Shown here: one piece after another, positions 1 through 64,000 of the stretch
How positions within the stretch are numbered: the first letter of the stretch is position 1
How the letters are laid out: every line of letters begins with the position of its first letter
Origin: an uncultured Verrucomicrobia subdivision 3 bacterium
GTDB taxonomy: Bacteria; Verrucomicrobiota; Verrucomicrobiia; Limisphaerales; UBA11358
DNA length: 64,000 nucleotides
Direction of reading: 5' to 3'
Assembly: GCA_903918885.1 (NCBI GenBank)
Contig: CAIXFY010000050.1
Span: forward strand, 1 to 64,000
Program-made: the position numbers and the translations under genes
Notes under the pieces: generated by a model
Seen by the model: the letters and a program-made list of their open reading frames with translations, nothing else
What the model was told of the DNA's origin: nothing
Database searches by the model: none

Positions 1-114
1 GAACAACGCACCCACAAGCGGCTCATCGATATTCTCGAACCGACCGCCAAGACCGTGGACGAATTGAAGAAGCTCAATTTGCCCGCCGGCGTGGACATCA
101 CCATCAAAATCTGA
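1..114 (+). CDS. rpsJ: 30S ribosomal protein S10, C-terminal part (cut by window edge)
   Basis: The first 37 codons in frame 1 read through to a TGA and give the usual end of ribosomal protein S10 ([20 protein letters not shown], finishing in VDITIKI). S10 is part of the 30S subunit head and also binds NusB in transcription antitermination. The 5' part lies outside the window. It is followed after 13 bases by rplC, the standard start order of the S10 operon, which supports the call. Confidence 0.95.
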
Positions 115-127
115 AGAGGACACCACC

Positions 128-844
128 ATGCCACTAGGACTTTTAGGAAAAAAACTCGGTCACACGCGCGTCTATAACGCGGCGGGTAATTTGATTCCCG
201 TGACGGTTGTTCTCGCTGGCCCCAACCGCGTGCTTCAAGTGAAGACGCAGGCGGGCAATGACGGATATAATTCCGTCCAGCTCGGTTTTGACGACCAGAA
301 GGAGCAGCGCCTTACCAAGCCGCTGCTCGGCCACATCAAGAAGCATAGCGGCTTCGCCGTGAAGCGCATCAAGGAATTCCGCGATTTCTCGAAGGAAGTC
401 AAACCCGGCGAAATCGTCGGCGCGACGTTGTTCGCTCCGGGCGATTTCATTGACGCTATCGGCACGACCAAAGGACGTGGCTTTGAAGGTGTCGTGAAAC
501 GGCATCGGATGGCCGGTGGTGATTCGACGCACGGCGCCAAGGGTTGGCATCGTCGCGGTGGCGCGATCGGTCAGCGCCTGTTCCCTGGCACGGTCATGCG
601 CGGCATGCGCATGCCTGGCCACATGGGTCAGGACACGCGCACGACACAAAATCTCGAGGTGATTCAGGTGCTCGAAGCAGACAACCTGCTGCTCATCAAA
701 GGTTCGATTCCCGGCGCGGAAGGCGATTATGTCGTCATTCGCGAATCTAAGAAACGTCCGAAGGGCTGGAAGCCGCCGGTTACGGTCGTTTCCAAGAAGG
801 CCAAGGCTGCTGCTGAAAAGGCGGCCGCCGCACCCAAGAAGTAA
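128..844 (+). CDS. rplC: 50S ribosomal protein L3
   Basis: L3 binds near the 3' end of 23S rRNA and helps start assembly of the large subunit. The 238-residue product opens with PLGLLGKKLGHTRVY and carries the conserved central segment around residues 120-165 (KGRGFEGVVKRH, GAIGQRLFPGTVMRGMRMPGHMG), including the loop that reaches toward the peptidyl transferase centre. The ATG is preceded by AGAGGA at a suitable distance. The last roughly 20 residues are a lysine/alanine-rich tail beyond the usual end near 210 residues. The gene sits between rpsJ and rplD with very short spacers, so it is cotranscribed in the S10 operon. Confidence 0.97.
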   Translation: MPLGLLGKKLGHTRVYNAAGNLIPVTVVLAGPNRVLQVKTQAGNDGYNSVQLGFDDQKEQRLTKPLLGHIKKHSGFAVKRIKEFRDFSKEVKPGEIVGATLFAPGDFIDAIGTTKGRGFEGVVKRHRMAGGDSTHGAKGWHRRGGAIGQRLFPGTVMRGMRMPGHMGQDTRTTQNLEVIQVLEADNLLLIKGSIPGAEGDYVVIRESKKRPKGWKPPVTVVSKKAKAAAEKAAAAPKK

Positions 845-851
845 TTAAGCC

Positions 852-1481
852 ATGAAAATTTCCATTAAAAATACCGCCGGGAAGAATCAGGGTGAACTCG
901 AAGTGAAGTTTGCCATGATTGAAAACGGCCGCGGCACGCAGGCCGTTCACGACGCCGTCACCGCGTATCGCGCGGCGCAACGCAGTGGCACGGCTTGCAC
1001 CAAGACCGCCGGCGAAGTGGCTGGGACGAACCGGAAACCGTGGAAGCAAAAAGGCACGGGTCGCGCCCGCGCCGGTTCCTTCCAATCCCCGTTGTGGGTC
1101 GGTGGTGGCGTGGTCTTCGGACCGAAGCCCCGCGACTTCAGCAAGAAAATCTCCAAGAAGACCAAGTCCCTCGCGCTCCGTAAGGCTTTGAGCGAACGCC
1201 TCAAGCTCGGCGACGTGGTGGTCGTGGAAGATTTGAAATTGGCTTCGCCCAAGACGAAGGATTTCGTCAAGGTCATCGAAGCTCTGGAATTGACCGGCAC
1301 GACGCTTGTCGTTTCCTGCGGCGAAGAGAACAAGAACCTCACTATGGCCGCACGCAATATCTCCTTCGTGGACGTGACCACGAGCGATTCGCTCAACACC
1401 TACGACGTGTTGCGTCCGGACAAACTGCTCTTCACCAAGAGCGCGTTTGAAAAAGTCGAAGCCCGTCTCAACAAGGAATAA
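852..1481 (+). CDS. rplD: 50S ribosomal protein L4
   Basis: L4 lines the peptide exit tunnel; in proteobacteria it also autoregulates the S10 operon. The 209-residue product shows the family core: the tunnel-loop segment TNRKPWKQKGTGRARAGS at about residues 59-76, then SPLWVGGGVVFGPKPRDF, and a C-terminal globular part ending in KSAFEKVEARL. It starts 7 bases after the rplC stop and its own stop is one base before the rplW start codon, so translation is probably coupled. No truncation is seen. Confidence 0.96.
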   Translation: MKISIKNTAGKNQGELEVKFAMIENGRGTQAVHDAVTAYRAAQRSGTACTKTAGEVAGTNRKPWKQKGTGRARAGSFQSPLWVGGGVVFGPKPRDFSKKISKKTKSLALRKALSERLKLGDVVVVEDLKLASPKTKDFVKVIEALELTGTTLVVSCGEENKNLTMAARNISFVDVTTSDSLNTYDVLRPDKLLFTKSAFEKVEARLNKE

Positions 1482-1482
1482 C

Positions 1483-1764
1483 ATGAACTCTTTTGACATC
1501 ATCAAGACCGTCCGTCTGACGGAAAAAGGCACACGCCAGGGCGAGAAGTATAATCAGTATACCATCGTTGCCGACCGCCTCGCCACCAAGCCGCAAATCA
1601 AACAGGCCGTGCAGGAATTGTTCAAGGTCAAGGTCACCAAAATCAACACGCTGAACGTCCGTGGCAAGGCTCGCCGCAAGCGCACTGCGCAGGCTGGCGT
1701 CACGAACGCTTGGAAAAAAGCCATTGTCACGTTGAAAGACGGCGATAAGATTGTTTTGACCTAG
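1483..1764 (+). CDS. rplW: 50S ribosomal protein L23
   Basis: L23 lies at the exit of the peptide tunnel and is the docking site for trigger factor and SRP. The start is taken at the ATG at 1483 (MNSFDIIKTVRLTEKG), one base after the rplD stop. An upstream in-frame ATG inside rplD would add 12 non-homologous residues and was rejected. The resulting 93-residue protein has the family landmarks: an N-terminal PVLTEK-like RLTEKG, the YTIVADRLATKPQIKQAV segment, and the VTKINTLNVRGKARR loop. A terminator-like hairpin follows within 20 bases, so this is the last gene of the transcript here. Confidence 0.95.
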   Translation: MNSFDIIKTVRLTEKGTRQGEKYNQYTIVADRLATKPQIKQAVQELFKVKVTKINTLNVRGKARRKRTAQAGVTNAWKKAIVTLKDGDKIVLT

Positions 1765-1781
1765 TCGAGATTTGAAAATGT

Positions 1782-1816
1782 AAAACGCGAGGTGATTTCA
1801 CCTCGCGTTTTTTTAG
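1782..1816 (+). terminator. Rho-independent terminator after rplW
   Basis: Perfect 14-bp inverted repeat AAAACGCGAGGTGA / TCACCTCGCGTTTT separated by TT, followed by a run of T. It starts 17 bases after the rplW stop and separates the ribosomal operon from the convergent fucose genes. The flanking A and T tracts would also allow it to work for the minus strand. Confidence 0.9.
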
Positions 1817-1881
1817 TCTGCTTTTTGACCTTCTAGTTCCGATTGGATGGATTTATTTTCCTGACGTTGCAAATATCCTAA

Positions 1882-3351
1882 TCAAGCCTCGCGGTCTTTG
1901 TTTTCCAATTTTTGCCAGAACATGCCGTAGATGGCGATGAACACAAAGCACACGAGCGGCACCACGAAGCCGGCGCGCATTGAACTCGTGTCCGCGATGT
2001 GCCCCATGAACGGCGCGGCAATCGCGCCGCCGACGATGGACATGACAATCATCGACGAGCCGAGCTTAGTGTGGTCGCCGAGGCCGCGGATTCCGAGGGC
2101 AAAAATGGTCGGGAACATGACGGACATGAAGAAAAACGTTCCGAACATCGCATACAAGCCGGGCTTGCCGCCACCCATGCAGATTGCTGTCAGCACGATG
2201 TTAATCGCTGCATAGACGGCGAGCACGAGGTTGGGCTTGAACTGGCTGATCACAATGCTGCCAAATAGCCGACCGGTCGCAAACAAAACAAAACCAATGG
2301 CCCCCAGCCAATAGCCGGCCTTTTCCGCCGTGACTCCGGGGTCGTTCTCAATGGTGTAATTGACGCAGAAACTGAAGATGCCCGTCTGCGCCGCGACGTA
2401 AAGAAACTGTGTGCCGATGCCGAGCGTGAAATGTTTGCGCCGGAACAAATCCCAGTTTTTTGAAACCAGCATAAACCCACCGACGTAGGTGGCCACGAGC
2501 AGTCCGTATTTGGTCGGGGCAAACAAGGCTGGGGGTAGGCTCAACAGCGCCCAGATTAATCCGAGAATCGGCGCGATGAAGAAATACAGCAGGCCGCAGA
2601 CAATCGCCAACGCGATGCCGATACTGCCCAACTGGCCACCGGAAGGCTTGAGGCGGTTCTTTTGCTCCGCCGTTTTTTTACTTTCATCCTCGGTGTGCAG
2701 ATCCGGCACCTTGCAGACGGCAAAAATGACCAGCAGAACCGCCACAAAAATCCCAATGCCCATGTAAGGCTTAGCCAAACCTTCATTGGCGTTCGCAACA
2801 CTGCCCGAGAATGCAAAATGACTACCAACAATCGGGCCGAGGATCCAGCCGCCGCCGTTGATCGTCTGTGCGATGTTGATGCGCGTCGCGCCGTGCTCCG
2901 GCGAGCCGAGCACCGTGGTGTAAGGATTGGCAATGGTTTCCAGACAGGTCATGCCCGTGGCAATCACAAACAAGCCGAGCAGAAATGCCCAGTATTGGCC
3001 GATGCTGACGGCCGGAATAAACCAGAACGCACCCGTCGCAATCAGCGACAGGCCGACGAGAATGCCGCCCTTGTAACCAAGTTTGCGCGCGATGAGGCCA
3101 GCGGGAATCGCCATCAGGAAGTAAGCCAGATAATTGGCCGATTGAACGAGGCCGGACTGTTCCTTGTTGATGTGGAGCGAGTCCTGAAAATGCTTGTTAA
3201 GAATATCAATCATGCCATTGCAAAATCCCCACAGCAGGAATAGCGAGGTGACCAGCGCAAAGGTGATGAAAAGATTTCTGCCGTCAGCGGTTTTAAAAAG
3301 TCCGCCGCCCGTGCCGCTGGAGGTGTGCGTAGTTTGAGTTGGTGTGATCAT
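1882..3351 (-). CDS. fucP: L-fucose:H+ symporter (MFS sugar permease)
   Basis: An inner-membrane permease of the FHS branch of the major facilitator superfamily, importing L-fucose with protons. The 489-residue product has about twelve hydrophobic segments. The first transmembrane region contains WGFCNGMIDILNKHFQ at about residues 41-56, a hallmark of FucP-type transporters, followed by SGLVQSANYLAYFLMAIPAG. It is longer than E. coli FucP (438 residues), mainly through a hydrophilic N-terminus and a central loop with extra hydrophobic stretches around residues 240-300. It is the third gene of fucI-fucU-fucP, 37 bases after fucU. Substrate assignment rests on family motifs plus the neighbouring fucose genes. 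Confidence 0.92.
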   Translation of the reverse strand: MITPTQTTHTSSGTGGGLFKTADGRNLFITFALVTSLFLLWGFCNGMIDILNKHFQDSLHINKEQSGLVQSANYLAYFLMAIPAGLIARKLGYKGGILVGLSLIATGAFWFIPAVSIGQYWAFLLGLFVIATGMTCLETIANPYTTVLGSPEHGATRINIAQTINGGGWILGPIVGSHFAFSGSVANANEGLAKPYMGIGIFVAVLLVIFAVCKVPDLHTEDESKKTAEQKNRLKPSGGQLGSIGIALAIVCGLLYFFIAPILGLIWALLSLPPALFAPTKYGLLVATYVGGFMLVSKNWDLFRRKHFTLGIGTQFLYVAAQTGIFSFCVNYTIENDPGVTAEKAGYWLGAIGFVLFATGRLFGSIVISQFKPNLVLAVYAAINIVLTAICMGGGKPGLYAMFGTFFFMSVMFPTIFALGIRGLGDHTKLGSSMIVMSIVGGAIAAPFMGHIADTSSMRAGFVVPLVCFVFIAIYGMFWQKLENKDREA

Positions 3352-3388
3352 GGTTTATGCGTTGGTGGTGATAAATGGATTTTGGAAT

Positions 3389-3820
3389 TTATGAAAGCGG
3401 CGTCACGCCCTTTTTTAGGATTATGTTCCCGTATTTGGCCGTCTCACCGGTCATTACCACGGCAAACGCCTTCTTGGCGCGTTCGTAAAAGGCGAACCGC
3501 TCAACGCGTTCCGGTGCCTTCGCTCCCACCGCGTGTTTGCGAATTGTTTTCAGATAGTTGGTTTCGACCTTCGGATCAAGCTTGTCGCCCGCCACCGCCG
3601 CCATCATTGCCAGCGGCGGCGCGTATTGATCCAATTCAAAAATCGGCAGGATGCCGTCCAGCAACGCCGCGATGCCCACGCCATCGGCACGCAACACCCG
3701 AGCGTTCACGGAATGGCCGGGGAAGTGCGCGTCGGCCAAAATAATTTCATCGCCATGTCCCATTTCGGCGAGCGTCTTCAACAATTCCGGACTGATGCAC
3801 GGCGCAATACCTTTGAGCAT
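3389..3820 (-). CDS. fucU: L-fucose mutarotase (RbsD/FucU family)
   Basis: Interconverts the alpha and beta anomers of L-fucose in the cytoplasm, supplying the form used by the isomerase. The 143-residue product is full length for FucU and shows the family signature near the N-terminus: [20 protein letters not shown], then [16 protein letters not shown] with the conserved Asp and His residues, and near the end the [19 protein letters not shown] and [10 protein letters not shown] segments. It lies 22 bases after fucI and upstream of fucP on the same strand, so it is part of the same transcript. Confidence 0.94.
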
Positions 3821-3842
3821 ATTTTTATTCGCTAAACTTAGA

Positions 3843-5627
3843 TCAAGCGTAGAGCGCGCCGAAATTCTTGCAAGCGCGATAATCCGCGCCTTCCAAATCG
3901 GCCGTGCCGAATGCCGCCCAACTGCTCGGACGGAACACTTTTTCCGCCGCCACGTTGTGCATGTAAACCGGAATGCGCAGCATGGACGCCAGTGAAATCA
4001 GGTCCGCGCCGATGTGTCCGTAGCTGATGGAACCGTGGTTCGCACCCCAGTTGTTCATCACGGAATAGACATCGCGGAAAGCGCCGTGGCCGGTGAGGCG
4101 CGGCGCAAACCACGTTGTCGGCCAGGTCGGATTCGTGCGCTGGTCGAGCGCGTCGTGAACTTTCGTCGGCAAATCTACGGTGTAACCTTCGGCAATCTGC
4201 AACGCCGCGCCGAGGCCTTTGACGAGATTCAATCGGCACATCGTCACGGGCATGCCGCCCTTGGTGAGGAAGCGCGTGCTCCAGCCGCCGCCGGGGAAAT
4301 ATTCCGTAATGCTCGGATGCCACGTCGTCGCGCCGAGACATTTCTGCGCTTCGCCTTTGGAAATTTCCCAGAACGGTTTCATCGCGGGCTGGCCGTTGAT
4401 GGATTGTTGGCCGGTGCCGTCGAGCGTCGCGGGACCGGAATTAATGAGATGCAAAATACCATTCGCCGCCGCGCCTTCGAGCGTGTAGCCGGAAACGCGC
4501 TTCACGGAATCCGCGCTCCAATACGTCCGCACGTCCGCAAAAATCTGCGCGGTGTTCGTGAGCAAGTAGCCGAGCAACATCGAAGCGCCGTTGAGGCAGT
4601 CGTTTTCGGTGGCGACGATGTAAGGCGCGCGGGTGCCGTTCCAGTCGAACGACGTGTTGAGGATGGCTTCGAGATAATCGCCGTTCGGCTGATAATCCGT
4701 CCACTGGCGCTGGCCTTGGAAACCGGACGCGATGGCATTGTGGCCCTGCGCTTCTTCGCCGTAGCCCATCTTCTTCAGAACCGGATTGCCGACCATCAAG
4801 TCACGGGCGATGAGCGCCATCTTCACGGACGTTTCCCATTCGCGGTCGAGCGATTTGCGCGAGCGCTTGGTCTTGGGCGAGTTGTAATCTTTGCCTTCGG
4901 GACAATTCTGTTTCGTCCACGCGAGCGCCTTCTTGTATTCGGCCTGATCGAAAATGCCTTTATCCATGCGGCGCAGGAACTCGGTCATGTCAATCGTCTC
5001 GACGCGCATGCCGAGATAATCCTCAAAGAACGGCTGATCCACGATGGAGCCGGCGATACCCATCGAGACGCCGCCCATGCCGAGATAAGATTTACCGCGC
5101 ATCAACGCGACCGCCAGACCGGCGCGGGCGAAGCGAAGAATTTTTTCCTGCACATCGGCGGGAATTGATTTGTCGGTGCCATCTTGAACATCGCGACCGT
5201 AGATGCTGAACGCGGGAATGCCCTTCTGCGAATGACCAGCGAGCACGGCGGCGAGATAAACCGCGCCGGGGCGTTCGGTGCCGTTGAAACCCCAGACCGC
5301 TTTCGGAACGAGCGGGGTCATGTCCATTGTTTCGCTGCCGTAGCACCAGCACGGCGTGATGGTGAGCGACACCCCGACGTTTGCTTTCGCAAATTTTTCC
5401 GCGCACGCAGCGGCTTCAGCCACGCCACCGATGCAGGTATCGGCGATGATGCATTCCACGGGCTCACCGTTCGGATAGCGGAGCGTGGAGGAGATCAATT
5501 TCGCGGCAGCCTTGGCCTGATCCATCGTTTGTTTTTCGAGCGACTCGCGCACGCCACCGAGGCGGCCGTCAATGGTCGGGCGGATGCCGATTTTGGGAAG
5601 GGAACCGGAAAAGACAGATTGTTTCAT
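3843..5627 (-). CDS. fucI: L-fucose isomerase
   Basis: Mn-dependent ketol isomerase converting L-fucose to L-fuculose. The 594-residue length is close to E. coli FucI (591). Recognisable blocks are [20 protein letters not shown] near the N-terminus, the [29 protein letters not shown] block at about residues 98-126, [34 protein letters not shown], and the C-terminal half with [21 protein letters not shown]. It is the first gene of the fucIUP operon, with an AraC-type regulator immediately upstream in the same orientation. No fuculokinase or fuculose-phosphate aldolase is found nearby, so the lower pathway must be encoded elsewhere or differ. Confidence 0.96.
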
Positions 5628-5628
5628 A

Positions 5629-5660
5629 ATTATGGATAGGCGCTAGTGTCTTTCCATAAT
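5629..5660. promoter_or_regulatory. 8-bp inverted repeat in the fucI upstream region
   Basis: ATTATGGA at 5629-5636 and its exact complement TCCATAAT at 5653-5660, 16 bases apart, just before the fucI start codon at 5627. It could be an operator or a hairpin in the mRNA leader. The neighbouring AraC-type regulator is a candidate ligand-responsive binder, although that family more often uses direct repeats. No clear ribosome-binding site was seen between the repeat and fucI. Confidence 0.4.
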
Positions 5661-5769
5661 GGCATACTGCCTATTTCAATTAAGACAATTCATTTGGATG
5701 AAGGTGCATAATCCTTGGACATAACACAGGATTTGCCTTATTTACAACAAGCCGGTCTTGCCGAAACAA

Positions 5770-6654
5770 TCAAGTCAAATGCAACTGCCGATATTCCGAA
5801 GGAGATTGTCCACAATGCCGTGCGAAGGCTCGCGCAAAGTAGGCGGCGTCGGGAATGCCAACCTCGCTGGCTACTTGTTTCACCGGCGCGCGACTGGTGA
5901 GCAACAGATACTGGGCGCGCTCCATCCGGCGTTGCATGAGATATTCCAGTGGTCGGACGCCGACCAGTTTTTTGAAGCGGTCTGAAAAGTAAGTGGGATG
6001 CAGTTTTACGGCGCGCGCCAAATCGCCCAGCAAAATATTTTCATGCATATGGGAGTGGATGAACTCTTGGACGGTTAGAAACTGTCGTGTGGCGCGGGCA
6101 TGAACACCTTCATGGTCACGGGCTGTCCGCAGAAACGGCGATAGCAGAATAGTTAAAACCCCGTTTGCCTCAAATGAATCTACGGCCGGTGCGTCATGGT
6201 TGACTTGTTCAGCTGCTAATGGGTAACGCTGGTATTCTTCCTTGGTCGGATCGAAACATGGAAGTTTTCGGTCAGGATAGAGTGCTTCAAGTCGTTGAAA
6301 TTGTTTTAAGGCTGTCGAGGCTGCTGGAATTTGATAATCAAAATCTAATAACGACAGCAAATCATTGCCCGTTGGCAGCCGCGAAATAAAATGTAGGTAG
6401 TAATGATCCAGACGGCGGGAGCAGGAGCAGTCGTGCTTTGTGAACGGTGGCACCAGATGCAGTTGTCCCGGGGTAAGCCGGAATTCACGATTGTGGTGAC
6501 GCACGCGAGCCTGACCATCCAAAATCAGCCACAATCTAGAAAACGGACTAATCACATTTTTAAAATTCCACCAGCGCCGTGCCTCGGTGCGTTGAATTGC
6601 CAAAATTCTCAAGTCCAGCGAACGGAGTAATTCTTGATTGAAGGGGGTCTTCAT
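5770..6654 (-). CDS. AraC-family transcriptional regulator, likely of the fuc operon
   Basis: A 294-residue regulator with an N-terminal cupin-like sensing half and a C-terminal double helix-turn-helix. The N-terminal half contains RHHNREFRLTPGQLHLVPPF, typical of the AraC cupin that binds a small ligand. The C-terminal region from about residue 190 carries QEFIHSHMHENILLGDLARA, HPTYFSDRFKKLVGVRPLEYL and PDAAYFARAFARHCGQSPSEY, matching the two helix-turn-helix motifs and the family signature. It lies 142 bases upstream of fucI in the same direction, so control of fucIUP is a reasonable inference. The sugar it senses cannot be read from sequence. Confidence 0.88.
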   Translation of the reverse strand: MKTPFNQELLRSLDLRILAIQRTEARRWWNFKNVISPFSRLWLILDGQARVRHHNREFRLTPGQLHLVPPFTKHDCSCSRRLDHYYLHFISRLPTGNDLLSLLDFDYQIPAASTALKQFQRLEALYPDRKLPCFDPTKEEYQRYPLAAEQVNHDAPAVDSFEANGVLTILLSPFLRTARDHEGVHARATRQFLTVQEFIHSHMHENILLGDLARAVKLHPTYFSDRFKKLVGVRPLEYLMQRRMERAQYLLLTSRAPVKQVASEVGIPDAAYFARAFARHCGQSPSEYRQLHLT

Positions 6655-6787
6655 TTATTGCAATTGTCCGGCGCAATTTTTACCGAAGGTCAGGTTGGGA
6701 GCAAGTCCGACGCAACGGCTTTTAAATCCAAAGAAGTGTAAAAAAACAGTCGAACCGCACCGGTGTTAAATTTCTGCAGGGCGGGCA

Positions 6788-6806
6788 AGGTCAATCTAAT
6801 TGACCT
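6788..6806. promoter_or_regulatory. Perfect inverted repeat upstream of the AraC-type gene
   Basis: AGGTCAAT-CTA-ATTGACCT, an exact 8-bp inverted repeat with a 3-base centre, lies about 135 bases upstream of the regulator start at 6654. It has the size and symmetry of a dimeric repressor operator. The rest of the 280-base interval (6655-6934) shows no coding potential and no other clear signal. Confidence 0.4.
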
Positions 6807-6934
6807 CTAAGCCGATGCTCGCGTCAGCGACAAATAAGAATTCTCCAAAAATCTAATCAGCGAATTCATCTGAAAACCAAGGGTCAACGGCGTAATGCCC
6901 GCCACTCATCAACCCAAATTAGAAGTTGGTTCTG

Positions 6935-7540
6935 CTAGATCAACCCCAGTTTGGCTAGCTCATTTCGGGTGGTTTTTTCTGCCTGATGCAAGATGGCACG
7001 CCAGCTACGCGCCGCACCAGCGGCGATGTTTTCCGCTCGGTCATCGAGATAAATCAGGTCTGCACCGCGGCGTCCGCACATTTTCTCCATCGCTTCGTAA
7101 ATGGGCGCATCCGGCTTCGTAGCGCCGATTTCGTAGGAAAAGATGTAGCCGTCAAAATTTTTGAAGAAGGGAAATTTTTTCTGCACATGTTCGATGGCGA
7201 GGTCGTTGGTATTGGAAAAAATATAGGTCTTGAATCCGGCCTGCCGTAGCTCTGCGTGGAGCGCGGTGATGCCGTGTATTTCGGCAAAGATGTCCGCAAA
7301 GTAGCTGCCGAATTCAACAACATCGCCGTGAAAATCGATGGCGTCACACACCGCCTTGTAAAACTCATGCCGCGTGAGGCGGCCGGATTCATATTCCACC
7401 AACAGCGGCGAACTGCCGAGGAACGCGTGTAAATCTGCCGGGGCTTTGGCGCTGCGCGCGGCGATTTTTTGCGCGGCGATGGAATAATCAAAATCCACCA
7501 GCACTTTGCCCAAATCAAAAATGAAAACCGGCTGGCTCAT
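6935..7540 (-). CDS. HAD-superfamily hydrolase, YihX-like sugar phosphatase
   Basis: A 201-residue cytoplasmic haloacid dehalogenase-like phosphatase. All four HAD motifs are visible: FIFDLGKVLVDFD at the N-terminus (nucleophilic Asp, with the DLG variant typical of the YihX subgroup), IFSNTND as motif II, a conserved Lys in GATKPDAPIYEAM, and IYLDDRAENI as motif IV. E. coli YihX acts on glucose 1-phosphate, but the substrate here is not predictable. Its start codon overlaps the recR stop (ATGA), so the two are translationally coupled at the end of the dnaX-ybaB-recR gene string. Confidence 0.85.
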   Translation of the reverse strand: MSQPVFIFDLGKVLVDFDYSIAAQKIAARSAKAPADLHAFLGSSPLLVEYESGRLTRHEFYKAVCDAIDFHGDVVEFGSYFADIFAEIHGITALHAELRQAGFKTYIFSNTNDLAIEHVQKKFPFFKNFDGYIFSYEIGATKPDAPIYEAMEKMCGRRGADLIYLDDRAENIAAGAARSWRAILHQAEKTTRNELAKLGLI

Positions 7541-8142
7541 AACATTTCCCGCCGTCCTTCCAATGCGCGATTCAGCGTGAGTTCATCGGCGAATTCCAAA
7601 CCGCTACCGGCTGGCAGTCCGAAACCGATGCGAGAAATTTTCAGTCCTGGCCGCGCGAGCCGCTTTGCTAGATAATTGCTCGTTGCGTCGCCTTCCACAT
7701 CTGTGCCGAGGGCGATAATAATTTCTCTGATGGGCTCGGTGCTCAAGCGTTTTTCCAAATCGCCGATGCGCAAATCATCGGGTTCCACGCCGTCAAGTGG
7801 TGAAATTTTTCCGCCTAGCACATGAAACTTACCGCGGTAAGTGCCAGACTTTTCCACGCTCAAAATATCCACCGCGCGTTCCACGATGCAAACGAGCGAG
7901 GTGTCGCGCCGCGAATCCGCACAAGTGGGGCAGGGCGATTCCTCAGTCAACGCGCCGCAGGTGGTGCAAAACTGAATTTTTTCGCGCGCGCTTAGGATGG
8001 CGTCCGCTAGTTGCTTCACGATGGCGGAATCCGTCTGCACCAGATGAAGTGCAACGCGCTCGGCGGAGCGCGGGCCAATGCCAGGCAGCTTACTCAACGC
8101 GGCGGTCAGTGTGGTGATGGATTCGGGAAGCATAAAAGGCAA
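7537..8142 (-). CDS. recR: Recombination mediator protein RecR
   Basis: RecR works with RecO/RecF to load RecA onto SSB-coated DNA during gap repair. The 201-residue length is standard. It has the N-terminal helix-hairpin-helix region (LSKLPGIGPRSAERVALHL), the four-cysteine zinc finger CTTCGALTEESPCPTC at about residues 57-72, and a Toprim domain with CIVERAVDILSVEKSGTYRG and LGTDVEGDATSNYL. It follows ybaB and dnaX on the same strand, the arrangement known from Bacillus (scr-dnaX-yaaK-recR). Confidence 0.96.
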   Translation of the reverse strand: MPFMLPESITTLTAALSKLPGIGPRSAERVALHLVQTDSAIVKQLADAILSAREKIQFCTTCGALTEESPCPTCADSRRDTSLVCIVERAVDILSVEKSGTYRGKFHVLGGKISPLDGVEPDDLRIGDLEKRLSTEPIREIIIALGTDVEGDATSNYLAKRLARPGLKISRIGFGLPAGSGLEFADELTLNRALEGRREML

Positions 8143-8236
8143 AGGCAGAAGGGAGAATTAAGAATGCAGAATCAAAACTGGCGCGCTGTGCACGGAAAAT
8201 AATTTCTTCATTCTGTCTTCTGATTTCTGCATTCCA

Positions 8237-8545
8237 TCACATTCCCGGCAGACTGAATCCTGCGGTGGCCTTGCCCATTTCAGAATTGGAAATTTCCTTG
8301 GCCTGATTGAGCGCCTGATTCGCAGCGATGAGAATCATATCCTCGACAACTTGCGCGTCGGACGGATTTAACGCGGACGGGTCAATTTTGATGGACGCAA
8401 TCGAGCCGTCGCACTTGGCAACGACTTTCACCGCGCCGCCACCGCTGGTGGCTTCCACGGTGCGCGTGGCGAGTTGCGCCTGGATTTGTTCCATCTGCTG
8501 CTGCATTTTTGCAGCCTGTTTCATGAGTTTACCGATGCTGGACAT
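8237..8545 (-). CDS. ybaB: Nucleoid-associated protein, YbaB/EbfC family
   Basis: A 102-residue DNA-binding protein forming pincer-shaped dimers on the nucleoid. The N-terminal helix (IGKLMKQAAKMQQQMEQIQAQL) and the core EATSGGGAVKVVAKCDGSIASIKIDPSAL match the family closely, and the length is typical. It lies 45 bases after dnaX and about 95 bases before recR, conserving the dnaX-ybaB-recR order of many bacteria. Confidence 0.95.
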   Translation of the reverse strand: MSSIGKLMKQAAKMQQQMEQIQAQLATRTVEATSGGGAVKVVAKCDGSIASIKIDPSALNPSDAQVVEDMILIAANQALNQAKEISNSEMGKATAGFSLPGM

Positions 8546-8590
8546 GGTTCGTTAATCGTTGAATGGTTGAATCGTTGATCTGAAATCAAA

Positions 8591-10381
8591 TCAGGCGCGG
8601 ACTTCGACAATCGTCCCTTTGAAAATTTCCAGCGCCTTTTTGATGAGCGGGTCGTTCTTGAAATCTTCCTTGTTGAACGCCACCGACGCGGGCTTTTTTT
8701 CAGCGGCGGGTGCGGCGGCGGAATCAACCGGTTTCGGTGCGGCGGTTCCGGACGCAGCCTTGGTTGCGGTTGGCGCGGTCGCGGGAGCCGGAGCGGGGGC
8801 AGGCCGTTCCCAACCGGCCGGAGCCTCGGCCTTCACGAACTTGATCATCGCGCCGTGATGGCCGATTTCGGCGAGCTTGGTCGCGAGCAAGGTGTGGTTG
8901 CGTGAATTGTCCACGAGGCCGAGATGATCGGCAAATTCCGGATCGTAGCCGATTACCAAAACGTTTTTCTCGAACGACACCGGATGCGCGTCAATCAGGT
9001 AACCGCGCGTAAACGGACTGACGCGACCGACCGCATCTACCAGCCGCGACCACAGTTCCGGCAGGTTGCCCGTCGGCGCGGCGGGGGCGGGCGGCGCAAC
9101 CGGAGCAAAGGCTTTCGGTGCAGGCGGCGCCGATGCAGCCGGAGATGGTTCGCTAAAATCAAACTTGCGCATCGGTCGCTCAGCCGGAGTTATTGGAGTT
9201 TTTACTGGTGCGACTGAAATGGCTTGTCCGCCGGCGTCACCTTGGTTTCGCAACTGGTTTAACTGTTTCAGCACGGCGTCGAGCGACAGCGCGCTGCGCG
9301 CTTCGATAGCGCGGAGCAGCGTCACTTCGAGGAGGATTTTTTTTGACGCAGCATCGCGTAAACGCAGTTCCGCATCGGCAAGAACTTCCAGCACGCGAGT
9401 GAACGCATCGGTGCTGGCGAGTCCGGCTTGTTCCTTGAGCGCGGCGACTTCGGCTTCGGAGGCTTCGAGCAGCTTCAAATCGCCTTTAGACACTTGGTAA
9501 ATCAGCAGATTTCGGAAATGGTTCAGTAGGTCGCCGAGCAGCCGGCCAAGGTCTTTGCCGCCGCGCGCGAGTTCGTCCAATTGCGTTAGGGCGGTGGAAA
9601 TGTCTCCGGCGAGCACGGCGCGGCTTAATTTCAGAATCTGACCTTGTGCGGCGAGGCCGAACATTGAAAGCACATCGGCTTCCTCAATCTTGTCGCCGCA
9701 GAAGCTGATGAGTTGGTCGAGGGTGGATTCGGCGTCCCGCATGCCGCCGTCCGCACCGCGCGCAATCGCGTGGAGCGCGGCGGCATCAATGGTAACTTTT
9801 TCTTTGCCGGCGATTTCGGCGAGATGCTTGGTGATGAGAGCGGCGGGAATCCGGCGCAGGTCGTAGCGCTGGCAACGCGAGAGAATTGTCGGAAGAACTT
9901 TTTCAGGATCGGTCGTCGCGAACATGAATTTCACATGCGCGGGCGGCTCTTCAAGCGTTTTCAGCAGCGCGTTGAACGCGGCCGTGGAGAGCATGTGAAC
10001 TTCGTCGATGATGTAAATCTTGAAGGGCGAATTGGCGGGCGCGTATTTGCAAGTCTCGCGCAATTCGCGGACCTGTTCCACACCGTTGTTGCTCGCACCG
10101 TCAATTTCCAAAACGTCCAGCGCGCGGCCATCGGTGATTTCCTGAACGCGTGGGTCGTTGTCGTCGAAGTCAATTTTTGGTCCGCCGGTGCAGTTGAGCG
10201 CCTTGGCGAAGATGCGCGCGATGGTGGTTTTACCAGTTCCGCGCGGGCCGCAAAAAAGATAGGCGTGAGCGATGCGTTTCTGGGCGATGGCGTTGGCGAG
10301 GGTCTGCGTGACGTGTTCCTGCCCGACGACGTCGGCGAAACGCTGCGGCCGGTATTTACGGGCGATGACCTGATAGCTCAT
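8591..10381 (-). CDS. dnaX: DNA polymerase III subunit gamma/tau
   Basis: Clamp-loader ATPase of the replisome, 596 residues. The AAA+ part (about residues 1-230) has Walker A GPRGTGKTT, Walker B with IIDEVHMLS, the SRC arginine-finger motif in TILSRCQRYDL and sensor motifs. Domain III follows, then a proline/alanine-rich linker (about 395-440 and 525-560) and a tau-like C-terminal domain. The usual zinc module between Walker A and Walker B is reduced: after ALNC the expected three further cysteines are absent. The gene starts just downstream of the SRP RNA. A GAA-AAA-AAG run near the 3' end resembles the E. coli slippery heptamer but sits only about 33 codons from the stop. Confidence 0.95.
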   Translation of the reverse strand: MSYQVIARKYRPQRFADVVGQEHVTQTLANAIAQKRIAHAYLFCGPRGTGKTTIARIFAKALNCTGGPKIDFDDNDPRVQEITDGRALDVLEIDGASNNGVEQVRELRETCKYAPANSPFKIYIIDEVHMLSTAAFNALLKTLEEPPAHVKFMFATTDPEKVLPTILSRCQRYDLRRIPAALITKHLAEIAGKEKVTIDAAALHAIARGADGGMRDAESTLDQLISFCGDKIEEADVLSMFGLAAQGQILKLSRAVLAGDISTALTQLDELARGGKDLGRLLGDLLNHFRNLLIYQVSKGDLKLLEASEAEVAALKEQAGLASTDAFTRVLEVLADAELRLRDAASKKILLEVTLLRAIEARSALSLDAVLKQLNQLRNQGDAGGQAISVAPVKTPITPAERPMRKFDFSEPSPAASAPPAPKAFAPVAPPAPAAPTGNLPELWSRLVDAVGRVSPFTRGYLIDAHPVSFEKNVLVIGYDPEFADHLGLVDNSRNHTLLATKLAEIGHHGAMIKFVKAEAPAGWERPAPAPAPATAPTATKAASGTAAPKPVDSAAAPAAEKKPASVAFNKEDFKNDPLIKKALEIFKGTIVEVRA

Positions 10382-10392
10382 GAAAATAAAAT

Positions 10393-10484
10393 GTCAGGGT
10401 GACCACGGCAGATACGGAGCAAACTACCGTTGCTGCCTTCCGGCCCTGGCGGGGTTCGTAAGTCCACATTCCATGGGCCCTGAC
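10393..10484 (-). ncRNA. ffs: Small signal recognition particle RNA (4.5S-type)
   Basis: The minus strand reads GTCAGGG at 10484 down to CCCTGAC ending at 10393, complementary ends that close the long SRP hairpin. At the tip it carries the conserved Ffh-binding domain with CAGGGCCGGAAGGCAGCAAC, matching the symmetric and asymmetric loop consensus (GGAAG / GCAGC). The length of about 92 nt fits the small bacterial SRP RNA without an Alu domain. It ends about 11 bases before the dnaX start, in the same orientation. Short ORFs called across it are spurious. Confidence 0.93.
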
Positions 10485-10548
10485 GAAATGATTTTGCGCG
10501 AAGCCTTCCGAGGCCACAAGCGGAAACGCCGCGCGAACGGGCTTATGC

Positions 10549-11166
10549 TTACGGGAGATTGGTGCTGATGGTATTGAACGGCATACTGGTGCTAGGCGCG
10601 GTAACATCAATCGGCGCGCCAGCGTTCAACTGGGCGAGGACGGGGGTGGTGAGGTCGGTCTCACTACCGGCGAAGACCACTACTTCAACCGTGCCAGCGT
10701 TCAGAACCAAGGAGTAGCTTCCGGCCTTGGCTTTGTCGGCCACGGCTTTCTGGATTTCGGTCACGAGATTGACGCTCATGCGTTGGGTCTGGTCATCCAG
10801 TTGGGCTTTGGCTTGGCGTTGAAATTGTTCGACGGCGGTGCGGGAGCTGGCAATTTCCTTGGCCTTGTCGGCGGCGGCCTGTTTGCGCTTCTCGCGTTCC
10901 TCGGCAGAAATCGCCTGATCGTTGGCCTGATCCAGCAGTTGTTTATAGCTGGCCTGATTTTTTTCCAGCCCCTCGGCCATTTCCTTGATTTCCTTTGTCA
11001 ATTCGGCTTCGCGATTTTTTAGCGAGGCTTGAGCCAATTTGGTTTTGTAATATCCGTTGAAGATTTTTTTCATGTCCACCGTGGCCACCTTGGTCTGGGC
11101 GCTGGCGGAGACGATCATGGCGGCAAGCATGGCGACGGTTAATAGCGGGAAACGAAAATTTTTCAT
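10549..11166 (-). CDS. Periplasmic chaperone, OmpH/Skp family
   Basis: An exported helical chaperone that escorts outer-membrane proteins to the BAM complex. The start is placed at the ATG at 11166, giving a clean signal peptide (MKNFRFPLLTVAMLAAMIVS, cleaved near SASA-Q); a longer in-frame start 18 codons upstream would bury this signal. The mature part begins TKVATVDMKKIFNGYYKT, the OmpH/Skp opening, followed by a long Lys/Glu/Gln-rich coiled coil from about residue 45 to 140. The C-terminal end is proline- and threonine-rich. It lies downstream of bamA in the same direction, the usual partner arrangement. Confidence 0.87.
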   Translation of the reverse strand: MKNFRFPLLTVAMLAAMIVSASAQTKVATVDMKKIFNGYYKTKLAQASLKNREAELTKEIKEMAEGLEKNQASYKQLLDQANDQAISAEEREKRKQAAADKAKEIASSRTAVEQFQRQAKAQLDDQTQRMSVNLVTEIQKAVADKAKAGSYSLVLNAGTVEVVVFAGSETDLTTPVLAQLNAGAPIDVTAPSTSMPFNTISTNLP

Positions 11167-11280
11167 GGCCGAAGATGAAAGCAGAATTCCGGCGGGATGC
11201 CAGTAAAAAATAGGCTTCAACAGCCTTGGGAATGAAATACCTTAAGTTTCAAAACCAACAAACTCACGCCGGCGCGAGCA

Positions 11281-13734
11281 TTAAAATTCCCGGGTGTAAC
11301 CGACGCCAAATTGGAACTGTCCACCGGTGTTGTTGTAGGGGTCGTGAGTGATGGGAATGCCGTAGTCGAGCCGCAGCGGTCCGAGATGCGGGATGTTCAG
11401 GCGCAGACCCAGACCCCAGTTGTCGTCATACGAAGACGAAAAGCTGTAAGCGCTGGAAGATACCGCGCCGATGTCGTAGAAAAAGGCGAAGCGTAAGCTG
11501 ACACCGCCGTCTTTTTCGAGGATGGGAATGCTGTATTCCAGCGAGCCAAACCAGTAACTGTCGCCGCCGATGGGTTCGTTGTAAGCGGTTGGCGGGAGGT
11601 TGGTATCGATGTTCGGACCGGTTTCACGCGGAGAGATGTTGCGGAACTTGTAGCCGCGCAGGGAATACAAACCGCCCAGATAATAGCGGTCATAGAACGG
11701 CACATCACCGCCGCCGAGGCTGTCCGCGACGCCGCCGCGGCCGACTGCTTCCAGCACATGACCTTTGAACAAGCCCTTAAAATACCAGGCCGTGTGCAGT
11801 TCCATTTTGTAGTAGGTCGTATCGCCAGCATCAAACTCGCCGGTCAATTCCGTGCGTTGGCCATGATTGGGGAGTTGCGTGCTGTTGCGCGTGTCGTAAG
11901 CGAGCGAGCCGCCAAAGCGATGAAAAAGGTGGTCGCCCGATTCCTTCGCGATCGACGGCGGAATGCCGTCCGGTGCGAAGCTGGCATTGGTGACGTTGTT
12001 CAGCGAGATGCCGACGTCTTCGATGGTGTAGCTCGCGCTGCCGATGAGGAAGTCGCTGCCCAGCGCTTTGGTGAGGCTGACTTTGGCACCGGTGCGGGTT
12101 TCATCGTAAAGGTTGCCGGGGCTTTCAAAATTCAACTGGTGGCGGTAAAGATCCACACCAAGGGAGAGCTTGCGGTTCAGGAACCACGGCTCAACGAAGG
12201 ATAATTCAATGTCCTGCCGCTGCGTGCCGAGCTGGAGGCGCAGGCGGAGTTTTTGTCCGCCGCCGGTGAAGTAGGGTGGGTGGAATAAATCAAAGTTGGC
12301 CTGCGAAACTTCCGCAAAGCCGACGAGGGCATCCACTGAGCTGAAACCCGCACCGAGGGTAAAATTGCCGGTGTTTTGTTCCTCGACGTTGACGATGAGA
12401 TTTTTGCGGCCAGCAATCGGCGGGTCGGTGGGATTGGGGCGCAAATCCACCTTGTCAAAGTATTGAAGACCTTCGAGACGCTGCTTGCTGATTTTTACAC
12501 GCACCATGTCGAACACGTCGCCGGGGCTGATGGCTAATTCCCGGCGGATGACTTTGTCCTTCGTTTTCTGGTTGCCGCGAATTTCGATTTTCTGGACGTA
12601 GGACTTCTGGCATTCGCCGACTTGGAAGTCGAGGTCGATTGTGCCTTTTTCGATATTCGGAGAAGTCTGGACATGCATTGCCTGACCTTGGGCGATTTCG
12701 ATATAGCCCTTTGTGCCGTAAAAATCCTGAAAGGCTTCGGTGTCCTTGCTCAGGCCATCTGGGGTGAAGATGTCGGCGACATCCATCGGCAGGTTGTGCG
12801 TGCCAAGTTTGGCCTTTGATCCGGCAAAATCATGGGCGGTCTGCAGGCCCTTGATGATTTCCGCATCCGAGAAAACCTTTTCGCCGCTGAATTTGACGGA
12901 ACCAACTTTATACTGATGGCCTTCGGACAAATAATATTTCACCAACAGTGTGTTGGTCGTGGGATGCTCCAGCTTTACGTCCTTGATTTCGAAATCAAGA
13001 TAGCCGTGGTTGTGATAAAACTCATTGAGCCGGTCGGCGTCGCCATCAAAATCATCCTGTTGAAAATATCCGCTGCCGGTCAGCCATGACCACATCCAGT
13101 GCCGCTTGGTCTTGAGTTCGCCGCGCAACTCTTTCTGCGAAAAAGCTTCCGCGCTGAAGAAGTTGATCTGGGTGATTTTTACCTTTGGGCTTTCCTGAAC
13201 CTGATAGGTGACCGTGCCATGGCCGCTGATCTCGTCAATGTTGAGAACGTATTTTACCTTCGTGTCCGGGTAGCCGGATTTTTCATACAACTTTTTCATC
13301 TCCTGCACGTCCGTAAAAACTTTTTGCTCATCTAACGGGTCGCCCACCTTGATGGTGACTTTCTTCTTGAGCTTGGATTCTTTCAAGTTCTGGTTGCCCT
13401 CGATCTTGATGTCCGTGACGCGCGGACGAACCTGCACGATGTAAGCGATGATGACGCCGCCGTCGTCTGCCTGATCCACTGAGACGCGGATGTTGTAAAA
13501 TTGTCCGGTCGCGTAAAGCGCATGCACATCATCTTGAGTGCTGCCGGGCAGATAACTGGTGCCCACCTTGAGCTTGATGTTGTCGCGAATCACCGCTTCG
13601 CTGACCGAGGCGGGGCCGATAAATTTGATGTCCACCCGGCTGACCTTGCTGCCGGCGGTCTGGCCCCACGCTGCCGTGGCGCAGCCGACCAACAGAAAAA
13701 TAAAAACGCCCAGTGGTCGGAGAAAGGATTTCAT
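11281..13734 (-). CDS. bamA: Outer membrane protein assembly factor BamA
   Basis: Inserts beta-barrel proteins into the outer membrane, indicating a diderm cell. The start is placed at 13734, giving the signal peptide MKSFLRPLGVFIFLLVGCATAAWG; the upstream in-frame ATG lies inside dnaB. After the signal come five POTRA repeats (to about residue 430; for example VTDIKIEGNQNLKESKLKK and KIEIRGNQKTKDKVIRRELA) and a 16-stranded barrel with the conserved YYLGGLYSLRGYKF (the VRGF-type loop-6 motif, here LRGY) and a terminal aromatic strand ending GYTREF. It begins 4 bases after the dnaB stop and precedes the OmpH/Skp gene. Confidence 0.95.
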   Translation of the reverse strand: MKSFLRPLGVFIFLLVGCATAAWGQTAGSKVSRVDIKFIGPASVSEAVIRDNIKLKVGTSYLPGSTQDDVHALYATGQFYNIRVSVDQADDGGVIIAYIVQVRPRVTDIKIEGNQNLKESKLKKKVTIKVGDPLDEQKVFTDVQEMKKLYEKSGYPDTKVKYVLNIDEISGHGTVTYQVQESPKVKITQINFFSAEAFSQKELRGELKTKRHWMWSWLTGSGYFQQDDFDGDADRLNEFYHNHGYLDFEIKDVKLEHPTTNTLLVKYYLSEGHQYKVGSVKFSGEKVFSDAEIIKGLQTAHDFAGSKAKLGTHNLPMDVADIFTPDGLSKDTEAFQDFYGTKGYIEIAQGQAMHVQTSPNIEKGTIDLDFQVGECQKSYVQKIEIRGNQKTKDKVIRRELAISPGDVFDMVRVKISKQRLEGLQYFDKVDLRPNPTDPPIAGRKNLIVNVEEQNTGNFTLGAGFSSVDALVGFAEVSQANFDLFHPPYFTGGGQKLRLRLQLGTQRQDIELSFVEPWFLNRKLSLGVDLYRHQLNFESPGNLYDETRTGAKVSLTKALGSDFLIGSASYTIEDVGISLNNVTNASFAPDGIPPSIAKESGDHLFHRFGGSLAYDTRNSTQLPNHGQRTELTGEFDAGDTTYYKMELHTAWYFKGLFKGHVLEAVGRGGVADSLGGGDVPFYDRYYLGGLYSLRGYKFRNISPRETGPNIDTNLPPTAYNEPIGGDSYWFGSLEYSIPILEKDGGVSLRFAFFYDIGAVSSSAYSFSSSYDDNWGLGLRLNIPHLGPLRLDYGIPITHDPYNNTGGQFQFGVGYTREF

Positions 13735-13738
13735 GAAG

Positions 13739-15229
13739 TTATTGGCCGCCCGGCACATCGTCGTCGCTGAATTTTGCTGCGCTTTCAAATCGTGTATATG
13801 GTTTTAAGAATGTCAAATGAACGTCACCCGTCGGACCGTTGCGCTGTTTGGCGATCACTAGACTGACCGGCAGACCGTCGGCTTCCACGGCCCCGGCCTC
13901 TTCGTCTTCGTTCGCCTCCGGCTTGTAAAGCAGACCGACCAGATCGGCGTCCTGTTCAATCGACCCGGACTCGCGCAGGTCGCTCATCCGCGGCTTCCGG
14001 TTCTTATCTTTCTCAATCTCGCGGTTCAACTGCGCCAAGACAATGACTGGCACTTTCAGCTCTTTCGCCAACGCCTTGATGCCGCTGGAAATGTCAGCGA
14101 TTTCCTGCTGCCGGTTTTCTTGCGAACGTCGCGCAGTAGAGTTCAGAAGCTGCAAATAGTCAATGACAAACAGCTTGATTCCATGCTGCTGCGCCATGCG
14201 CCGCGCCCGGGCGCGCAACTGCAAAATGCTCAAGCCCGCCGTGTCATCAATGAATAATTTTGACGCGCTCAATCGCCCCGCCGCGTTCGTCAGCTTCGGG
14301 AAATCCGACTCGCTCATAAACCCCTCGCGGATGCTCCGCAGGTTCACGCGCGCCAGCGAACACATCATGCGCAGCACCAGGCTGCCAGCGCTCATTTCCA
14401 GCGAGAACACGCCCACCGGCAGTTTCATCTCCAGCGCCACGTGCTCCGCGATGTTCATTGCCAAAGAAGTTTTTCCCATCGAGGGGCGCGCCGCGATGAC
14501 GATCATTTCCCCGCCGTGCAACCCGTCCGTCATTTTGTCCAGATCCGCGAAGCCCGTCGCCAACCCGCCGAGTTGGCCGTTGCGGCCAAAATAATTTTCA
14601 ATCGTCGCAATCGCATCGTGCACCAGCGCGTTCACCGGTGTCATGTTGCCCTGCGCGCGGGATTCGTTGACGCGCAGAACTTCCTTTTCCACCTCGTCGA
14701 GCAGTTCTTCCACGTTGCCTTCGTAATCGTAAACCTTCCCCACCACGCCGCTGCAAGTCGTGATGAGTTTCCGCAAAAGATATTTCTCGCGGACGATGTC
14801 GAGGTAGTAGCTCAGGTTCGCCGCGCTGGGCACGGCATCCTGCAACTGGCTCAGATACGCAATGCCGCCAACCTGATCGAGCAACTGCCGGTCCTTCAAA
14901 TTTTGTTGCACCGTAATCAAGTCCACCGGCATCCGCTTGTTGAACATGTCTGCCAGCGTCTCGTAAATCGTCTGATGCCGCAGATCGTAAAACGCCATCT
15001 TGCCGTCGTCCTTGAGTTTCTCGATGCACTCGCCGATGCACTGGTTCGGCTCCAACAAAGTGCAACCGAGCACGCCCATTTCGGCTTCGTTCGAATGCGG
15101 CGGCAACCGGTCTAGTGTGGGCATGGCGGAAGACGAACGCCGGTCGCCTTTTTGGCGACGGCTTTTCTTAAAATCAGCGCCCGCGTCGGCGGAACCGCCG
15201 GACAACGGGTCGGAAACAGAATCAATCAT
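13739..15229 (-). CDS. dnaB: Replicative DNA helicase
   Basis: Hexameric 5'-3' helicase of the replication fork, 496 residues. The N-terminal domain starts around residue 40 (LPPHSNEAEMGVLGCTLLEP); the first 35 residues are a charged extension. The C-terminal RecA-like domain has Walker A ARPSMGKTSLAMNIAEHVAL, the switch region VFSLEMSAGSLVLRMM, Walker B LFVIDYLQLL, and the DnaB-specific SDLRESGSIEQDADLV. No intein is present. It is followed directly by bamA, an unusual neighbour suggesting cotranscription. An alternative start at the internal Met (MPTLDRLPPH) would remove the extension. Confidence 0.95.
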   Translation of the reverse strand: MIDSVSDPLSGGSADAGADFKKSRRQKGDRRSSSAMPTLDRLPPHSNEAEMGVLGCTLLEPNQCIGECIEKLKDDGKMAFYDLRHQTIYETLADMFNKRMPVDLITVQQNLKDRQLLDQVGGIAYLSQLQDAVPSAANLSYYLDIVREKYLLRKLITTCSGVVGKVYDYEGNVEELLDEVEKEVLRVNESRAQGNMTPVNALVHDAIATIENYFGRNGQLGGLATGFADLDKMTDGLHGGEMIVIAARPSMGKTSLAMNIAEHVALEMKLPVGVFSLEMSAGSLVLRMMCSLARVNLRSIREGFMSESDFPKLTNAAGRLSASKLFIDDTAGLSILQLRARARRMAQQHGIKLFVIDYLQLLNSTARRSQENRQQEIADISSGIKALAKELKVPVIVLAQLNREIEKDKNRKPRMSDLRESGSIEQDADLVGLLYKPEANEDEEAGAVEADGLPVSLVIAKQRNGPTGDVHLTFLKPYTRFESAAKFSDDDVPGGQ

Positions 15230-15388
15230 GGGGATAGAATCGCCGCTGTTAAATCGGCGGCAAGCGAAACTTGTTTTTGTTGTTCACAAATTTATTCGCC
15301 GTCGCCTTGCAAAAAGTCATAATGGGATGTGTCAATGATGCCAGCTTCCTTATAAAAATTGCAGGCACGCCTTTAAGTCGGATTTGAA

Positions 15389-16792
15389 ATGAAAATTCTA
15401 AAACTTTTCTTGCTCTGGACTTTGTTGGTCTTGCCCGTGCTAGTATCGGCACAAAACAATGTTCGCGTCTGGCCCATGCCGGCGGGCGAACCGGTCTCTC
15501 GCGATTTCAAGGTTGAGGTGGACGGCCAGCCGGTTTTTGTTTGCGTTACCCGCGTGGCTCCGGCCGACGAAAAGCGTCGATGGAGGGCGATGGACGATCA
15601 CGCACATCCGTCTGCCTACTCTGATCTGGCTGCTTTCGCCAGCTTTGACCTGCGGGGGACTGTGAAGATGGTTCGTGTCACTTATCGTGACTTCGTAAGG
15701 CAGGTCAAAGTTCTGCCAACAGCTTATGGCATAATCCCGCACATAAAAGGCCGTGATGTCACTTTTCCGCTCGACCATCCGGCGACCCTCACCATTGAAA
15801 TTAACGGCGACACCACCGCGTCGCTTCATCTTTTCGCCAATCCGTGCGAGACCAATGTTCCTGATGTGAACAACACCAACACAATTTATTTCGGTCCGGG
15901 CATTTACGACGTGACCAATACCATCAGGATTGGCTCTGGTCAGACGCTTTATCTGGCCGGCGGCGCGGTGCTGCGCGCGGTCGGCAGTAATGGGCCGGTT
16001 GTGGAGTTGAATGGCAATCATATCGCGCTATGCGGTCGCGGCATCATCGATGGCAGCCAATGTCCCTGGCGCACTCGCAATCTTTTGTATATTCATGCCG
16101 ATGATGTTGCCGTCGAAGGCGTGATTTTACGTGATTCCAGCAAATGGAACGTGCCTATTCGCCGCAGTCACGGAGTGACGCTTACCAACGTGAAAGTATT
16201 CGGTTGTCGCGCCAATTCCGACGGCTTCGATATTTGCAACAGCACCGACGTGACGGTGGACGGCTGTTTTCTGCGCACGCTTGATGATTTGATTGTCGTC
16301 AAAACCGACAAGGGGCAGGGGCAGGTGAATCATGTCGTGGTGCAAAACTGTGTGCTCTGGAACCAGGTGGCTCACGCGTTGTCCGTCGGCGCCGAATTGC
16401 GCGAGAACGTGAATGATGTGCTGTTCACAAACTGCGACGTCATCCACGACACTGGCCGGGAATGGACGCTCCGGATTTTCCATTGCGATTCGGCCACCGT
16501 CAGTAACGTGCGGTTTGAAAATATTCGCGTGGAGGAGTCGCCCCGTTTAATTTCCCTTTGGATCAATAAAGCAATTTGGTCGCGCGATTTGGAGCGCGGC
16601 CACATTCAGGACGTCACCTTCCGTAACATTCAGGCGACAACCGTCCGCTCCGGTGTTGAACTGAAAGGCTTCGACTTCACGCATGACATTGTCGGCGTGA
16701 CTTTTGACCATGTTGTCATTAATGGCCAGCCTCTAACGCTAGACGAACTTACGACCAACAATTTCGTGCGGCAGGTTACGGTGAAACCCTGA
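15389..16792 (+). CDS. Secreted parallel beta-helix glycosidase, GH28-like
   Basis: A 467-residue exported protein with a signal peptide (MKILKLFLLWTLLVLPVLVS, cut near AQ). After an N-terminal beta-sandwich-like region of about 130 residues, a right-handed parallel beta-helix follows. Motifs resemble the polygalacturonase (GH28) active site: ANSDGFDI for NTDGxD, LRTLDDLIVVKTD for the paired Asp, and AHALSVGAE in place of GHGxSIGS. The RIK motif is not clear. Likely role is hydrolysis of a plant or algal polysaccharide outside the cell. It stands alone, divergent from dnaB, with a 159-base upstream interval. Related families (GH49, GH110) remain possible. Confidence 0.7.
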   Translation: MKILKLFLLWTLLVLPVLVSAQNNVRVWPMPAGEPVSRDFKVEVDGQPVFVCVTRVAPADEKRRWRAMDDHAHPSAYSDLAAFASFDLRGTVKMVRVTYRDFVRQVKVLPTAYGIIPHIKGRDVTFPLDHPATLTIEINGDTTASLHLFANPCETNVPDVNNTNTIYFGPGIYDVTNTIRIGSGQTLYLAGGAVLRAVGSNGPVVELNGNHIALCGRGIIDGSQCPWRTRNLLYIHADDVAVEGVILRDSSKWNVPIRRSHGVTLTNVKVFGCRANSDGFDICNSTDVTVDGCFLRTLDDLIVVKTDKGQGQVNHVVVQNCVLWNQVAHALSVGAELRENVNDVLFTNCDVIHDTGREWTLRIFHCDSATVSNVRFENIRVEESPRLISLWINKAIWSRDLERGHIQDVTFRNIQATTVRSGVELKGFDFTHDIVGVTFDHVVINGQPLTLDELTTNNFVRQVTVKP

Positions 16793-16897
16793 GATTGTTT
16801 TTGCGGAAACATTTGGTGTCTGGAAAATGTTTCACTCTGCGGCTAACAAATTTGACTCCCCAACTTTCAGGGCTAAACTCACGGAGCATTTTTGAAC

Positions 16898-18157
16898 ATG
16901 AATCATAAACCCTCCATGCTCGTGGTTTTTCTCACGGTCTTCATTGACCTCATCGGCTTCGGCATCGTCGTGCCGCTCGTGCCGATGTATAGCCGGCATT
17001 ACGGCGCCAGCGGCTGGGTCATTGGCGGCATCATCGCGTCGTTCTCGGCGATGCAATTCATCTTCTCGCCCATCTGGGGTAAACTTTCCGACCGCCACGG
17101 TCGTCGCCCGATTCTACTCATCAGCACCGCCGGCGCGGCGCTTTCGTATGTGCTCTTTGCCATCGCGTCCGGCTTTGCCGACCACACCGTCGCGTTGTGG
17201 GCGTTGCTCGCGTCACGTGTGTTTGCGGGTGCGTGCGGCGGCAACATCACCGTGGCGCAAGCGTATGTCGCGGACATTTCCAAGCCGGAGGAACGCTCCA
17301 AAAAAATGGGACTCATCGGCATGGCGTTTGGTTTGGGATTTATTTTCGGCCCGGCCATCAGCGGCGTGATGCTGAAATTTTTTGGCCCGACCGCCCCCGG
17401 CTGGGCGGCGGCGAGTTTGTGCGCTTTTAACTTTGTTCTCGCCTATTTCATCCTTGCCGAAAGTCTGAAGCCCGATTCCATCCAGTCCGCCAAGCGTCCG
17501 CGTTTTACGCAGTGGGGACACACGCTGGCGCAGCCGAAAATCGGTCTGCTTATTTTAATTTTCTTCCTCGCCACCTTCGCCTTCAGTTGTTTTGAAAGCA
17601 CCTTGCCGCTGCTCGTCAGCGACAATTTTAATCTCGGCCTCTCCAAATCCGAGGCCGCGCCCGCGACCACCGTGGTTTCGCTTTTTGTTTTTTGCGGATT
17701 GATGGCCGCGCTCGTGCAAGGCGGTGCGATCGGCAAATTGGTGAAAATGTTTGGTGAACCAAAATTGATTTGTGCCAGCCTCGTGATGACCGGCGTGAGC
17801 CTCGTGCTGCTGCCACTCATCCACGGCGAAGGCGCGTTGAAATGGTTGTCCGTTCTGAAGTTGGCGGACATCCAGTGGCTGAAGATGCTGGGGGCGCTGG
17901 TGCTGTTGTCCATCGGCTCCAGCCTGTCGCGTGCGCCGGTGTTCGGGATGCTTTCAAATCTTACGCCCGCCAATGAGCAGGGCGCGACCATTGGCGTGGC
18001 GCAAAGCGCGGGCAGCCTCGCGCGCATCGTTGGCCCGATTTTTGCCGCGACACTTTACGGACTCAACGATTCCACCCGCGCACTGCCATATCTATTTTGC
18101 GGCGGCATTTCCATCATCGCCGGCCTGCTGGCGGTGCAGCAGTTGACCAAAAAATAA
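16898..18157 (+). CDS. MFS transporter of the TetA-like drug exporter group
   Basis: A 419-residue inner-membrane transporter with twelve predicted membrane spans. The first helix reads VVFLTVFIDLIGFGIVVPLV, and the loop between helices 2 and 3 carries GKLSDRHGRRPILL, the MFS motif A found in TetA-like proton antiporters; motif C-like glycines appear in GLGFIFGPAISG. The start is taken at the ATG at 16898; a TTG two codons upstream is also possible. Neighbours give no clue to the substrate, so resistance should not be assumed. Confidence 0.82.
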   Translation: MNHKPSMLVVFLTVFIDLIGFGIVVPLVPMYSRHYGASGWVIGGIIASFSAMQFIFSPIWGKLSDRHGRRPILLISTAGAALSYVLFAIASGFADHTVALWALLASRVFAGACGGNITVAQAYVADISKPEERSKKMGLIGMAFGLGFIFGPAISGVMLKFFGPTAPGWAAASLCAFNFVLAYFILAESLKPDSIQSAKRPRFTQWGHTLAQPKIGLLILIFFLATFAFSCFESTLPLLVSDNFNLGLSKSEAAPATTVVSLFVFCGLMAALVQGGAIGKLVKMFGEPKLICASLVMTGVSLVLLPLIHGEGALKWLSVLKLADIQWLKMLGALVLLSIGSSLSRAPVFGMLSNLTPANEQGATIGVAQSAGSLARIVGPIFAATLYGLNDSTRALPYLFCGGISIIAGLLAVQQLTKK

Positions 18158-18229
18158 AAGAGCGACGGACTGACGTTCACACCCGGAGTTTTCGCCAGCC
18201 CGCCGCCTGCCGTTCACAAGAACGGAAGT

Positions 18230-18625
18230 TTATTGATCGCCGGACGGCGGTCCGGGCGGACGGGAATTATCGCCGCCTTCGGAGCTGTTGCCGCCGTGCT
18301 GCTGGCCGCCCATTCCTCCGCGCATCGGCGGACGGAAGTTTTTCAACTGCGTTAGTTGGTCGGCCGTCAGAATTTTTTCCAACTTGGCTTTGGTTTCCGC
18401 TTCGAGGGCGGCGATCTGCGTCTTCTGGTCGTCCGTCAACTTGAGCTGTTGCATCAGCGGCGGCGGCAGGACATGGAATCCGCCGCGCGGTTGGCCGCCT
18501 TGATGTTGGCCGGGCGATTGTGCGTCCGGCGGCCCACCGGCGGGCGGCGTGTTGTCTTGGGCGCTGGCCGTGAGCGCGATGGCTCCGATGGCGGCCAGCA
18601 ATGCGATGGTCGTTCTAGTTTTCAT
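18230..18625 (-). CDS. Spy-like periplasmic protein with LTXXQ-type motif
   Basis: A 131-residue small exported protein: signal peptide MKTRTTIALLAAIGAIALTASA, a Gly/Pro/Gln-rich stretch, then a helical core with LKLTDDQKTQIAALEAETKAKL and ILTADQLTQLK, the paired LTxxQ-type repeats of the Spy/CpxP family. Family members are envelope-stress chaperones in the periplasm. The C-terminus is again Gly/Pro-rich and disordered. It lies 45 bases downstream of a stand-alone receiver gene and is probably cotranscribed with it; a two-component-type box lies upstream of that pair, fitting stress control. Confidence 0.72.
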   Translation of the reverse strand: MKTRTTIALLAAIGAIALTASAQDNTPPAGGPPDAQSPGQHQGGQPRGGFHVLPPPLMQQLKLTDDQKTQIAALEAETKAKLEKILTADQLTQLKNFRPPMRGGMGGQQHGGNSSEGGDNSRPPGPPSGDQ

Positions 18626-18670
18626 AGTTTTGATGTGTGTTGTTTTGTTGTTGGTTTCAGGTGCAAATTT

Positions 18671-19084
18671 TCAGGCGTGCGCCAGCAGTGCATTTTCCAA
18701 TCCCGCTTCCGCCAGCGTCGCGCGCAAGGCATCCATTGGAAACGGCTTGTTCAGCAGCCCGCAAAATCCCGCGTGCCGCGCCGCCGCTTCTGTGAAAAAT
18801 CCGCTGCCCGTCGCCAAAATAATTTTCTGTGCCGGTGTAATCGCGCGCAACCGGCGGCACAGCTCCACGCCGTCCATGCCCGGCATCTCGAAGTCTGTGA
18901 TGACCAGCGCGTATTTTTCCGGCGCGTCCGCGAACGCCGCCAGCGCGGCCTGCGGCGAGTGGAAGCATTCCAGATGCGCGTCCGTCAAACATCCCGCCAA
19001 CTCGGCGGTCAGCGACAACACATCCGCATTGTCATCCACCAGCATCCAGTGCTTGGTCTCGGTTGAATCAAAGAAGTGGTTCAT
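18671..19084 (-). CDS. Stand-alone response regulator receiver protein
   Basis: A 137-residue CheY-like receiver with no output domain. The acidic pair is in MLVDDNADV, the phospho-acceptor is Asp64 in LVITDFEMPGMDGVELC, the Thr is in ILATGSG, and the Lys in LLNKPFPMDAL. The start at 19084 is chosen because GGAGG lies 5 bases before it; a longer frame adds 13 residues with no support. It precedes the Spy-like gene. Its partner kinase is not adjacent. The two-component box at 19210-19229 upstream suggests control by the OmpR-type system at 36.7 kb. Confidence 0.85.
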   Translation of the reverse strand: MNHFFDSTETKHWMLVDDNADVLSLTAELAGCLTDAHLECFHSPQAALAAFADAPEKYALVITDFEMPGMDGVELCRRLRAITPAQKIILATGSGFFTEAAARHAGFCGLLNKPFPMDALRATLAEAGLENALLAHA

Positions 19085-19094
19085 AGCGCCTCCG

Positions 19095-19187
19095 TTAATT
19101 TTTGAAAACCACGCGCACCGCAAACGCCACCAGTTCCCCGCTGGTGATGATGATTCGTTGCGCCTTGCGTGTGGTTTTACTTTTCAT
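19095..19187 (-). CDS. Possible 30-residue small ORF before the receiver gene
   Basis: An ATG at 19187 opens a 30-codon frame (product begins MKSKTTRKAQRIIITSGELV) ending 10 bases before the receiver start and just upstream of its GGAGG. The product would be basic and partly hydrophobic. There is no good ribosome-binding site, and the putative promoter box ends only 22 bases upstream, so this could simply be untranslated leader. No family was recognised. Confidence 0.25.
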   Translation of the reverse strand: MKSKTTRKAQRIIITSGELVAFAVRVVFKN

Positions 19188-19209
19188 GAGGCCAATCTAC
19201 CTGAACTAA

Positions 19210-19229
19210 CCTTAAGGAATCGTGAAGCC
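19210..19229 (-). promoter_or_regulatory. Candidate response-regulator box 1
   Basis: Read toward the receiver and Spy-like genes, the sequence is GGCTTCACGATTCCTTAAGG: two half-sites, CTTCAC and CTTAAG, five bases apart, the spacing of OmpR/PmrA-type direct-repeat boxes. Eleven bases after CTTAAG comes TAGATT, a plausible -10. Nearly the same sequence occurs at 36575-36594 and 36629-36646 around the two-component operon. Confidence 0.6.
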
Positions 19230-19282
19230 CGAAAATCTTTTGAAATTATTTTTGCGCGGCAAGCTGCGCATCCATCAAAGAT

Positions 19283-20695
19283 TCATCTGCGCGGCAGCGA
19301 ACAACTATCGGCCACGGTTCTGTCCGGAGCGGCTTTGACGTATTCCACCTTGACGATTTCCGGCGACACCGTGACGCGCACGTGGCCGGAGTTGCCGAGG
19401 AAAATCCCCTGCTTATAGCCGTAAGTTTGCAAATCGCGGATACGATCATTGCCCGCAAAGCTCGGCTGCGGAATCATGACGTAGGGCAGACCGTCGAGTT
19501 CCTGCCGCGCGTAAAAATTGTCATGCGCGCGGAAGACGGCGGTAACGCGGTTTTGCAAAAGCATTTTGTGAACCGGCATTGGCCAGCCGGGACGATACGA
19601 CGCAAAGCCTTCCGTGCCATCCAAATTTTTTCCACCCCATTCGTTGAACCCGGCGATCTCCACGCCGCCACGCGAGGCTTGATCACCAGCCAGCAGGTTA
19701 TGGAGAAACACAAATTTATATTTCGCCGAGCTGCCCGCCAGCGTTTTGGCGAGCCAGTCGTATTGCTCGCGACCGAGTGACCATGACCAGCCGTCGTTGT
19801 TGCGTCCGCCGGAACGAAGCGAATAACGATACGGATCCAGCACGACAAACAACGCATCGCCCCAAGTCCACGCGTAATAATTTTCCAGCAGACCGGAAAC
19901 CGCAAGCCGCGTGGCGTCGCCGGAATAAAATTCATCCGGTTCGGGATTGGGAAAATATTTTTTGCGCGCGGCATTGGACTGGACGGCGAGGCTGTTCGGC
20001 GAGCCGTCGTCGTAACGGCTGGCTTCGCCGTCGTGAACGCCGAGCGCGAGGAACAACGGACATCCGAGTTGGTTAAGATAATAACGCTGCGCGCGATATT
20101 GCTGCCAAGCCTCGTCGCGCGTGGCGTGCTTGTCGGTCATGAACAGATTGCCGAGATCAATGTGGAAATCCGGCGCATCGGCGCGGATGTTGGCAAGCGA
20201 CTGTTCATACACCGGCGCGCTGGTGTGTTCGTCCAGATGCACGTCCGCCGTCATCGTGAAAGTGAAACTGCTGCCCGACGAACGCGCGGTGTGGAAAGAA
20301 AATTCCGGGCTGTTCGTAAACGTCTGCGCGCCGGAAGTTCGGAAACGAAGCTGGTAATAATATTTGGTATCCGCTTTCAGTGGGGAGATTTTAAATTCCG
20401 TCGGCGTGCCATTTTTTAACTGTTTCAACGGCGTTTGCTCAACGCATTTGCCGGATTGATTGCCATAAACCACGCATGCTTCCATGTCGCGATAAGCCAA
20501 TACGCTGATGGTGACGGAATGGTTTTCCGGTCGCGCGAGAATTAAATCGTAATCGCGCTTCGGCACGGTGACATGAAAAACATTTGTGCCCGAAGGCGCG
20601 CGATGGCCGTGGTCGCCATCCGGCTTCGAGCTTTCGGCAAAAACAGAAACGCAGCCAGCAATCACCAAAAAAACAGCCGTCAAAGTTTTACGCAT
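19283..20695 (-). CDS. Secreted metallophosphatase-like protein with degenerate metal site
   Basis: A 470-residue exported paralogue of the two neighbouring calcineurin-like phosphoesterases: signal peptide MRKTLTAVFLVIAGCVSVFA, an FnIII-like N-terminal domain as in purple acid phosphatases (about 40-145), and the phosphoesterase domain (about 150-440). The first metal motif survives (ADVHLDE) but others have changed: DLGNLFM for GDxxD, LGVHDGE for GNH, and RAHDNFYA for GHxH, while its two paralogues keep all of them. It may have lost catalysis or bind a different ion. Its start overlaps the preceding gene's stop by 8 bases, and it is the last gene of the eight-gene string. Confidence 0.8.
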   Translation of the reverse strand: MRKTLTAVFLVIAGCVSVFAESSKPDGDHGHRAPSGTNVFHVTVPKRDYDLILARPENHSVTISVLAYRDMEACVVYGNQSGKCVEQTPLKQLKNGTPTEFKISPLKADTKYYYQLRFRTSGAQTFTNSPEFSFHTARSSGSSFTFTMTADVHLDEHTSAPVYEQSLANIRADAPDFHIDLGNLFMTDKHATRDEAWQQYRAQRYYLNQLGCPLFLALGVHDGEASRYDDGSPNSLAVQSNAARKKYFPNPEPDEFYSGDATRLAVSGLLENYYAWTWGDALFVVLDPYRYSLRSGGRNNDGWSWSLGREQYDWLAKTLAGSSAKYKFVFLHNLLAGDQASRGGVEIAGFNEWGGKNLDGTEGFASYRPGWPMPVHKMLLQNRVTAVFRAHDNFYARQELDGLPYVMIPQPSFAGNDRIRDLQTYGYKQGIFLGNSGHVRVTVSPEIVKVEYVKAAPDRTVADSCSLPRR

Positions 20696-22232
20696 GGTGC
20701 TCCTTCGCCTTCACCGTGTAGCTGTGCGCGATGTCGCCGGTTTTGTTTTGCGCGGTTTCATCCTTCGGCAAAAAGCTGCGGACATATTCCACTTTCACAT
20801 TTTTCGGCGAAACCGTGACGCGCAAGTGGCCGGAGTTCGGCAGCTTCACGCCCGATTGATAGCGGTCGGCGTTGTAGGTCTGGTAGCCGTGATCGGCAGG
20901 CATCGGCACTTCCTGATAAATAATTCCGTCGCGCTGTTGTTGGCAATAAAGATGGTCGTGGCCCTGAAAGAAAATCGTCACGCCGTGTTTGGCCATGAGC
21001 TGATGCACCGGCAATTCCCAGCCCAGCCGCCGTTGCGTGAATTCCCAGTCGCCGCGCTTGTTCTTGCCGCCCCATTCATACAAATCACATTCGTCCACGC
21101 CGCCGCGACCCGAACCCATGACGTGATGCGCGAAAACAAATTTATATTTCGCCTTGCTGGCTTCGAGCGTGCGCTTGAACCACTGATACTGCGCGTCGCC
21201 GAGCGTGAGCGTCCACCAATCGCGATCATGACCCTTGCCGCCCTTGCCGCCGCCCGCGTCTTGCTCGCGAAAACCGCTGTCCACCTGTGCGGACGAATGC
21301 CAGTAATTGTCGAGGATTACGAACAGCGCGTCACCCCAAGTCCATGCACAATAATCTTTCCGCAGGCCGATGGCGGGTAACGGCTCGGCGTCGCCGGAAT
21401 AAAATTTGTCCGGCGACGGCGTGGGATAAAATTGATTGCGCGCGTTCTGTGCGTAGACGGCGACCGCGTGGCGCTCGTCGGTCTGGTTAAAATTGAAGAG
21501 CGACGCCTGCTCGTGATTTCCATTCACCAAAAAAACCGGCGCGTTTTGTCCAACGAGACCGAGGAACGGACGTTGCAGCGTGTAGCGCGCGGCGACGGCA
21601 TCGAAATTCACCTCGCGCACCGGCGCGACGCTGAAATCGTCGCCCATGCAGATGTAAAAATCTGGCTGGTCGGCGGCGGCGTTAAGCAGCGTGCGCGCGT
21701 AAAGATTCGGCTCGCTCATCTGCGGTCGTTCCGGGTGAGAATCACCTTGAATCGCAAAAGTGAACGAATTTCCGGCGGCGCGCTGCGTGTGGAATCGGCA
21801 CTCGGGTCGCGCGGTGAAATTTGTTTCACCCGGTTTGCGAAATTGCAGCCGGTAAAAATATTGCATGTCCGATTGCAGCTTGTCGAAAACCATCTCGATG
21901 GGTTTATTCGCCGCAAAAGTGAGCAGTCCGGTTTTGTTGGTGTAATTGCCCGTTGAAGTTCCGTATTCAAAAAAGCCCTCGATGTTTTCCCTGGTCACCG
22001 CGCTCACGGTCACGGATTGGTCGGTGACGCGACCCAGCACGAGCGTCAGCCAGTTGAACGCCGCGAGTTCCGGTGGCAAAACATAATCCGGCGCGTCGCG
22101 CCCTCGTCCGCCGCCGCCTTTCTTGCGCTGGATGTTTCGGGTGTTCGTCTGCCCCAAACCAGAAAGTGAAATCCAGGTGAGCGACCAAGCGAGCAGGCCA
22201 AGAAAGTTCCGCCGATGGGTTTTGAAGCTCAT
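20688..22232 (-). CDS. Tat-exported metallophosphatase (purple acid phosphatase-like)
   Basis: A 514-residue exported phosphoesterase. The start at 22232 gives MSFKTHRRNFLGLLAWSLTW, a twin-arginine signal with RRNFL, suggesting export of a folded metalloprotein; an upstream in-frame extension of 50 codons overlaps the previous gene and was rejected. An FnIII-like domain is followed by the metallophosphoesterase domain with GDSHPE, MGDDFS, NGNHEQ, AHHVMG and QGHDHLY, so the binuclear metal site looks intact. A Gly/Lys/Arg-rich stretch follows the signal. It starts 13 bases after the upstream sulfatase-phosphatase fusion. The substrate is unknown. Confidence 0.85.
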   Translation of the reverse strand: MSFKTHRRNFLGLLAWSLTWISLSGLGQTNTRNIQRKKGGGGRGRDAPDYVLPPELAAFNWLTLVLGRVTDQSVTVSAVTRENIEGFFEYGTSTGNYTNKTGLLTFAANKPIEMVFDKLQSDMQYFYRLQFRKPGETNFTARPECRFHTQRAAGNSFTFAIQGDSHPERPQMSEPNLYARTLLNAAADQPDFYICMGDDFSVAPVREVNFDAVAARYTLQRPFLGLVGQNAPVFLVNGNHEQASLFNFNQTDERHAVAVYAQNARNQFYPTPSPDKFYSGDAEPLPAIGLRKDYCAWTWGDALFVILDNYWHSSAQVDSGFREQDAGGGKGGKGHDRDWWTLTLGDAQYQWFKRTLEASKAKYKFVFAHHVMGSGRGGVDECDLYEWGGKNKRGDWEFTQRRLGWELPVHQLMAKHGVTIFFQGHDHLYCQQQRDGIIYQEVPMPADHGYQTYNADRYQSGVKLPNSGHLRVTVSPKNVKVEYVRSFLPKDETAQNKTGDIAHSYTVKAKEHHA

Positions 22233-22245
22233 GGGCAAAAGCAAG

Positions 22246-25200
22246 TCACGGGTTGAACAGCGCGCGATAAAAGCGGCGCTGAAAATTGGTTGTCTCGGTG
22301 TCAGACCAGAGCAGCGGCGAGACGGAGAGGTTGGTGGAAAAGACGTTCGTCCAATTGATGAGATTCGTCGAAGCTTGCACAATGTAAGTCTGGCCGGTCG
22401 TGCCGACGATGGAAAATTGCACGCAACCGCCGGTCAGCATCGTGCCCGCCAACACTGGCGGCGGATTGGTCGGTGCGGGAATACTGTAGCTGTAGGCCAC
22501 CATGCGGTTGGTTTTGCCGACGCCCTCGTCCGCCGGACGGTAGGAGCGCACATAATCCACAATGGCATTGGTCGGAGAGATGGTGACGCGCAGATGGCCG
22601 GAGCTGCCGTAGAGGACGCCGTTGGTGTAGTTGTAATTTGGGTCGGTCGCGGAATTGACCGAGTTATACGGGTAGTGACTCGGCTGCGGCACTTCCTGAT
22701 AGATGAAGTCCGGGTTGCCGTTGGTGTTGCCGCTCGCGAAATAATCCTGCTTCACATACAGGTGGTCGTGGCCGTGGAAAAAGACCTGCGCCCGATTGGT
22801 GATAAGCAAATCGCGAATGGGCATGGGCCAGCCGGGGCGGTGTGCGGCAAAACCCGGCGTGCCGTTGGTGTTCAAACCGCCCCACTCGAAGTAAGGTGAA
22901 AATTCCAGTCCGCCGCGTGCGGTCGAGTCAAAGCTGCCGCCGATGAGGTGGTGGGCGAAGATGAATTTGAATTTTGCGGTGCTGGTTTCGAGCGTGGACT
23001 TGAGCCAGAAATATTGATTCGTGCCAAGCGTCCACGCCCATGGGTCTTTGGATTTGCTGACGCCTTGGTTGCTATACCAGAACGGGTCGAGCACGACGAA
23101 CAGCGCATCGCCCCACTCGAAGGCGTAGTAGCCGTCGCGCGGATCTTGCTGGTAGGCATCGGTGTTGGTCGCGCCGGAATAAAATCCGCCAGGAACCGGG
23201 CAGGGATAATACAGTTCGCGCGCGCTGGCGGCCCACACCGGCGGGTTGGTGTGCGGCGAAGTGTTGTCCAGCCACCAGCCCAATTCCGGATCGTGATTGC
23301 CGTCCACAAGAAACAGCGGAACGGAGTGTCCGGAGATGTTGAAGAACTGGTTGCGGACGGCGGCGCACGCGTCGATGATGCCCGGCTGCGTCATCGTGTA
23401 AGGATTGGTGGACGCATATTTTTCGCCCATGAACGTGTCGCCGAGATCGATTAAAAAATCCGGCTGGTCGGCAAGGACATTGGTGAGCGTTTGTTGCCAG
23501 ATGGAAGGAACTGTGCCGGGGTTGTCGTTGTAATGCGGGTCGGCCTCGATGTCGAAAGTGAACGTGCTGCCGCGCGCGCGTTGCGTGGCAAACGTGCGTT
23601 CCGCTCCGGCGCTGAAAGGCGCGCTGCCGTTGGTTGAAAAGCGCAGACGGTAAAAAAATTTCTGGTTGCCCTGAAGCTGGTTGAAGATGAACGCCGTGGG
23701 GACGGTGGCCGCGACGAGATTTGTCGTGGTCTGGTTCGTGTAAATGCCCGATTGCGTGCCGCACTCCAGATAGGCTTGCAGGTCGTTGCTCGCGAGAACG
23801 CTCACGGCGATGGAGCTGGCGGTGGGGCGACCGAGCAACACGTCATACGCGGTGAAGATGTTTGTGTCAGCAACCCCGCTGGCGTTCGTGACAGTGAGAA
23901 CGGCGGGCAGGCTGTTCGTGCTCGTGGGCCAATTGACAGCCTTGTCGGTCACCACCACGTCGTAGGTTGCAGCGTCGGTTGCGGAGATATTGGTCAGGTC
24001 GAGCCGGGTAAGATAAACGCTCGTATCCACCGTCGTGTAGTTTGTGGCCGTGAGAATGTTCGTTCCGTTTTTCCGCCACTGAACGGAGAACTGCTTGGGA
24101 TACACCGTGGTCATCGCCCAGAATGTCACATTGCTGCCCGCCGCCACGGTCTGGCTTTGCGGATGCACGCCGATATAGGGCGGATAGGCTTCCGCCGTGA
24201 TGTTTCCGTAATCCGCCGTCAACGTCGCCACGACGTTCGAGTAGGCAGGCACGTTGATCAGGTCCGTCGTCTCGTAAGGATCGGCGATGATGTCGAACAG
24301 CAAGTTGGTGAAAGCGTTGGCCGAAATCTTGTCGCGGATGAGCTTGAACATCGTGAGGCTCGGGCCGTTGCTGAACACGTCGAACACGCCGCTGCCGCCG
24401 CTGCTGCCGGAAACGAGCGGCACGCCGCGATAGTTCGTGGGATTGAACGCGCCGTTTGTCGCCGTGAGCAGCAACGGCCACATGTTCACGCCGTCGAAGG
24501 GCTTCGGGTTCAGCGGCGTCACGCCCACCGCCGCGCAGATGGTCGGAAACCAGTCGCCCACCCAGACGAATTGCTGGCAGTTCGTCACGCCCGCTGGCAG
24601 CACGCCCGGCCAGCGGATCGCCGCCGGGGTGTGGATGCCGCCGTCATACAAATCGCCCTTCGTGCCACGCAGCGGCGTGTTCAGCGAGCCGACCGCGTTG
24701 TCGCCGCCGTTGTCGCCGAAATAAACCACCAGCGTGTTCGTCGTAATGCCTTCGCTGTCGAGCGCGGCGAGCACGCGACCGAGCGCGACGTCTTCCTGAT
24801 CAATTGCCGCGTCAAGCGTGCGCCGCGTCGTGTCGGCAATGCCCGTGTATTTGCTGATGAAATTGGTCGCCGCGCTCACCGGGCCGTGAACGGCGTTGAA
24901 CGCGAGATACAGAATCACCGGCTTCGACGGGTCGCGCTGTTGCAGCAGTTGCACGGCCTTGTCCGCCAGCAAATCGGAAGACCAGCCCGCGTCCAGATTC
25001 GTCTGGCCGTTCAGCCACCAATCCAACAGGCCGTTGTCCTGACTGATGTGCGTGAAATAATTGATCGCGCCGGTGTATTGTCCGTAGTGGATGTCCCAGC
25101 CGCGATTCTGCGGCTGGTAATCAGTATTTTCGCGGATGACCGGGTAGCTAACGCCGTTAATGACGGTGTTGGAAGCGGTGTTGTAAAGCCCGCCGAGATG

Positions 25201-25848
25201 CCATTTGCCACACATGAACGTCTGATAGCCCGCCGCCTTGAACGTGACCGGCATGAGGTGTTCGTGCAAATCAAGCCCGTGGGAATTGTTGACGCCGGTG
25301 CGGATGGGGTTGCGCCCGGTCATCAACGTCGAACGCGTGACGCTGCAAACCGGCGTGGGATAAAATCGTTCCAGCCGGATGCCTTCGCTGCCGATCCGAT
25401 CCATGTTCGGCGTGGGCATCTCCGCGCCGTGACAGCTCAAATCGTGATAACCCTGATCGTCGGTGACGATGATGAGGACGTTCGGCTTGAGCGAGCGGAC
25501 GAATACCGTGAACGACTGCGTCGCGCTCAAGTTCGGTGAGCCGTTGTCGGTGACGACAACGCTGAAGAAGTTTGACGTGCCGGAATTATTCGTGGTCGTC
25601 AGCCACGCGATTACGCCGGTGTTCGTGTTGATTGTCGCTCCGCCGGGCGCGGTTAGAAGGCTGAAGGTGAGTTGCTGCGCGGGAACGTCCGCGTCGCTCG
25701 CGACGTTGGTGACGGAAAGAGTTTCGCCGCCGTTGAGGACGCGATTGGTCAGCGCCGACAAGGTGGGCGGCGTGTTGGTCGCCTCGGCGCGGAAAATTCC
25801 GGCGCAGAGAACGGCCAGCCAAATCCAGTTGTTAAAAAACTTCGGCAT
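22246..25848 (-). CDS. Secreted sulfatase / purple acid phosphatase-like fusion
   Basis: A 1200-residue exported protein combining two hydrolases. Order: signal peptide (1-23), cadherin/Ig-like domain (about 25-118), type I sulfatase domain (about 121-540, with VTDDQGYHDL, GKWHLGG and VYFGDNGGDN), Ig-like domain (about 555-655), FnIII-like domain (about 665-765), metallophosphoesterase (about 770-1090, with ADPHYND, LGDTFM, DGNHDP, AHHLIG, HGHDHLY), and a C-terminal beta domain ending RRFYRALFNP. The sulfatase active-site motif is C168-S-V-T-R instead of the usual C-x-P/A-x-R, so formylglycine formation is uncertain. It starts 3 bases after the upstream gene's stop. Joint action on sulfated and phosphorylated substrates is inferred only from domain content. 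Confidence 0.88.
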   Translation of the reverse strand: MPKFFNNWIWLAVLCAGIFRAEATNTPPTLSALTNRVLNGGETLSVTNVASDADVPAQQLTFSLLTAPGGATINTNTGVIAWLTTTNNSGTSNFFSVVVTDNGSPNLSATQSFTVFVRSLKPNVLIIVTDDQGYHDLSCHGAEMPTPNMDRIGSEGIRLERFYPTPVCSVTRSTLMTGRNPIRTGVNNSHGLDLHEHLMPVTFKAAGYQTFMCGKWHLGGLYNTASNTVINGVSYPVIRENTDYQPQNRGWDIHYGQYTGAINYFTHISQDNGLLDWWLNGQTNLDAGWSSDLLADKAVQLLQQRDPSKPVILYLAFNAVHGPVSAATNFISKYTGIADTTRRTLDAAIDQEDVALGRVLAALDSEGITTNTLVVYFGDNGGDNAVGSLNTPLRGTKGDLYDGGIHTPAAIRWPGVLPAGVTNCQQFVWVGDWFPTICAAVGVTPLNPKPFDGVNMWPLLLTATNGAFNPTNYRGVPLVSGSSGGSGVFDVFSNGPSLTMFKLIRDKISANAFTNLLFDIIADPYETTDLINVPAYSNVVATLTADYGNITAEAYPPYIGVHPQSQTVAAGSNVTFWAMTTVYPKQFSVQWRKNGTNILTATNYTTVDTSVYLTRLDLTNISATDAATYDVVVTDKAVNWPTSTNSLPAVLTVTNASGVADTNIFTAYDVLLGRPTASSIAVSVLASNDLQAYLECGTQSGIYTNQTTTNLVAATVPTAFIFNQLQGNQKFFYRLRFSTNGSAPFSAGAERTFATQRARGSTFTFDIEADPHYNDNPGTVPSIWQQTLTNVLADQPDFLIDLGDTFMGEKYASTNPYTMTQPGIIDACAAVRNQFFNISGHSVPLFLVDGNHDPELGWWLDNTSPHTNPPVWAASARELYYPCPVPGGFYSGATNTDAYQQDPRDGYYAFEWGDALFVVLDPFWYSNQGVSKSKDPWAWTLGTNQYFWLKSTLETSTAKFKFIFAHHLIGGSFDSTARGGLEFSPYFEWGGLNTNGTPGFAAHRPGWPMPIRDLLITNRAQVFFHGHDHLYVKQDYFASGNTNGNPDFIYQEVPQPSHYPYNSVNSATDPNYNYTNGVLYGSSGHLRVTISPTNAIVDYVRSYRPADEGVGKTNRMVAYSYSIPAPTNPPPVLAGTMLTGGCVQFSIVGTTGQTYIVQASTNLINWTNVFSTNLSVSPLLWSDTETTNFQRRFYRALFNP

Positions 25849-25851
25849 AAA

Positions 25852-28800
25852 TTATCTCGTCGCTTTGACCCGATAGAATAGGTTCGAGCCAGTGTTTCCG
25901 CCGGTGTGGATGACCGTGTTGGTGATCGTGGTCGGCGGCGTGTTGGTAAAGACGGCAGTCCATTGGCCAGAGGCAAGCGAGGACGAGCATTCGAGATATT
26001 GCCACGCGTTGTTGCCGCCGATCCAAGTCAAGTTGATGTTGCCGCCGGCGACTTGCAGGCCGGTGATGGCCAGGCGCGACGCGGCGTTCGTCGGGTTCAG
26101 GTCGGCAATATAATTTTGCAGCGTGGTACTGCCGTTGGCGTTGATGAAGCTCGCGACGGACGCCAGCGTGGGATCGAAGCCGTAGCGCAACGCCCAGCCG
26201 TCGGGGATGCCATTGTTCGCAGACGACCACGCGGTGGGATCGAGGCCGTAGCTGAATTCCTGAAGGTCGGTCAGGCCGTCGCCGTCGTCGTCGCTGGTGG
26301 CGGTGACGGCGGAGAGCGAGCCGAAGTGCGAACGCACCCAAACATCCGGAAGGCCAAGCCCAACCGTGTCGGTAGCCGCGCCGGTGTAAGTTTCAATCGT
26401 TCCGCGCGGCGTCAAATCCTTGCCGGCAAAGCCACTGAAGTTGGTCGCATAGCGGTGAACTTTGAAAACTTCGTTGAGTGTCTGTAACGGAAAGTTGGTG
26501 TTGCTGTTTGGGTCGAACGGGACGGTCGTGCCTTGCGCTAGCGGCGTGGTTGTGATGGGGTTGATATATTTCCAGACAGTTTGCGCGTTGCTGTTGACTT
26601 CAAACAGCGTGCCGCGAATTCCGAAAGTGATGAGCGTGTCGCCGTTCGGTTCGCGTTCCACGCCGCCGATGTCCGCACCAAAGAAATTCGTCGCAGGATT
26701 GTTGGTGTATTGCCAAAAATAACTCGTCGGCCCGAAATAGGTGTTGCCGACACGCGAATAAAAGCCGTTCGCATCCACCGGCGGGACAATTTCGTCAATC
26801 GAAGTGTAAGCCGGATTAGCGCGATTGATTCCGTTGTCGTGAATCAAAATGTGGCCCGCGCCGGGACAGTTAGTCGGAATCCAGGTCGCGCAGTGTTGTT
26901 GCCAGAGCATTTCCTTGTGCGTCGCGTCGGTGAGATTGTTGATGGCCGGATTGCCCCAGCGATACAGTAAATCACCGCCTTTACCGTAACGACCGCCAGT
27001 GTGGCCGGCGGCTTGCGCAGTGGTGGTGCCATGGTCAATCACCCAAATCTCGCACTGGTTGCGTGAGCTGATGAGAATTTGGTCAAGCTGCGGATTGTAA
27101 TCAATGCCATTGAAGTGATTCCAGAACTGCTGGAGCGGACCGCTATTGGCGTTGATCAGTTCAATGTGATTGCTCGGCACGCCGTAGTTGGCCTTGGTCA
27201 CGTCGTTGCTCTGAACGAGGTGATCCCAGACATGCCATTGCCAGACGATTGTGCCGTTGGTCGTGCCATTTTTTGCAGCGGGCTGCACTTCAATAACGGC
27301 GTCGGGCAGCAAGAAACCGCCGTTGGTGGTCACGCTGATTTGCGTTTGTGAATTCGTCTGAAAACCGGCAGCGAGAACATCCGCCAAAGGCTTCTCCTCA
27401 CACATGATCATCAGCAAATTGCCGTTTGGCAAAAGCGCGATGTCGTGATGGCTCAGGTTCGTGATCGTGTTCTGCTCGTAGCACCAGACCAGATTGTTTT
27501 GCCAATCGCGTTCCTCCACTCGACCGCCTTCGCCGCCGCCGGTGTTGAGCAGAGCTTGCCCGCCCAAGGAACAGGTCCGCAACAAGTGGCCGTTCGGCAT
27601 CAAGTATTCCGACCGGCCCGGATTGTAGGTGGTCGTCCACTTGTGGACATATTGGCCGCTGTTGTTGATTAGATAAGTGGTGTTGGCCTGCATCGGCGAG
27701 AACAGCGTGTAACCGGATTGCACGCCGGAAAGATTGGTGAAAAGCCCCACCGTCTGCGAAAGCTTTTCCTGCCGCATCACGCGGAAACCTGTTTGACTCC
27801 AATCGCCGTAAGGATCGCCAGGCGGACCGCCGCCGAGAAAATAAGACGGGTCGCGATTCGACACACGAGCGTGGCCGTAATCGTAGTCGCTCGCGGAATT
27901 GCCGTTCCACCAAGTGCCGCCGCGCAGACAGCGGTAGGGCGCGCCGTTCGTGCTGGTGGGAAACAAATCCGCGTTCGCCAGCACTGGGCCGGGCGGATTC
28001 GTCACGATGTTGTTGTTCGTGCAGTAGGCGTAGTAGGCGTTTTGATACCAGTCGTTGCACCATTCCCAGACGTTGCCGCCCATGTCGTAAAGGCCGTAGG
28101 GATTCGAGCCGTCGCTGGTCTGGTAAGTCGTCTGGCTTGCCGGCCAGTTGTAATCCGACTTGAGCCGTAGCGCGCCGTTGTAGAAACCGACGGGCGTTGT
28201 GCATGGGTAATCGTTCGTCGTCTCGAACGGGTCGCCGGAGTTCTGCCAGTTGGCGAAGCTGCCATCGTAATTCGTGTTCATGCCCCACGGGAACATGACG
28301 TAGGGATTCGTCTGGCCGCCGTGCGCGGCGTATTCCCATTCAGCCTCGGTCGGCAAACGAAAACCGTTCTTCGTGAAATCCACGTCGCCGTTGGTGAGAT
28401 TGTAGCACGAATCGAAACCGTTCGTCTGGCTCAACCAGTTGCAATATGCAATCGCGCCGAACCACCGCACACTCGTAGCCGGATGCAGATCGCGGCTGTT
28501 CAGGACGGTGAAAGAGTTGTTCAGAAACTGGATGCGGCTGGAGGACGACGCATCGCGCGTGTAGAAAAACACATTCGTCCCGCCGACGGCATAAACGATG
28601 TTCGTGCGCACCTCAATCAAACCCTGTGCCAGCGCGCTGTTCAGATAGTCGCAATACTCGCGGCAGGTAACGAGCGTCGTGGACATATAGAGCGGCGAGA
28701 TATAGACGTTGTGAACGGGGATTTCGTCCGTGTAGTGCTTGAGGTCAATGTATTCGAACTGGTCGCCCATGAGAAAATTACCGCCGGGAATGCGGACATA

Positions 28801-29409
28801 TTGTGCGCTGAACGGGATGACGACATTCGACGTGCCGATGGTGGTCGTGAGCGTGATCTGATCGAGCCAGACATGGGCGTTCGCCTGCCCGCCGGCGAAC
28901 TGGAATTGTAGGAACAGATTGCTGACGAGGTCGGCAGGCGGGAGCGCGTAGGTATAGCTGCGCCAGGTGTGATTCGTGCCGTTCGTCTCATTGAGCCGCG
29001 TCGTGAAACCCGCGCCGTTGTTGAGCAGCAGCGCCCAGCCGCCGTTGTTCGTCAGGCCAGTGGTGTTGATGTAAAAAGTCAGCGTCGCGCTGTCACCGCG
29101 CGCATCAATGCCCGCCGCCGTGGTGATGAAACTGTCCGTCAGATTCGTCGTGCCAACCTTAAATGAAAGTCCATTAGTATTGCCACTACCGTAGTTGGCG
29201 TTGGCGTTTTGCTCGAATGGGTTACTGTAACCATTTGTGAAAACCGTCCAGGCATAGTTGCAACCGCCGCCCGCCCATGGTTTGACTGTGTTGGTTGCCA
29301 TTGTTTCTTGAAACCCCACCACATTCGTCGTCGCCGCACAAGCTTGCCGGTCCCCTAACCAGACAAAAACCAGCATGGTCGACAAGATGAGATGGATGGA
29401 ACGTTTCAC
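25852..29409 (-). CDS. Secreted fusion of FGE-like and arylsulfotransferase-like domains
   Basis: An 1185-residue exported protein. The start is GTG at 29409, overlapping the previous stop as GTGA and giving the signal peptide VKRSIHLILSTMLVFVWLGD; the longer open frame upstream is non-homologous. Domains: a beta-rich N-terminal region (about 30-195), a formylglycine-generating-enzyme/SUMF1 fold (about 204-547; GGNFLMGDQ, RLPTEAEWEYAAHGG, DMGGNVWEWCNDWY, RCLRGGTWW), an arylsulfotransferase-like propeller (about 555-985; HHDIALLPNGNLLMI), a TSP3-like calcium segment (DDDGDGLTDLQEF) and a C-terminal beta domain. After RGGTWW the two catalytic cysteines of true FGEs are absent, so the first domain is probably not a sulfatase-activating enzyme. 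The sulfatase gene follows directly. Confidence 0.85.
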   Translation of the reverse strand: MKRSIHLILSTMLVFVWLGDRQACAATTNVVGFQETMATNTVKPWAGGGCNYAWTVFTNGYSNPFEQNANANYGSGNTNGLSFKVGTTNLTDSFITTAAGIDARGDSATLTFYINTTGLTNNGGWALLLNNGAGFTTRLNETNGTNHTWRSYTYALPPADLVSNLFLQFQFAGGQANAHVWLDQITLTTTIGTSNVVIPFSAQYVRIPGGNFLMGDQFEYIDLKHYTDEIPVHNVYISPLYMSTTLVTCREYCDYLNSALAQGLIEVRTNIVYAVGGTNVFFYTRDASSSSRIQFLNNSFTVLNSRDLHPATSVRWFGAIAYCNWLSQTNGFDSCYNLTNGDVDFTKNGFRLPTEAEWEYAAHGGQTNPYVMFPWGMNTNYDGSFANWQNSGDPFETTNDYPCTTPVGFYNGALRLKSDYNWPASQTTYQTSDGSNPYGLYDMGGNVWEWCNDWYQNAYYAYCTNNNIVTNPPGPVLANADLFPTSTNGAPYRCLRGGTWWNGNSASDYDYGHARVSNRDPSYFLGGGPPGDPYGDWSQTGFRVMRQEKLSQTVGLFTNLSGVQSGYTLFSPMQANTTYLINNSGQYVHKWTTTYNPGRSEYLMPNGHLLRTCSLGGQALLNTGGGEGGRVEERDWQNNLVWCYEQNTITNLSHHDIALLPNGNLLMIMCEEKPLADVLAAGFQTNSQTQISVTTNGGFLLPDAVIEVQPAAKNGTTNGTIVWQWHVWDHLVQSNDVTKANYGVPSNHIELINANSGPLQQFWNHFNGIDYNPQLDQILISSRNQCEIWVIDHGTTTAQAAGHTGGRYGKGGDLLYRWGNPAINNLTDATHKEMLWQQHCATWIPTNCPGAGHILIHDNGINRANPAYTSIDEIVPPVDANGFYSRVGNTYFGPTSYFWQYTNNPATNFFGADIGGVEREPNGDTLITFGIRGTLFEVNSNAQTVWKYINPITTTPLAQGTTVPFDPNSNTNFPLQTLNEVFKVHRYATNFSGFAGKDLTPRGTIETYTGAATDTVGLGLPDVWVRSHFGSLSAVTATSDDDGDGLTDLQEFSYGLDPTAWSSANNGIPDGWALRYGFDPTLASVASFINANGSTTLQNYIADLNPTNAASRLAITGLQVAGGNINLTWIGGNNAWQYLECSSSLASGQWTAVFTNTPPTTITNTVIHTGGNTGSNLFYRVKATR

Positions 29410-31073
29410 GGTTGATGAGAATGATTGCCTTCGGGTAGGTTGCCCTTCGGTAAATCCATTTCGCTGGCAATCATCCTCGTTCGGTCGTAAGTGAACTTCA
29501 ACGCGGAGCTGTCGAGCACAAGTTCTTTCATGGCGGTGAGCAAAACATTGCGGCTGACGGCTGACGGCGGCAAGGAAATTTTCACCGGCGCAGACAGCGC
29601 ATAAACAGTGATAAAATATGTTTTCGTGCCCGGCCCTTTCGAGTGCGGCGGCGCGTATCCGAGATTGCGATTGACGCTGTTGTTGCCCGCGACACCGATG
29701 CTGGTGGCATTTTTTGCGAGGCTGTGGACGCTCGCGGGAATGTTGTAGAGCGTCCAATACCACTTCACATCGCCCGGGCCGGGAAAGTGATCCATGATGA
29801 CCGCGAAATATTTTGTGCCCGCCGGCGCACCGCTCCATTCGAGCGGCGGCGAAGCGCTCGCGCCATCGCCGGTGAATTCCACCGGCAACGCGCCGCCATT
29901 TGTCACCACCGAACTTGTCAGTAGAAAAGTGCCGCTGTGCTTAGCGTTAATCATCACCGGAGCTACAGCCGCTGGCTGATCGCGGCGTGGCTGATCGCGT
30001 TGAGCATCCGGCGGAGGACGCTGACCTTTGAGATCATTTTGCGGCGGTGGATTTTTTTCGTGGTCAGGTCGAAAATTTGTCGGATATGTTTTCGTCGTCT
30101 TCTGGCCGGACGCGTCGGTGAAATCAAACCTCACCGCGCCAGCCTCTGCGCCGTAGTGCAACGTTACCGGCTGGCCGTTGAGTGTGTAAGTCAGCGTGTA
30201 GCTTTTCCCATCCGCCTCGGTTTTGAAATCCGTGATGACTGCACCGCGTAACGGCGTCGTGGCCGGCCGCACGGGTTGTGCGCGTGGTTGAGGGTCGACT
30301 TGTCCGTCGCGCTCCGTGACTGTGCCGTGGAAACCGCCGTTGACGTAAGGATATTTTGTCGAGGCGTGATAATGATAGCCCAGCAGCTTCGTGGTGTGGC
30401 CGTCAAAAGCATCCAAATCGTTTGGGCGTGTGCCATCCGGATCGGCCAGTCCGTAAATCGGATAACCATCCAGCGCGAATGCGATAGGGTTGTTCGAGCC
30501 GATATATTGCTGCAAATGCAGCGGCGCGGCGTGATAATGATAATCATCCGCCCGACCCGCGTGGCCGCCAAAGTGGTCGAGTTCGCCGATTTCAGCGGAG
30601 ATTTCGCCGCGATTGTTCTGGGGATTGAAAATGGGAATGCCGTTCACAGCAATGGCAATGGCTCCGCGCAGGAAATTATTTTTGATGCTTTGCGGTTCCG
30701 TGGCTGGAACCGGATTCAGTGGAAACCGCCAGGCATTATCCCCCGTGTAATTTTGCGGCAGCGGCACCTGTTGCTGCCAGGCGGTGATACCCGTCATCAT
30801 CTGATCCGAAACCATTCCATCCGACTCGACATAGAAAAACCTGTTGTCCCAGTGCGTCCGAACATTGTTGGCAAACGGGGCAAACGCCGTGGCGATGGAG
30901 GCACCACGGTTCGTTGTGTCTGGGGTTAAGTGCAGAAGGATATTGGTTGGTGGCGTTATGCTGGGATTGTAATGTGCGGTCAATCCGTCATGCGCAGGGT
31001 TGCCGGTGAGGTGGGCGGTGCATGTGGTAGAGGCAAATATCCCCAAACACAAAACCACTAGGTTTTTTATCAT
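29406..31073 (-). CDS. Secreted YHYH-domain / PEBP-like fusion protein
   Basis: A 555-residue exported protein. The start at 31073 gives signal peptide MIKNLVVLCLGIFASTTCTA; an upstream in-frame Met lies in the spacer. The N-terminal half is a YHYH domain with two His-rich motifs, DYHYHAAP (about 177-184) and GYHYHAS (about 232-238), and FALDGYPIYG between them. A Pro/Arg/Gln-rich linker (about 345-385) leads to a phosphatidylethanolamine-binding-protein domain of the YbhB/YbcL type (about 390-540; SPPLEWSGAPAGTKYFAVIM and DHFPGPGDVKWYWTLYNIP). The YHYH family has no established function; clustered His and Tyr suggest metal binding. The stop overlaps the next start by 4 bases. Confidence 0.82.
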   Translation of the reverse strand: MIKNLVVLCLGIFASTTCTAHLTGNPAHDGLTAHYNPSITPPTNILLHLTPDTTNRGASIATAFAPFANNVRTHWDNRFFYVESDGMVSDQMMTGITAWQQQVPLPQNYTGDNAWRFPLNPVPATEPQSIKNNFLRGAIAIAVNGIPIFNPQNNRGEISAEIGELDHFGGHAGRADDYHYHAAPLHLQQYIGSNNPIAFALDGYPIYGLADPDGTRPNDLDAFDGHTTKLLGYHYHASTKYPYVNGGFHGTVTERDGQVDPQPRAQPVRPATTPLRGAVITDFKTEADGKSYTLTYTLNGQPVTLHYGAEAGAVRFDFTDASGQKTTKTYPTNFRPDHEKNPPPQNDLKGQRPPPDAQRDQPRRDQPAAVAPVMINAKHSGTFLLTSSVVTNGGALPVEFTGDGASASPPLEWSGAPAGTKYFAVIMDHFPGPGDVKWYWTLYNIPASVHSLAKNATSIGVAGNNSVNRNLGYAPPHSKGPGTKTYFITVYALSAPVKISLPPSAVSRNVLLTAMKELVLDSSALKFTYDRTRMIASEMDLPKGNLPEGNHSHQP

Positions 31074-31116
31074 AAAAAAAGCATGGTAACTTTGAACATT
31101 CCAATGGATAAAAAAT

Positions 31117-32919
31117 CTACGGCGCATTATTTTTAAACTGCGCATCGGTCAAAGTATTCAAGAACGCCACCAGCGCCCGCTTGTCCGCCGCGCTCAACGG
31201 CACGCCGCCGTCGGGATGCTTGGCGAGATTCGGGTCGAGCGTCGCACTGCGTTTCAAACCAGTTGCGTAATGTTCAACGACTGCTTCCAGCGTTTGGAAA
31301 CGGCCGTCGTGCATATATGGAGCGGTCAGCGCCACATTGCGTAGCGACGGCGTGGCGAATTTTCCATCATCTGATTTCTTGCCGGTAATTTTGCCGCGAC
31401 CCAAATCGGCGAAAGTATCATCCAGTCCGTTGTTGGCGAAACTCTGGCTTTGGAACAATGGGCCGCCGTGGCAATGAAAACAGTCCGCGCCGAATTGTCC
31501 GCGACGCGGATCGTATTCGGTGGAGAACAGTTCAAACCCGCGCTGTTCCTCCGGCGTGAATTTCCCCTCGCCGCGCAGCACGCGGTCGAACTTGGCGTCG
31601 AAAGAGGTGAGCGTGAGTAGATAATTTTCCAGTGCGAGTGAAATCTTTTCCGCCGTGATCTCCGGCGAGCCGAAGGCAGTTGTGAAGAGTGCGGGGTAAT
31701 CATTGGTGGGGCGCGTCACTCCGTGCGCGCCGTCGGCGGGCAGGGGACTGCCCGCCCTACCTGTTGTCAGTTTCACAACCAAATTCGTCAGCGCCTCGTG
31801 CATCTCAATCGGATTTTGAATCGGCTGCAATACCTGTTCGCGCAGACTTTTCGCGCGGCCATCCCAGAAAAATTCCTTCTTCCACGCGAGATTGAATAGC
31901 GGCATGGAATTGCGTTCGCCGAATTTTCCCTCCGCGCCGCGCGCCGTTTTGCGTCCGTCGGTAAAGGCTTTGGCCGGCGCGTGACAGTCGGCGCAGGATT
32001 GCTGGTCGTTGATGGACAGGCGTGGGTCGAGGAATAGTTTTTTGCCCAGCTCCACGCGTTCGACGAGCAGCGGGTTGTCGCGCGGCAAGTCGGGAATCGG
32101 AAAGGTCGCGCTCATCTGAAATTCATACGGTGTAAATTTCGTTGGCAAGAAAAGTGGTTTTGGATGGGCAACAGCGATTTCCGTTTCGCTTAACTGTGTG
32201 ATGCGGTGAACGCGGAACGCGCCCGCCAGATTTCTCACCAACGCGGCGGAAATCGGGTCGCCGTCGCGCGAGTGTGTGGACGAACCGTCCTTGCCAAACG
32301 ACAGCGGACGCGGCGCGTTCAGCAAGGTTGCCAAATCAAAATCCAGTTCCAGCTTGGTTTCATTTGTGATTTGTAGCGATGCGGCCAGCGTGACGCAAAC
32401 GGCGTTGGTATCGCGCGCCAGATGATACGCCCAGCCGTCGAGTTCGCCGGTGGCGTTGCGCCACAAACCTTCGAGCGCGAGAAAAATAAATCCGCCCTGC
32501 CAGCTCCAATGCAATCCGTTCAGATTCGGGTTCAGTGGATGCGCGGCGGGAAACTTGGCTACATCCGCGTGGTTCAAATTGGTGTTCAGGCCGACGAGAA
32601 AACGGAGCGAGCGATATTCGCCGGCCGGAATTTCCAGCCGCTTGGAGTCGCGATTCTGCTCGTAATCAAACCACGCGACGGAATTGGAAAGTTCCAGCCA
32701 CGAACCGTCGTTGCGTTGCAAAGCGAAATCGCTGGCAAGCCAGCTCACGCGCGTCACGGAAAAGGTTTCGCCCGCCGAAGTCTGATAGCGCAGCGACGCG
32801 GGCTGAAGATTTTCGCCGGAAACTTTCGGCGTGATTTGAAGTTGCAGCGTGGCGGCGGAAGCCGGATTGACCGCGCACAAGCCGGTGAGCCATAAAATAA
32901 TTTTCCGCGCCAGCTTCAT
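31117..32919 (-). CDS. MbnP-like copper protein fused to MbnH-like diheme cytochrome c peroxidase
   Basis: A 600-residue exported protein, start at 32919 overlapping the previous stop (ATGA), signal peptide MKLARKIILWLTGLCAVNPA. Residues about 23-240 match the MbnP family (VSWLASDFALQRNDGSWLEL; LNGLHWSWQGGFIFLALEG). Residues about 270-600 are a diheme peroxidase of the MauG/MbnH type with two heme-c sites, CADCH (309-313) and CFHCH (480-484), and the PYMHDGRF segment. In methanobactin clusters these are separate partners, the diheme enzyme oxidising a Trp of MbnP to create a copper site; here both are one chain. Residues about 388-405 look like an in-frame repeat insertion. Confidence 0.85.
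   Translation of the reverse strand: MKLARKIILWLTGLCAVNPASAATLQLQITPKVSGENLQPASLRYQTSAGETFSVTRVSWLASDFALQRNDGSWLELSNSVAWFDYEQNRDSKRLEIPAGEYRSLRFLVGLNTNLNHADVAKFPAAHPLNPNLNGLHWSWQGGFIFLALEGLWRNATGELDGWAYHLARDTNAVCVTLAASLQITNETKLELDFDLATLLNAPRPLSFGKDGSSTHSRDGDPISAALVRNLAGAFRVHRITQLSETEIAVAHPKPLFLPTKFTPYEFQMSATFPIPDLPRDNPLLVERVELGKKLFLDPRLSINDQQSCADCHAPAKAFTDGRKTARGAEGKFGERNSMPLFNLAWKKEFFWDGRAKSLREQVLQPIQNPIEMHEALTNLVVKLTTGRAGSPLPADGAHGVTRPTNDYPALFTTAFGSPEITAEKISLALENYLLTLTSFDAKFDRVLRGEGKFTPEEQRGFELFSTEYDPRRGQFGADCFHCHGGPLFQSQSFANNGLDDTFADLGRGKITGKKSDDGKFATPSLRNVALTAPYMHDGRFQTLEAVVEHYATGLKRSATLDPNLAKHPDGGVPLSAADKRALVAFLNTLTDAQFKNNAP
31735..31756. repeat. Palindromic repeat inside the MbnP-MbnH fusion gene
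   Basis: GGCGGGCAG and CTGCCCGCC form a perfect 9-bp stem with a GGGA loop. On the coding strand it sits in a stretch encoding RAGSPLPADGAHGVTRPT, low-complexity residues between two conserved peroxidase blocks (residues about 388-405). The reading frame is kept. Confidence 0.7.
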
Positions 32920-34199
32920 CTGGAATCGTAGCCGCCATTGCCGGCATTCCAAGAGATTGTCGTTGTTTTGGCGGTGGCGGTTTTGAGGTTGGTAACGGGA
33001 TGCGCCAGAAAATTGGTCGTCACCGGTTCGTGAACGCCAGTGACGAGACAGCCAATCGGATAGCCATGAAAGCGCCGGCCCATGTTGTAAGGATAAACGG
33101 GTTGGCCGTTGACATCAATCGTGGTGAAGTAAGCATAAGTTCCCTGCGGAAATTCCGGCGTGACGCACCAGCGGCCGTTGAGCTCATCGAGGTCGAAATC
33201 TTTGCCCAAAGTTTTCCCGCAGTCGCCGACATACGCGTAGTCCTCGATGTAATGACCGAGCGGATATTTTTCGCTGACATTTGGCCCGGTTTGAAAATCT
33301 GGCAGCACGGCGGAACGATTTTGTTCGCGCGCTTCCCAAGTGGGTAAAGTGCGGCGACCGGTTTGTGCGAGATTGTCGGTGCCGTTCTCGCCGTTGCGCA
33401 AAGCGAAACCAGAAATCATTCGGCGCACGCCGCTGGCAGGATTGGTGGGGTTGGAAAAACCATAAGGCCCGTAAACCGGATAGCCGTCCTGCATCCAGCC
33501 GAGAATCGGCGAATGCTTGGTCGGCGCGCTGGAACTTTCGCGGTAAGTTTTTGTCGCGGAATCAAAATCCACATGGTCGCCGAGTTCGTAGCGCAGCGCG
33601 ATAGGTTCGACATGATAGTGATAAGTGCCGCGATTTTGCTGGTGCGCGAGCGCGGCGTCGAAAGTCCGACCCTCGTTCACCAGCGCGTCGCGGTTCCAAA
33701 CGCGGTCACCTTGGCCGATGCCGGCGCGCGGGCTGGCGTCCTGATGCTTTTGGTGCGAGTAGGAAAACGCATCACCAGCGTCGAACATCCGCACGCCATC
33801 CACGAACATTCCAATTTCGCCAAGGCGGTTGAAATTTTGCGTCGGCTGAACTTTCGGATGGCGCGGCAGCGCAAAAATAAAATGCTGATCCGTCGGCAGG
33901 TTAGGAAAAAATCCGTTCTGCCACGGCCCCATGATTTGGCTGCCGAGGCCGGTGCTGAAAACATAAATCCAGTTGGACGACGACATGATTTTTTGCACGC
34001 CGCAATACGCTGGCTGCGATTGCGTGTTGCGGCCGTTGCTCCAAGTCGTTTCGGTCTGGCCGGAATTTTTCTCCGCGACGGTGCGGTAGATTTGCGCGAA
34101 CCTGCCGGAGTCGAGCGTGAACCACGAAGTGATTTGCGGGTCAGCAAAAGCTTTTGTGCTCAGCACACAGAAAATTGCGGCGGAAAAAATAAATTTCAT
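32916..34199 (-). CDS. Secreted YHYH-family protein
   Basis: A 427-residue exported protein with signal peptide MKFIFSAAIFCVLSTKAFA; the start at 34199 is chosen over a 132-codon upstream extension that only mirrors the previous gene in another frame. It carries TYHYHVEP (YHYH at about 193-196), the preceding GPW and FVDGVRMFDAGDAFSY blocks, then HSPILGWMQDGYPVYGPYG and a Tyr/Cys-containing C-terminal half (CVTPEFPQGTYAYF). It aligns along its length with the central part of the upstream gene product, so the two are tandem paralogues. Function unknown; the His/Tyr cluster suggests metal or redox chemistry. The stop overlaps the next gene by 4 bases. Confidence 0.82.
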   Translation of the reverse strand: MKFIFSAAIFCVLSTKAFADPQITSWFTLDSGRFAQIYRTVAEKNSGQTETTWSNGRNTQSQPAYCGVQKIMSSSNWIYVFSTGLGSQIMGPWQNGFFPNLPTDQHFIFALPRHPKVQPTQNFNRLGEIGMFVDGVRMFDAGDAFSYSHQKHQDASPRAGIGQGDRVWNRDALVNEGRTFDAALAHQQNRGTYHYHVEPIALRYELGDHVDFDSATKTYRESSSAPTKHSPILGWMQDGYPVYGPYGFSNPTNPASGVRRMISGFALRNGENGTDNLAQTGRRTLPTWEAREQNRSAVLPDFQTGPNVSEKYPLGHYIEDYAYVGDCGKTLGKDFDLDELNGRWCVTPEFPQGTYAYFTTIDVNGQPVYPYNMGRRFHGYPIGCLVTGVHEPVTTNFLAHPVTNLKTATAKTTTISWNAGNGGYDSR

Positions 34200-34212
34200 G
34201 CAGTTGGCAAAG

Positions 34213-36546
34213 TTAATTGATGGTGAAATAACTCGTGAGCGTGTAAGGCGGTGGGCCGGAGTTGAAAGTGACGACAATCGTTTGTGCGCCGGTGGGCGTG
34301 TAGCCGGACGGAATCGTGAACAGCGCCACCACCGAGCCTTGCACCGTGTAGCTCGTGCTGATGGCGGTAATGCTGCCCACGGTGACGCTCGTGATGGGCG
34401 CACCGGCAGGCGGGGCGTTGGGCGGATAACTGCCGCCGGTTGGCAGCGTGATGGTGAGCAGCACGGATTGACCGCGATAGGCTGCGCCGCCGGGAGCGAC
34501 GGCGTTGGTGGCAAACAGCGTGGTGCCCGCGCTGTCGTAACTCGCCACGGATGTGCGTCCGGCGCGGTAAAATCGTTTGTCGAGCGCGCTGACATCGTCG
34601 AGATAAGTGCTGCCGGGGCCGTTCGTGGCGTAGGTGTTGATGGTGAGACCGCCGGCCAAAGAAGTCCACGAGGTCAAGTTCGTAGAGCCTTCGATTTGAT
34701 AACTGCCGCCGTCCACGCCCGTCCATTTGAGCGAGACAAGGCCACCGTTGATGTAAGTAGGCGTGTTCATCTTGCTTACGAGATTTGTGCCGCCAAGAAA
34801 ATTGGTGATCGCGTTTTCGGTGACGGAAATGGCGCTCACTGTGCCGCCGCTCGGCGTGCCGTAGTAGCCACGTCCGATGTTGTAGGGAAATGTCGGCGTG
34901 CCGTTGCTGCTGATGCTGACAAAGTAGGCGTAAGTGCCGTTGGGAAATTCCGGCGTGACGCAGTAGCGCCCGTTGTATTCGTCGAGGTCGTAGGTGTTCG
35001 TGCCGGGCGCGATGCCATGATCACCGAGATAATCGTTATCCTCCATGTAGCGGCCGAGAACATAAATGCCAGCGACATTCGGGCCGACTTGATTGGAGAC
35101 GACATTGAACAAGCGCGCCGACCACGCGGGAATGGTTTTGCGTCCGTTCGCCGTGAGATTGCTCGTGCCGAAAGTTCCGTTCCGCAAAATGTAGCCGGAA
35201 ATCATCCGTCGGATGCCGCTGCTGGCGTTGTTGGAAACGCCGTAACCGTAAGGTCCGTAAACCGGATAGCCGTCCGCCGTCCACGCGAGAATCGGCGAGT
35301 GCTTGGTCGGCGTGTTGGTGGACTCGGTATAAATTTTTGTCACGGAATTAAAATCCACATGGTCGCCGAGCTGGTAGCGCAGCGCGGGCGGATTAGCGTG
35401 ATAATGATATTGTCCGCCCGCCTGATGCGCGTTGTTCGGGTCGAAGCTCGCGCCTTCGTTCACATACGCGTCGCGGTTCCAATAGCCGGTGATGTTCTGC
35501 GCGTCCACATTGGAAACCGTGCTGTAAGAATACGCGTCCCAACTGTTGAACATCGCCGCGCCGTCCACGAAATATCCAATTGGCCCACCGCCGCTCGCGG
35601 TTTTTGTCGTCGGCACGGACGGGCTGCGCGGAATGCGATACATAGTTTTCTGGTTCACCGGCCAGTTCGGAAACGGCTGCGTGTGCTGCGCATTTAGATA
35701 CCACGGCCCCATCACAAAACTGCCCAGCCCCGTGCTGCGGATGTAAACCCAGTTGCTGGAGGAATATATTTCCTGCACGCCGCAATATGCGGGCAGCGAC
35801 TGGATGGTCGTCCCGTTCGTCCACGCTGTCATGGAAACTCCGTTTGTGCGCGACAAATCATTGGTGTAGATGCGCGCGTATTGGCCGGCGTAGGTGGTGA
35901 ACCACGAGTTTGTGCGCGGGTCGGCGGGTAAATTGGTCGCCGTGGTCGTGAACGATGCGTTCAGCACGATGTTCTGGCTGGGCGCGGGCACATCGGTCAA
36001 TTGGAAACTGGAAGTGCTCGTGTTCGTCAATTGCGCGGAATAATTCGCGCCGTTCAGCGAAGCGGTGGTCGCGTCCAGCGCCTGAATTATTTCCGTGCTC
36101 GTTGAATACGGAATGTTTTTCGAGGCGGTCGCGGACGAATTCCAGTTCAAGTTGCCGCCGCCATCCACCGGCCGCACGCCCAATCCGGCGATGCCAAACC
36201 GGACCGAACTCGTCGTCACGCCGCTGGACACGGACACCAACGATGCGGTCAAAGTCACGCCGTATCCATAAACAATCAGATTGCCATTCACGCTGACGCG
36301 CGTGTCGCCATCAAGGATGGAAAATGTCGCCGCCGCGCCGCCGGCATACGGCGACATCGTGACCGCGATGACGACATTCTGGCCGGACGCCGAATCGGTG
36401 AAGGTGTAGTTCTTCGTGAGATTCGTCGCGAGCGAGACGATGGAATCGTAATTGGTGACGCTCGCGGCCTTGGTGTTTTGCGCCAGCGCGGAAAATGCCA
36501 GCACGGTCAGGATCAGAATTTTTTTGAATCGGGTGTTGGTTTTCAT
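34213..36546 (-). CDS. Secreted multidomain YHYH-family protein, first gene of the string
   Basis: A 777-residue exported protein: signal peptide MKTNTRFKKILILTVLAFSA, a Ser/Thr/Asn-rich beta domain (about 30-205), the YHYH domain (about 210-600, motif QYHYHANP with YHYH at about 380-383, then HSPILAWTADGYPVYGPYG and CVTPEFPNGTYAYF), and a C-terminal beta region (about 610-777) resembling Ig/FnIII modules. The YHYH part is a close paralogue of the next gene. It is first in an eight-gene string, 13 bases before the second gene; a candidate regulator box lies about 30 bases upstream. Function unknown. Confidence 0.82.
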   Translation of the reverse strand: MKTNTRFKKILILTVLAFSALAQNTKAASVTNYDSIVSLATNLTKNYTFTDSASGQNVVIAVTMSPYAGGAAATFSILDGDTRVSVNGNLIVYGYGVTLTASLVSVSSGVTTSSVRFGIAGLGVRPVDGGGNLNWNSSATASKNIPYSTSTEIIQALDATTASLNGANYSAQLTNTSTSSFQLTDVPAPSQNIVLNASFTTTATNLPADPRTNSWFTTYAGQYARIYTNDLSRTNGVSMTAWTNGTTIQSLPAYCGVQEIYSSSNWVYIRSTGLGSFVMGPWYLNAQHTQPFPNWPVNQKTMYRIPRSPSVPTTKTASGGGPIGYFVDGAAMFNSWDAYSYSTVSNVDAQNITGYWNRDAYVNEGASFDPNNAHQAGGQYHYHANPPALRYQLGDHVDFNSVTKIYTESTNTPTKHSPILAWTADGYPVYGPYGYGVSNNASSGIRRMISGYILRNGTFGTSNLTANGRKTIPAWSARLFNVVSNQVGPNVAGIYVLGRYMEDNDYLGDHGIAPGTNTYDLDEYNGRYCVTPEFPNGTYAYFVSISSNGTPTFPYNIGRGYYGTPSGGTVSAISVTENAITNFLGGTNLVSKMNTPTYINGGLVSLKWTGVDGGSYQIEGSTNLTSWTSLAGGLTINTYATNGPGSTYLDDVSALDKRFYRAGRTSVASYDSAGTTLFATNAVAPGGAAYRGQSVLLTITLPTGGSYPPNAPPAGAPITSVTVGSITAISTSYTVQGSVVALFTIPSGYTPTGAQTIVVTFNSGPPPYTLTSYFTIN

Positions 36547-36574
36547 AATCGTGCCGTGACTCTAAACAAAGTCA

Positions 36575-36594
36575 CCTTAAGCGAACATGAAGCC
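36575..36594 (-). promoter_or_regulatory. Candidate response-regulator box 2, upstream of the eight-gene string
   Basis: Read toward the YHYH gene at 36546, it is GGCTTCATGTTCGCTTAAGG, agreeing with box 1 at 15 of 20 positions and with both half-sites conserved (CTTCAT and CTTAAG, five bases apart). As in box 1, eleven bases after CTTAAG comes a -10-like TAGAGT. Confidence 0.65.
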
Positions 36595-36628
36595 AGCCAA
36601 AAATTGCACACCGGTGGGCAATTTTTAT

Positions 36629-36646
36629 CTTCATCTCCCCTTAAGG
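36629..36646 (+). promoter_or_regulatory. Candidate response-regulator box 3, upstream of the two-component operon
   Basis: CTTCATCTCCCCTTAAGG on the plus strand: the same CTTCAT-N5-CTTAAGG arrangement, here pointing at the response regulator gene that starts at 36715. Its position in the divergent spacer fits autoregulation. Confidence 0.6.
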
Positions 36647-36714
36647 TCAACATTGCGAAGATTCCGATGCTGGCGGATTCAGATAGTCCATGCTAAAACT
36701 TCGCCAGCCCGAAC

Positions 36715-37365
36715 ATGAGAATTCTCATCGTCGAAGACGAACCCGATTTGCTCGCGAGCCTCGCGCAGGCGTTGCGCGAGGAAGGCTACGCCGTGGACAC
36801 CGCCGACAACGGCGACGACGGCCTCTTCAACGCCGAAGGCACGGACTACGACGCGATTGTTTTGGATGTCATGTTGCCCGGCATGGATGGCTGGGAGGTT
36901 TTGAAGCGCCTTCGCAAAACCAAAAAAACTCCAGTCCTCATGCTCACCGCGCGCGATCAGACGCGCGACCGCGTGAAAGGCCTCGACACCGGCGCGGATG
37001 ATTACGTCGTCAAGCCGTTTGACCTCGATGAAGTGTTCGCCCGCCTCCGCGCCATCATCCGCCGCAGCGCGAACAAGACCACCAACATAATTGAAATCGG
37101 CGATGTCAAAGTTGATGCCGCCGCGCGCATCGTTTCGCTCAAGAACAAACCGGTCGAACTCACGGCGCGCGAGTATTCGCTGGTGGAATTCATGGCGCTG
37201 CATCGCGGCGAAGTGGTTACACGCACGCAGCTTTACGAGCATCTGTTCGACGAGAACGAAGATTCGTTTTCCAACCTGCTCGATGTGCATGTTTCCAACG
37301 TCCGCAAAAAACTCGGCGCGGAATTCATTGCCACCCGGCGCGGCCATGGCTATTGCATCGAATGA
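36715..37365 (+). CDS. OmpR-family response regulator
   Basis: A 216-residue DNA-binding response regulator. The receiver has the acidic cluster in VEDEPD, phospho-acceptor Asp51 in IVLDVMLPGMDGWEVLK, LTARDQ with the conserved Thr, and KPFDLDE with the Lys. The C-terminal winged helix (about 125-216) has PVELTAREYSLVEFMALHRG and VSNVRKKLGAEFIATRRGHG, the OmpR/PhoB signature, most like the metal- and polymyxin-responsive CusR/PmrA type. It overlaps the kinase gene by 4 bases (ATGA). The direct-repeat boxes nearby have the layout this class binds, so it is the probable regulator of the divergent eight-gene string. Confidence 0.93.
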   Translation: MRILIVEDEPDLLASLAQALREEGYAVDTADNGDDGLFNAEGTDYDAIVLDVMLPGMDGWEVLKRLRKTKKTPVLMLTARDQTRDRVKGLDTGADDYVVKPFDLDEVFARLRAIIRRSANKTTNIIEIGDVKVDAAARIVSLKNKPVELTAREYSLVEFMALHRGEVVTRTQLYEHLFDENEDSFSNLLDVHVSNVRKKLGAEFIATRRGHGYCIE

Positions 37366-38888
37366 AGATTTTCAAATCCATCAAGTGGCGTTTGCAACTC
37401 TGGTATGGCCTGATTCTTGTCGTTGTGCTGGCGGGGTTTGGTTTCACGGCCTATCAACTTCAGCGCAACCGGCAGTTTCGCCAGGTTGACGACGGGATTC
37501 ACCAGCGCATCGGCATTCTCGCGAACAATCTGCACCGCCCGCCGCTGCGTCCGGGCAATGGCGACGGCAGCGGTGTTAATCAGTTTGGTAACCGCCAACC
37601 GCCGGAAGACCAGTTTCCGCAGGATCAGTTTTCCAATGACCGTCCGCCGCAATTCCAGCGTCGTTCGCAGGTGTTCCATCTCGCGCCAGAGAACGCCCGG
37701 CTGTTTGACACAAATGACATCAATGGTTTCTTTTTCCGCATCAGTCGGCTTGTGGAAAACGACCGCACCATCATCGCGCAATCGGAAAACTATCGGCAAC
37801 CGCAGCCGGTTTTGGAATACGACCATTACTTTGATCAATTGAACCACTTCGATTTTCCGGACAGAAAAAAACTGGTTTCGCCGAAAACCATTGCTGCGGG
37901 TGATGACCAGATTGTCATTGAAACATTGCCATCGGGCGAAGCGATTGAAGTCGGCTGCTCACTCAAGCCCATGCGCGCGGAACTCCGCAACGCCGCGTTG
38001 CACCTCGCGGGCGTGGGCGGACTAATTTTACTTGTGGGCTTGTTCGGCGGCTGGTGGTTTGTCGGTCGCGCGCTCCGGCCGATTTCGGAAATCAGCGCTA
38101 CGGCGGTGAAAATTTCCGCCGGCGATTTGTCGCAACGGATTTCCGCCGCCGAAACTGAAAGCGAACTCGGCCAGCTTGCGGCGGTTTTGAATTCCACCTT
38201 CGCGCGCTTGGAAACCGCATTCGCCCAGCAGAAACAATTCGCGTCCGATGCGGCGCACGAACTCCGCACGCCAGTCACGGTGATTCTCACGCAGACGCAG
38301 ACCGCGTTGAACCGCGAGCGCGACGCCGCCAGCTACAAGCAGACCGTTGAAGCTTGTCAGCGCGCGGCGCAGCGGATGCGTAAACTCATCGAATCGCTGC
38401 TTGCGCTGGCCCGGTTTGACGCTGGGCAGGAAGTCTTGCGCCGGACAGATTTTGATTTTTCTGAAACCATTGCCGACTGCGCGGAGCTGGTGCAACCGCT
38501 CGCGGACGAGCGCGCGGTGAAAATTTCCGTTGCTGTCGAACCCGTTAAAATCACGGGCGATGCCGAACGCCTTGCCCAAGTCGTCACCAATTTGCTCACC
38601 AACGCGATTCAATACAACCAGCCCGCCGGCGAAGTGCGCGTGCAACTGGCATCGCAAAATGGTCTGGCCGTGCTGACCGTGACGGATACGGGGCAGGGGA
38701 TTGCCCCCGCCGATTTGCCGTTGGTGTTCGGCAGATTTTATCGCGCCGACCAGTCGCGCACGGGTGCCAGCAATGCCGGTCTTGGCCTTGCCATTACCAA
38801 AGCCATCGTCGAGGCGCACGGCGGGACGATTGAAGTGGCGAGCGAAGAAAATGCCGGGACAACTTTTACCGTGCGGCTGCCCATTTGA
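37362..38888 (+). CDS. Sensor histidine kinase, heavy-metal-sensor-like layout
   Basis: A 508-residue inner-membrane kinase. The start is the ATG overlapping the regulator stop; three upstream codons in frame are ignored. Layout: membrane helix (about 11-31), a periplasmic domain of about 180 residues rich in Pro, Gln, Asn and Arg early on and His/Tyr/Asp later (EYDHYFDQLNHFDFPD), second helix (about 212-235), HAMP, dimerisation domain with the phosphorylated His in SDAAHELRTPVTVI, and an ATPase domain with NLLTNAIQYN (N box), DTGQGIAP (G1), FGRFYR (F box) and GLGLAI (G2). The ligand is unknown; the CusS-like architecture and metal-type targets make a metal ion plausible. Confidence 0.92.
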   Translation: MKIFKSIKWRLQLWYGLILVVVLAGFGFTAYQLQRNRQFRQVDDGIHQRIGILANNLHRPPLRPGNGDGSGVNQFGNRQPPEDQFPQDQFSNDRPPQFQRRSQVFHLAPENARLFDTNDINGFFFRISRLVENDRTIIAQSENYRQPQPVLEYDHYFDQLNHFDFPDRKKLVSPKTIAAGDDQIVIETLPSGEAIEVGCSLKPMRAELRNAALHLAGVGGLILLVGLFGGWWFVGRALRPISEISATAVKISAGDLSQRISAAETESELGQLAAVLNSTFARLETAFAQQKQFASDAAHELRTPVTVILTQTQTALNRERDAASYKQTVEACQRAAQRMRKLIESLLALARFDAGQEVLRRTDFDFSETIADCAELVQPLADERAVKISVAVEPVKITGDAERLAQVVTNLLTNAIQYNQPAGEVRVQLASQNGLAVLTVTDTGQGIAPADLPLVFGRFYRADQSRTGASNAGLGLAITKAIVEAHGGTIEVASEENAGTTFTVRLPI

Positions 38889-39082
38889 ACCGGTTCGGCG
38901 CCGTTGGCGAAAGCCCCTTTGCCGTTCGCAACGTCAACTTCGCCGCCGTAAACCTCCGCGCGCCGGTCAATATCTCGAACGCGGATGGTTTTTGCCCTCG
39001 CTTGCCAGCGAAAGGCTCACCCTGCGAAGCTTCCAAGCCACCCAACGACGTTTGCAGCTCCCGTAAGGCACCTTGAAAGCCG

Positions 39083-39109
39083 GAGGGGGTGCTTGGCAAG
39101 CACCCCCTC
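39083..39109. repeat. Perfect 27-bp palindrome
   Basis: GAGGGGGTGCTTG and its exact complement CAAGCACCCCCTC flank a single G. As a hairpin it would have a 10-bp GC-rich stem and a TTGGCAA loop. No T run follows, so it is more likely a REP-like repeat than a terminator, although it is the first strong hairpin after the kinase gene. Confidence 0.6.
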
Positions 39110-39129
39110 GCGGTTAAAACCCCTTATTT

Positions 39130-39193
39130 TCCGCAGATTTCGCCGATTTCCGCCGATTCAGAATAATCTGCGAAAATCAGCGCCATCTGCGGA
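39130..39193. repeat. TCCGCAGAT-bounded inverted repeat, copy A
   Basis: Begins TCCGCAGATTTCGCCGATT and ends ATCTGCGGA, an exact 9-bp terminal inverted repeat; the inside contains GATT/AATC-type subrepeats. Related copies occur at 42123-42181 and 46338-46434, with a left half at 45936-45970. Confidence 0.75.
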
Positions 39194-39201
39194 TAAACTC
39201 C

Positions 39202-39690
39202 CTACGGCTTGGGCGCAGCCGTCGGCGTGGCGGGCGTAGCGCCGCCGCCGGGGAAGCGTTCTTTCAAGTCATCAAAGATCGGTTGCGCGCCGGCAATGCC
39301 GCGTTTGGCCGCCTGTCGCACATTCTGGTAAAACGCCAGTTCCGCCATGTAGATTTCATGCCCCACCAACGTCACCGTATCATCCGTGGCTTGCGTCAGC
39401 GCATCCAGTTCCCGCACCACATCAGCCAGCGGCGACCGCAGCGCGCGATCCTTGGCCAACTCCGCCACCTCCACAAAACCCGGCACCAGCTTGGGATTAG
39501 CCACCATATAGCTCGCGCATTTTTCATCGAAGCCCAACGTCCTCTCGCCCAGTTTGGGCAACGTCTGCCGTTCATCCGGCGTGAGGTTGATGAGGAACGG
39601 TAGCAACGCGCGGATTTCGGTGATTTTCTGGAGAATGGCCGTCTTGTCGGCGTCGGCGAGCGTGGCGGAGATACGATTGTCGTCTGGCAT
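39202..39690 (-). CDS. Hypothetical protein
   Basis: A 162-residue soluble protein, not recognised. It is mostly helical by composition (for example AILQKITEIRALLPFLINLT and IYMAELAFYQNVRQAAKRG), has one Cys, and ends in a Gly/Ala/Thr/Pro-rich tail after ERFPGGG. There is no signal peptide or membrane segment. The frame is well formed and the codon use resembles the neighbours, so it is likely a real gene. It sits alone between repeat-rich stretches, giving no functional context. Confidence 0.65.
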   Translation of the reverse strand: MPDDNRISATLADADKTAILQKITEIRALLPFLINLTPDERQTLPKLGERTLGFDEKCASYMVANPKLVPGFVEVAELAKDRALRSPLADVVRELDALTQATDDTVTLVGHEIYMAELAFYQNVRQAAKRGIAGAQPIFDDLKERFPGGGATPATPTAAPKP

Positions 39691-40650
39691 AATTTAATGA
39701 GTGTTTAAGTTAATGATTGTTGAACCGTCACCCCATACACGGACGCCGAACGCCAAATCCGACAAACTTTTTTAAATTATTTTGTCCTGCCGGACGGGCA
39801 CCATGCGGACGGGGATGGAAATGCAGATAAAACCTGTAACGGCGGTCTATGACCGCCGGGGCGGGCGCAACGGGAAAAAACGGCGCTCACAGAGCGCCGC
39901 TACAAAAACGCAAACATTTTTGGCCACCGCGCAAGCCGCGAACCACGCGAACTATGCCGACAAGGAAAAATTATTTGTGCTTCGTTCGTGTATTTGGCGG
40001 GCAGTCGCGAAGCGACGATGGGAAATTAGCCAGACACGCAAGTGTCTGGTTGGGTGGTAAAAATATTTCGTCCTGAAAGGACGCGGGAACGGCGGGAACG
40101 AAAGGGCGGGCGAAGATTGCCACCGTCCCTTCAGGACGGATTCCATTTGCCGAGGTTTCCAGACACTGCGTGTCTGGCTAATTTCCGGTTGTCCCGCCGG
40201 GACGAAATCGGCGGCGGAAGATGCCGCTCCTACGGAGCTGATGACGTTGGGGGATGGATTGCTACAAAGATTCCGCGCCGACGGCGCTGGCGGCGGGAGC
40301 GCGGGCTTTAGCCCGCTTCAATGTCCATTGGCAGCGGGGTGGAAAAGTTCCGGCGGTTCGGCGTGCGGATGATGAAGCGTCTTGGAGTGCGCCGGCAGAG
40401 CGGGAGCGGCGACGGCGCTTTCGGGCGGACGAAGGGGTGGATGAAATCGGAAACGTTCCGTGCGGGCGAAAGCGGTGTCGCGTGGTGCTTGCCACCGCAG
40501 TCCAAGACACGCTGACGCGTTGACCGAAAGCTCCCGAACCGCGCGAAGCGTCTTGGGCGGGCGGGCGACGGCAAAAAAAGACCGGACGAAGTTTACGACC
40601 TACCCCCACCTTTTTTTGTCGCACTACAAATGTGAAACTAAACTGCTCAT
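39691..40650. other. 960-base non-coding region packed with short palindromes
   Basis: No supported gene. Several different hairpins follow one another: GGCGGTC-TAT-GACCGCC (39841-39857), CGGCGCTC-ACA-GAGCGCCG (39881-39899), the nested element at 40021-40186, GTCCCG-C-CGGGAC (40191-40203), GCTCC-TAC-GGAGC (40226-40238) and GCGGGC-TTTA-GCCCGC (40301-40316). From about 40380 to 40620 the sequence is GC-rich, with open frames on both strands but no ribosome-binding sites; it may be decayed repeat material. Confidence 0.6.
40021..40186. repeat. Nested palindromic (MITE-like) element
   Basis: The left end GGAAATTAG-CCAGACAC-GCAA-GTGTCTGG (40021-40049) and right end CCAGACAC-TGC-GTGTCTGG-CTAATTTCC (40159-40186) are inverted copies of each other, and each end is itself a hairpin. 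Inside lies a second inverted pair, CGTCCT-GAA-AGGACG (40069-40083) and CCGTCC-CTTCA-GGACGG (40123-40139), again each a hairpin. No coding frame is present. The structure fits a non-autonomous repeat. Confidence 0.75.
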
Positions 40651-42054
40651 TCATGGCTTGGCAAAACCGTGCAGAAAAGCATCAATCTGCTCACTATTTG
40701 TAGCCCACTGTCTTTCTATTTTTTGAAATTCCGCCGATGTGTCCAAGCTGGTCGTGGATGCACCTGTCTGCCTGGGATATTTCTCGCGATAGTTTGCAAT
40801 TCTCGCCAACCTCTGGTCTAGCATCGGTCGGTATTCATCTGGGAGCGACGACCTGTAACGCATTGCGTGTAGCACTTCCACATCAAGCATAAACTCCAGC
40901 TTGCGAATGGCGTTCGTCGTGTCGCCAGTTCGCAAATCCGCCAAAAGCATCCTGTCATCTGATAATGACAATAGCTGCAAAGCATATACCTCTTTCGAAG
41001 GCTCTGTGTTAGTGTTCAAATCGGGCGAAGGGTTTGAAACGTTCGCGAGTTGACTTCGTAAGTCTTGGTTGGTTTTGCTCAAAGCATCCACCTTGTTCCT
41101 CAACAATCCGAACTCGCCGCGTAATTTTAACAGCTCCAAATTGTTCTTCTCATTCTTCGCCAGTTCTTCCTTCAGCCAAGCAATCATGTTCGTGTCTTTG
41201 TCATATTGCGCGGTCATTGGCGCTTGCTGTTGCTGGAGCGCCCGCACTTCGGCGCGGGCTTGGGCGGCTTCTTTGGCCTGGTAAATCCCCACGCCCACGC
41301 TCACGGTCAGCGCGGCGGTCACGGCAATTTTTTGAAGGGTGGTCATAATTAAAGCGGCGGTGGCGGTGGTTCCGGCAATGGTTGCGGCGGCGGCAGCAAT
41401 GGTGGCGGCCAGTCCCGCAGGCGCGGCGGTCACGGCATTGGCGGTCACGGCGCCGGCAATCACTGTGGCGGTGAGTGTCACACCGGCTTTGCCCAGCTTG
41501 GCGCGGAGTTTGTCCAGCGCGCGGGTCACGCGTTTCTGCGCGGCATCGGCGCCCAGGCCCAGGGCGGCGCCCACTTCTTCCAGCGGGCGTTGCTGGTAAA
41601 TGCGCAGCACAATGGCGGCGCGGTCGGCCTCGCCCAGTTGCGCCACGGCGGCATCCAGCAACGGCGCAATCTGCGGCCACGCCGCCGCCGCTTCGCGTTC
41701 GTGCGCGGCATCCGCACCGGCGGGATTGAGGTTGGATTCCATGTAGGCTTGGTGTTCGCGTTGCTGGCGGCGGCGTTCGGTCTTCAACGCATCGCGCGCG
41801 GCAAAGTGCGCGGTGCGGCAGAGCCAGCCGGGCAAGACAGTCTCTGCACTCAATTTGCCCGCCTTGCGCGCGAGGATGATGAAGACGGCTTGGGTGATTT
41901 CCTCGGCCAGATGCGCGTCGCCCACCTGCCGCATCGCCGCCGAATGGACGAGCGCCACATGGCGTTCCACGAGCTGCGCAAAGGCGGCCTCGGACTGGCG
42001 GGCGGCGAATTCGGCGAGCAGTTCGGCATCGGTCGGTGATTGCATCTCACCCAT
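40651..42054 (-). CDS. ECF sigma factor with membrane and coiled-coil extension
   Basis: A 467-residue RNA polymerase sigma factor of the extracytoplasmic group. Sigma region 2 is at about residues 10-80 ([39 protein letters not shown]) and region 4 at about 125-185 ([33 protein letters not shown]). A long extension follows: an Ala/Thr-rich hydrophobic stretch (about 190-250) able to span the membrane, a coiled coil (about 260-330), and a C-terminal helical domain. This layout is familiar in Verrucomicrobia and Planctomycetes and suggests the anti-sigma or sensing function is built in. The start may be 42054 or the Met at 42045. No anti-sigma gene is adjacent. Confidence 0.85.
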
Positions 42055-42122
42055 TAAACGGACGCCGGAACGAAATTCCGACAAGAAAGTTGGGAAAAAT
42101 GTATTCGGCTTTTACAAGTGTG

Positions 42123-42181
42123 TCCGCAGATTTCACAGATTCACGCCGATTTTATCTGCGAAAATCCGCGTCATCTGCGGA
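42123..42181. repeat. TCCGCAGAT-bounded inverted repeat, copy B
   Basis: Begins TCCGCAGATTTCACAGATT and ends ATCTGCGGA, the same 9-bp terminal inverted repeat as copy A, with a similar interior (GAAAATCCGCG against GAAAATCAGCG in copy A). Confidence 0.75.
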
Positions 42182-42227
42182 TAAAACCCAGGCGGGGTTT
42201 GTGAAGGGCGTAGTCCCAAAGCAAAGT

Positions 42228-42406
42228 GGGATTATGCCTTTGACAAGTCTTTCTCCCTCTCCTCCCTTAAAGGAGGAGAGGGTCGGGGTGAGGAGCCCAA
42301 GCTTCGTTCAAATGGAACTCCCCTCACCCCAACCCTCTCCCCGTTTGAGCGGGGAGAGGGAGTTGAAGCCGCCGTCCCTTGGTGAGCTTGTCAAAGGCCT
42401 AATCCC
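42228..42406. repeat. MITE-like element with 20-bp terminal inverted repeats
   Basis: GGGATTATGCCTTTGACAAG at 42228-42247 is matched by its complement at 42387-42406 with one mismatch. Inside are two strong hairpins, CCCTCTCCTCC/GGAGGAGAGGG (42255-42282) and CCCTCTCCCC/GGGGAGAGGG (42333-42360), with GGGGTGAGG and CCTCACCCC arms between them, so the whole 179-base unit is nested and non-coding. The CCCTCTCC/GGAGAGGG core resembles a hairpin repeat reported in many bacterial genomes. It fills most of the 373-base gap 42055-42427, which holds no gene. Confidence 0.75.
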
Positions 42407-42427
42407 GAAGAAAAGTGCGTTTGGCTT

Positions 42428-43645
42428 TCAACGCAAAAACATTTCCGCCGCCGCGTCGGCGAAGCGCAGGCCTTGATGCGTGAGGTGAAATTTTTCTGAG
42501 TTGCGCTTGGCCCAACCGCGTTCTTCCAGTTGCTGCATTTCAGAACTCCACTCGTTTCGCAGATCAAAGCCGGTGGTGCGCTGGAAGTCGGCAAACGGCC
42601 AACCCGCATTCATGCGCAAACCGAAGGCGGCGATTTCTCCCGCGCGGCGCAACGGTGAAAGTTCCTCGCTGGATTCGATGGCGCGTTTACCTTTTTCCAA
42701 TTGATCGCAATAGAGCGGCGTGTTCGACCAGTTTTTTGTCCGCACCCCGCGCACATAGCCGGTGGCGCTGGGGCCGAGGCCGTGATAATCGCCGCCGCGC
42801 CAGTAGTTGATGTTGTGTTTGCAGGCGCGGCTGGGAATGTCCAAAGTCCGATGTCCAAAGTCCAAAGTCGCGGATGCGTTGACCTTGGAGTTTGGGCTTT
42901 GGACTTTGGACTCATTTCGCGCAAAGTTGGCGATCTCGTATTGGTGAAAGCCACCGCTAGCGGAGGTTGAAATCAGTTCCTCATACATTTCACAGGCCAG
43001 ATCTTCGTTCACGGAAAATTCACCGGCCTTGAGCTGTTCGTAGAGCGGGGTGTCGTCTTCGTAAATGACTTCGTAGCTGGAGAGGTGTTCGCTCTGCATC
43101 GCCATGGCTTCGTGTAAAGTTGCGCGCCAGATGTCCATGGTCTGCGTGGGAATGGCGAACATCAAATCGAGGTTGATGTTGGCAAAACCGGCGGCGCGCA
43201 GAATGTCGAAAGATTTGAAAACTTGTTCGCGCGAATGGACGCGGCCGAGTCGGTCGAGCAGTCGCTCGTCGAGCGATTGCACGCCCATCGAGATGCGATT
43301 GACGCCGAAGTCGCGGAGCAACTTTGATTTATCCGCCGAGACGGTGGCGGGATTGCTTTCGATGGTGAATTCTTCCGCGCCGAGCAAATTGAGTTTTTCC
43401 ATCGCGCGCAAAATGGTTTCCCACTGGCGCAAGTTCAGCAACGACGGCGTGCCGCCACCGAAGAAAATCGTTTTGGGTTTAAGATCGCTGGCGACGATTT
43501 CGAGTTCGCGGACGAGGGCAGCGGTGTAGCGGTTGATGAGTTCGCCGGAAGAAGCTTCGGAATAAAAGGCGCAGTATTCGCATTTCTGCGCGCAAAACGG
43601 AACATGGATGTAGAGACTGGTGACGGGTGATGACGACAATTCCAT
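42428..43645 (-). CDS. hemW: Radical SAM heme chaperone HemW (coproporphyrinogen oxidase-like)
   Basis: A 405-residue cytoplasmic radical SAM protein. The cluster motif is CAQKCEYCAF (C18, C22, C25) followed by F, the HemW version; true HemN has a further Cys. Other landmarks are FFGGGTPSLL, TIESNPATV, NRISMGVQSLDERLL, GFANINLDLMFAIPTQT, and HNINYWRGGDYHGLGPSATGYV. HemW binds heme and is thought to insert it into respiratory enzymes. Before the conserved ACKHNINYW block there is an extra stretch (ESKVQSPNSKVNASATLDFG and on) that coincides with a tccaaagtc-type repeat, apparently inserted in frame. No partner operon is evident. Confidence 0.9.
   Translation of the reverse strand: MELSSSPVTSLYIHVPFCAQKCEYCAFYSEASSGELINRYTAALVRELEIVASDLKPKTIFFGGGTPSLLNLRQWETILRAMEKLNLLGAEEFTIESNPATVSADKSKLLRDFGVNRISMGVQSLDERLLDRLGRVHSREQVFKSFDILRAAGFANINLDLMFAIPTQTMDIWRATLHEAMAMQSEHLSSYEVIYEDDTPLYEQLKAGEFSVNEDLACEMYEELISTSASGGFHQYEIANFARNESKVQSPNSKVNASATLDFGHRTLDIPSRACKHNINYWRGGDYHGLGPSATGYVRGVRTKNWSNTPLYCDQLEKGKRAIESSEELSPLRRAGEIAAFGLRMNAGWPFADFQRTTGFDLRNEWSSEMQQLEERGWAKRNSEKFHLTHQGLRFADAAAEMFLR
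42838..42915. repeat. tccaaagtc-type repeat inserted in frame in hemW
   Basis: The plus strand shows tandem TCCAAAGTCC-type units (42840-42869) facing inverted TTTGGACTTTGGACT-type units (42886-42913) around a short GC centre. It encodes about 27 extra residues between two conserved hemW blocks and keeps the frame. Confidence 0.75.
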
Positions 43646-43699
43646 TGCGGCTTCAGGTTAGCGGAGCCACGGGCGCGCGAGAATGAAATTCGCCGGCGG

Positions 43700-43906
43700 T
43701 TAGGCGCCGGCGCGCTGGACGTTTTGGGCCTTGAGGCCCTTGTCGCCCGGCTGGATTTCGAAGGTGACGGGCTCGCCTTCTTCGAGGGTTTTATAGCCTT
43801 CGCCGATGATGGAGGTGTGATGCACGAACACATCTTGTCCGCCGTCCTCGGCGATGAAGCCGAAGCCCTTTTTGTTGTCGAACCACTTGACTTTGCCGCT
43901 GGCCAT
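43700..43906 (-). CDS. Cold-shock domain protein
   Basis: A 68-residue CspA-family RNA chaperone: a single OB-fold with RNP1 KGFGFI and RNP2 VFVHH, opening [18 protein letters not shown] and ending [12 protein letters not shown]. Family members bind single-stranded RNA or DNA and melt secondary structure. A strong hairpin lies 38-67 bases upstream. Whether it is cold-induced or constitutive cannot be read from sequence. Confidence 0.95.
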
Positions 43907-43944
43907 AACTGCGCTCCTGATTGGCGAGACCGGGCGAAAGTGAA

Positions 43945-43973
43945 ACGGACACGGCTGGTTCAGCCGTGTCCGT
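43945..43973 (-). promoter_or_regulatory. 13-bp perfect hairpin upstream of the cold-shock gene
   Basis: ACGGACACGGCTG and CAGCCGTGTCCGT flank a 3-base centre. It lies between the gltBD-linked receiver gene (ending 44061) and the cold-shock gene (starting 43906), all on the minus strand. It could end the glt transcript, though no strong T run follows, or lie in the cold-shock mRNA leader. Confidence 0.55.
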
Positions 43974-44060
43974 GAAACATCACTATGCCAATAATTTCAT
44001 GCCTCGCGTGTTGTAGGGCGACTATGAGACTGCTTTATGCGGCAGTCAACAAAAAATTAT

Positions 44061-44429
44061 TCATTCGACATGCAGCACTTGATCAATCAACGCCGGCAGA
44101 TGCGTGGCCAAGCCGGAATCCGCGATGGTGAGATGTGCGCCCGCTTGCTGCGCGGCGGCGAGCAGTTCCGGTTTTTCGTCCGGCGCAAAGGCGATGACTG
44201 GCACATGATTCGTGGTGGCATCCGTGCGAATTTTTTCAATGGCGGCGGTGATTTCGCCGCGGGCGGCCATGTCTATCAGAACCAACAGCGGAGTTTCGCG
44301 CTTCACGGTCGCGGCAAGCTGCGCGGGATTATTGAGCGTGAGCACGCGATAATTCAAATCCTGCAAGCGGTTCACCAACTGGCTGCCGGGCATGAGCCGT
44401 TCGTAAAAAACAATCGCGAGCGGTTGCAT
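44061..44429 (-). CDS. Receiver-like protein coupled to gltD
   Basis: A 122-residue protein with the alpha/beta pattern of a response-regulator receiver (IVFYERLMPGSQLVNRLQDL, LLVLIDMAARG with an Asp in the acceptor position, PVIAFAPDE), but without the usual N-terminal acidic pair and without a clear conserved Lys. It is probably a pseudo-receiver or protein-interaction module. It begins 3 bases after the gltD stop, so it is translated with glutamate synthase; a regulatory role there is only a guess. Confidence 0.6.
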   Translation of the reverse strand: MQPLAIVFYERLMPGSQLVNRLQDLNYRVLTLNNPAQLAATVKRETPLLVLIDMAARGEITAAIEKIRTDATTNHVPVIAFAPDEKPELLAAAQQAGAHLTIADSGLATHLPALIDQVLHVE

Positions 44430-44432
44430 GAA

Positions 44433-45917
44433 TCAGGGCAAATCCGTTTTGCCCATCAGAAAACGGTCGCACTCGCGCGCCGCGCCGCGGCCTTCGTTGA
44501 ACGCCCAGACCACGAGGCTCTGGCCGCGACGGCAATCGCCGCAGGCAAAGATTTTCGGATTGTTCGTCTTATATTTCTCGAAGTCCGCCTTCGCATTGCT
44601 GCGCGGGTCGCGTTCGATGCCGAGCGTTTCGAGCAACGGCTGTTCTGGTCCGAGGAAGCCCATCGCGAGCAAGACGAGTTGCGCGGGTAAAACTTTTTCC
44701 GTTCCAGCGATTTTTTGCGGGCCGAAGTTGCCCTTGTCGTCTTTCTTCCATTCTACCTGAATGGTGTGAACGGCTTTGACCTGACCATTCGCGTCGCCTT
44801 CAAATTTCGTGGCGGTGGTGAGATAGGTGCGGGGATCCGCGCCGAACTTGGCAGCGGCTTCTTCCTGACCGTAGTCCACCTTGAGCGTCTTCGGCCATTC
44901 GGGCCACGGATTATCCTTGGCGCGCTCCAGCGGCGGCTGGGCCATGATTTCCAACTGCACGATGCTCTGGCAACCGTGGCGGATGGATGTGCCAACGCAG
45001 TCGGTGCCGGTGTCGCCGCCACCAATGACGACAACATTTTTGCCGTCGGCAGTGATGTTCGCGCCGGGCTTAGCGCCATCGAGCAAATTCTTGGTGTTCG
45101 CGGTGAGAAATTCCATCGCGAGATGAATGCCTTTCAATTCGCGGCCGGGAATCGGCAAATCGCGGCCTTTGGTCGCGCCGGTGGCGAGAATGACGGCATC
45201 AAAATCTTTCTGCAGCTTTTCCACCGGAAGATTTTTTCCGACTTCCGTGTTGCAGACAAACTTCACGCCTTCTTTTTCCAGCAAGGCAAGACGGCGCAGC
45301 ACGACTTCTTTTTTATCGAGCTTCATGTTGGGGATGCCATACATGAGCAAACCGCCGGGGCGATCGGCGCGTTCGAAGACGGTGACTTCGTGGCCAGCCT
45401 TGTTCAATTGCGCGGCGGCGGAAAGTCCGGCGGGACCGGAACCGACGACAGCCACCTTTTTGCCGCTGCGCTTCTTGGGTGGCTCCGGTGTGACCCAGCC
45501 ATTTTCCCAGCCGTGGTCAATAATGCTGACCTCGATGTTTTTGATGGTGACGGCGGGATCTTTCATGCCCAGCACGCAGGAACCTTCGCACGGGGCAGGG
45601 CACACGCGGCCGGTGAACTCTGGAAAATTATTCGTCTTGTGCAGGCGGTCGAGCGCCTCGCGCCACAGGCCGCGATAGACGAGGTCATTCCACTCGGGAA
45701 TAAGATTGTGAATCGGACAGCCGCTGGCCATGCCGCTGACGAGCTGGCCGGTGTGGCAGAATGGAATGCCGCAATCCATGCAGCGCGCGCCCTGCTTTTT
45801 CAGGTCGGCCTCGGATTGGTGCAGGTGAATCTCCTTCCAATCCGCGATGCGCGTGAGCGGCGAGCGGTCGGCAGGCAGTTCGCGTTTGAACTCTAAAAAT
45901 CCAGTTGGTTTTCCCAT
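44433..45917 (-). CDS. gltD: Glutamate synthase small subunit (NADPH-dependent)
   Basis: A 494-residue flavoprotein passing electrons from NAD(P)H to the large subunit in the GOGAT reaction. The N-terminal Fe-S part has [10 protein letters not shown] and later [13 protein letters not shown] and [12 protein letters not shown]; the oxidoreductase part has the FAD motif [14 protein letters not shown] and a nucleotide motif [15 protein letters not shown], with [20 protein letters not shown] near the end. It follows gltB on the same strand, separated by a repeat-bounded GxxExxY gene, and is followed after 3 bases by a receiver-like gene. The length matches the family. Confidence 0.95.
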
Positions 45918-45925
45918 AGTAAAAA

Positions 45926-46351
45926 TTAATTTTCTTCCGCAGATTTCGCGGATTCACGCAGATTAAAAACACGGCGTTTATACTCCAGACTCGGAGCGCC
46001 GAAATTAATCAAGAGCGCACGTTGTATTCCGGTTGCTTTCATTTCGTTGATGACCTGCGCCTCATCCGCGCCGGTCAGCTGGCTGATGGCTTTCAATTCC
46101 ACCAGCACATTTTCATAACAGACAAAATCTGCGCGATAACTACAGATCAATTTCTCACCTTTGTAAACCACCGGCAACGGCACTTCACGTTGGAACGGAA
46201 TTTTTCGGATTGTCAGCTCAATCGCCAGTGCTTCCTGATAAACCGCTTCCAAAAATCCGTGGCCAAGTTCGCGGTGAACTTCCATCGCCGCCCCGATGAT
46301 CGCAAACGTTTCCGGGTCGCGCTGGCTATTTTTATCGTCCGCAGATTTCAC
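45926..46351 (-). CDS. GxxExxY-family protein, repeat-bounded
   Basis: A 141-residue protein of the GxxExxY family, named for the motif GFLEAVY seen at about residues 33-39 ([20 protein letters not shown]). Other family landmarks are [27 protein letters not shown] and [15 protein letters not shown]. Parts resemble PD-(D/E)xK nuclease folds, but function is unknown. The start used is GTG at 46351. Both ends are formed by copies of the genome's TCCGCAGAT repeat: the first codons lie in copy C and the last in the half copy at 45936. It sits between gltB and gltD. Confidence 0.85.
45936..45970 (+). repeat. Half copy of the TCCGCAGAT repeat at the 3' end of the GxxExxY gene
   Basis: Starts TCCGCAGATTTCGCGGATTC and matches 46338-46372 at 32 of 35 positions in the same orientation, so the GxxExxY gene lies between direct repeats. 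Confidence 0.75.
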
Positions 46352-46434
46352 AGATTTACGCAGATTAAAAACTGCTTCATTTAATCAATTGTTTTTGTTC
46401 CAAAAAATCTGCGTTAATCAGCGCAATCTGCGGA
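46338..46434. repeat. TCCGCAGAT-bounded inverted repeat, copy C (longest copy)
   Basis: Begins TCCGCAGATTTCACAGATTT and ends ATCTGCGGA, with about 35 extra bases in the middle compared with copies A and B. It fills the spacer between the gltB stop and the GxxExxY start and overlaps the first codons of that gene. Confidence 0.75.
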
Positions 46435-46442
46435 TAAATAAA

Positions 46443-49400
46443 TCAATGTCCACCTTTCACGTTCTCCTCGAACGCGGCCATGACGGCTTCGTCGCCGGTC
46501 AGACCTTGCGACTGCACTTTTTTGAGCGACAGCAACACGCGTTTGAAATCCTGCGGCATGACTTTGACGAACTTCGGAATAAAGTTTTTCCAGTCGGCCA
46601 GAATCATCGCCGCGCGTTCGCTCTTAGTATAAGCCTGATGACGTTGAATTAGTTTCCAGACTTCTTCAATCTCGTCGGCGTCTTCGAGTTTTTCGAGGGC
46701 GACAAGCTCCATGTTGCAGCGACCGGCAAAATCTCCAGCCTCATCCAGCACGTAGGCGATGCCGCCGCTCATGCCGGCGGCAAAGTTGCGCCCGGACTTG
46801 CCGAGAATCACGACGCGGCCGCCGGTCATGTATTCACAGCCGTGATCGCCCACACCTTCGACAACGGCGTTGACGCCGGAGTTGCGAACGGCAAACCGTT
46901 CGCCGGCCACGCCGCGCACAAAAATTTCACCCGCCGTCGCGCCGTAAAGCGCCACGTTGCCGATGATGATGTTGTCTTCCGCGACGAAGGTGGAACCTTT
47001 CGGCGGATAGACGATGAGTTTGCCGCCGCTCAAGCCTTTGCCGAAATAATCGTTCGCATCGCCTTCGAGTTCGTGCGTCATACCGCGCGGCATGAACGCG
47101 CCAAAACTTTGACCGGCGCTGCCGTTGAATTTCAATTGCACCGTGTCTTCCGGCAAGCCGGCGGGGCCGTGTTTCTTCGTGATTTCGCTGCCGACAATCG
47201 TGCCGACGACGCGGTTCACGTTGATGATCGGCATTTCGGCCTTCACCTTTTCGCCGCGTTCAATGGCCGGTTTGCATATCTCCAAAAGCTTCGTTACGTC
47301 CAAAGATTTTTCCAAGCCGTGATCCTGATCTTGCTGACGGTAGCGCCCCACATCCGCGCCCATGTCGGGGCGGTGCAGAATCGGCGTGAGGTCGAGGCCG
47401 TTGGCTTTCCAATGTTCGATGGCTTTCCACGGAATCAATTTATCCGTGCGGCCAACCATGTCTTCGAGCTTGCGGAAACCGAGCTTGGCCATGATCTCGC
47501 GAAGTTCCATCGCGATGAAGCGCATGAAATTCACGACGTGATCCGCCTCGCCGGTGAAGCGCTTGCGCAGGCGCGGGTCTTGCGTGGCGACGCCGACGGG
47601 GCAGGTGTTCAGATGGCAGACGCGCATCATGATGCAACCCATCACGACGAGCGGGGCGGTGGCGAAACCAAATTCTTCCGCGCCGAGCAATGCGGCAATC
47701 GCCACGTCGCGGCCGGTCTTCAATTGGCCGTCCGCTTCAACGTAGATGCGGCTGCGCAGATTGTTCAACACGAGTGTCTGGTGCGCCTCGGCCAAGCCGA
47801 GTTCCCACGGCCCGCCCGCGTGCTTGATGGACGAGAGCGGGGAAGCGCCCGTGCCACCGTCGTGACCGGAAATTAACACGACATCCGCGTGCGCTTTCGC
47901 GACGCCGGCGGCAATCGTGCCGACGCCGACTTCGGCGACGAGCTTGACGCTGACGCGCGCGTTGCGGTTGGCGTTCTTCAAATCGTGGATCAGCTCCGCC
48001 AAATCTTCGATGGAATAAATGTCGTGATGCGGCGGCGGCGAAATCAAACCGACGCCGGCGGTGGTGCCGCGCGTTTTGGCGATTTCCGGGAATACTTTTT
48101 TGCCGGGCAATTCGCCGCCTTCGCCGGGCTTCGCGCCCTGCGCCATCTTGATCTGAATTTCCCTGGCGTTGACGAGGTAATGACTCGTGACCCCGAAGCG
48201 TCCGCTGGCGACCTGCTTGATGGCGGAGTTTTTCGAGTCGCCCTTTTCGTTCGTCCAAGTATAGCGCGCCGGATCTTCGCCGCCTTCGCCGGTGTTGCTG
48301 CGGCCGCCGAGGCGGTTCATCGCGACGGCCAGCGTCTCGTGCGCTTCCTTGCTGATGGAGCCATAGCTCATCGCGCCGGTCTTGAACCGCTTGACGATGC
48401 TTTCGACGGATTCCACTTCTTCGAGCGGAATTGCATTTTCAAATTTGAAATCCAGCAATCCGCGCAAGGTGCAAAGCGACTTCGCGCGATCGTTGATGAT
48501 GTCGGCGTATTCGCGGTAAATCTTTTCGCTGCCGAGCCGGCACGCGGTTTGCAGCTTGTGAATCGTCTGCGGATTGAACAAATGCTGTTCGCCGCCGTCG
48601 CGCCATTGATACTGGCCACCGGCTTCGAGTTCGGGATTGACCGGCACGGGCGGAAACGCCCGGCGATGGCGCGTAAGCGCTTCTTCGGCGATGACATCAA
48701 GGCCGATGCCCTGAATGCGCGTCGGCGTCCAGGTGAAATATTTTTCCACGAGTTCGCTGTTGAGTCCGACGGCTTCAAAAATCTGCGCGCCGCGATAACT
48801 TTGCACGGTCGAGATGCCCATCTTGGCCATCGTTTTGACGACGCCCTTGATTGCGGCCTTGATGTATTTTTTTACCGCCGTCTTGTGGTCGAGGCCGGGC
48901 AGCATGCCTTCGCGAATCAAATCGTCCAGCGTTTCGTAGGCGAGATACGGATTGATGGCGCTGCAGCCGTAGCCGATGAGTAGGGCAAAATGATGCACCT
49001 CGCGCGGTTCGCCGGATTCCAGCACGAGGCCGGTGCGGCCGCGCGTGCCGGTGCGGATGAGATGATGATGCAAACCCGCCATCGCGAGCAGCGCAGGAAT
49101 CGGTGCCATCTCCGGCGAAACGCCGCGGTCGGACAAAATCAAAATGTTCGCGCCGTCGCGGATTGCCTCGTCAGCGGCGGTGAACAATTTTTCCAGCGCG
49201 GCATCAAGGCCTTTCACGCCATCGGCGGCGGCGAACAAAATCGGCAGCGTCTCGGATTTGAAACCGGCGCGGTCAATGAAACGCAGCTTGTCCAATTCTT
49301 CATTGGTCAGAATGGGTTGTTCGAGGCGAATCAGCGCGCAACTTTCCGGACCGGGATTCAGCAGGCCGCCGCGCGATCCGACCATCGTGTGCGTGGCGGT

Positions 49401-51050
49401 GACGATTTCCTCGCGAATCGGATCAATCGGCGGGTTCGTGACCTGCGCGAAGAGCTGCTTGAAATAATTGTAGAGCAACTGCGGTTTCTGCGAGAGAACC
49501 GCGAGCGGCGTGTCCGTGCCCATCGAGCCGAGCGGCTGTTGGCCGTCACGCGCCATCGGGCCGACGATGAAGCGCAAGTCCTCGAAGGTGTAGCCGAACG
49601 CCTGCTGCTCCTGCAAAATTTTCCGGTGGCCGGGATCGGTGTGATGCGCGGGCTCGGGCAATTCTTCGAGCAGGACATGGTGTTCGTCCAGCCATGCCTG
49701 ATACGGATGCGCGCCGGAATATTTTTTCTTCAACTCCTCGTCCGCGATGATGCGACCCTGCTCGGTGTCCACGAGAAACATTCTTCCGGGCTGCAAACGG
49801 CCCTTGACCGCGATGCGTTCCGGCGCAATCGGCAACACGCCGGCTTCCGACGCCATGATGACGACGTCGTCTTTCGTGACGTAGTAGCGCGACGGGCGCA
49901 GGCCGTTGCGGTCGAGGCACGCGCCGATGCGGATGCCGTCGGTGAACGCCATCGACGCCGGGCCGTCCCACGGTTCGATGAGGCAGGAATGGAATTCGTA
50001 AAACGCCTTGCGCTCGGCGTCCATGCTCTCGTGATTTTCCCACGGCTCGGGAATCATCATCATCATGGCGTGCGGCAATTCGCGCCCCGCCATGACGAGG
50101 AGTTCCACGCAATTGTCAAACTGCGCGGAGTCGCTGCCGTCGGTGTTGATGACGGGGACGACTTTTTTGATGTCGCCGCCAAGCACGTCGGATTTGAAAT
50201 TGGCCTGCGCCGCCTTGATCCAGTTCACGTTGCCGCGCAGCGTGTTGATTTCGCCGTTGTGCGCGATGCAGCGGTTCGGATGCGCACGATCCCAGCTCGG
50301 AAACGTGTTCGTGGAAAAACGCGAATGCACCAGCGCCATCGCGGTCGTCACGGCAGGCTCGCGCAAGTCGGCGTAATATTTTTCCACCTGTTCGGACATC
50401 AACATGCCTTTGTAGATGAGCGTGCGCGCCGAAAGGCTGGAGACATAAAACATTTCGCCGCCGGGAATTTTTTTGCCGTAACGGATTTTGCGCTCCGCGA
50501 CTTTGCGGATGACGAACAGCTTTCGTTCAAACGCCTGATCGTCTTTGATTTTTGGATTGCGACCGACAAAAACCTGCGCCATGAACGGCTCCGCCGCGAC
50601 GGCGGTTTTGCCGAGCGACGAATTATCCACCGGCACATCGCGCCAGCCCAGCACCGTCTGGCCTTCGGTCGCGATGATCTTCGCGAGTTCCACTTTGACC
50701 GCTTCGCGTTCCTCCGGATTTTTCGGCAGGAACATCTGACCCACGCCGTATTGGCCGGCGGGCGGAAGTTTGAAACCGATTTTCTCCGCTTCCGTCGCGA
50801 AAAAATCATGCGGCACTTGAATCAAAATGCCCGCGCCGTCGCCGGTATTAGCCTCGCAGCCGCAAGCGCCGCGATGGTCGAGGTTGACGAGAATCTGCAA
50901 CGCGTCGCTCACCATCTGGTGCGACTTTTTGCCCTTCATGTTGACGACGAAGCCGAGCCCGCACGCGTCGTGCTCGAACTGCGGATCGTAAAGGCCTTGT
51001 TTTGCTGGCGCGCCCAAGCGCACCGTGGCGGTCTCATTAGTTTTCGGCAT
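46443..51050 (-). CDS. gltB: Glutamate synthase large subunit
   Basis: A 1535-residue enzyme making two glutamates from glutamine and 2-oxoglutarate. The glutaminase domain begins with Cys30 in [17 protein letters not shown] after a propeptide of 29 residues that must be removed to free the catalytic Cys. The central and FMN-binding domains follow, with the 3Fe-4S motif [20 protein letters not shown] and [19 protein letters not shown], then the C-terminal GXGXG helix domain (for example [20 protein letters not shown]). The length is normal. It is the first gene of a gltB-(GxxExxY)-gltD-receiver string; about 215 bases separate it from the divergent ppnP gene. Confidence 0.97.
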
Positions 51051-51265
51051 TTGTTTTCTGGTGAACGCGGGACGGATAAGTTCGCGTTCCGTTATTTTTT
51101 ACTCAATTTTCACAACTGCGCAATAATTGTTTTTGAATTTTGCGGTGAATTTTGCATTAGAAACCCAGAAAAACTTCCGCTTGAAATTAGCCAGTGGCAG
51201 TGCGGTTGAAGCGAGTGTGAAATTTCCTCGCCCGACGGAGCGTTTCCCGCTTTAATCCGCGCCGT

Positions 51266-51544
51266 ATGAAACACAATTCCTATTTTGAAGGCAAAGTCCA
51301 AAGTCTCGCCATCGGCACGACCGACGGCCCCGCAACCGTCGGCGTCATCGAGCCCGGCCAATACAGCTTCGGCACCGATTGCATCGAGCACATGCACGTC
51401 GTCGCCGGCACGCTCAAGGCCAAGCTGCCTGGCGGCAACTGGCAGAGCTACGGCGTGGGTAAATTCTTCATTGTGCCCAAAGGCGTGAAGTTTGAAGTCG
51501 AGGCCGCTGGCGACGTTGCCTACCTCTGCTACTACAAACGCTGA
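51266..51544 (+). CDS. ppnP: Pyrimidine/purine nucleoside phosphorylase
   Basis: A 92-residue single-cupin protein of the PpnP (former DUF1255) family, which splits several nucleosides with phosphate into base and ribose 1-phosphate. Family blocks are YFEGKVQSLAI, TVGVIEPGQYSFGT, EHMHVVAGTLKAKLPG and FIVPKGVKFEVEA ending in YLCYYKR. It is full length. It stands alone with its own terminator. Confidence 0.92.
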   Translation: MKHNSYFEGKVQSLAIGTTDGPATVGVIEPGQYSFGTDCIEHMHVVAGTLKAKLPGGNWQSYGVGKFFIVPKGVKFEVEAAGDVAYLCYYKR

Positions 51545-51565
51545 GCCAGAAAACAAAATTCTCCC

Positions 51566-51603
51566 AACCGCCGGATGAGAATCATTTCATCCGGCGGTTT
51601 TTC
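51566..51603 (+). terminator. Rho-independent terminator after ppnP
   Basis: 13-bp perfect stem AACCGCCGGATGA / TCATCCGGCGGTT with an 8-base loop, followed by a T run, 22 bases after the ppnP stop. Confidence 0.9.
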
Positions 51604-51660
51604 GTTCATTCCTGCAAACGCATTTTACACTGCCCGTATTGCTGATATATTGTCCGCCTT

Positions 51661-52746
51661 GTGAACGGCCAGAAAAGACAACGCGTCGTCTGCGGCATGA
51701 GCGGAGGAGTTGATTCCTCGGCGACGGCGGCGCTTTTGATCGAGCAGGGTTACGACGTTATCGGCATCACGCTCAAGCTCTGGCCGCAGGATTGCGTGAA
51801 CCGCGCGGAGGACAAGTGCTGCGGCCCGCAGGCCGTCACCGACGCGCGCTCGGTGTGCGACAAACTCGACGTGCCGTATTATCTCGTGGACGAGTCGGCG
51901 GATTTTCAAAAGCACGTCATCCAATATTTCGCCGATGAATACAAGGCCGGTCGCACGCCGAATCCGTGCGTGATGTGCAATCAGAATTTGAAATTTGGTC
52001 GGCTCATTGACCGCGCGGATCAGCTCGGCGCGGATTTTATTGCGACAGGACATTTTGCGCGCGTGGAAAAAAGTGCGGATAGTTCGCGTCTGTTGCTCAA
52101 GCGCGGCAAAGATTCGCGGAAGGATCAAAGTTATTTTCTGTTCTCGCTCCGGCAGGATCAGTTGGCGCGCATCCTCTTTCCGCTCGGCGAAAAGACCAAG
52201 AGCGACACCCGCGAAGTGGCGCGGCATTGCAATCTCAAGACCGCCGACAAGGAAGAGAGCATGGAAATCTGTTTCGTGCCGGACAACAACTACGGCGGCT
52301 TTCTCCAATCCGCGAACCTCGTGCAGAAGCATCGCGGCGACATCGTGGATGTGCGCGGGCAGGTTCTCGGCCAGCACGACGGCATTGAATTTTACACCAT
52401 CGGCCAGCGCAAAGGGCTGGGCATCACCACGCCGAAGCCGGTTTACGTTGTCGAGTTGGATGCGGAAAACAATCGCGTGGTCGTCGGCGATGAAGCCGCG
52501 CTCGACCGAGATGAATTTATCGCTGACCGCTGCAACTGGCATCCGTTTGAAAAACTCACCGAGTCCATCGAAGTGACGGCGAAGATCCGCTACAACCATC
52601 CCGGCGCACCAGCCACGGTGACGCCGCTGGACGGCAATCGCGTGAAGGTGAAATTGCATTCACCCGCGCGCGCCATCACGCCGGGGCAGGCGGCGGTGTT
52701 TTATCAGGACGATTTGGTCGTCGGCGGCGGTTGGATCATGCGGTGA
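51661..52746 (+). CDS. mnmA: tRNA-specific 2-thiouridylase MnmA
   Basis: Adds sulfur to U34 of tRNAs for Lys, Glu and Gln. The 361-residue product starts at a GTG (MNGQKRQRVVCG). It has the PP-loop GMSGGVDSSATA, the nucleophile-containing PNPCVMCNQNLKFG, the second catalytic Cys in EICFVPDNNYGGF, the DQSYFLF block, and the C-terminal beta-barrel (GQRKGLGI, ARAITPGQAAVFY). It lies in a plus-strand run of core genes but has no obvious operon partner. Confidence 0.96.
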   Translation: MNGQKRQRVVCGMSGGVDSSATAALLIEQGYDVIGITLKLWPQDCVNRAEDKCCGPQAVTDARSVCDKLDVPYYLVDESADFQKHVIQYFADEYKAGRTPNPCVMCNQNLKFGRLIDRADQLGADFIATGHFARVEKSADSSRLLLKRGKDSRKDQSYFLFSLRQDQLARILFPLGEKTKSDTREVARHCNLKTADKEESMEICFVPDNNYGGFLQSANLVQKHRGDIVDVRGQVLGQHDGIEFYTIGQRKGLGITTPKPVYVVELDAENNRVVVGDEAALDRDEFIADRCNWHPFEKLTESIEVTAKIRYNHPGAPATVTPLDGNRVKVKLHSPARAITPGQAAVFYQDDLVVGGGWIMR

Positions 52747-52800
52747 TTTTTTACGCGGCTTGATTTGACAGTTGCTCGTGCGCGAGGCATGGTTGCCGCC

Positions 52801-53346
52801 ATGAAAACAATTTTGCTTTTGCTCGCCACCATGTCCGCCACGCTGTCGCTTCACGCCGCCGATTCCATTTACGACGTTCCGCTCAAGGACATTGACGGCA
52901 ACGCGACTTCGCTCAAGCCGTATCAGGGCAAGGTGCTGCTCATCGTCAATGTCGCGTCTAAATGCGGCAACACGCCGCAATACGCCGCGCTGGAGGCGGC
53001 CTACCAAAAATATCAGTCGCAGGGTCTCGTCGTCTGCGGTTTTCCGTGTAATCAATTTCACGCGCAGGAGCCGGGCAGCGCGGCAGAGATAAAGGAGTTT
53101 TGCACGAAGAAATACGGCGTCAGCTTTCCGATGTTCGACAAGCTTGAGGTCAACGGCCCGAACCGCCATCCGCTTTATGTTTTGCTCGCGGGCAAGGACT
53201 CGCCTTTTCCCGGCGACATCAAGTGGAACTTCGGCAAATTTCTCATCGGGCGCGACGGCAAGATTTTGAAACGCTTTGAACCGAAGGTGAAGCCGGACGC
53301 GCCGGAAGTCGTGCAAGCCATCGAAGCCGCGCTTGCGGCGAAGTGA
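52801..53346 (+). CDS. Glutathione peroxidase family thiol peroxidase, exported
   Basis: A 181-residue peroxidase reducing hydroperoxides. The start at 52801 gives a signal peptide (MKTILLLLATMSATLSLHAA), so it probably acts in the periplasm. The family core has LLIVNVASKCGNTPQY with Cys in the selenocysteine position, the FPCNQFHAQEPG motif, and KWNFGKFLIGRDG with the conserved Trp/Asn. In such Cys-type enzymes thioredoxin is often the true electron donor. A longer start at 52765 is less likely because it hides the signal sequence. Confidence 0.9.
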   Translation: MKTILLLLATMSATLSLHAADSIYDVPLKDIDGNATSLKPYQGKVLLIVNVASKCGNTPQYAALEAAYQKYQSQGLVVCGFPCNQFHAQEPGSAAEIKEFCTKKYGVSFPMFDKLEVNGPNRHPLYVLLAGKDSPFPGDIKWNFGKFLIGRDGKILKRFEPKVKPDAPEVVQAIEAALAAK

Positions 53347-53406
53347 ACGGAATTTTTGGCGGGACAAGTTGTTTCCAAACGGCGACGCACCTGCTAAACG
53401 TTTTTC

Positions 53407-53874
53407 ATGCGCGAGGAATTCATGCGCGAGGCTATCCGCCTCTCGCGGCTCAAAATGCAAACCGGGCAGGGCGGACCGTTCGGCGCGGTCATGGTGCGGC
53501 GTGGCCAAATCATTGCGCGCGGCTGGAACCGCGTGACCTCGGCCAACGACCCCACGGCGCACGCGGAGGTCATGGCTATCCGCGCGGCGTGCCGCAAGTT
53601 AAAAACTTTTCACCTTGCCGACTGCGAGCTTTACACCAGCTGCGAGCCGTGTCCGATGTGTCTCGCGGCGATTTATTGGGCGCGGTTGAAAAAAGTTTAT
53701 TACGGCAACTCGCGGCACGACGCGGCGAAAATCCATTTTGACGACGAATTGATTTATCGTGAGGTCGCGCGCCCGGTTTCCCGGCGGCTGATTGCGATGA
53801 AACAATTGCTGCGAGGCGAGGCGGGAAAAGTATTCTCCGAGTGGAAAGACAAGCTGGACAAGGTGGCCTATTGA
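53407..53874 (+). CDS. Nucleoside/base deaminase, guanine deaminase-like
   Basis: A 155-residue zinc deaminase of the cytidine/deoxycytidylate deaminase fold. The zinc site is TAHAEVMAI (His, catalytic Glu) and CEPCPMCLAAIYWA (two Cys). The close match to Bacillus GuaD-type features (GGPFGAVMV, NRVTSANDPTAHAE, KKVYYGNSRHDAAKIHFDDE) favours guanine to xanthine conversion; the tRNA deaminase TadA is less likely. It is followed by a terminator-like hairpin and then prs, both fitting purine metabolism. Confidence 0.87.
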   Translation: MREEFMREAIRLSRLKMQTGQGGPFGAVMVRRGQIIARGWNRVTSANDPTAHAEVMAIRAACRKLKTFHLADCELYTSCEPCPMCLAAIYWARLKKVYYGNSRHDAAKIHFDDELIYREVARPVSRRLIAMKQLLRGEAGKVFSEWKDKLDKVAY

Positions 53875-53943
53875 GTTGCCGGCGCGAAAGCAGATTCGTC
53901 TTGCGCGGGGCAGGGTGGTTGTTACGATTTTGTCACGATTCAT

Positions 53944-53968
53944 CCGCCGTCCGGCGGGTTTTCTTTTT
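53944..53968 (+). terminator. Probable terminator between the deaminase gene and prs
   Basis: Short GC-rich stem CCGCC-GTCC-GGCGG followed by GTTTTCTTTTTT, 70 bases after the deaminase stop. Confidence 0.7.
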
Positions 53969-53988
53969 TAACGAAATACTTTTATCCT

Positions 53989-54933
<945 letters not shown>

Positions 54934-55071
54934 GTTTCCTCAAATTCTTCGTTGACGAATGGTTCGCGGCTGATATATTTCGCGGCTCTGCGTTCGCCGG
55001 CGATTCCGTCGAGTGCGGAATTGTTGGGCGAGGCCGCAAACAGGCGGCTGTCCGCAAGAACAATTTACAAA

Positions 55072-55812
55072 ATGAAAACAGTCCCCTTGAAAGCGTTTCC
55101 GCGCTCCCTCGTGCAGCGCGGTGCAGTTAAAAAACTTCGCGCGTCCGGTCGCGTCCCCGCGACGATTTACGGTCGCCAAGCCAAACCCCAGAACCTTGAA
55201 GTCATTTATGACGACATCGCGGGTTTGCTCAAACACTCGGTTTCCGAAAATCTCCTCGTGGATTTGACGGTGGAGAACGACGTCCGCGCCAAGCGCCTCG
55301 CGCTCGTGCAGGAAATCCAACACCATCCGTTGAGCGCCAAGGTCATTCATCTTGATTTGCACGAAGTCGCGGAAAACGAAAAGATTACCATTTCTGTCCC
55401 CGTAGAAACAACCGGCGAAGCCGCCGGCGTAAAGGTCGGTGGCGGTTCGCTGACGCACGTCTTGCTGAAACTCAAGGTTCGTTCGCTGCCGAAAGATTTG
55501 CCCGAGCAGATCACCGTTGATGTGACGGCGCTGGAAATCGGCAAGTCCATTCACCTAGGCGACATTGCCGCGCCGTCGGGCGTGGAAATTTTGGGCGACA
55601 AGCATTTGACTGTCGTATCTGTCGCTGCTCCTCGCGCCGAAGAAGAAGTGGCAGCTACGACCACTGCAGCCGCCGGCGACGTCGAGATGACGAAGGAAAA
55701 GAAGGAAGACGGCACCGAAGGCGCCGCTCCCGCCGCCAAGGATGCGAAAGCCCCGGCGGGCGACAAGAAGGCCGATGCGAAAACGCCGACTGCCGACGCG
55801 AAGAAGAAATAA
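55072..55812 (+). CDS. rplY: 50S ribosomal protein L25, long (CTC) form
   Basis: Binds 5S rRNA. The start at 55072 (MKTVPLKAFPRSLVQRGAVK) is preferred over an in-frame extension 40 codons upstream. The 246-residue product has the N-terminal L25 domain (SGRVPATIYGR, LVQEIQHHPLSAKVIHLDL) and the beta-rich TL5/CTC domain (GVKVGGGSLTHVLLKLKVRS, AIDVT-like TVDVTALEIGKSIHLGDI). The last 50 or so residues are a Lys/Ala/Glu-rich tail not needed for the fold. It sits in the standard order prs-rplY-pth. Confidence 0.95.
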   Translation: MKTVPLKAFPRSLVQRGAVKKLRASGRVPATIYGRQAKPQNLEVIYDDIAGLLKHSVSENLLVDLTVENDVRAKRLALVQEIQHHPLSAKVIHLDLHEVAENEKITISVPVETTGEAAGVKVGGGSLTHVLLKLKVRSLPKDLPEQITVDVTALEIGKSIHLGDIAAPSGVEILGDKHLTVVSVAAPRAEEEVAATTTAAAGDVEMTKEKKEDGTEGAAPAAKDAKAPAGDKKADAKTPTADAKKK

Positions 55813-55839
55813 TTTACGCGGCGCAAGCCGCCACCGCGC

Positions 55840-56445
55840 ATGGAGCCGATGCACCTTATCGTGGGGCTGGGCAATCCCGGCGCGGATTACGCGAAGACGC
55901 GGCACAACGCCGGTTTTCTCCTCGTTGAGAAACTGGCGGAACAGTGGAAATCGATTTGGGCGAACGAACGCAAGTTTGTTTGTCGGCTGGCGAAGGCCGA
56001 GCGACACGGCAAAAAGGTTTTGCTGGCCGAGCCGCAGACGTTCATGAATTTGAGCGGCGAAGCCGTCGGGGCGCTGGTGAAGTATTACCAGTTGCCGTTG
56101 GAAAAAGTTTTGATTGTGGTGGACGATGCGGATTTGCCCTTCGGTGAAATCCGGTTGCGGCCGAGCGGCGGCAGCGGCGGGCATCACGGATTAGAATCCG
56201 TGGCGCAGCATCTCGGCTCGAAAGAATATGCGCGGTTGCGTATTGGCATCGGGCGGCAGGACGAGACACGGCAGATTTCCGGCTTTGTGCTGGGGAAATT
56301 TTCGGCGGAAGAAAACGCCGTGCTGGAAAAAGTTTTAGACCGGACGGTTGGCCAGATGGAATGCTGGTTGAGCGACGGTCTGCAAAAGGCGATGAGCCAA
56401 TTTAACGGAGTCGTGGACTCCAAAAACGAAGAAAAGAAAAAGTGA
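55840..56445 (+). CDS. pth: Peptidyl-tRNA hydrolase
   Basis: Frees tRNA from peptidyl-tRNA that drops off the ribosome. The 201-residue product has LIVGLGNPGADYAKTRHNAG with the conserved Asn and catalytic His, QTFMNLSGEAVG, and IVVDDADLPFGEIRLRPSGG followed by GSGGHHGLESV. The start may be 55840 or the second Met at 55849. Its stop overlaps the GTG start of rpsF by 4 bases. Confidence 0.96.
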   Translation: MEPMHLIVGLGNPGADYAKTRHNAGFLLVEKLAEQWKSIWANERKFVCRLAKAERHGKKVLLAEPQTFMNLSGEAVGALVKYYQLPLEKVLIVVDDADLPFGEIRLRPSGGSGGHHGLESVAQHLGSKEYARLRIGIGRQDETRQISGFVLGKFSAEENAVLEKVLDRTVGQMECWLSDGLQKAMSQFNGVVDSKNEEKKK

Positions 56446-56747
56446 AACGATACGAAGGTCTGTTCATCCTGAACCTGGCGGGACGCGAAGAGGGCGTGAG
56501 TGACGCCCTCGACAAGATTTCCAAGGAAATCACCACCGCCGGCGGCAAAATCGAAACCGTCCAAAAGATGGAGAAGAAGGCTTTTGCCCGCATCGCGGAC
56601 AAGCGCCACAACTCCGGCTTCTACGCGAACGTCATTTTCAACGCCGCGCCCGCCGTGGTTGCGGCGCTGCAAACCAAGTTCAAATTGAACCCGGACGTCT
56701 TCCGCGTGCTCTTCACCGACTCGCCGGAACCGAAGCCCGCGAAATAA
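56442..56747 (+). CDS. rpsF: 30S ribosomal protein S6
   Basis: Small-subunit protein that pairs with S18 on the platform. The 101-residue product starts at GTG overlapping the pth stop (GTGA). It has the family opening MKRYEGLFILNL, the helix DALDKISKEITTAGGKIETV, and the late strand block FRVLFTDSPEP. It lies directly before ssb. The S18 gene that normally follows ssb is absent here. Confidence 0.94.
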   Translation: MKRYEGLFILNLAGREEGVSDALDKISKEITTAGGKIETVQKMEKKAFARIADKRHNSGFYANVIFNAAPAVVAALQTKFKLNPDVFRVLFTDSPEPKPAK

Positions 56748-56761
56748 TTCGCGCCGATTTT

Positions 56762-57223
56762 ATGGCCAGCTTCAACAAAGTCATCCTGATGGGCAACCTG
56801 ACGCGCGATCCCGAGCTGCGCTATACGCCCAAGGGGACGGCCATTGCCAAGATTGGCCTCGCGGTCAACCGCGTCTGGACTAACGAAGCCGGCGAAAAGA
56901 AGGAAGAAGTTACTTTCATTGACGTGGATATTTTTGGCCGCACCGCCGAAAACGTCGGTCAATACATGCGCAAAGGCCGTCCGATTATGGTCGAAGGCCG
57001 TCTCAAGCTCGATCAATGGGACGACAAGACCACCGGCGCGAAGCGCAGCAAGCTCGGCGTGATTGCTGAAACTGTTCAATTTCTCGGCAGCGCTCCCGGT
57101 GCCGGTGAAGGTGGTGCGGCTCCGGCCGCGCCGCGTGCCGCCCGTCCGGCGGCTCCCGCTGCGCCTGCGGGCGAACCCGTTGAAGGCGATGGTCCGCCCG
57201 AAAGCGACGACGTTCCGTTCTGA
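56762..57223 (+). CDS. ssb: Single-stranded DNA-binding protein
   Basis: Coats single-stranded DNA during replication and repair. The 153-residue product has an OB-fold (residues about 1-108; ASFNKVILMGNLTRDPELRY, TFIDVDIFGRTAENVGQYMR, GRPIMVEGRLKLDQWDDK), an Ala/Pro-rich flexible linker, and the acidic tip ESDDVPF that recruits partner proteins. It sits between rpsF and rplI. Confidence 0.96.
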   Translation: MASFNKVILMGNLTRDPELRYTPKGTAIAKIGLAVNRVWTNEAGEKKEEVTFIDVDIFGRTAENVGQYMRKGRPIMVEGRLKLDQWDDKTTGAKRSKLGVIAETVQFLGSAPGAGEGGAAPAAPRAARPAAPAAPAGEPVEGDGPPESDDVPF

Positions 57224-57252
57224 TTTTATTAACCCGTAATTAAAATTTTTGT

Positions 57253-57864
57253 ATGGCAAAAACTGAAGTTATCCTCACTCACAACATCGTCGGCCTCGGC
57301 GGTGAATCCGACCAGGTCCGCGTCGCCGCCGGTTTCGCGCGCAACTATCTTTTCCCGCAGCGCCTCGCCATTCCAGTGACCTCGGCGAACAAGCGCCATC
57401 TGGAAGCGCTCAAGCAGAAGCGCGCCGAGCGCGAAGCGCATGAGTTCAACCACATGACCGATCTCGCCAAGGCGTTGCAGAAGCTCGTCTGCATCATCAA
57501 GGTCAAGACCGGCGACGACGGCAAGCTGTTCGGCTCCGTCACCAACGGCACGATTGCCGACGAACTCAAGCACCAGTTCGACATCGCGCTCGACAAGAAG
57601 AAAATCAAACTCGAACAGTCCATCCGCACGCTGGGCGAATTTGAAGTGGAATTGAATTTGCACGCCGAAGTCAAAGGCACGCTCAAAGTGCGCGTGGAAA
57701 GCACCACGCCCATCGCGGCGCCGCCGACGGCGCCCGTGGACGAAAAGCCCCGCACCGAAAAGCGCGGCCGCGTGGATCGTTCCGTGCAGAAGGTCATCAC
57801 GGACGAGTCCAAGCCCAAGGTGGAACGCAAGCCCAAGGCCGAGAAGAAGGCCAAGGCGGAATAA
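57253..57864 (+). CDS. rplI: 50S ribosomal protein L9 with C-terminal extension
   Basis: Large-subunit protein bridging neighbouring ribosomes. The first 150 residues are standard L9: the N-terminal KTEVILTHNIVGLGGESDQV, the helix connector with VAAGFARNYLFPQRLAIPVT, and the C-terminal domain TGDDGKLFGSVTNGTIADEL. The 203-residue length exceeds the usual 148-150; the extra 50 residues are rich in Lys, Pro, Glu and Arg. A strong terminator follows within 15 bases. Confidence 0.95.
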   Translation: MAKTEVILTHNIVGLGGESDQVRVAAGFARNYLFPQRLAIPVTSANKRHLEALKQKRAEREAHEFNHMTDLAKALQKLVCIIKVKTGDDGKLFGSVTNGTIADELKHQFDIALDKKKIKLEQSIRTLGEFEVELNLHAEVKGTLKVRVESTTPIAAPPTAPVDEKPRTEKRGRVDRSVQKVITDESKPKVERKPKAEKKAKAE

Positions 57865-57876
57865 AACACTTCAAAC

Positions 57877-57910
57877 AAAAAAGCCACGGAAAATTTTCCG
57901 TGGCTTTTTT
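57877..57910. terminator. Rho-independent terminator after rplI
   Basis: Perfect 34-bp palindrome: AAAAAAGCCACGGAAAA followed directly by its complement, ending in a T run. It closes the rplY-pth-rpsF-ssb-rplI string. Confidence 0.92.
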
Positions 57911-57997
57911 GTTTTTCACCGCCACAGGTTCATGATTTGCCATTGATAAATCTTGCCTTTGGCTGGTGATTCCCTAAATTGTCCGACCGATTTTATT

Positions 57998-58315
57998 ATG
58001 CAACTCAACTCGTTTCCCGTCACTTTGGCGCAAGCCGCGCCGGCTGCCCAGCAAAACCCCGTCATGGCCTTCATGCCGATGATTTTGTTGGTAGTGGTTT
58101 TCTATTTCATCCTCATCCGCCCGCAGCAGAAGCGCGCCAAGGAGCAGAAGAAATTGCTCGAAGCCCTCAAGTCCGGCGATAAGGTGGTCACCGCCGCCGG
58201 GATTATCGGCGAAGTCGTCACGGTCAAGGACAAGACGGTCTCGCTGCGTTCCGGCGACGCCAAGTTTGAAGTCACCAAGGAATCCGTTGTCGCCATTACC
58301 GAACCCAAAGCCTGA
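57998..58315 (+). CDS. yajC: Preprotein translocase subunit YajC
   Basis: Small inner-membrane accessory of SecDF. The start at 57998 (MQLNSFPVTLAQAAPAAQQN) gives 105 residues; the in-frame extension of 15 codons upstream is unsupported. A single membrane helix (FMPMILLVVVFYFILIRPQQ) is followed by KRAKEQKKLLEALKSGDKVV and the TAAGIIGEVV segment typical of YajC. It is 6 bases before secDF, the conserved arrangement. Confidence 0.94.
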   Translation: MQLNSFPVTLAQAAPAAQQNPVMAFMPMILLVVVFYFILIRPQQKRAKEQKKLLEALKSGDKVVTAAGIIGEVVTVKDKTVSLRSGDAKFEVTKESVVAITEPKA

Positions 58316-58321
58316 CCGATC

Positions 58322-60826
58322 ATGAAGCAAAATAATCTCGGACGTTTTCTCCTCGTCATCGCCATCATCGTCTGGTCGGTATTTGAAGTCTATCCGCCGA
58401 CCTCGCGGGACTTGGTGAAGGAATTTTCCCGCCGCGCGCAAAGCCAGGACGCCGCGTTCAAATCCATTCTCGCGCAGACCGCCGCTTTGCAGAAGGCTGG
58501 CACGAACGAATTCGCCGCGCTCCAGCTCGCGACCGGCACAAACGAATTGCAGAAATACTTTCCGTTTTACCCCGGCGCGGCGAACCAGATTCACCCGAAT
58601 CTTTTCATCCTGAATAAACTTCAGCGCGACGCCGCTGGCAAAATCAAATTAGGTTTAGATTTGCAGGGCGGCACGTCGTTCCTCGTCGAGATGGACACGA
58701 CCAAGCTCGCCAATACCAATGAAACCGGCAGCGCGCTGTCGCAGGCCATCGAAGTGTTACGCAAGCGCATTGACCGTTTCGGCGTGGCCGAACCGGTGAT
58801 CCAATCCGCCGGTGGCAACCGCATTTTGATCCAATTGCCCGGCCTTTCGCAGGCCGACAAGGACAGCGCCAAGCAGCAGATTCAGCGGACCGCGTATCTC
58901 GAATTCCGCATGGTGCTCGACAACAGCGACGAAATCATCAAGAGCGGTGAGCCGATTCCGCATGGCTACGAATTACTGAAGCATGTCGAGCAAATGGCTA
59001 ACAACCAGACGCGCCTCGAACAAGTCATCGTCAAGAAGAAGGCGGAAAACGGCCTTGCCGGCGACATCATCGCGAACGCCGGGGTTAATCGCGGCAACCT
59101 AGGTGAACCGCAGATTGACTTCGAACTCACCGATGCCGGTGCGAAACGCTTTGGCGAAACGACGCGCGAAAATATCGGCCACCGCATGGCCATCGTGCTG
59201 GACGGTGAACTGTATTCCGCGCCGAACATCCAGAGCGCGATTGAAACCGGACGCGGCCAAATCACTGGCACTTATACCCCGGAAGCGGCGATGGAACTGG
59301 CGAACGTTCTCCAGAACCCGCTGAAGGCGCCCTTGAAAATCGTTTATTCCAGCGACGTCGGCGCGACGCTCGGCAAGGACTCCATCGCCAGCGGCATCAA
59401 GGCCTCGATCGCCGGCGTGGCGTTCGTCTCCGCATTCATGCTGGTTTATTATTTGTTCGCCGGTCTCGCTGCGAACGTAGCACTGGTGACGAATATCATC
59501 ATTTTGCTTGGCGTCATGTGCTCCATCGGCACGACCTTCACCTTGCCCGGCATCGCGGGCGGCGTGCTGACCGTCGGCATGGCGGTAGACGCGAATGTTC
59601 TGATTTACGAACGCATCCGCGAGGAGCTTGCGAAGGGCAAATCCCTGCGCGGCGCGATTGACGCCGGTTATGCCCGCGCGTTCGGGACGATTTTCGACTC
59701 GCACGTCACCACGCTGATTTCGTCCATCATTTTGATTTTCATGGGCACGGGCGAAATCAAGGGTTTCGGCGTGACGCTGACCATCGGCGTGGCCGCGAGC
59801 TTGTTCACCGCGCTCGTCGTGACGCGGCTTATCTTCAACTTCATGATTGATCGGAACATCATGAAAACGATGCCGATGCTGCACCTCATCCGCAGCGCGA
59901 AAATGGATTTCATGAGCGTCGCGAAACCGCTGTTCGTCGTCACCTGGCTGTTTGTCATCGGCTCGCTGGCGTTCGGCGTCACGCGCGGCGACAAGCTGTT
60001 CGGCGTGGATTTCCTTGGCGGCGACAGCACGACGTTCAGCTATGCGCAGAAGTTTGATGAGAAAGACATCCGCGCCGCGCTGGCGACCGTCGGCGAAAAG
60101 GACGCGCAGATTCAGTATCAAAAGGGCGACAGCACCGAGACCCTGCGCATCACCACCTCCAGCGGTTCTTCGGAAAAAGTCGAGGCGTTGCTGAAGGAAA
60201 AACTACCGGAAGCAAAATTGATTTCCATCGGCCGTCAGCAGGTCGGCGCGACGCTCGGCAAAGAAATTCAGCAATCCGCCATCGTCGCCTCGCTGCTCGC
60301 GATGTTCGGCATTCTCGTTTATGTCGCGTTCCGCTATGAATTCTCCTTCGCCGTGGCCGCCGTTATCGCTGTGTTGCACGACGTGCTGTTCGCCATCGGC
60401 GCGTATTGTATCGCGAACGAAATTTCCGGCCGCCAGTTCAACGCCACAGTCGTCGCGGCGGTGCTGACCATCATCGGTTTCTCCATCAACGACAAGATCG
60501 TTATCTTCGACCGCATCCGCGAGCAGTTGAAGCTCGGCGTGCGTGGCTCTTTCCGCGACATCATCAACATGTCGCTCAACCAGACGCTGAGCCGCACGAT
60601 CATCACCAGCGGCACGGTGCTCATCGCCACGGCGTCGCTCTACTGGTTCGGTGGCGGCGTCATCAACGACTTCGCATTCACCTTCCTGATCGGCATCATC
60701 GTCGGCACTTACTCTTCCATCTACATCGCGAGCGTCATCGTGCTGTGGTGGCACAAGGGCGAACGCCCGACCATCGGCGGTTCCGGCGTGACGGTGCAAA
60801 ACGCGCCGACGGCGAAGGTTGAATAA
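58322..60826 (+). CDS. secDF: Protein translocase subunits SecD and SecF, fused
   Basis: Proton-driven accessory of the Sec channel that pulls exported proteins out. The 834-residue single chain combines SecD (about 1-520: first membrane helix, LGLDLQGGTSFLVEMD, the large periplasmic domain with AVVLDG-like MAIVLDGELYSAPNI, and the helix bundle with GGVLTVGMAVDANVLIYERI) with SecF (about 535-834: KLFGVDFLGGDSTTFSYAQ, VVAAVLTIIGFSINDKIVIF). About twelve membrane helices are expected. The fusion is known from several phyla. It is preceded by yajC and followed by a terminator. Confidence 0.96.
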   Translation: MKQNNLGRFLLVIAIIVWSVFEVYPPTSRDLVKEFSRRAQSQDAAFKSILAQTAALQKAGTNEFAALQLATGTNELQKYFPFYPGAANQIHPNLFILNKLQRDAAGKIKLGLDLQGGTSFLVEMDTTKLANTNETGSALSQAIEVLRKRIDRFGVAEPVIQSAGGNRILIQLPGLSQADKDSAKQQIQRTAYLEFRMVLDNSDEIIKSGEPIPHGYELLKHVEQMANNQTRLEQVIVKKKAENGLAGDIIANAGVNRGNLGEPQIDFELTDAGAKRFGETTRENIGHRMAIVLDGELYSAPNIQSAIETGRGQITGTYTPEAAMELANVLQNPLKAPLKIVYSSDVGATLGKDSIASGIKASIAGVAFVSAFMLVYYLFAGLAANVALVTNIIILLGVMCSIGTTFTLPGIAGGVLTVGMAVDANVLIYERIREELAKGKSLRGAIDAGYARAFGTIFDSHVTTLISSIILIFMGTGEIKGFGVTLTIGVAASLFTALVVTRLIFNFMIDRNIMKTMPMLHLIRSAKMDFMSVAKPLFVVTWLFVIGSLAFGVTRGDKLFGVDFLGGDSTTFSYAQKFDEKDIRAALATVGEKDAQIQYQKGDSTETLRITTSSGSSEKVEALLKEKLPEAKLISIGRQQVGATLGKEIQQSAIVASLLAMFGILVYVAFRYEFSFAVAAVIAVLHDVLFAIGAYCIANEISGRQFNATVVAAVLTIIGFSINDKIVIFDRIREQLKLGVRGSFRDIINMSLNQTLSRTIITSGTVLIATASLYWFGGGVINDFAFTFLIGIIVGTYSSIYIASVIVLWWHKGERPTIGGSGVTVQNAPTAKVE

Positions 60827-60845
60827 TTATCTGATTGTGAATTTT

Positions 60846-60885
60846 AAATCGTTGCATCGGAAACGGTGCGACGATTTAATTTTTT
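60846..60885 (+). terminator. Terminator after secDF
   Basis: AAATCGTTGCATCG pairs with CGGTGCGACGATTT (two G-T pairs) around a GAAA loop, followed by AATTTTTT, 20 bases after the secDF stop. Confidence 0.8.
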
Positions 60886-60942
60886 GGACGCGCAACGATT
60901 GGGTTTGCAGTCGGCGCGCAAATCGTAAATCGTAAATCGCAA

Positions 60943-61905
60943 ATGACCGCCATCACGCCTTGGCACTGGGCCGGTTTCATCCTGTTCGTCCTCGCCTGCA
61001 TCGCGGTGGACATGGGCGCGTTCAACAAGACCGCCCGCACCGTGACCTTTCGCGAGGCGCTCGCCTGGAGCGTCATCTGGTTTTTGCTCGCGATGGGTTT
61101 TGGCGGGCTGCTGCTGGCCTTTCGAGGACACGAAGAAGCCACGGAATTCGTCACCGGCTATCTGATTGAACTGTCGCTTTCCACCGACAACATCCTCGTC
61201 ATCGCGCTGATTTTTGCCGCGTTTCACATCCCGCCTGAATTCCAGCGGCGCGTGCTCGTCTGGGGCATTCTGGGCGCGCTCGTCATGCGCGGCGCGATGA
61301 TCGGCGTCGGCGCGGTGCTGGTGCAGCATTTCAGTTGGGTGCTTTACGTCTTCGGCGTTTTCCTCGTCATCACCGGCGCGAAAATGTTTTTCGCCAAGCC
61401 CGAAGCCGTCGAGCCGGAACACAATCCCGTCATCCGTTTCGCGCGAAAGCTTTTTCCCATTTCTCCCAAATTGGATGGCCAATATTTTTTTACCCGGCTG
61501 AATGGCCGGCTAGCGCTGACGCCGCTCGCGCTCGTGTTGCTGCTGGTCGAGACCACCGATTTGATTTTCGCCGTGGATTCCGTGCCCGCCGTCTTTGCCG
61601 TCACGCAAAAGGCCTTCATCGTCTTCACTTCGAACGTCTTTGCCATTCTCGGTCTGCGCTCGCTGTATTTCCTGCTCGCTGGCGCGCTCGGCCTGTTTCG
61701 TTATCTCAAGGCCGGCCTTTCCGTCGTGCTGGTTTTTGTCGGCGCGAAAATGCTGCTCGACCCGCACGACCATGCACCGCAATGGTTTCAGTGCAAAATT
61801 CCGACGGTCACCTCGCTGCTCGTTGTCGCCGCGATTTTGGCCATCGCCATTTCGCTCTCCATCACCGCCGCCCGCCGGGAAAAAGTTGCGGTTAGGAGTA
61901 GGTGA
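60943..61905 (+). CDS. TerC/Alx-family integral membrane protein
   Basis: A 320-residue inner-membrane protein with about nine helices. Family landmarks are the acidic membrane motifs in LIELSLSTDNILVIALIFAA and LLVETTDLIFAVDSVPAVFA, together with SNVFAILGLRSLYFLLAG and GAKMLLDPH. TerC/Alx proteins are linked to manganese export or metal loading of exported enzymes. No yybP-ykoY-type riboswitch is visible upstream; the leader contains AAATCGT direct repeats instead. The precise ion is not shown by sequence. Confidence 0.93.
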   Translation: MTAITPWHWAGFILFVLACIAVDMGAFNKTARTVTFREALAWSVIWFLLAMGFGGLLLAFRGHEEATEFVTGYLIELSLSTDNILVIALIFAAFHIPPEFQRRVLVWGILGALVMRGAMIGVGAVLVQHFSWVLYVFGVFLVITGAKMFFAKPEAVEPEHNPVIRFARKLFPISPKLDGQYFFTRLNGRLALTPLALVLLLVETTDLIFAVDSVPAVFAVTQKAFIVFTSNVFAILGLRSLYFLLAGALGLFRYLKAGLSVVLVFVGAKMLLDPHDHAPQWFQCKIPTVTSLLVVAAILAIAISLSITAARREKVAVRSR

Positions 61906-61989
61906 GAAACGGTTGGGGAAATTTCTAAAACCGCGATTGTTGTTTTGAAAATCTCTGTCCATCTATGTTAATCTGCGGCTTGAAATTTC

Positions 61990-62877
61990 GTGACAACGAC
62001 TGAAATAAAATCCCGCCCACGTTTGCCGGAATGGCTGCGCATCAAGCTGCCCACGTCCGACACGTTTTCGCAGACGCGCAACCTGCTGGACGAACTCAAG
62101 CTGCACACTGTCTGCGAGAGCGCCAAGTGCCCGAACCATTGGGAATGCTGGGCGAAAGGCACGGCGACCTTCATGATTGCCGGCGACCGCTGCACGCGTG
62201 CCTGCGGCTTCTGCGCCGTGGCCACCGCCAAGCCGCTGCCGCTGGAGGCCGACGAGCCGCTGCGTGTGGCCGAGGCGACGCGCCGGATGAAATTGAAGCA
62301 CGTCGTCATCACCGCCGTCGCGCGCGACGATATGCCGGACGGCGGCGCGGAACATTTTCGCCAGACGATTGAAAAGGTGCGCGAACTGAATCCGGGAATC
62401 GTAATTGAAGTGCTCGTGCCGGATTTTCAAGACAGCGACGCTTCGATTGAAAATGTTTTGTCGGCGAATCCGCAAATCTTCAACCACAATCTTGAAACCG
62501 TGCGGCGACTGACACCGGAAGTGCGCCATCGCGCGACTTACGACCGTTCGTTGAGCGTGCTGAAAAAGGTGAAGGACAAACGTGGCAAGACCGTTTTCAC
62601 CAAGTCCGGGATGATGCTCGGTTTGGGCGAACACGAAGCAGAAGTGTTGGAAGCCATGCGCGATTTGCGCGCGGCGGGCTGTGATATTCTCACGCTTGGC
62701 CAGTATCTACAGCCGACATTGAAACATTTGGCGATGGCGGAATTCATCCCGCCGGCAAAGTTTGCGGAATACAAAGTGCGGGCCGAAGAAATGGGTTTTG
62801 TCCACGTCGCGAGCGGGCCGCTGGTGCGCAGCTCGTATCACGCGGATGAGTTTGGTGCGGCGTCAGCGACTTGTTAA
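61990..62877 (+). CDS. lipA: Lipoyl synthase
   Basis: Radical SAM enzyme inserting two sulfurs into octanoyl chains to make lipoate. The 295-residue product, starting at GTG 61990, has both iron-sulfur motifs: CESAKCPNHWEC (C42, C47, C53; auxiliary cluster) and CTRACGFC (C68, C72, C75; SAM cluster). The C-terminal RSSYHA with the Ser ligand, and TKSGMMLGLGE, are also present. It overlaps the convergent acetyltransferase gene by 15 bases at the 3' end. No lipB is nearby. Confidence 0.97.
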   Translation: MTTTEIKSRPRLPEWLRIKLPTSDTFSQTRNLLDELKLHTVCESAKCPNHWECWAKGTATFMIAGDRCTRACGFCAVATAKPLPLEADEPLRVAEATRRMKLKHVVITAVARDDMPDGGAEHFRQTIEKVRELNPGIVIEVLVPDFQDSDASIENVLSANPQIFNHNLETVRRLTPEVRHRATYDRSLSVLKKVKDKRGKTVFTKSGMMLGLGEHEAEVLEAMRDLRAAGCDILTLGQYLQPTLKHLAMAEFIPPAKFAEYKVRAEEMGFVHVASGPLVRSSYHADEFGAASATC

Positions 62878-63474
62878 CGGGTGGTGCAGCAGTAAATAAA
62901 ACGCGATGGCAAAGCAGAGAATGCCGATGGCGAAAAAGAGGACGGTAAAAACGGTTTGGATTTTTTTTGCGCGCGCGGCAACGGCGGCGGCCTGTTTCTT
63001 CTCGGTGGCCATAAAGCTGGCAAATTGATTTCCTAGTGCGGCTTTGATGACGTCCTCGTTTTTCAGTTCCAGCGTAAGCCAGCGACCTTCGAGCGTTTTC
63101 CATTCGTCCGGTAGGCGTTCAAGGATTTCCGTATTGGCGGGTTGAAATCCCCAGCGCGTCCAGAACGGAGAAGTTTCCTGTGTCCACACGCGAAATACGC
63201 CGTGATTGGCGGCGAGAGTTTGGATGCGCTCCCAGAGAAGTTCTCGCGCGGCATCGGCGAGGGAAAAATCGGCGAAATCCTCCGCGTAAAACCGCAAGTT
63301 CTGGCGGACGATCTGCATGCCTACGGCACCAGCGAAAATTCCGCCGGCCTCAACGATTTGAAATTCCGTGAGCCGACCTTCAAGTTCGTTGGTCGGCAAC
63401 CGCGCGGCGAGCCAGAACGACTGCAGCGCGGGCAGGTCGTCCACGGTGGCGCGGCGGACGGTGAGGTGGTTCAT
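62863..63474 (-). CDS. GNAT acetyltransferase with C-terminal membrane anchor
   Basis: A 203-residue protein. Residues about 1-145 follow the GNAT pattern (LTVRRATVDDLPALQSFWLA, GGIFAGAVGMQIVRQ, ELLWERIQTLAANHG in place of the acetyl-CoA loop, and FWTRWGFQPA). A Lys/Ala/Gln linker leads to a hydrophobic helix (VFTVLFFAIGILCFAIAFYL) at the very end, so it would be tail-anchored in the membrane. The start at 63474 suits the domain; 63522 is also possible. The last 15 bases overlap lipA on the other strand. The substrate is unknown. Confidence 0.65.
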   Translation of the reverse strand: MNHLTVRRATVDDLPALQSFWLAARLPTNELEGRLTEFQIVEAGGIFAGAVGMQIVRQNLRFYAEDFADFSLADAARELLWERIQTLAANHGVFRVWTQETSPFWTRWGFQPANTEILERLPDEWKTLEGRWLTLELKNEDVIKAALGNQFASFMATEKKQAAAVAARAKKIQTVFTVLFFAIGILCFAIAFYLLLHHPLTSR

Positions 63475-63567
63475 CGCTGAAGTCTGGCGGGAAAGTTCGC
63501 GGTCGCGAAGAAAAATTTGCATTTTCGCCGAGCTGTGTAATTTTACGCGGTCTGTAAAAACAATATT

Positions 63568-64000
63568 ATGAGCCAAACCAAACAACTTCTCGACGCCTTG
63601 CAATGGCGCTACGCCACCAAGGTTTTTGACGCCACCAAAAAAATTCCCGCCGACATTTGGGACGCGCTGCAAAAAGCGCTCGTCCTGACGCCGACGAGCT
63701 ACGGACTGCAACCGTATATATTTCTCGTCGTGCAGGACGTGGCGACGCGGGCGGCGTTGCTGCCGCATTCGTGGGGGCAGAAGCAGGTTGTGGACTGCTC
63801 GCATTTTGTTGTGTTTCTCGCACGGACGGAAATGAAGGAGGCGGATGTTGATAAATTGATTAGTCGCACGTTGGAATTACGCAAGCTGCCCACCGGCGCG
63901 CTGGATGCGTATCGCGGCATGATGCTTTCGGATGTGGTGAACGGTCCGCGCGGCAAGACCGCCCACGAATGGGCCGCGCGCCAGTGCTATATCGCGCTAG
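63568..64000 (+). CDS. NAD(P)H-dependent nitroreductase family protein, 5' part (cut by window edge)
   Basis: The first 144 codons of an FMN-binding nitroreductase of the NfsB type. Visible landmarks are RYATKVFDATKKIP near the N-terminus, the FMN-contact block LTPTSYGLQPYIFLVVQD, and SWGQKQVVDCSHFVVFLART. The frame remains open at the window end, where WAARQCYIAL corresponds to the family's dimer helix. The start at 63568 is an ATG 94 bases from the divergent acetyltransferase start. Physiological substrate unknown. Confidence 0.9.
   Translation, partial: MSQTKQLLDALQWRYATKVFDATKKIPADIWDALQKALVLTPTSYGLQPYIFLVVQDVATRAALLPHSWGQKQVVDCSHFVVFLARTEMKEADVDKLISRTLELRKLPTGALDAYRGMMLSDVVNGPRGKTAHEWAARQCYIAL

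Follow-up and report, generated by a model that had tools for sequence, protein, structure and literature searches.

The string of eight minus-strand genes that lies within the 64,000-nucleotide window (the whole stretch of DNA analysed) of this uncultured freshwater bacterium consists of two gene sets, g8-g7-g6 and g5-g1, which adjoin each other in this genome alone. We lean towards the explanation that two operons of one two-component regulon of exported proteins were recently fused to give the string, and that this regulon serves extracytoplasmic copper handling. Module 1 (g8-g7-g6, encoding two YHYH proteins and an MbnP::MbnH fusion) is an ancient operon found widely across Verrucomicrobiota and divergent from a two-component system of the heavy-metal/PmrA type, and module 2 (g5-g1) encodes a YHYH::PEBP protein, an FGE-like::ASST fusion, a sulfatase::phosphatase and two phosphatases.

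The arrangement of the string is as the sequence-only reading had described it. When the signal peptides are used to set the gene starts, the gaps from g8 to g1 are 13, -4, 43, -4, 3, 13 and -8, all seven identical to those listed previously, and Pfam bears out the domain content of the eight proteins, the metallophosphatase match of g1 falling just below cut-off. Judged by eye, the N-termini resemble signal peptides, that of g2 carrying a Tat-like RRNFLG motif. The divergent pair of response regulator and histidine kinase genes at 36715-38888 had been missing from that description.

Table 1. Features of the locus; positions are those of the window.
Feature	Position	Strand	Basis
Sensor histidine kinase, heavy-metal type	37353..38888	+	TIGR01386, below cut-off
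OmpR-type response regulator, heavy-metal/PmrA subfamily	36715..37365	+	TIGR01387 and PmrA models, both below cut-off
Box serving response regulator gene	36629..36647	-	ACCTTAAGGGGAGATGAAG
Box serving g8 (minus-strand gene)	36574..36592	+	ACCTTAAGCGAACATGAAG
g8, secreted YHYH protein, 777 aa, first gene of module 1	34213..36546	-	PF14240, E 1e-35
g7, secreted YHYH protein, 427 aa	32916..34199	-	PF14240, E 9e-43
g6, MbnP::MbnH fusion, 600 aa	31117..32919	-	PF20243 (MbnP) and PF03150 (CCP_MauG)
Inserted block: module 2, 11.85 kb, exactly at the g6 3' end	19283..31134		Empty site in relatives
g5, YHYH::PEBP protein, 555 aa, first gene of module 2	29406..31073	-	PF14240 and PF01161
g4, FGE-like::arylsulfotransferase (ASST) fusion, 1185 aa, GTG start	25852..29409	-	PF03781 and PF05935
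g3, sulfatase::Ig::metallophosphatase fusion, 1200 aa	22246..25848	-	PF00884 (E 8e-51), PF00149
g2, metallophosphatase, 514 aa, Tat-like signal	20688..22232	-	PF00149
g1, metallophosphatase-like, 470 aa, degenerate active site	19283..20695	-	PF00149, just under cut-off
Third box, serving minus-strand mini-cluster 18230-19187	19209..19227	+	ACCTTAAGGAATCGTGAAG
Conserved 30-aa leader ORF	19095..19187	-	Conservation
Receiver-only response regulator, 137 aa	18671..19084	-	PF00072
Small secreted LTXXQ-like protein, 131 aa	18230..18625	-	PF07813, weak, E 0.009

That the eight genes form one conserved system, a condition which the sequence-only reading had set for itself, is not borne out: among 49 genomes of the genus a single one has the g6-g5 junction, and at least five loci of the same genus show the empty site into which module 2 fits. 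The insert is flanked by an imperfect direct repeat of about 25 bp (19261-19285 and 31135-31160). A look for tRNA and mobile-element signs at the insertion gave this short repeat and no tRNA, and promoter and terminator scans gave no signal above shuffled sequence. The orthologues of g5 in relatives lie at other places, and g4 is 80-82% identical in loci L005-L008. A chimeric assembly is an unlikely source of the junction, since both breakpoints map to a single empty site, and an apparent remnant of the ancestral mbnPH 3' end survives at the far end. The insertion would represent regulon members being gathered into one operon, and both the before and the after states are available for study.

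A DNA box recurs at the locus. The pattern ACCTTAAG-N6-TGAAG occurs exactly three times in the 2.46-Mb genome, every time at this locus: 27 nt upstream of the g8 ATG, before the response regulator gene, and 21 nt before the conserved 30-aa ORF, a position it holds in six genomes. Over the 49 genomes there are about 110 matches, compared with about 10 for the reversed pattern, and the targets in relatives are the regulator (43), YHYH (25), stand-alone MbnH (4), multicopper oxidase (4), FGE::PEBP (2) and YHYH::PEBP-type genes (2), as well as EF-hand/LTXXQ small proteins, the family of the LTXXQ-like protein of the mini-cluster likewise being located behind the box. The regulator pair is a divergent one. 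The response regulator, 87-97% identical within the genus, scores 229 bits against TIGR01387 (cut-off 279) and 214 bits against the PmrA model (cut-off 330), and the kinase scores 283.5 bits against TIGR01386 (cut-off 292.55; relatives 241-292, the closest 292.0), so that neither protein reaches the curated cut-offs for heavy-metal two-component systems. In the PmrA box, 5 bp separate a CTTAAG from an NTTAAT half-site (PMC3973317). The box described here, CTTAAG-N5-(A/G)TGAAG, shares with it the CTTAAG half-site and the 5-bp spacing, together with a regulator of the OmpR type, but its second half-site is TGAAG instead of NTTAAT. Unlike PmrA/PmrB and the CopR/CusR-type systems, the pair lies below the curated cut-offs for both and appears to govern a regulon of exported proteins.

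The case for copper comes mainly from g6. Its first half matches MbnP (PF20243) with 104.5 bits against a cut-off of 27, and although it has no match in the PDB by sequence, its predicted structure (pLDDT 95) finds 7l6g as the only significant Foldseek match (E 4e-9, probability 1.0, TM 0.64), indicating an MbnP fold at the level of the model. The second half matches 6e1c (MbnH) with E 1e-40, and Y551 is aligned with a tyrosine of 6e1c which we take to be an axial heme ligand. The WxW motif (W138/W140), H166, H216, the two CxxCH motifs and Y551 are invariant in all 63 distinct copies of the fusion. The MbnP-MbnH pair known from Methylosinus and other bacteria (7l6g, 6e1c) resembles g6 in having both domains, the WxW and two CxxCH motifs, the position of the tyrosine ligand and the MbnP fold, modelled for g6, whereas here the two are one chain that adjoins YHYH, lies outside any methanobactin operon and falls below the NCBIfam equivalog cut-offs (TIGR04052, 39.4 bits, cut-off 140; TIGR04039, 216 bits, cut-off 362.85). 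The MbnB family (PF05114) has no match in this draft genome, which is 91% complete. A similar pairing is known from CorA/CorB and MopE/SACCP of methanotrophs, in which a MauG-like di-heme protein accompanies a secreted Cu(I) protein that has one kynurenine and two histidines (PMC3912023); on the side of g6 this likeness is a predicted one, and the sequence of MbnP shows no marked similarity to that of CorA or MopE (PMC3621798).

Based on these data we propose that the divergent kinase and response regulator would bind the box and control the g8 promoter, and that the MbnH half of g6, as a MauG-like di-heme enzyme, would convert W138 of the attached MbnP half into kynurenine by oxidation, and this residue may form a Cu(I) site together with H166 and H216. 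The YHYH proteins would be partner metal proteins in extracytoplasmic copper handling, and copper may be both the metal handled and the signal sensed. Module 2, found elsewhere under the same box in relatives, was inserted behind g6 and would now be transcribed by read-through from there. Because g6 joins a MauG-like enzyme and its probable substrate in one chain, it would lend itself to the study of how kynurenine forms. Several points count against copper: no copper pump, TonB receptor or methanobactin genes are seen in the locus, the regulator pair stays under the curated heavy-metal cut-offs, and the box is PmrA-like, the best-known signals of PmrA being other than copper.

To our knowledge, sulfatases, arylsulfotransferases and phosphatases have no obvious role with copper either, and the module-2 enzymes are in part degenerate. 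In the FGE-like domain of g4 the catalytic GGS-W-L-C position reads GGTWWNG and lacks a cysteine, so that by sequence the domain is not competent as a formylglycine-generating enzyme; the arylsulfotransferase assignment of g4 comes from its PF05935 family score. The sulfatase motif of g3 is C-S-V-T-R in place of C-x-P-x-R, with the cysteine present and the proline replaced. The calcineurin-like metallophosphatase motifs (DxH, GD, GNH, GHxH) are kept in g2, in all 9 aligned copies, and in the g3 domain, which has GNHD and GHDH, while g1 has lost several of them (GVHD, AHDN and DLGN in place of GNHD, GHDH and GD). These enzymes suggest another function, namely one regulon for the breakdown of sulfated and phosphorylated aromatic or humic matter, in which sulfatase, ASST and phosphatases release the esters, the phenols are attacked by the multicopper oxidase and the di-heme enzyme, and copper is a cofactor only. 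We regard this as rather unlikely, even though FGE::ASST, ASST, sulfatase, phosphatase and multicopper oxidase stand in one box-led cluster (L005/L175 and L006/L197) and about 20 more sulfatases are encoded in the genome, many of them in one island on C40. No exact box occurs in that island, the regulator pair and YHYH are more constant in the regulon than the hydrolases or any other member, and MbnP with its invariant WxW belongs to a copper-binding family. The earlier suggestion that metal redox chemistry is linked to sulfate and phosphate ester turnover thus stands in part: copper is supported for MbnP/MbnH and the ester enzymes are co-regulated, but we infer the rest of the copper link, and the ester link consists of co-regulation.

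That the two operons are unrelated and were joined by chance, the 11.85-kb block landing behind g6 with no common function, would agree with the single occurrence of the junction and the clean empty site, and yet we consider it quite improbable. A matrix was trained on module-1 promoters and used to scan held-out module-2 loci, whose choice preceded the discovery of the box: 11 sites were found where 0.65 were expected, all beside gene starts. The genes which the matrix finds led by the box, lying elsewhere in relatives, are those for YHYH::PEBP, FGE::ASST, multicopper oxidase and permease. Since the module-1 box closely precedes module-2 genes in relatives where the modules lie apart, we take both modules to belong to one regulon, and in a distant relative, G050, the two module types likewise lie in a stretch of about 18 kb. 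Accordingly, joint action of these proteins outside the cytoplasm, as proposed earlier, has more behind it than adjacency alone could offer, though not as a conserved eight-gene string. In the present genome module 2 has no box of its own behind g6, and its expression would therefore come from transcripts that start at the g8 promoter and run on past g6.

The association of YHYH with MbnP, likewise anticipated, extends well beyond this locus. The three YHYH proteins score 146.9, 123.7 and 55.1 bits against PF14240 (cut-off 25), and YHYH is found within 3 kb at 33 of 39 MbnP places. By genome-level counts, whose Fisher tests ignore phylogeny, YHYH is present in 36/37 genomes with MbnP and 10/60 without it, and in the phylum sample, counted in the same way, in 11/11 and 10/202, respectively. 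Among YHYH-seeded loci with enough flank, 20 of 56 are without MbnP/MbnH, a point against the copper reading. Locus L117 carries a YHYH::multicopper-oxidase fusion, and in other phyla, from plasmid records, Deinococcus radiodurans has MbnP, an MbnH-like peroxidase, CopC and CopD in a row. It is conceivable, if doubtful, that YHYH is a new class of secreted copper proteins needing a MauG-like di-heme enzyme, such that MbnP::MbnH would mature itself and also oxidise a conserved YHYH tryptophan, within a regulon that responds to metal and has exported sulfatases, sulfotransferases and phosphatases among its other members. The sole function for YHYH that we found in the literature, PF14240 being without an assigned one, is a predicted Zn-dependent hydrolase proposed for jumbo-phage tails (PMC7824862). 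We give little credence to YHYH proteins being Zn-dependent peptidoglycan hydrolases in an envelope-remodelling response to metal stress, for although this prediction, the conserved His and Asp and the PmrA-like box agree with it, the g7 AlphaFold2 model (pLDDT 79.5, pTM 0.82) matches no PDB fold, known hydrolase folds included, and constant pairing with a copper/kynurenine pair and fusion to a multicopper oxidase are not expected of a wall hydrolase. The MbnP::MbnH partner, the regulator, the box and the co-regulated copper enzymes would provide the first functional setting for YHYH, one that can be tested in cultured Verrucomicrobiota.

Rechecking the gene coordinates agreed with the common strand and the gaps that the sequence-only reading had given to the eight exported-protein genes g8 to g1, and Pfam agreed with its domains. 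As a conserved system the string did not hold up, being peculiar to the source genome (a draft of 2.46 Mb in 85 contigs, 91% complete). Within the genus the order is gltB, gltD, HemN-like, kinase, regulator, YHYH, (YHYH), MbnP::MbnH, small genes and MFS transporter, and the window keeps this order, but g5-g1 (module 2) are inserted between the MbnP::MbnH gene g6, last of module 1, and the small genes. The alignment breakpoints, at 19283 and 31135 of the window, are contiguous in the relatives' loci L035, L038 and L034, and the joined flanks align to L038, L035, L034, L030 and L029 apart from a short additional segment at the joint. This segment holds an imperfect direct repeat of 25 bp, whose score about 0.13% of random pairs reach. 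The g6-g5 junction, at 43 bp the largest gap of the string, is unique to the source genome among the 49 of the genus; in the others, g6-only matches start at about 31134 at 28 places, and the YHYH::PEBP part matches on other contigs.

The association of YHYH with MbnP/MbnH that the same reading drew attention to was found across Verrucomicrobiota. A YHYH alignment scanned against GTDB genomes returned 78 loci, nearly all of Verrucomicrobiota by title, the close relatives being subdivision 3 assemblies, many lake-derived according to their titles. MbnP/MbnH, fused in nearly every case, lies within 3 kb of YHYH in 36 of the 56 loci with enough flank, and a divergent response regulator and kinase adjoin many YHYH loci. 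Of 97 relatives, 37 carry MbnP and 46 carry YHYH, the latter including 36 of the 37 with MbnP, and at gene level YHYH is at most 3 kb away at 33/39 MbnP places. When 213 genomes were sampled throughout the phylum, YHYH was present in 11/11 MbnP genomes as against 10/202 others; these co-occurrence tests ignore phylogeny, and the samples cover many genera.

The model of the MbnP half of g6 (pLDDT 95) matches only one family, solved MbnP (7l6g). In this half WxW, Glu150, His166 and His216 are invariant in 63/63 copies; the other half, with two CxxCH motifs and Tyr551, best matches MbnH (6e1c). In Methylosinus, MbnH reportedly turns the first Trp of the MbnP WxW into kynurenine, yielding a Cu(I) site. 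In the fusion this oxidation would occur within a single chain. In CorA and MopE the site consists of kynurenine and two His (PMC3912023). Copper also fits the fusion of YHYH to multicopper oxidase in one long protein (L117:2244-7442, Pfam-confirmed, and L161:8667 onwards) and the row of MbnP, cytochrome-c peroxidase, hypothetical, CopC and CopD genes on a Deinococcus radiodurans plasmid (L203). As the YHYH model is of moderate confidence and a PDB fold search gave no match to it, the role of YHYH is the least certain part of the proposed mechanism; it has been predicted elsewhere to be a Zn hydrolase (PMC7824862).

In relatives module 2 is a set distinct from module 1, made up of YHYH::PEBP, metallophosphatases and sulfatase, often with FGE::ASST, occasionally with multicopper oxidase and HupE/UreJ permease, and in some genomes with its own divergent regulator pair. 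The FGE-like domain is without the catalytic Cys, the sulfatase carries a CSVTR motif and the phosphatase motifs are intact in g2 and g3. The degeneracy of g1 is common to part of its family, and g1 may be a binding protein and not an enzyme. The source genome, a small one, has a sulfatase island of about 16 genes (G000:C40:79161-118187), and at L021:7080 and 11181 two neighbouring genes have a g5-type YHYH fused directly to sulfatase. On a Deinococcus sp. KNUC1210 plasmid (L202) YHYH directly precedes a HupE/UreJ permease gene, an order like that of several Verrucomicrobiota module-2 loci.

Coordinates of features at the downstream end of the gene string
Feature	Positions	Strand	Description
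Third box copy	19209-19227		21 nt before 30-aa ORF, distance kept in six genomes
Box-led mini-cluster	18230-19187	-	Conserved 30-aa leader ORF, receiver-only response regulator, small secreted LTXXQ-like protein
g1	19283-20695	-	Metallophosphatase-like subgroup with common degenerate active site (GVHD, AHDN)

The region between g8 and the regulator gene carries a candidate regulator-binding box, ACCTTAAG-N6-TGAAG, twice and inverted, which is kept in relatives. The exact pattern occurs three times in the source genome, always at the g8-g1 locus, and across 49 genomes the box is about ten times commoner than its reversed control. Box-led genes in relatives encode the regulator, YHYH, stand-alone MbnH, multicopper oxidase and FGE::PEBP, and further ones Lcl_C, YHYH::PEBP-type and small EF-hand proteins; both G003 and G016 have a long cluster, running from FGE::PEBP to HupE, whose leading box is divergent to the kinase gene. 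When a matrix built on 44 sites of module 1 was applied to 13 module-2 loci (218 kb) picked before the box was known, it found 11 sites as against 1 in reversed sequence and a mean of 0.65 (maximum 4) with 200 permuted matrices. Eight of the 11 are located 20-42 nt upstream of labelled starts, and the remaining three fall just within called ORFs that probably extend too far, the targets being YHYH::PEBP, FGE::ASST, multicopper oxidase, HupE and Lcl_C genes. This held-out sequence test supports an underlying regulon, which is undescribed as far as the open-access literature shows. Within the window no box of their own was found for the module-2 genes, as is expected if the g8 promoter now drives them, which we propose. 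Copper need not be the signal, since the box is similar to that of PmrA (PMC3973317). In other lineages the YHYH::PEBP-type loci L012, L013, L020, L146, L149 and L151 have their own divergent regulator pair, and several of their intergenic regions carry a related box whose half-sites are ATTAA, which suggests that regulator and box diverged together.

Follow-up and report, generated by a model that had tools for sequence, protein, structure and literature searches.

Kynurenine copper sites are found in methanotrophs, where two proteins are needed to form them. There MbnH and MbnP are separate proteins, and the one acts on the other across chains; according to a 2021 PNAS study, MbnH reportedly turns the first Trp of the WxW motif of MbnP into kynurenine, and the copper in MbnP is said to lie near one His and one Met. 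In CorA, which has a MauG-like partner, the copper site is formed by two His and a kynurenine (PMC3912023). MbnP is not markedly similar to MopE or CorA in sequence (PMC3621798).

A gene joining MbnP and diheme domains

We analyzed a 64,000-nt stretch of DNA (the window) from an uncultured Verrucomicrobia subdivision 3 bacterium, whose genome assembly is 2.46 Mb and 91% complete. The original prediction for this locus was that MbnP and an MbnH-like diheme peroxidase are joined in one polypeptide. Both Pfam profiles matched a single frame far above their cut-offs, and the fusion was confirmed in full and proved to be more widespread than that prediction could tell.

The frame runs on the minus strand from an ATG at 32919 to a stop codon at 31117-31119, and its features are collected in Table 1. 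The motif LNGLHWSWQGG stands exactly at residues 133-143 of the translation, as predicted without mention of the strand, and the two CxxCH sites, CADCH (309-313) and CFHCH (480-484), likewise occupy the very positions given for them. The predicted signal peptide fits periplasmic attachment of c-type hemes. The linker between the two halves is nearly constant in length across the aligned fusions (mostly 58-60 aa). A scan for promoters and terminators gave signals at or under chance.

Table 1. Features of the fusion gene and its neighbors in the window.
Feature	Position	Strand	Basis
MbnP-MbnH-like fusion gene (P0001), 600 aa	31117..32919	-	translated frame; Pfam/NCBIfam profiles
Sec-type signal peptide, residues 1-23	32851..32919	-	read from sequence (MKLARKIILWLTGLCAVNPASA/A)
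MbnP domain, residues 24-202	32314..32850	-	PF20243; fold match 7l6g
LNGLHWSWQGG motif, residues 133-143; W138, predicted kynurenine precursor, with H137 just before it	32491..32523	-	alignments
H166, predicted copper ligand	32422..32424	-	invariant in fused and separate MbnPs
H216 of THS motif, predicted copper ligand	32272..32274	-	invariant in fusions
Linker, residues 222-280	32080..32256	-	alignments of fusions
Diheme MauG/MbnH-like domain, residues 281-600	31120..32079	-	PF03150; TIGR04039; fold match 6e1c
CADCH, first heme site, residues 309-313 (predicted peroxidatic 5c heme)	31981..31995	-	invariant
W352, inter-heme Trp	31864..31866	-	aligned with MauG/MbnH; invariant
E372, distal catalytic Glu	31804..31806	-	invariant; aligned with MauG/MbnH
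CFHCH, second heme site, residues 480-484 (predicted 6c heme)	31468..31482	-	invariant
Y551, predicted Tyr ligand of 6c heme	31267..31269	-	invariant; aligned with Tyr of MauG and MbnH
LDPNLAKHP loop, residues 561-569, after Y551	31213..31239	-	alignments
YHYH-domain protein, directly upstream, 4-nt overlap	32916..34595	-	PF14240, 147 bits
Second upstream YHYH-domain protein	34213..36546	-	PF14240, 124 bits
Downstream YHYH and PEBP-domain protein	29406..31145	-	PF14240; PF01161
Divergent OmpR-type response regulator	36715..37365	+	best model heavy-metal CopR/SilR, under cut-off
Divergent sensor kinase	37353..38888	+	best model heavy-metal CopS/SilS, 283.5 bits vs cut-off 292.6

Identity of the two halves

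To the Pfam model of MbnP (PF20243), residues 24-202 matched with 104.5 bits against a cut-off of 27 (E=8e-30). A structural model of the MbnP part reached a pLDDT of 93.7, and its only significant match in the PDB was 7l6g, the MbnP of M. trichosporium (E ~1e-9). Assignment to another family had been named as a finding that would refute the predicted MbnP identity; instead, profile and fold both bore it out. Against the NCBIfam model of canonical MbnP (TIGR04052), the fusion scored 39.4 bits, below the cut-off of 140, while canonical controls scored 263 and 321 bits and the separate Deinococcus MbnP 85. Searching the PDB with the MbnP part as a single sequence returned no match, and a profile search returned one weak match (E=0.026); it was the fold search that decided the assignment. 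In alignments, the four-Cys motif with GCMSG of canonical MbnP is absent from the fusion, and a THS motif stands at that place.

For the C-terminal half, the CCP_MauG profile (PF03150) gave 175 bits against a cut-off of 25.6 (E=2e-51, residues 287-451). The NCBIfam model of MbnH (TIGR04039) scored 216.5 bits, under its cut-off of 362.85, yet it was the best-scoring model; the separate Deinococcus diheme protein was intermediate with 263 bits, and the model of MauG of TTQ biosynthesis (TIGR03791) gave 170 bits, well short of the 444 that it requires. AlphaFold2 modeled the whole chain with a pLDDT of 87.8 and a pTM of 0.83, and the best PDB match was the M. trichosporium MbnH (6e1c), which was also the best match by sequence. 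The halves' folds thus point to the two known M. trichosporium partners.

Residues expected of a MauG/MbnH-type enzyme were recovered by alignment. W352 falls at the position of MauG Trp93, E372 at that of Glu113 and Y551 at that of Tyr294. An ordinary unfused paralogue (L131) has a Met at the Y551 position. The predicted MauG/MbnH diheme type of this domain stood up: 6e1c came first in both the sequence and the fold comparison, and a Tyr ligand takes the place of the Met of ordinary peroxidases. The LDPNLAKHP loop is kept in the fusions and was absent from MbnH, MauG and the Deinococcus protein among the proteins compared; it is a possible contact to the MbnP domain.

Because both halves lie under the NCBIfam cut-offs for MbnH and MbnP and the Deinococcus proteins are intermediate, the sequences place the fusion in a fused sister family, neither MbnH nor MbnP in the strict sense.

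Distribution and origin of the fusion

A search for the same fusion in other genomes had been suggested with the original prediction, and the fusion proved to be the rule in the class. By profile search, the MbnP domain occurs in 61 of 384 Verrucomicrobiia genomes, at 67 places, nearly all in frames of 563-814 aa; in a sample of the phylum it occurs in 22 of 388 genomes, again nearly always in frames of that length. Short frames in three genomes (G108, G506 and G593) are exceptions, as is an N-terminal MbnP fragment (L023) in a fourth (G121). This fragment adjoins a YHYH gene, and a transposase-like frame lies nearby; the fragment is probably what remains of a disrupted fusion gene.

Scanning genome contigs with the MbnP part alone yielded 431 relatives. 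The best 80 of these 431 were all from Verrucomicrobiota, the closest named ones belonging to Limisphaerales/subdivision 3; 76 of the 80 are fused and the other 4 stop at a contig end. Each of the 76 fused relatives hits both Pfam families, as does the window protein. An assembly or frame error joining two genes was ruled out, as the same fusion is present in many genomes, including those of the cultured Chthoniobacter flavus and Rubritalea marina. On the plasmids searched, no fusion was seen outside Verrucomicrobiota. In a literature search that covered neither domain-architecture databases nor the two key MbnH/MbnP papers, we found no description of an MbnP-MbnH fusion.

In a tree of diheme domains, 30 fused sequences formed one clade (support 100/99), apart from canonical MbnH (a small sample of three), MauG, the Deinococcus protein and unfused Verrucomicrobiota paralogues. 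The diheme halves are therefore consistent with a single origin, as judged from their sequences. Beside the fused clade branch unfused diheme proteins of Verrucomicrobiota of 460-530 aa with a long N-terminal extension (L135, L145, L146, L147, L148, L152 and L157).

The host genome contains one MbnP match and one CCP_MauG match, and since both lie within the fusion gene, no separate partner was found there.

A predicted copper site and its proposed maturation

Twenty-four fusions were gathered by profile and not by motif, so that the set is unbiased for the WxW motif. In it, W138, H127, H137, H166, H216, S217 and D221 are invariant (24/24), and W140 is present in 23 of 24. H127 is less strictly kept in a larger set of 77 fusions, which was gathered in part by the motif: 9 of them have another residue there. 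W138, W140 and H166 are invariant also in the separate MbnPs of Deinococcus, Methylocystis and Trichormus. H216 falls in the GCMSG region of canonical MbnP, where it was paired with the Met by MAFFT and placed within two residues of it by hhalign. One fusion (L022, genome G320) has the motif LHWDPQQGY, in which the first Trp of WxW is kept and the second is replaced by Pro; it offers a natural variant for the role of the second Trp.

Set against the His and Met of methanotroph MbnP and the two His of CorA, H166 and H216 would therefore give the fusion a copper site of the two-His type, as in MopE/CorA.

The best reading of the fusion, and one that we regard as fairly likely, is that its own Trp (W138) is oxidized to kynurenine and that copper is then bound; one polypeptide would let a single chain build its own copper site. 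The protein would be exported, and two c-type hemes would then be attached to its C-terminal domain. Peroxide, or oxygen and electrons, would take the diheme domain to a high-valent state that draws on the 5c heme with H313 and E372, on W352 between the hemes, and on the 6c heme with H484 and its Tyr ligand Y551. In this state the domain would oxidize W138 in the MbnP half of the same protein, turning it into kynurenine, and H166, H216 and the new kynurenine would together hold one copper ion. We infer the heme state, the oxidation of the Trp, the binding of copper and the action within one chain as opposed to between two copies. The physiological role that we infer is periplasmic or cell-surface copper handling, unrelated to methanobactin.

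We counted in favor of this mechanism the profiles and folds of both halves, the invariance of W138, H166, H216 and the heme-site residues, the Tyr at the 6c heme, the adjacent pair in D. radiodurans, the lack of any other MbnP or CCP_MauG match in the genome, the near-constant linker, the pTM of 0.83 and the heavy-metal-like divergent two-component system. Counted against it were the NCBIfam scores below cut-off, the position of the diheme half outside the canonical MbnH clade, the missing four-Cys motif and Met ligand region, the lack of a copper gene beside the fusion in the window beyond the sub-cut-off regulators and the lack of a CopC match in the genome.

Two other possibilities bear on these residues and on the arrangement of the domains. 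The diheme half could be an ordinary peroxide-removing peroxidase, and the MbnP half could serve structure or secretion and carry neither kynurenine nor copper. The wider CCP_MauG superfamily does include true peroxidases, and one of these, BthA, likewise has a Tyr as heme ligand (PMC6405878). However, the invariance of W138, H166 and H216 in the fusions and of W138, W140 and H166 in all MbnPs compared speaks against such a role, as do the Tyr at the 6c heme and the best match to MbnH by sequence and fold, and we consider it very improbable. Alternatively, the modification could take place between two copies in a head-to-tail dimer, the fusion merely setting a 1:1 ratio and co-export. Separate MbnH and MbnP work across chains, as this arrangement would. 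The pTM for the whole chain suggests that the two domains of the model have a defined mutual orientation, and this and the near-constant linker fit a set arrangement within one chain; a dimer is still compatible with them, and we regard modification between copies as quite unlikely.

Genomic surroundings and the YHYH proteins

The start codon of the fusion gene overlaps the stop codon of the upstream YHYH gene in the sequence ATGA, and the gene therefore looks translationally coupled. Three of the four YHYH genes of the host genome flank the fusion, on both sides. The downstream one combines its YHYH domain with a PEBP (phosphatidylethanolamine-binding) domain in a single polypeptide. In the phylum sample, YHYH was found in all 22 MbnP-bearing genomes compared to 48 of 388 overall (hypergeometric 6e-23, kinship ignored), and a YHYH gene lay within 4.2 kb of MbnP in 17 of the 22. 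After the fusion itself, the largest cluster of neighboring genes, which contains YHYH proteins, was present at 56 of 81 loci, in most cases immediately upstream of the fusion and on its strand; its members were joined by similarity and some are without the motif. YHYH domains have been called enigmatic, with a predicted His/Asp metal site (PMC7824862), and in the literature searched we found no description of a link between YHYH proteins and the fusion.

The main rival reading takes some other protein as the principal target of the fusion, the neighboring YHYH protein being the likeliest; the fusion's MbnP domain would then carry copper or serve for docking instead of being the main substrate. 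The co-occurrence and proximity of the genes, their overlap and the predicted metal site of YHYH domains all fit such a role. On the other hand, W138, H166 and H216 are invariant, as for a modified copper site, and the D. radiodurans MbnP/MbnH pair needs no YHYH gene. Moreover, co-occurrence is no proof of a reaction, and these genomes are related by descent. We consider a YHYH target unlikely. It could also be speculated that the fusion is a multi-cofactor oxidase, in which the matured kynurenine-copper domain would stay in electronic contact with both hemes and the whole unit would modify or metallate the co-encoded YHYH proteins. This is a rather improbable proposal; if true, the YHYH family, whose function is unknown, would take part in the handling of copper or in the oxidative maturation of proteins.

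Further downstream lie other multidomain frames on the minus strand. FGE-sulfatase (formylglycine-generating type) and arylsulfotransferase domains share one long frame at 25852-29838, and sulfatase, Ig-like and metallophosphoesterase domains share a 1200-aa frame at 22246-25848, which is adjoined by two further metallophosphoesterase-like genes at 19283-22382.

A link to methanobactin, which the original prediction had drawn, was not borne out: the 91% complete host genome contained no match to MbnB and its relatives (TIGR04159, PF05114), and a methanobactin context was ruled out. The same genome gave no match to CopC. Beside the fusion in the window, the regulator matches below cut-off were the only sign of copper genes.

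Oxidation of W138 within the fusion would extend this chemistry to another phylum and to a genome that has no methanobactin genes. Among solved structures, the closest ones show the partners as separate proteins; a lineage-wide fusion provides a single polypeptide in which heme-driven Trp oxidation could be studied at a fixed 1:1 stoichiometry, perhaps without a transient complex. In addition, the YHYH proteins of unknown function gain a strong genomic partner.

Comparison with known systems

The MbnP of M. trichosporium (7l6g; PF20243, TIGR04052) shares with the fusion its fold, the WxW motif, the H166 position and a diheme MauG-like enzyme as partner. In contrast, the protein described here is fused, is without the four-Cys motif, has His216 at the Met region of GCMSG and lies under the TIGR04052 cut-off, and its host genome is without methanobactin genes. 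The MbnH of the same species (6e1c; TIGR04039) likewise has two CxxCH sites and an aligned inter-heme Trp, Glu and Tyr ligand, whereas the diheme half here is fused to its partner, forms a separate clade, lies under the TIGR04039 cut-off and has its own LDPNLAKHP loop. MauG (TIGR03791) resembles the fusion in its diheme fold, its Tyr-ligated heme and its oxidation of a partner-protein Trp; its substrate is separate, however, and no mau genes were found in the stretches examined here.

A Deinococcus MbnP family protein and cytochrome-c peroxidase (L109 and L110) are encoded by two adjacent genes in the same order, MbnP and then diheme. This pair was the best match to both halves outside Verrucomicrobiota in the plasmid collection searched, and its MbnP matched that of the fusion by profile with E=1e-15. 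In D. radiodurans, genes of the CopC and CopD families come after the two separate genes, and no YHYH gene is listed at the locus.

MopE/SACCP and CorA/CorB of methanotrophs (PMC3912023, PMC3621798) also have a gene paired with a diheme peroxidase-like protein. They differ from the fusion in the placement of their His residues and in being separate polypeptides. The copper site predicted for the fusion is modeled on theirs, which consists of a kynurenine and two His.

Follow-up and report, generated by a model that had tools for sequence, protein, structure and literature searches.

What does the two-component system encoded at this locus control, and through which DNA site? The DNA analysed (hereafter, the window) is a stretch of 64,000 nucleotides, positions 1 to 64,000 of contig CAIXFY010000050.1, from an uncultured Verrucomicrobia subdivision 3 bacterium of the order Limisphaerales. 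It encodes a response regulator, starting at position 36715, next to a sensor kinase, and a divergent string of eight genes, followed at its other end by a receiver/Spy-like gene pair. The original prediction, made from the sequence of the window, was that a box, CTTCAY-N5-CTTAAGG, is present at three promoters, and that through it the regulator controls its own gene, the string and the pair. Features are listed in Table 1.

Table 1. Positions in the window of the genes, boxes and promoter elements discussed in the text
Feature	Position	Strand	Remarks
Small exported Spy/CpxP-like protein	18230..18625	-	weak Spy match, E 8e-6, below cut-off
Single-domain receiver protein	18671..19084	-	PF00072
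30-codon ORF MKSKTTRKAQRIIITSGELVAFAVRVVFKN	19095..19187	-	ATG 6 nt after Box 1 -10; predicted leaderless
-10 TAGATT	19194..19199	-	11 nt after CTTAAG of Box 1; 6 nt before ATG
Box 1, CTTCAC-N5-CTTAAGG	19210..19227	-	5' of receiver/Spy-like genes
Operon gene 8, purple-acid-phosphatase-like protein	19283..20695	-	weak match
Operon gene 7, metallophosphatase	20688..22382	-	start uncertain
Operon gene 6, sulfatase + Ig + metallophosphatase	22246..25848	-	
Operon gene 5, FGE-sulfatase + arylsulfotransferase-like domains	25852..29838	-	true start probably later
Operon gene 4, YHYH + phosphatidylethanolamine-binding-protein domain	29406..31145	-	
Operon gene 3, MbnP domain fused to MbnH/MauG-like di-heme enzyme	31117..32952	-	Pfam PF20243, PF03150
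Operon gene 2, YHYH protein	32916..34199	-	start 34199 by alignment
Operon gene 1, exported YHYH protein	34213..36546	-	PF14240
-10 TAGAGT	36559..36564	-	11 nt after CTTAAG of Box 2
Box 2, CTTCAT-N5-CTTAAGG	36575..36592	-	5' of divergent eight-gene string
Inverted repeat AAAAATTGC-N10-GCAATTTTT	36599..36626		between divergent Boxes 2 and 3
Box 3, CTTCAT-N5-CTTAAGG	36629..36646	+	5' of regulator gene; predicted autoregulation
Extended -10 TGC-GAAGAT	36654..36662	+	regulator promoter; 11 nt after CTTAAG of Box 3
OmpR/PhoB-type response regulator, PmrA-like recognition helix	36715..37365	+	PF00072 and PF00486 over cut-off
Membrane sensor histidine kinase (HAMP, HisKA, HATPase_c)	37353..38888	+	closest to TIGR01386

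The box in the window and in the assembly

The three boxes were found where they had been reported, all of them intergenic and all oriented towards the downstream gene. Boxes 2 and 3 stand back to back in the gap separating the eight-gene string from the regulator gene, and Box 1 is placed between the 3' end of the string and the receiver/Spy-like pair. These are the only 3 exact matches in the window, for an expectation of 0.00 obtained with 100 dinucleotide shuffles, and also the only ones in the whole assembly (2,456,281 bases, ~2.46 Mb). The reversed pattern gave 0 matches in the 2.46-Mb assembly, and allowing one mismatch to the box added 0 sites. With two mismatches, 29 sites were obtained in total, versus 103 for the reversed control; in view of this deficit, such weak matches were rejected as noise. 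With an assembly that is 91% complete, a fourth site may have gone unseen. The scan is in effect a comparison of coding with upstream DNA, and its outcome agrees with the original prediction.

The inverted repeat lying between Boxes 2 and 3 is a possible second operator. Palindromes resembling TTGCRCA-N4-TGYGCAA are present at the same place in the close relatives L101, L252 and L100, and lost elsewhere.

Position of the -10 element and promoter classes

The TAGAKT-like -10 elements reported 11 nt past the CTTAAG of two boxes were both recovered at this distance (Table 1). Box 3 is likewise followed by a -10-like hexamer, GAAGAT (36657-36662), with TGC directly before it, which the original prediction had not noticed. 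To judge the register, 79 distinct exact boxes from relatives were used, which had been collected with a search pattern that did not include the A/T pair of the -10. A at -10 position 2 together with T at position 6 occurred in 72 of the 79 in this register, and in only 0 to 8 of them in the other registers tested. The dinucleotide GT came directly after the box at 73 of these 79 sites. No consensus sigma-70 promoter was present at the box sites, which had no good -35 hexamer, as expected for activator-dependent promoters.

One hundred distinct sites combining box and -10 were then divided into 33 regulator-gene promoters and 67 target promoters. A TG preceded the -10 in 30/33 of the former versus 10/67 of the latter, and T was found at -10 position 1 in 1/33 versus 60/67. 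This points to two promoter classes, a new feature, one belonging to the regulator's own gene and the other to its presumed targets, so that basal activity could differ between them.

Conservation of box and regulator across the order

Most of the genomes sampled from the genus contain an ortholog of the regulator (79-95% identity), and orthologs were also found across many families of the order (56-81% identity). An exact box was located at most 220 bp upstream of 33 of the 56 orthologs examined, and several others of the 56 had CTTAAT-N5-CTTAAG or CTTAAT-N5-CTTAAT upstream instead. Most same-genus relatives have kept the back-to-back box pair, and there the divergent gene usually encodes a YHYH protein and is followed by a gene for an MbnP-MbnH fusion. 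Across relatives, box and -10 are conserved and the spacers variable, and the box stays with the regulator gene in further families of the order, where the neighbours differ. A scan of named genomes returned 3 true orthologs (one bacterial, one Verrucomicrobia and one Limisphaerales MAG), and beyond these, unrelated OmpR-type regulators of at most 49% identity. The Limisphaerales and Verrucomicrobia labels of these orthologs are the basis of the taxonomic placement.

A strict pattern made of box and -10 had 62 matches, distributed over 28 of 146 genomes of the order, and its reversed control had 0 in the same 146. An ortholog of the regulator was detected in 48 of the 146 genomes and in 25 of the 28 bearing the pattern (Fisher p 6e-12, relatedness being ignored although members of the genus are non-independent sequences). 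In G030, one of the three pattern-bearing genomes without a detected ortholog, a contig breaks off after the first codons of the regulator, which accounts for this case. The other two, G029 and G047, have perfect box and -10 promoters, yet no close regulator ortholog was found in them, which may be due to an assembly gap or to a diverged regulator of the same specificity. The strict pattern was missing in 23 of the 48 ortholog-bearing genomes, which means either that site and regulator diverged in distant families or that the pattern is too narrow.

It could be argued that a motif so short, and picked from one window, became three copies by drift or duplication, or is an inherited similarity, and has no function. 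We find this scarcely credible: it is refuted by the order-wide data, in which the box recurs across families with zero control matches and is kept together with the -10 while spacers vary, as well as by the shuffle expectation and the uniqueness of the three sites in the genome.

The regulator, its kinase and the predicted recognition of the box

The regulator is made of a receiver and a winged-helix Trans_reg_C domain, which places it in the OmpR/PhoB family. The kinase gene adjoins it, in the same order in relatives. All scores against specific models were below cut-off: 283.5 bits for the kinase with the heavy-metal sensor model TIGR01386 (cut-off 292.55), and, for the regulator, 229.2 bits with the heavy-metal model TIGR01387 (cut-off 279.2) and 214.5 bits with the PmrA equivalog NF007928 (cut-off 330). 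The regulator is not assigned as PmrA, CusR or CopR. In the sensor region of the kinase, which is poorly conserved, no clear conserved metal ligands were seen; the structure model of the kinase is moderate (69.8), parts of the outer domain being of low confidence.

The box itself repeats a six-base half-site in direct orientation at a spacing of five bases, as do the boxes of PmrA/BasR, with half-sites CTTAAT/CCTAAG in Klebsiella and CTTAAG/NTTAAT in Salmonella (PMC3973317). Compared to this CTTAAK/T type, the second half-site CTTAAG and the spacing fit, whereas the first is CTTCAY in the window and mostly so elsewhere; it is CTTAAT in several orthologs, upstream of which CTTAAT-N5-CTTAAG itself is found. 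On the protein side, N188 and N196 of PmrA read major-groove bases, R210 reaches into the minor groove, and hydrophobic contacts come from T187, V192 and H195 (PMC4660055). The base-contact residues N188, V192, N196 and R210 are kept in the window regulator, as is H193, while T187 and H195 are both replaced by S. Five OmpR/PhoB-type regulators are encoded in the genome, and H193 and N196 are missing from the other four. With PmrA-type recognition residues on one side and the PmrA-box layout on the other, the box would be the expected target of the window regulator. Differences from PmrA/BasR are the NF007928 score, far below cut-off, the other phylum, and the lack of LPS-modification genes in the predicted regulon. 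A PmrA-type box with matching recognition residues would recur in a distant phylum, with a different regulon.

Another DNA-binding protein that co-occurs with the box might own it instead, be it a second OmpR-type regulator or the sigma-factor-like protein encoded nearby, at 40654-42084, which is also a neighbour in L092. We hold this to be very improbable. The layout, with half-sites one turn apart and 11 nt to the -10, fits an OmpR/PhoB activator, not a -35/-10 sigma pair; the half-sites resemble those of PmrA boxes, and among the five regulators of the genome the PmrA base-contact set is present only in the one encoded at 36715; finally, it is the gene of this regulator that the box follows into families with different neighbours.

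Control of its own gene, of the eight-gene string and of the receiver/Spy-like pair by this regulator is the best-supported reading, given the rarity of the box, its conservation in relatives upstream of the orthologs as well as of the divergent operon and receiver/Spy/EF-hand genes, its co-occurrence with the regulator, and the PmrA-like recognition helix. We consider it very probable that the box is the operator of this regulator and takes the place of the -35 element to activate the three promoters, a metal or envelope signal being the likeliest input. A phosphorylated regulator dimer would bind the half-sites CTT[C/A]AY and CTTAAG head-to-tail, one helical turn apart, and recruit RNA polymerase to the -10 situated 11 nt downstream, at the promoters of the regulator and kinase genes, of the divergent string and of the receiver/Spy-like pair. 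At the regulator's own promoter a poor -10 would be rescued by the extended TG; target promoters have TANNNT, and transcription from them would usually start at or beside the start codon. In activation of the PhoB/PhoP class, the operator replaces the -35 and is located one turn upstream of the -10. The operator here is likewise one turn upstream of the -10; a difference is that the targets here seem mostly to start at the start codon.

Binding to the same box could also repress, or do both, for instance by turning off copper-uptake genes at plentiful copper. The box lies over the -35 region, and a protein sitting there could obstruct the polymerase; in methanotrophs, moreover, copper lowers the CorA/MopE-type genes, a pair somewhat like MbnP/MbnH (PMC3621798, PMC3912023). 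Nevertheless, the missing -35 hexamer and the strict, constant -10 spacing argue for activation, and the extended -10 of the regulator promoter could supply basal activity. Repression thus appears unlikely.

For this uncultured order, the analysis provides, under the activation model, a concrete predicted regulator-operator pair with a readable promoter code. An open-access literature search found nothing on such a Verrucomicrobia regulon.

Content of the predicted regulon and probable nature of the signal

Short gaps between the eight genes of the string, and terminators that are not in excess, suggest a single transcript. In gene 3, both Pfam domains scored over cut-off (104.5 bits for PF20243 and 174.7 bits for PF03150), while the NCBIfam models stayed below it (39.4 of 140 bits for TIGR04052, 216.4 of 362.85 for TIGR04039); its best PDB match was 6e1c, a di-heme enzyme. 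MbnP and MbnH are usually two neighbouring proteins. In gene 3 and in several relatives they are joined as one. Among the domain matches of the string, no lipid A modification genes (arn/pbgP, eptA) were present, and in its sulfatase-fold protein Ig and phosphatase domains are present, but no EptA N-terminal domain. An AlphaFold2 model of a YHYH protein, computed with 12 relatives, had a mean pLDDT of 30 and was unusable.

In relatives, the box is also upstream of the divergent operon and of receiver, Spy and EF-hand genes. Elsewhere, the first genes after it encode YHYH proteins, receivers, Spy/LTXXQ proteins, small exported EF-hand proteins, CotH kinases and a multicopper oxidase. A protein with an EF-hand loop is encoded at most 900 bp from 22 of the 67 target sites. 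Small exported EF-hand box targets recur across the order (L110, L111, L117, L125, L129, L130, L225, L246, L255 and others). The divergent operon opens with sulfatase-maturation-like genes in the relatives G016 and G003. In L099 and L104, it opens with FGE/arylsulfotransferase-like genes, not with YHYH and MbnP-MbnH, and the regulator is kept, which means that the regulon has been rewired there.

Judging from their sequences, what the targets have in common is export, and several would bind copper or calcium. MbnP/MbnH and the somewhat similar MopE/CorA are linked to copper in methanotrophs, where the CorA/CorB genes respond to this metal (PMC3621798, PMC3912023). Gene 3 resembles the MbnP-MbnH and MopE/CorA systems with their di-heme partners in having both domains, and differs from them in that these are fused, have YHYH proteins as neighbours and are placed under a two-component box. 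From the box it can be predicted which exported proteins of unknown function, YHYH and others, share their regulation with a copper-type MbnP-MbnH protein, which makes their role testable.

A heavy-metal-sensor-type kinase, together with exported targets linked to copper or calcium, suggests that the signal is a metal ion or a linked envelope stress. From the family of the kinase and the content of the targets, our best guess is a metal ion, copper first, or envelope stress linked to it. TIGR01387 and TIGR01386, the best NCBIfam models for the two partners, bring the system close to CusRS/CopRS/CzcRS. It differs from these in that both partners are below the curated cut-offs, the targets are not efflux pumps, and the box is a PmrA-type direct repeat. 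We regard the system as a putative new PmrA/CusR-like two-component regulon, of a kind that is already known. A bolder reading would make it an undescribed, order-wide Limisphaerales regulon for copper or divalent metals, a CusR/PmrA hybrid in which rigid leaderless modules, with box, -10 and ATG at fixed spacing, would drive exported kynurenine-copper (fused MbnP-MbnH), multicopper-oxidase, YHYH, EF-hand and CotH proteins. We hold this only tentatively and think it rather doubtful. The literature search returned no paper linking YHYH, CotH, multicopper oxidase and MbnP.

Probable leaderless promoters and a small ORF

In 38 of the 67 target sites, an ATG starts at exactly 6 nt downstream of the -10, a distance at which transcription normally starts. 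Most target promoters therefore appear to be leaderless, which is a new feature. When 335 genomes of the class were scanned for box, -10 and ATG at fixed distance, matches were obtained solely within the order. An apparent second peak of TANNNT, located 21 nt ahead of start codons, was rejected, as it corresponds to the box itself (TAAGGT inside CTTAAGGT).

The same gap is found at other genes without a box, notably at one conserved gene. In about a dozen relatives (L092, L094, L099, L101, L103, L104, L109, L111, L117 and others), TANNNT stands exactly 6 nt ahead of the ATG of this gene, which is HemW-like by sequence and starts ...SLYVHVPFCAQK. As the gap also exists at box-less genes, leaderless starts are probably general in this lineage.

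Downstream of Box 1, the stop codon of the 30-codon ORF is immediately 5' of GGAGG and of the receiver ATG. This ORF may be a leader peptide or serve in translational coupling. Similar small ORFs, of 28-36 codons and with an MKS-E/K start, are found at the same place 5' of the receiver gene in L095, L110 and L131.
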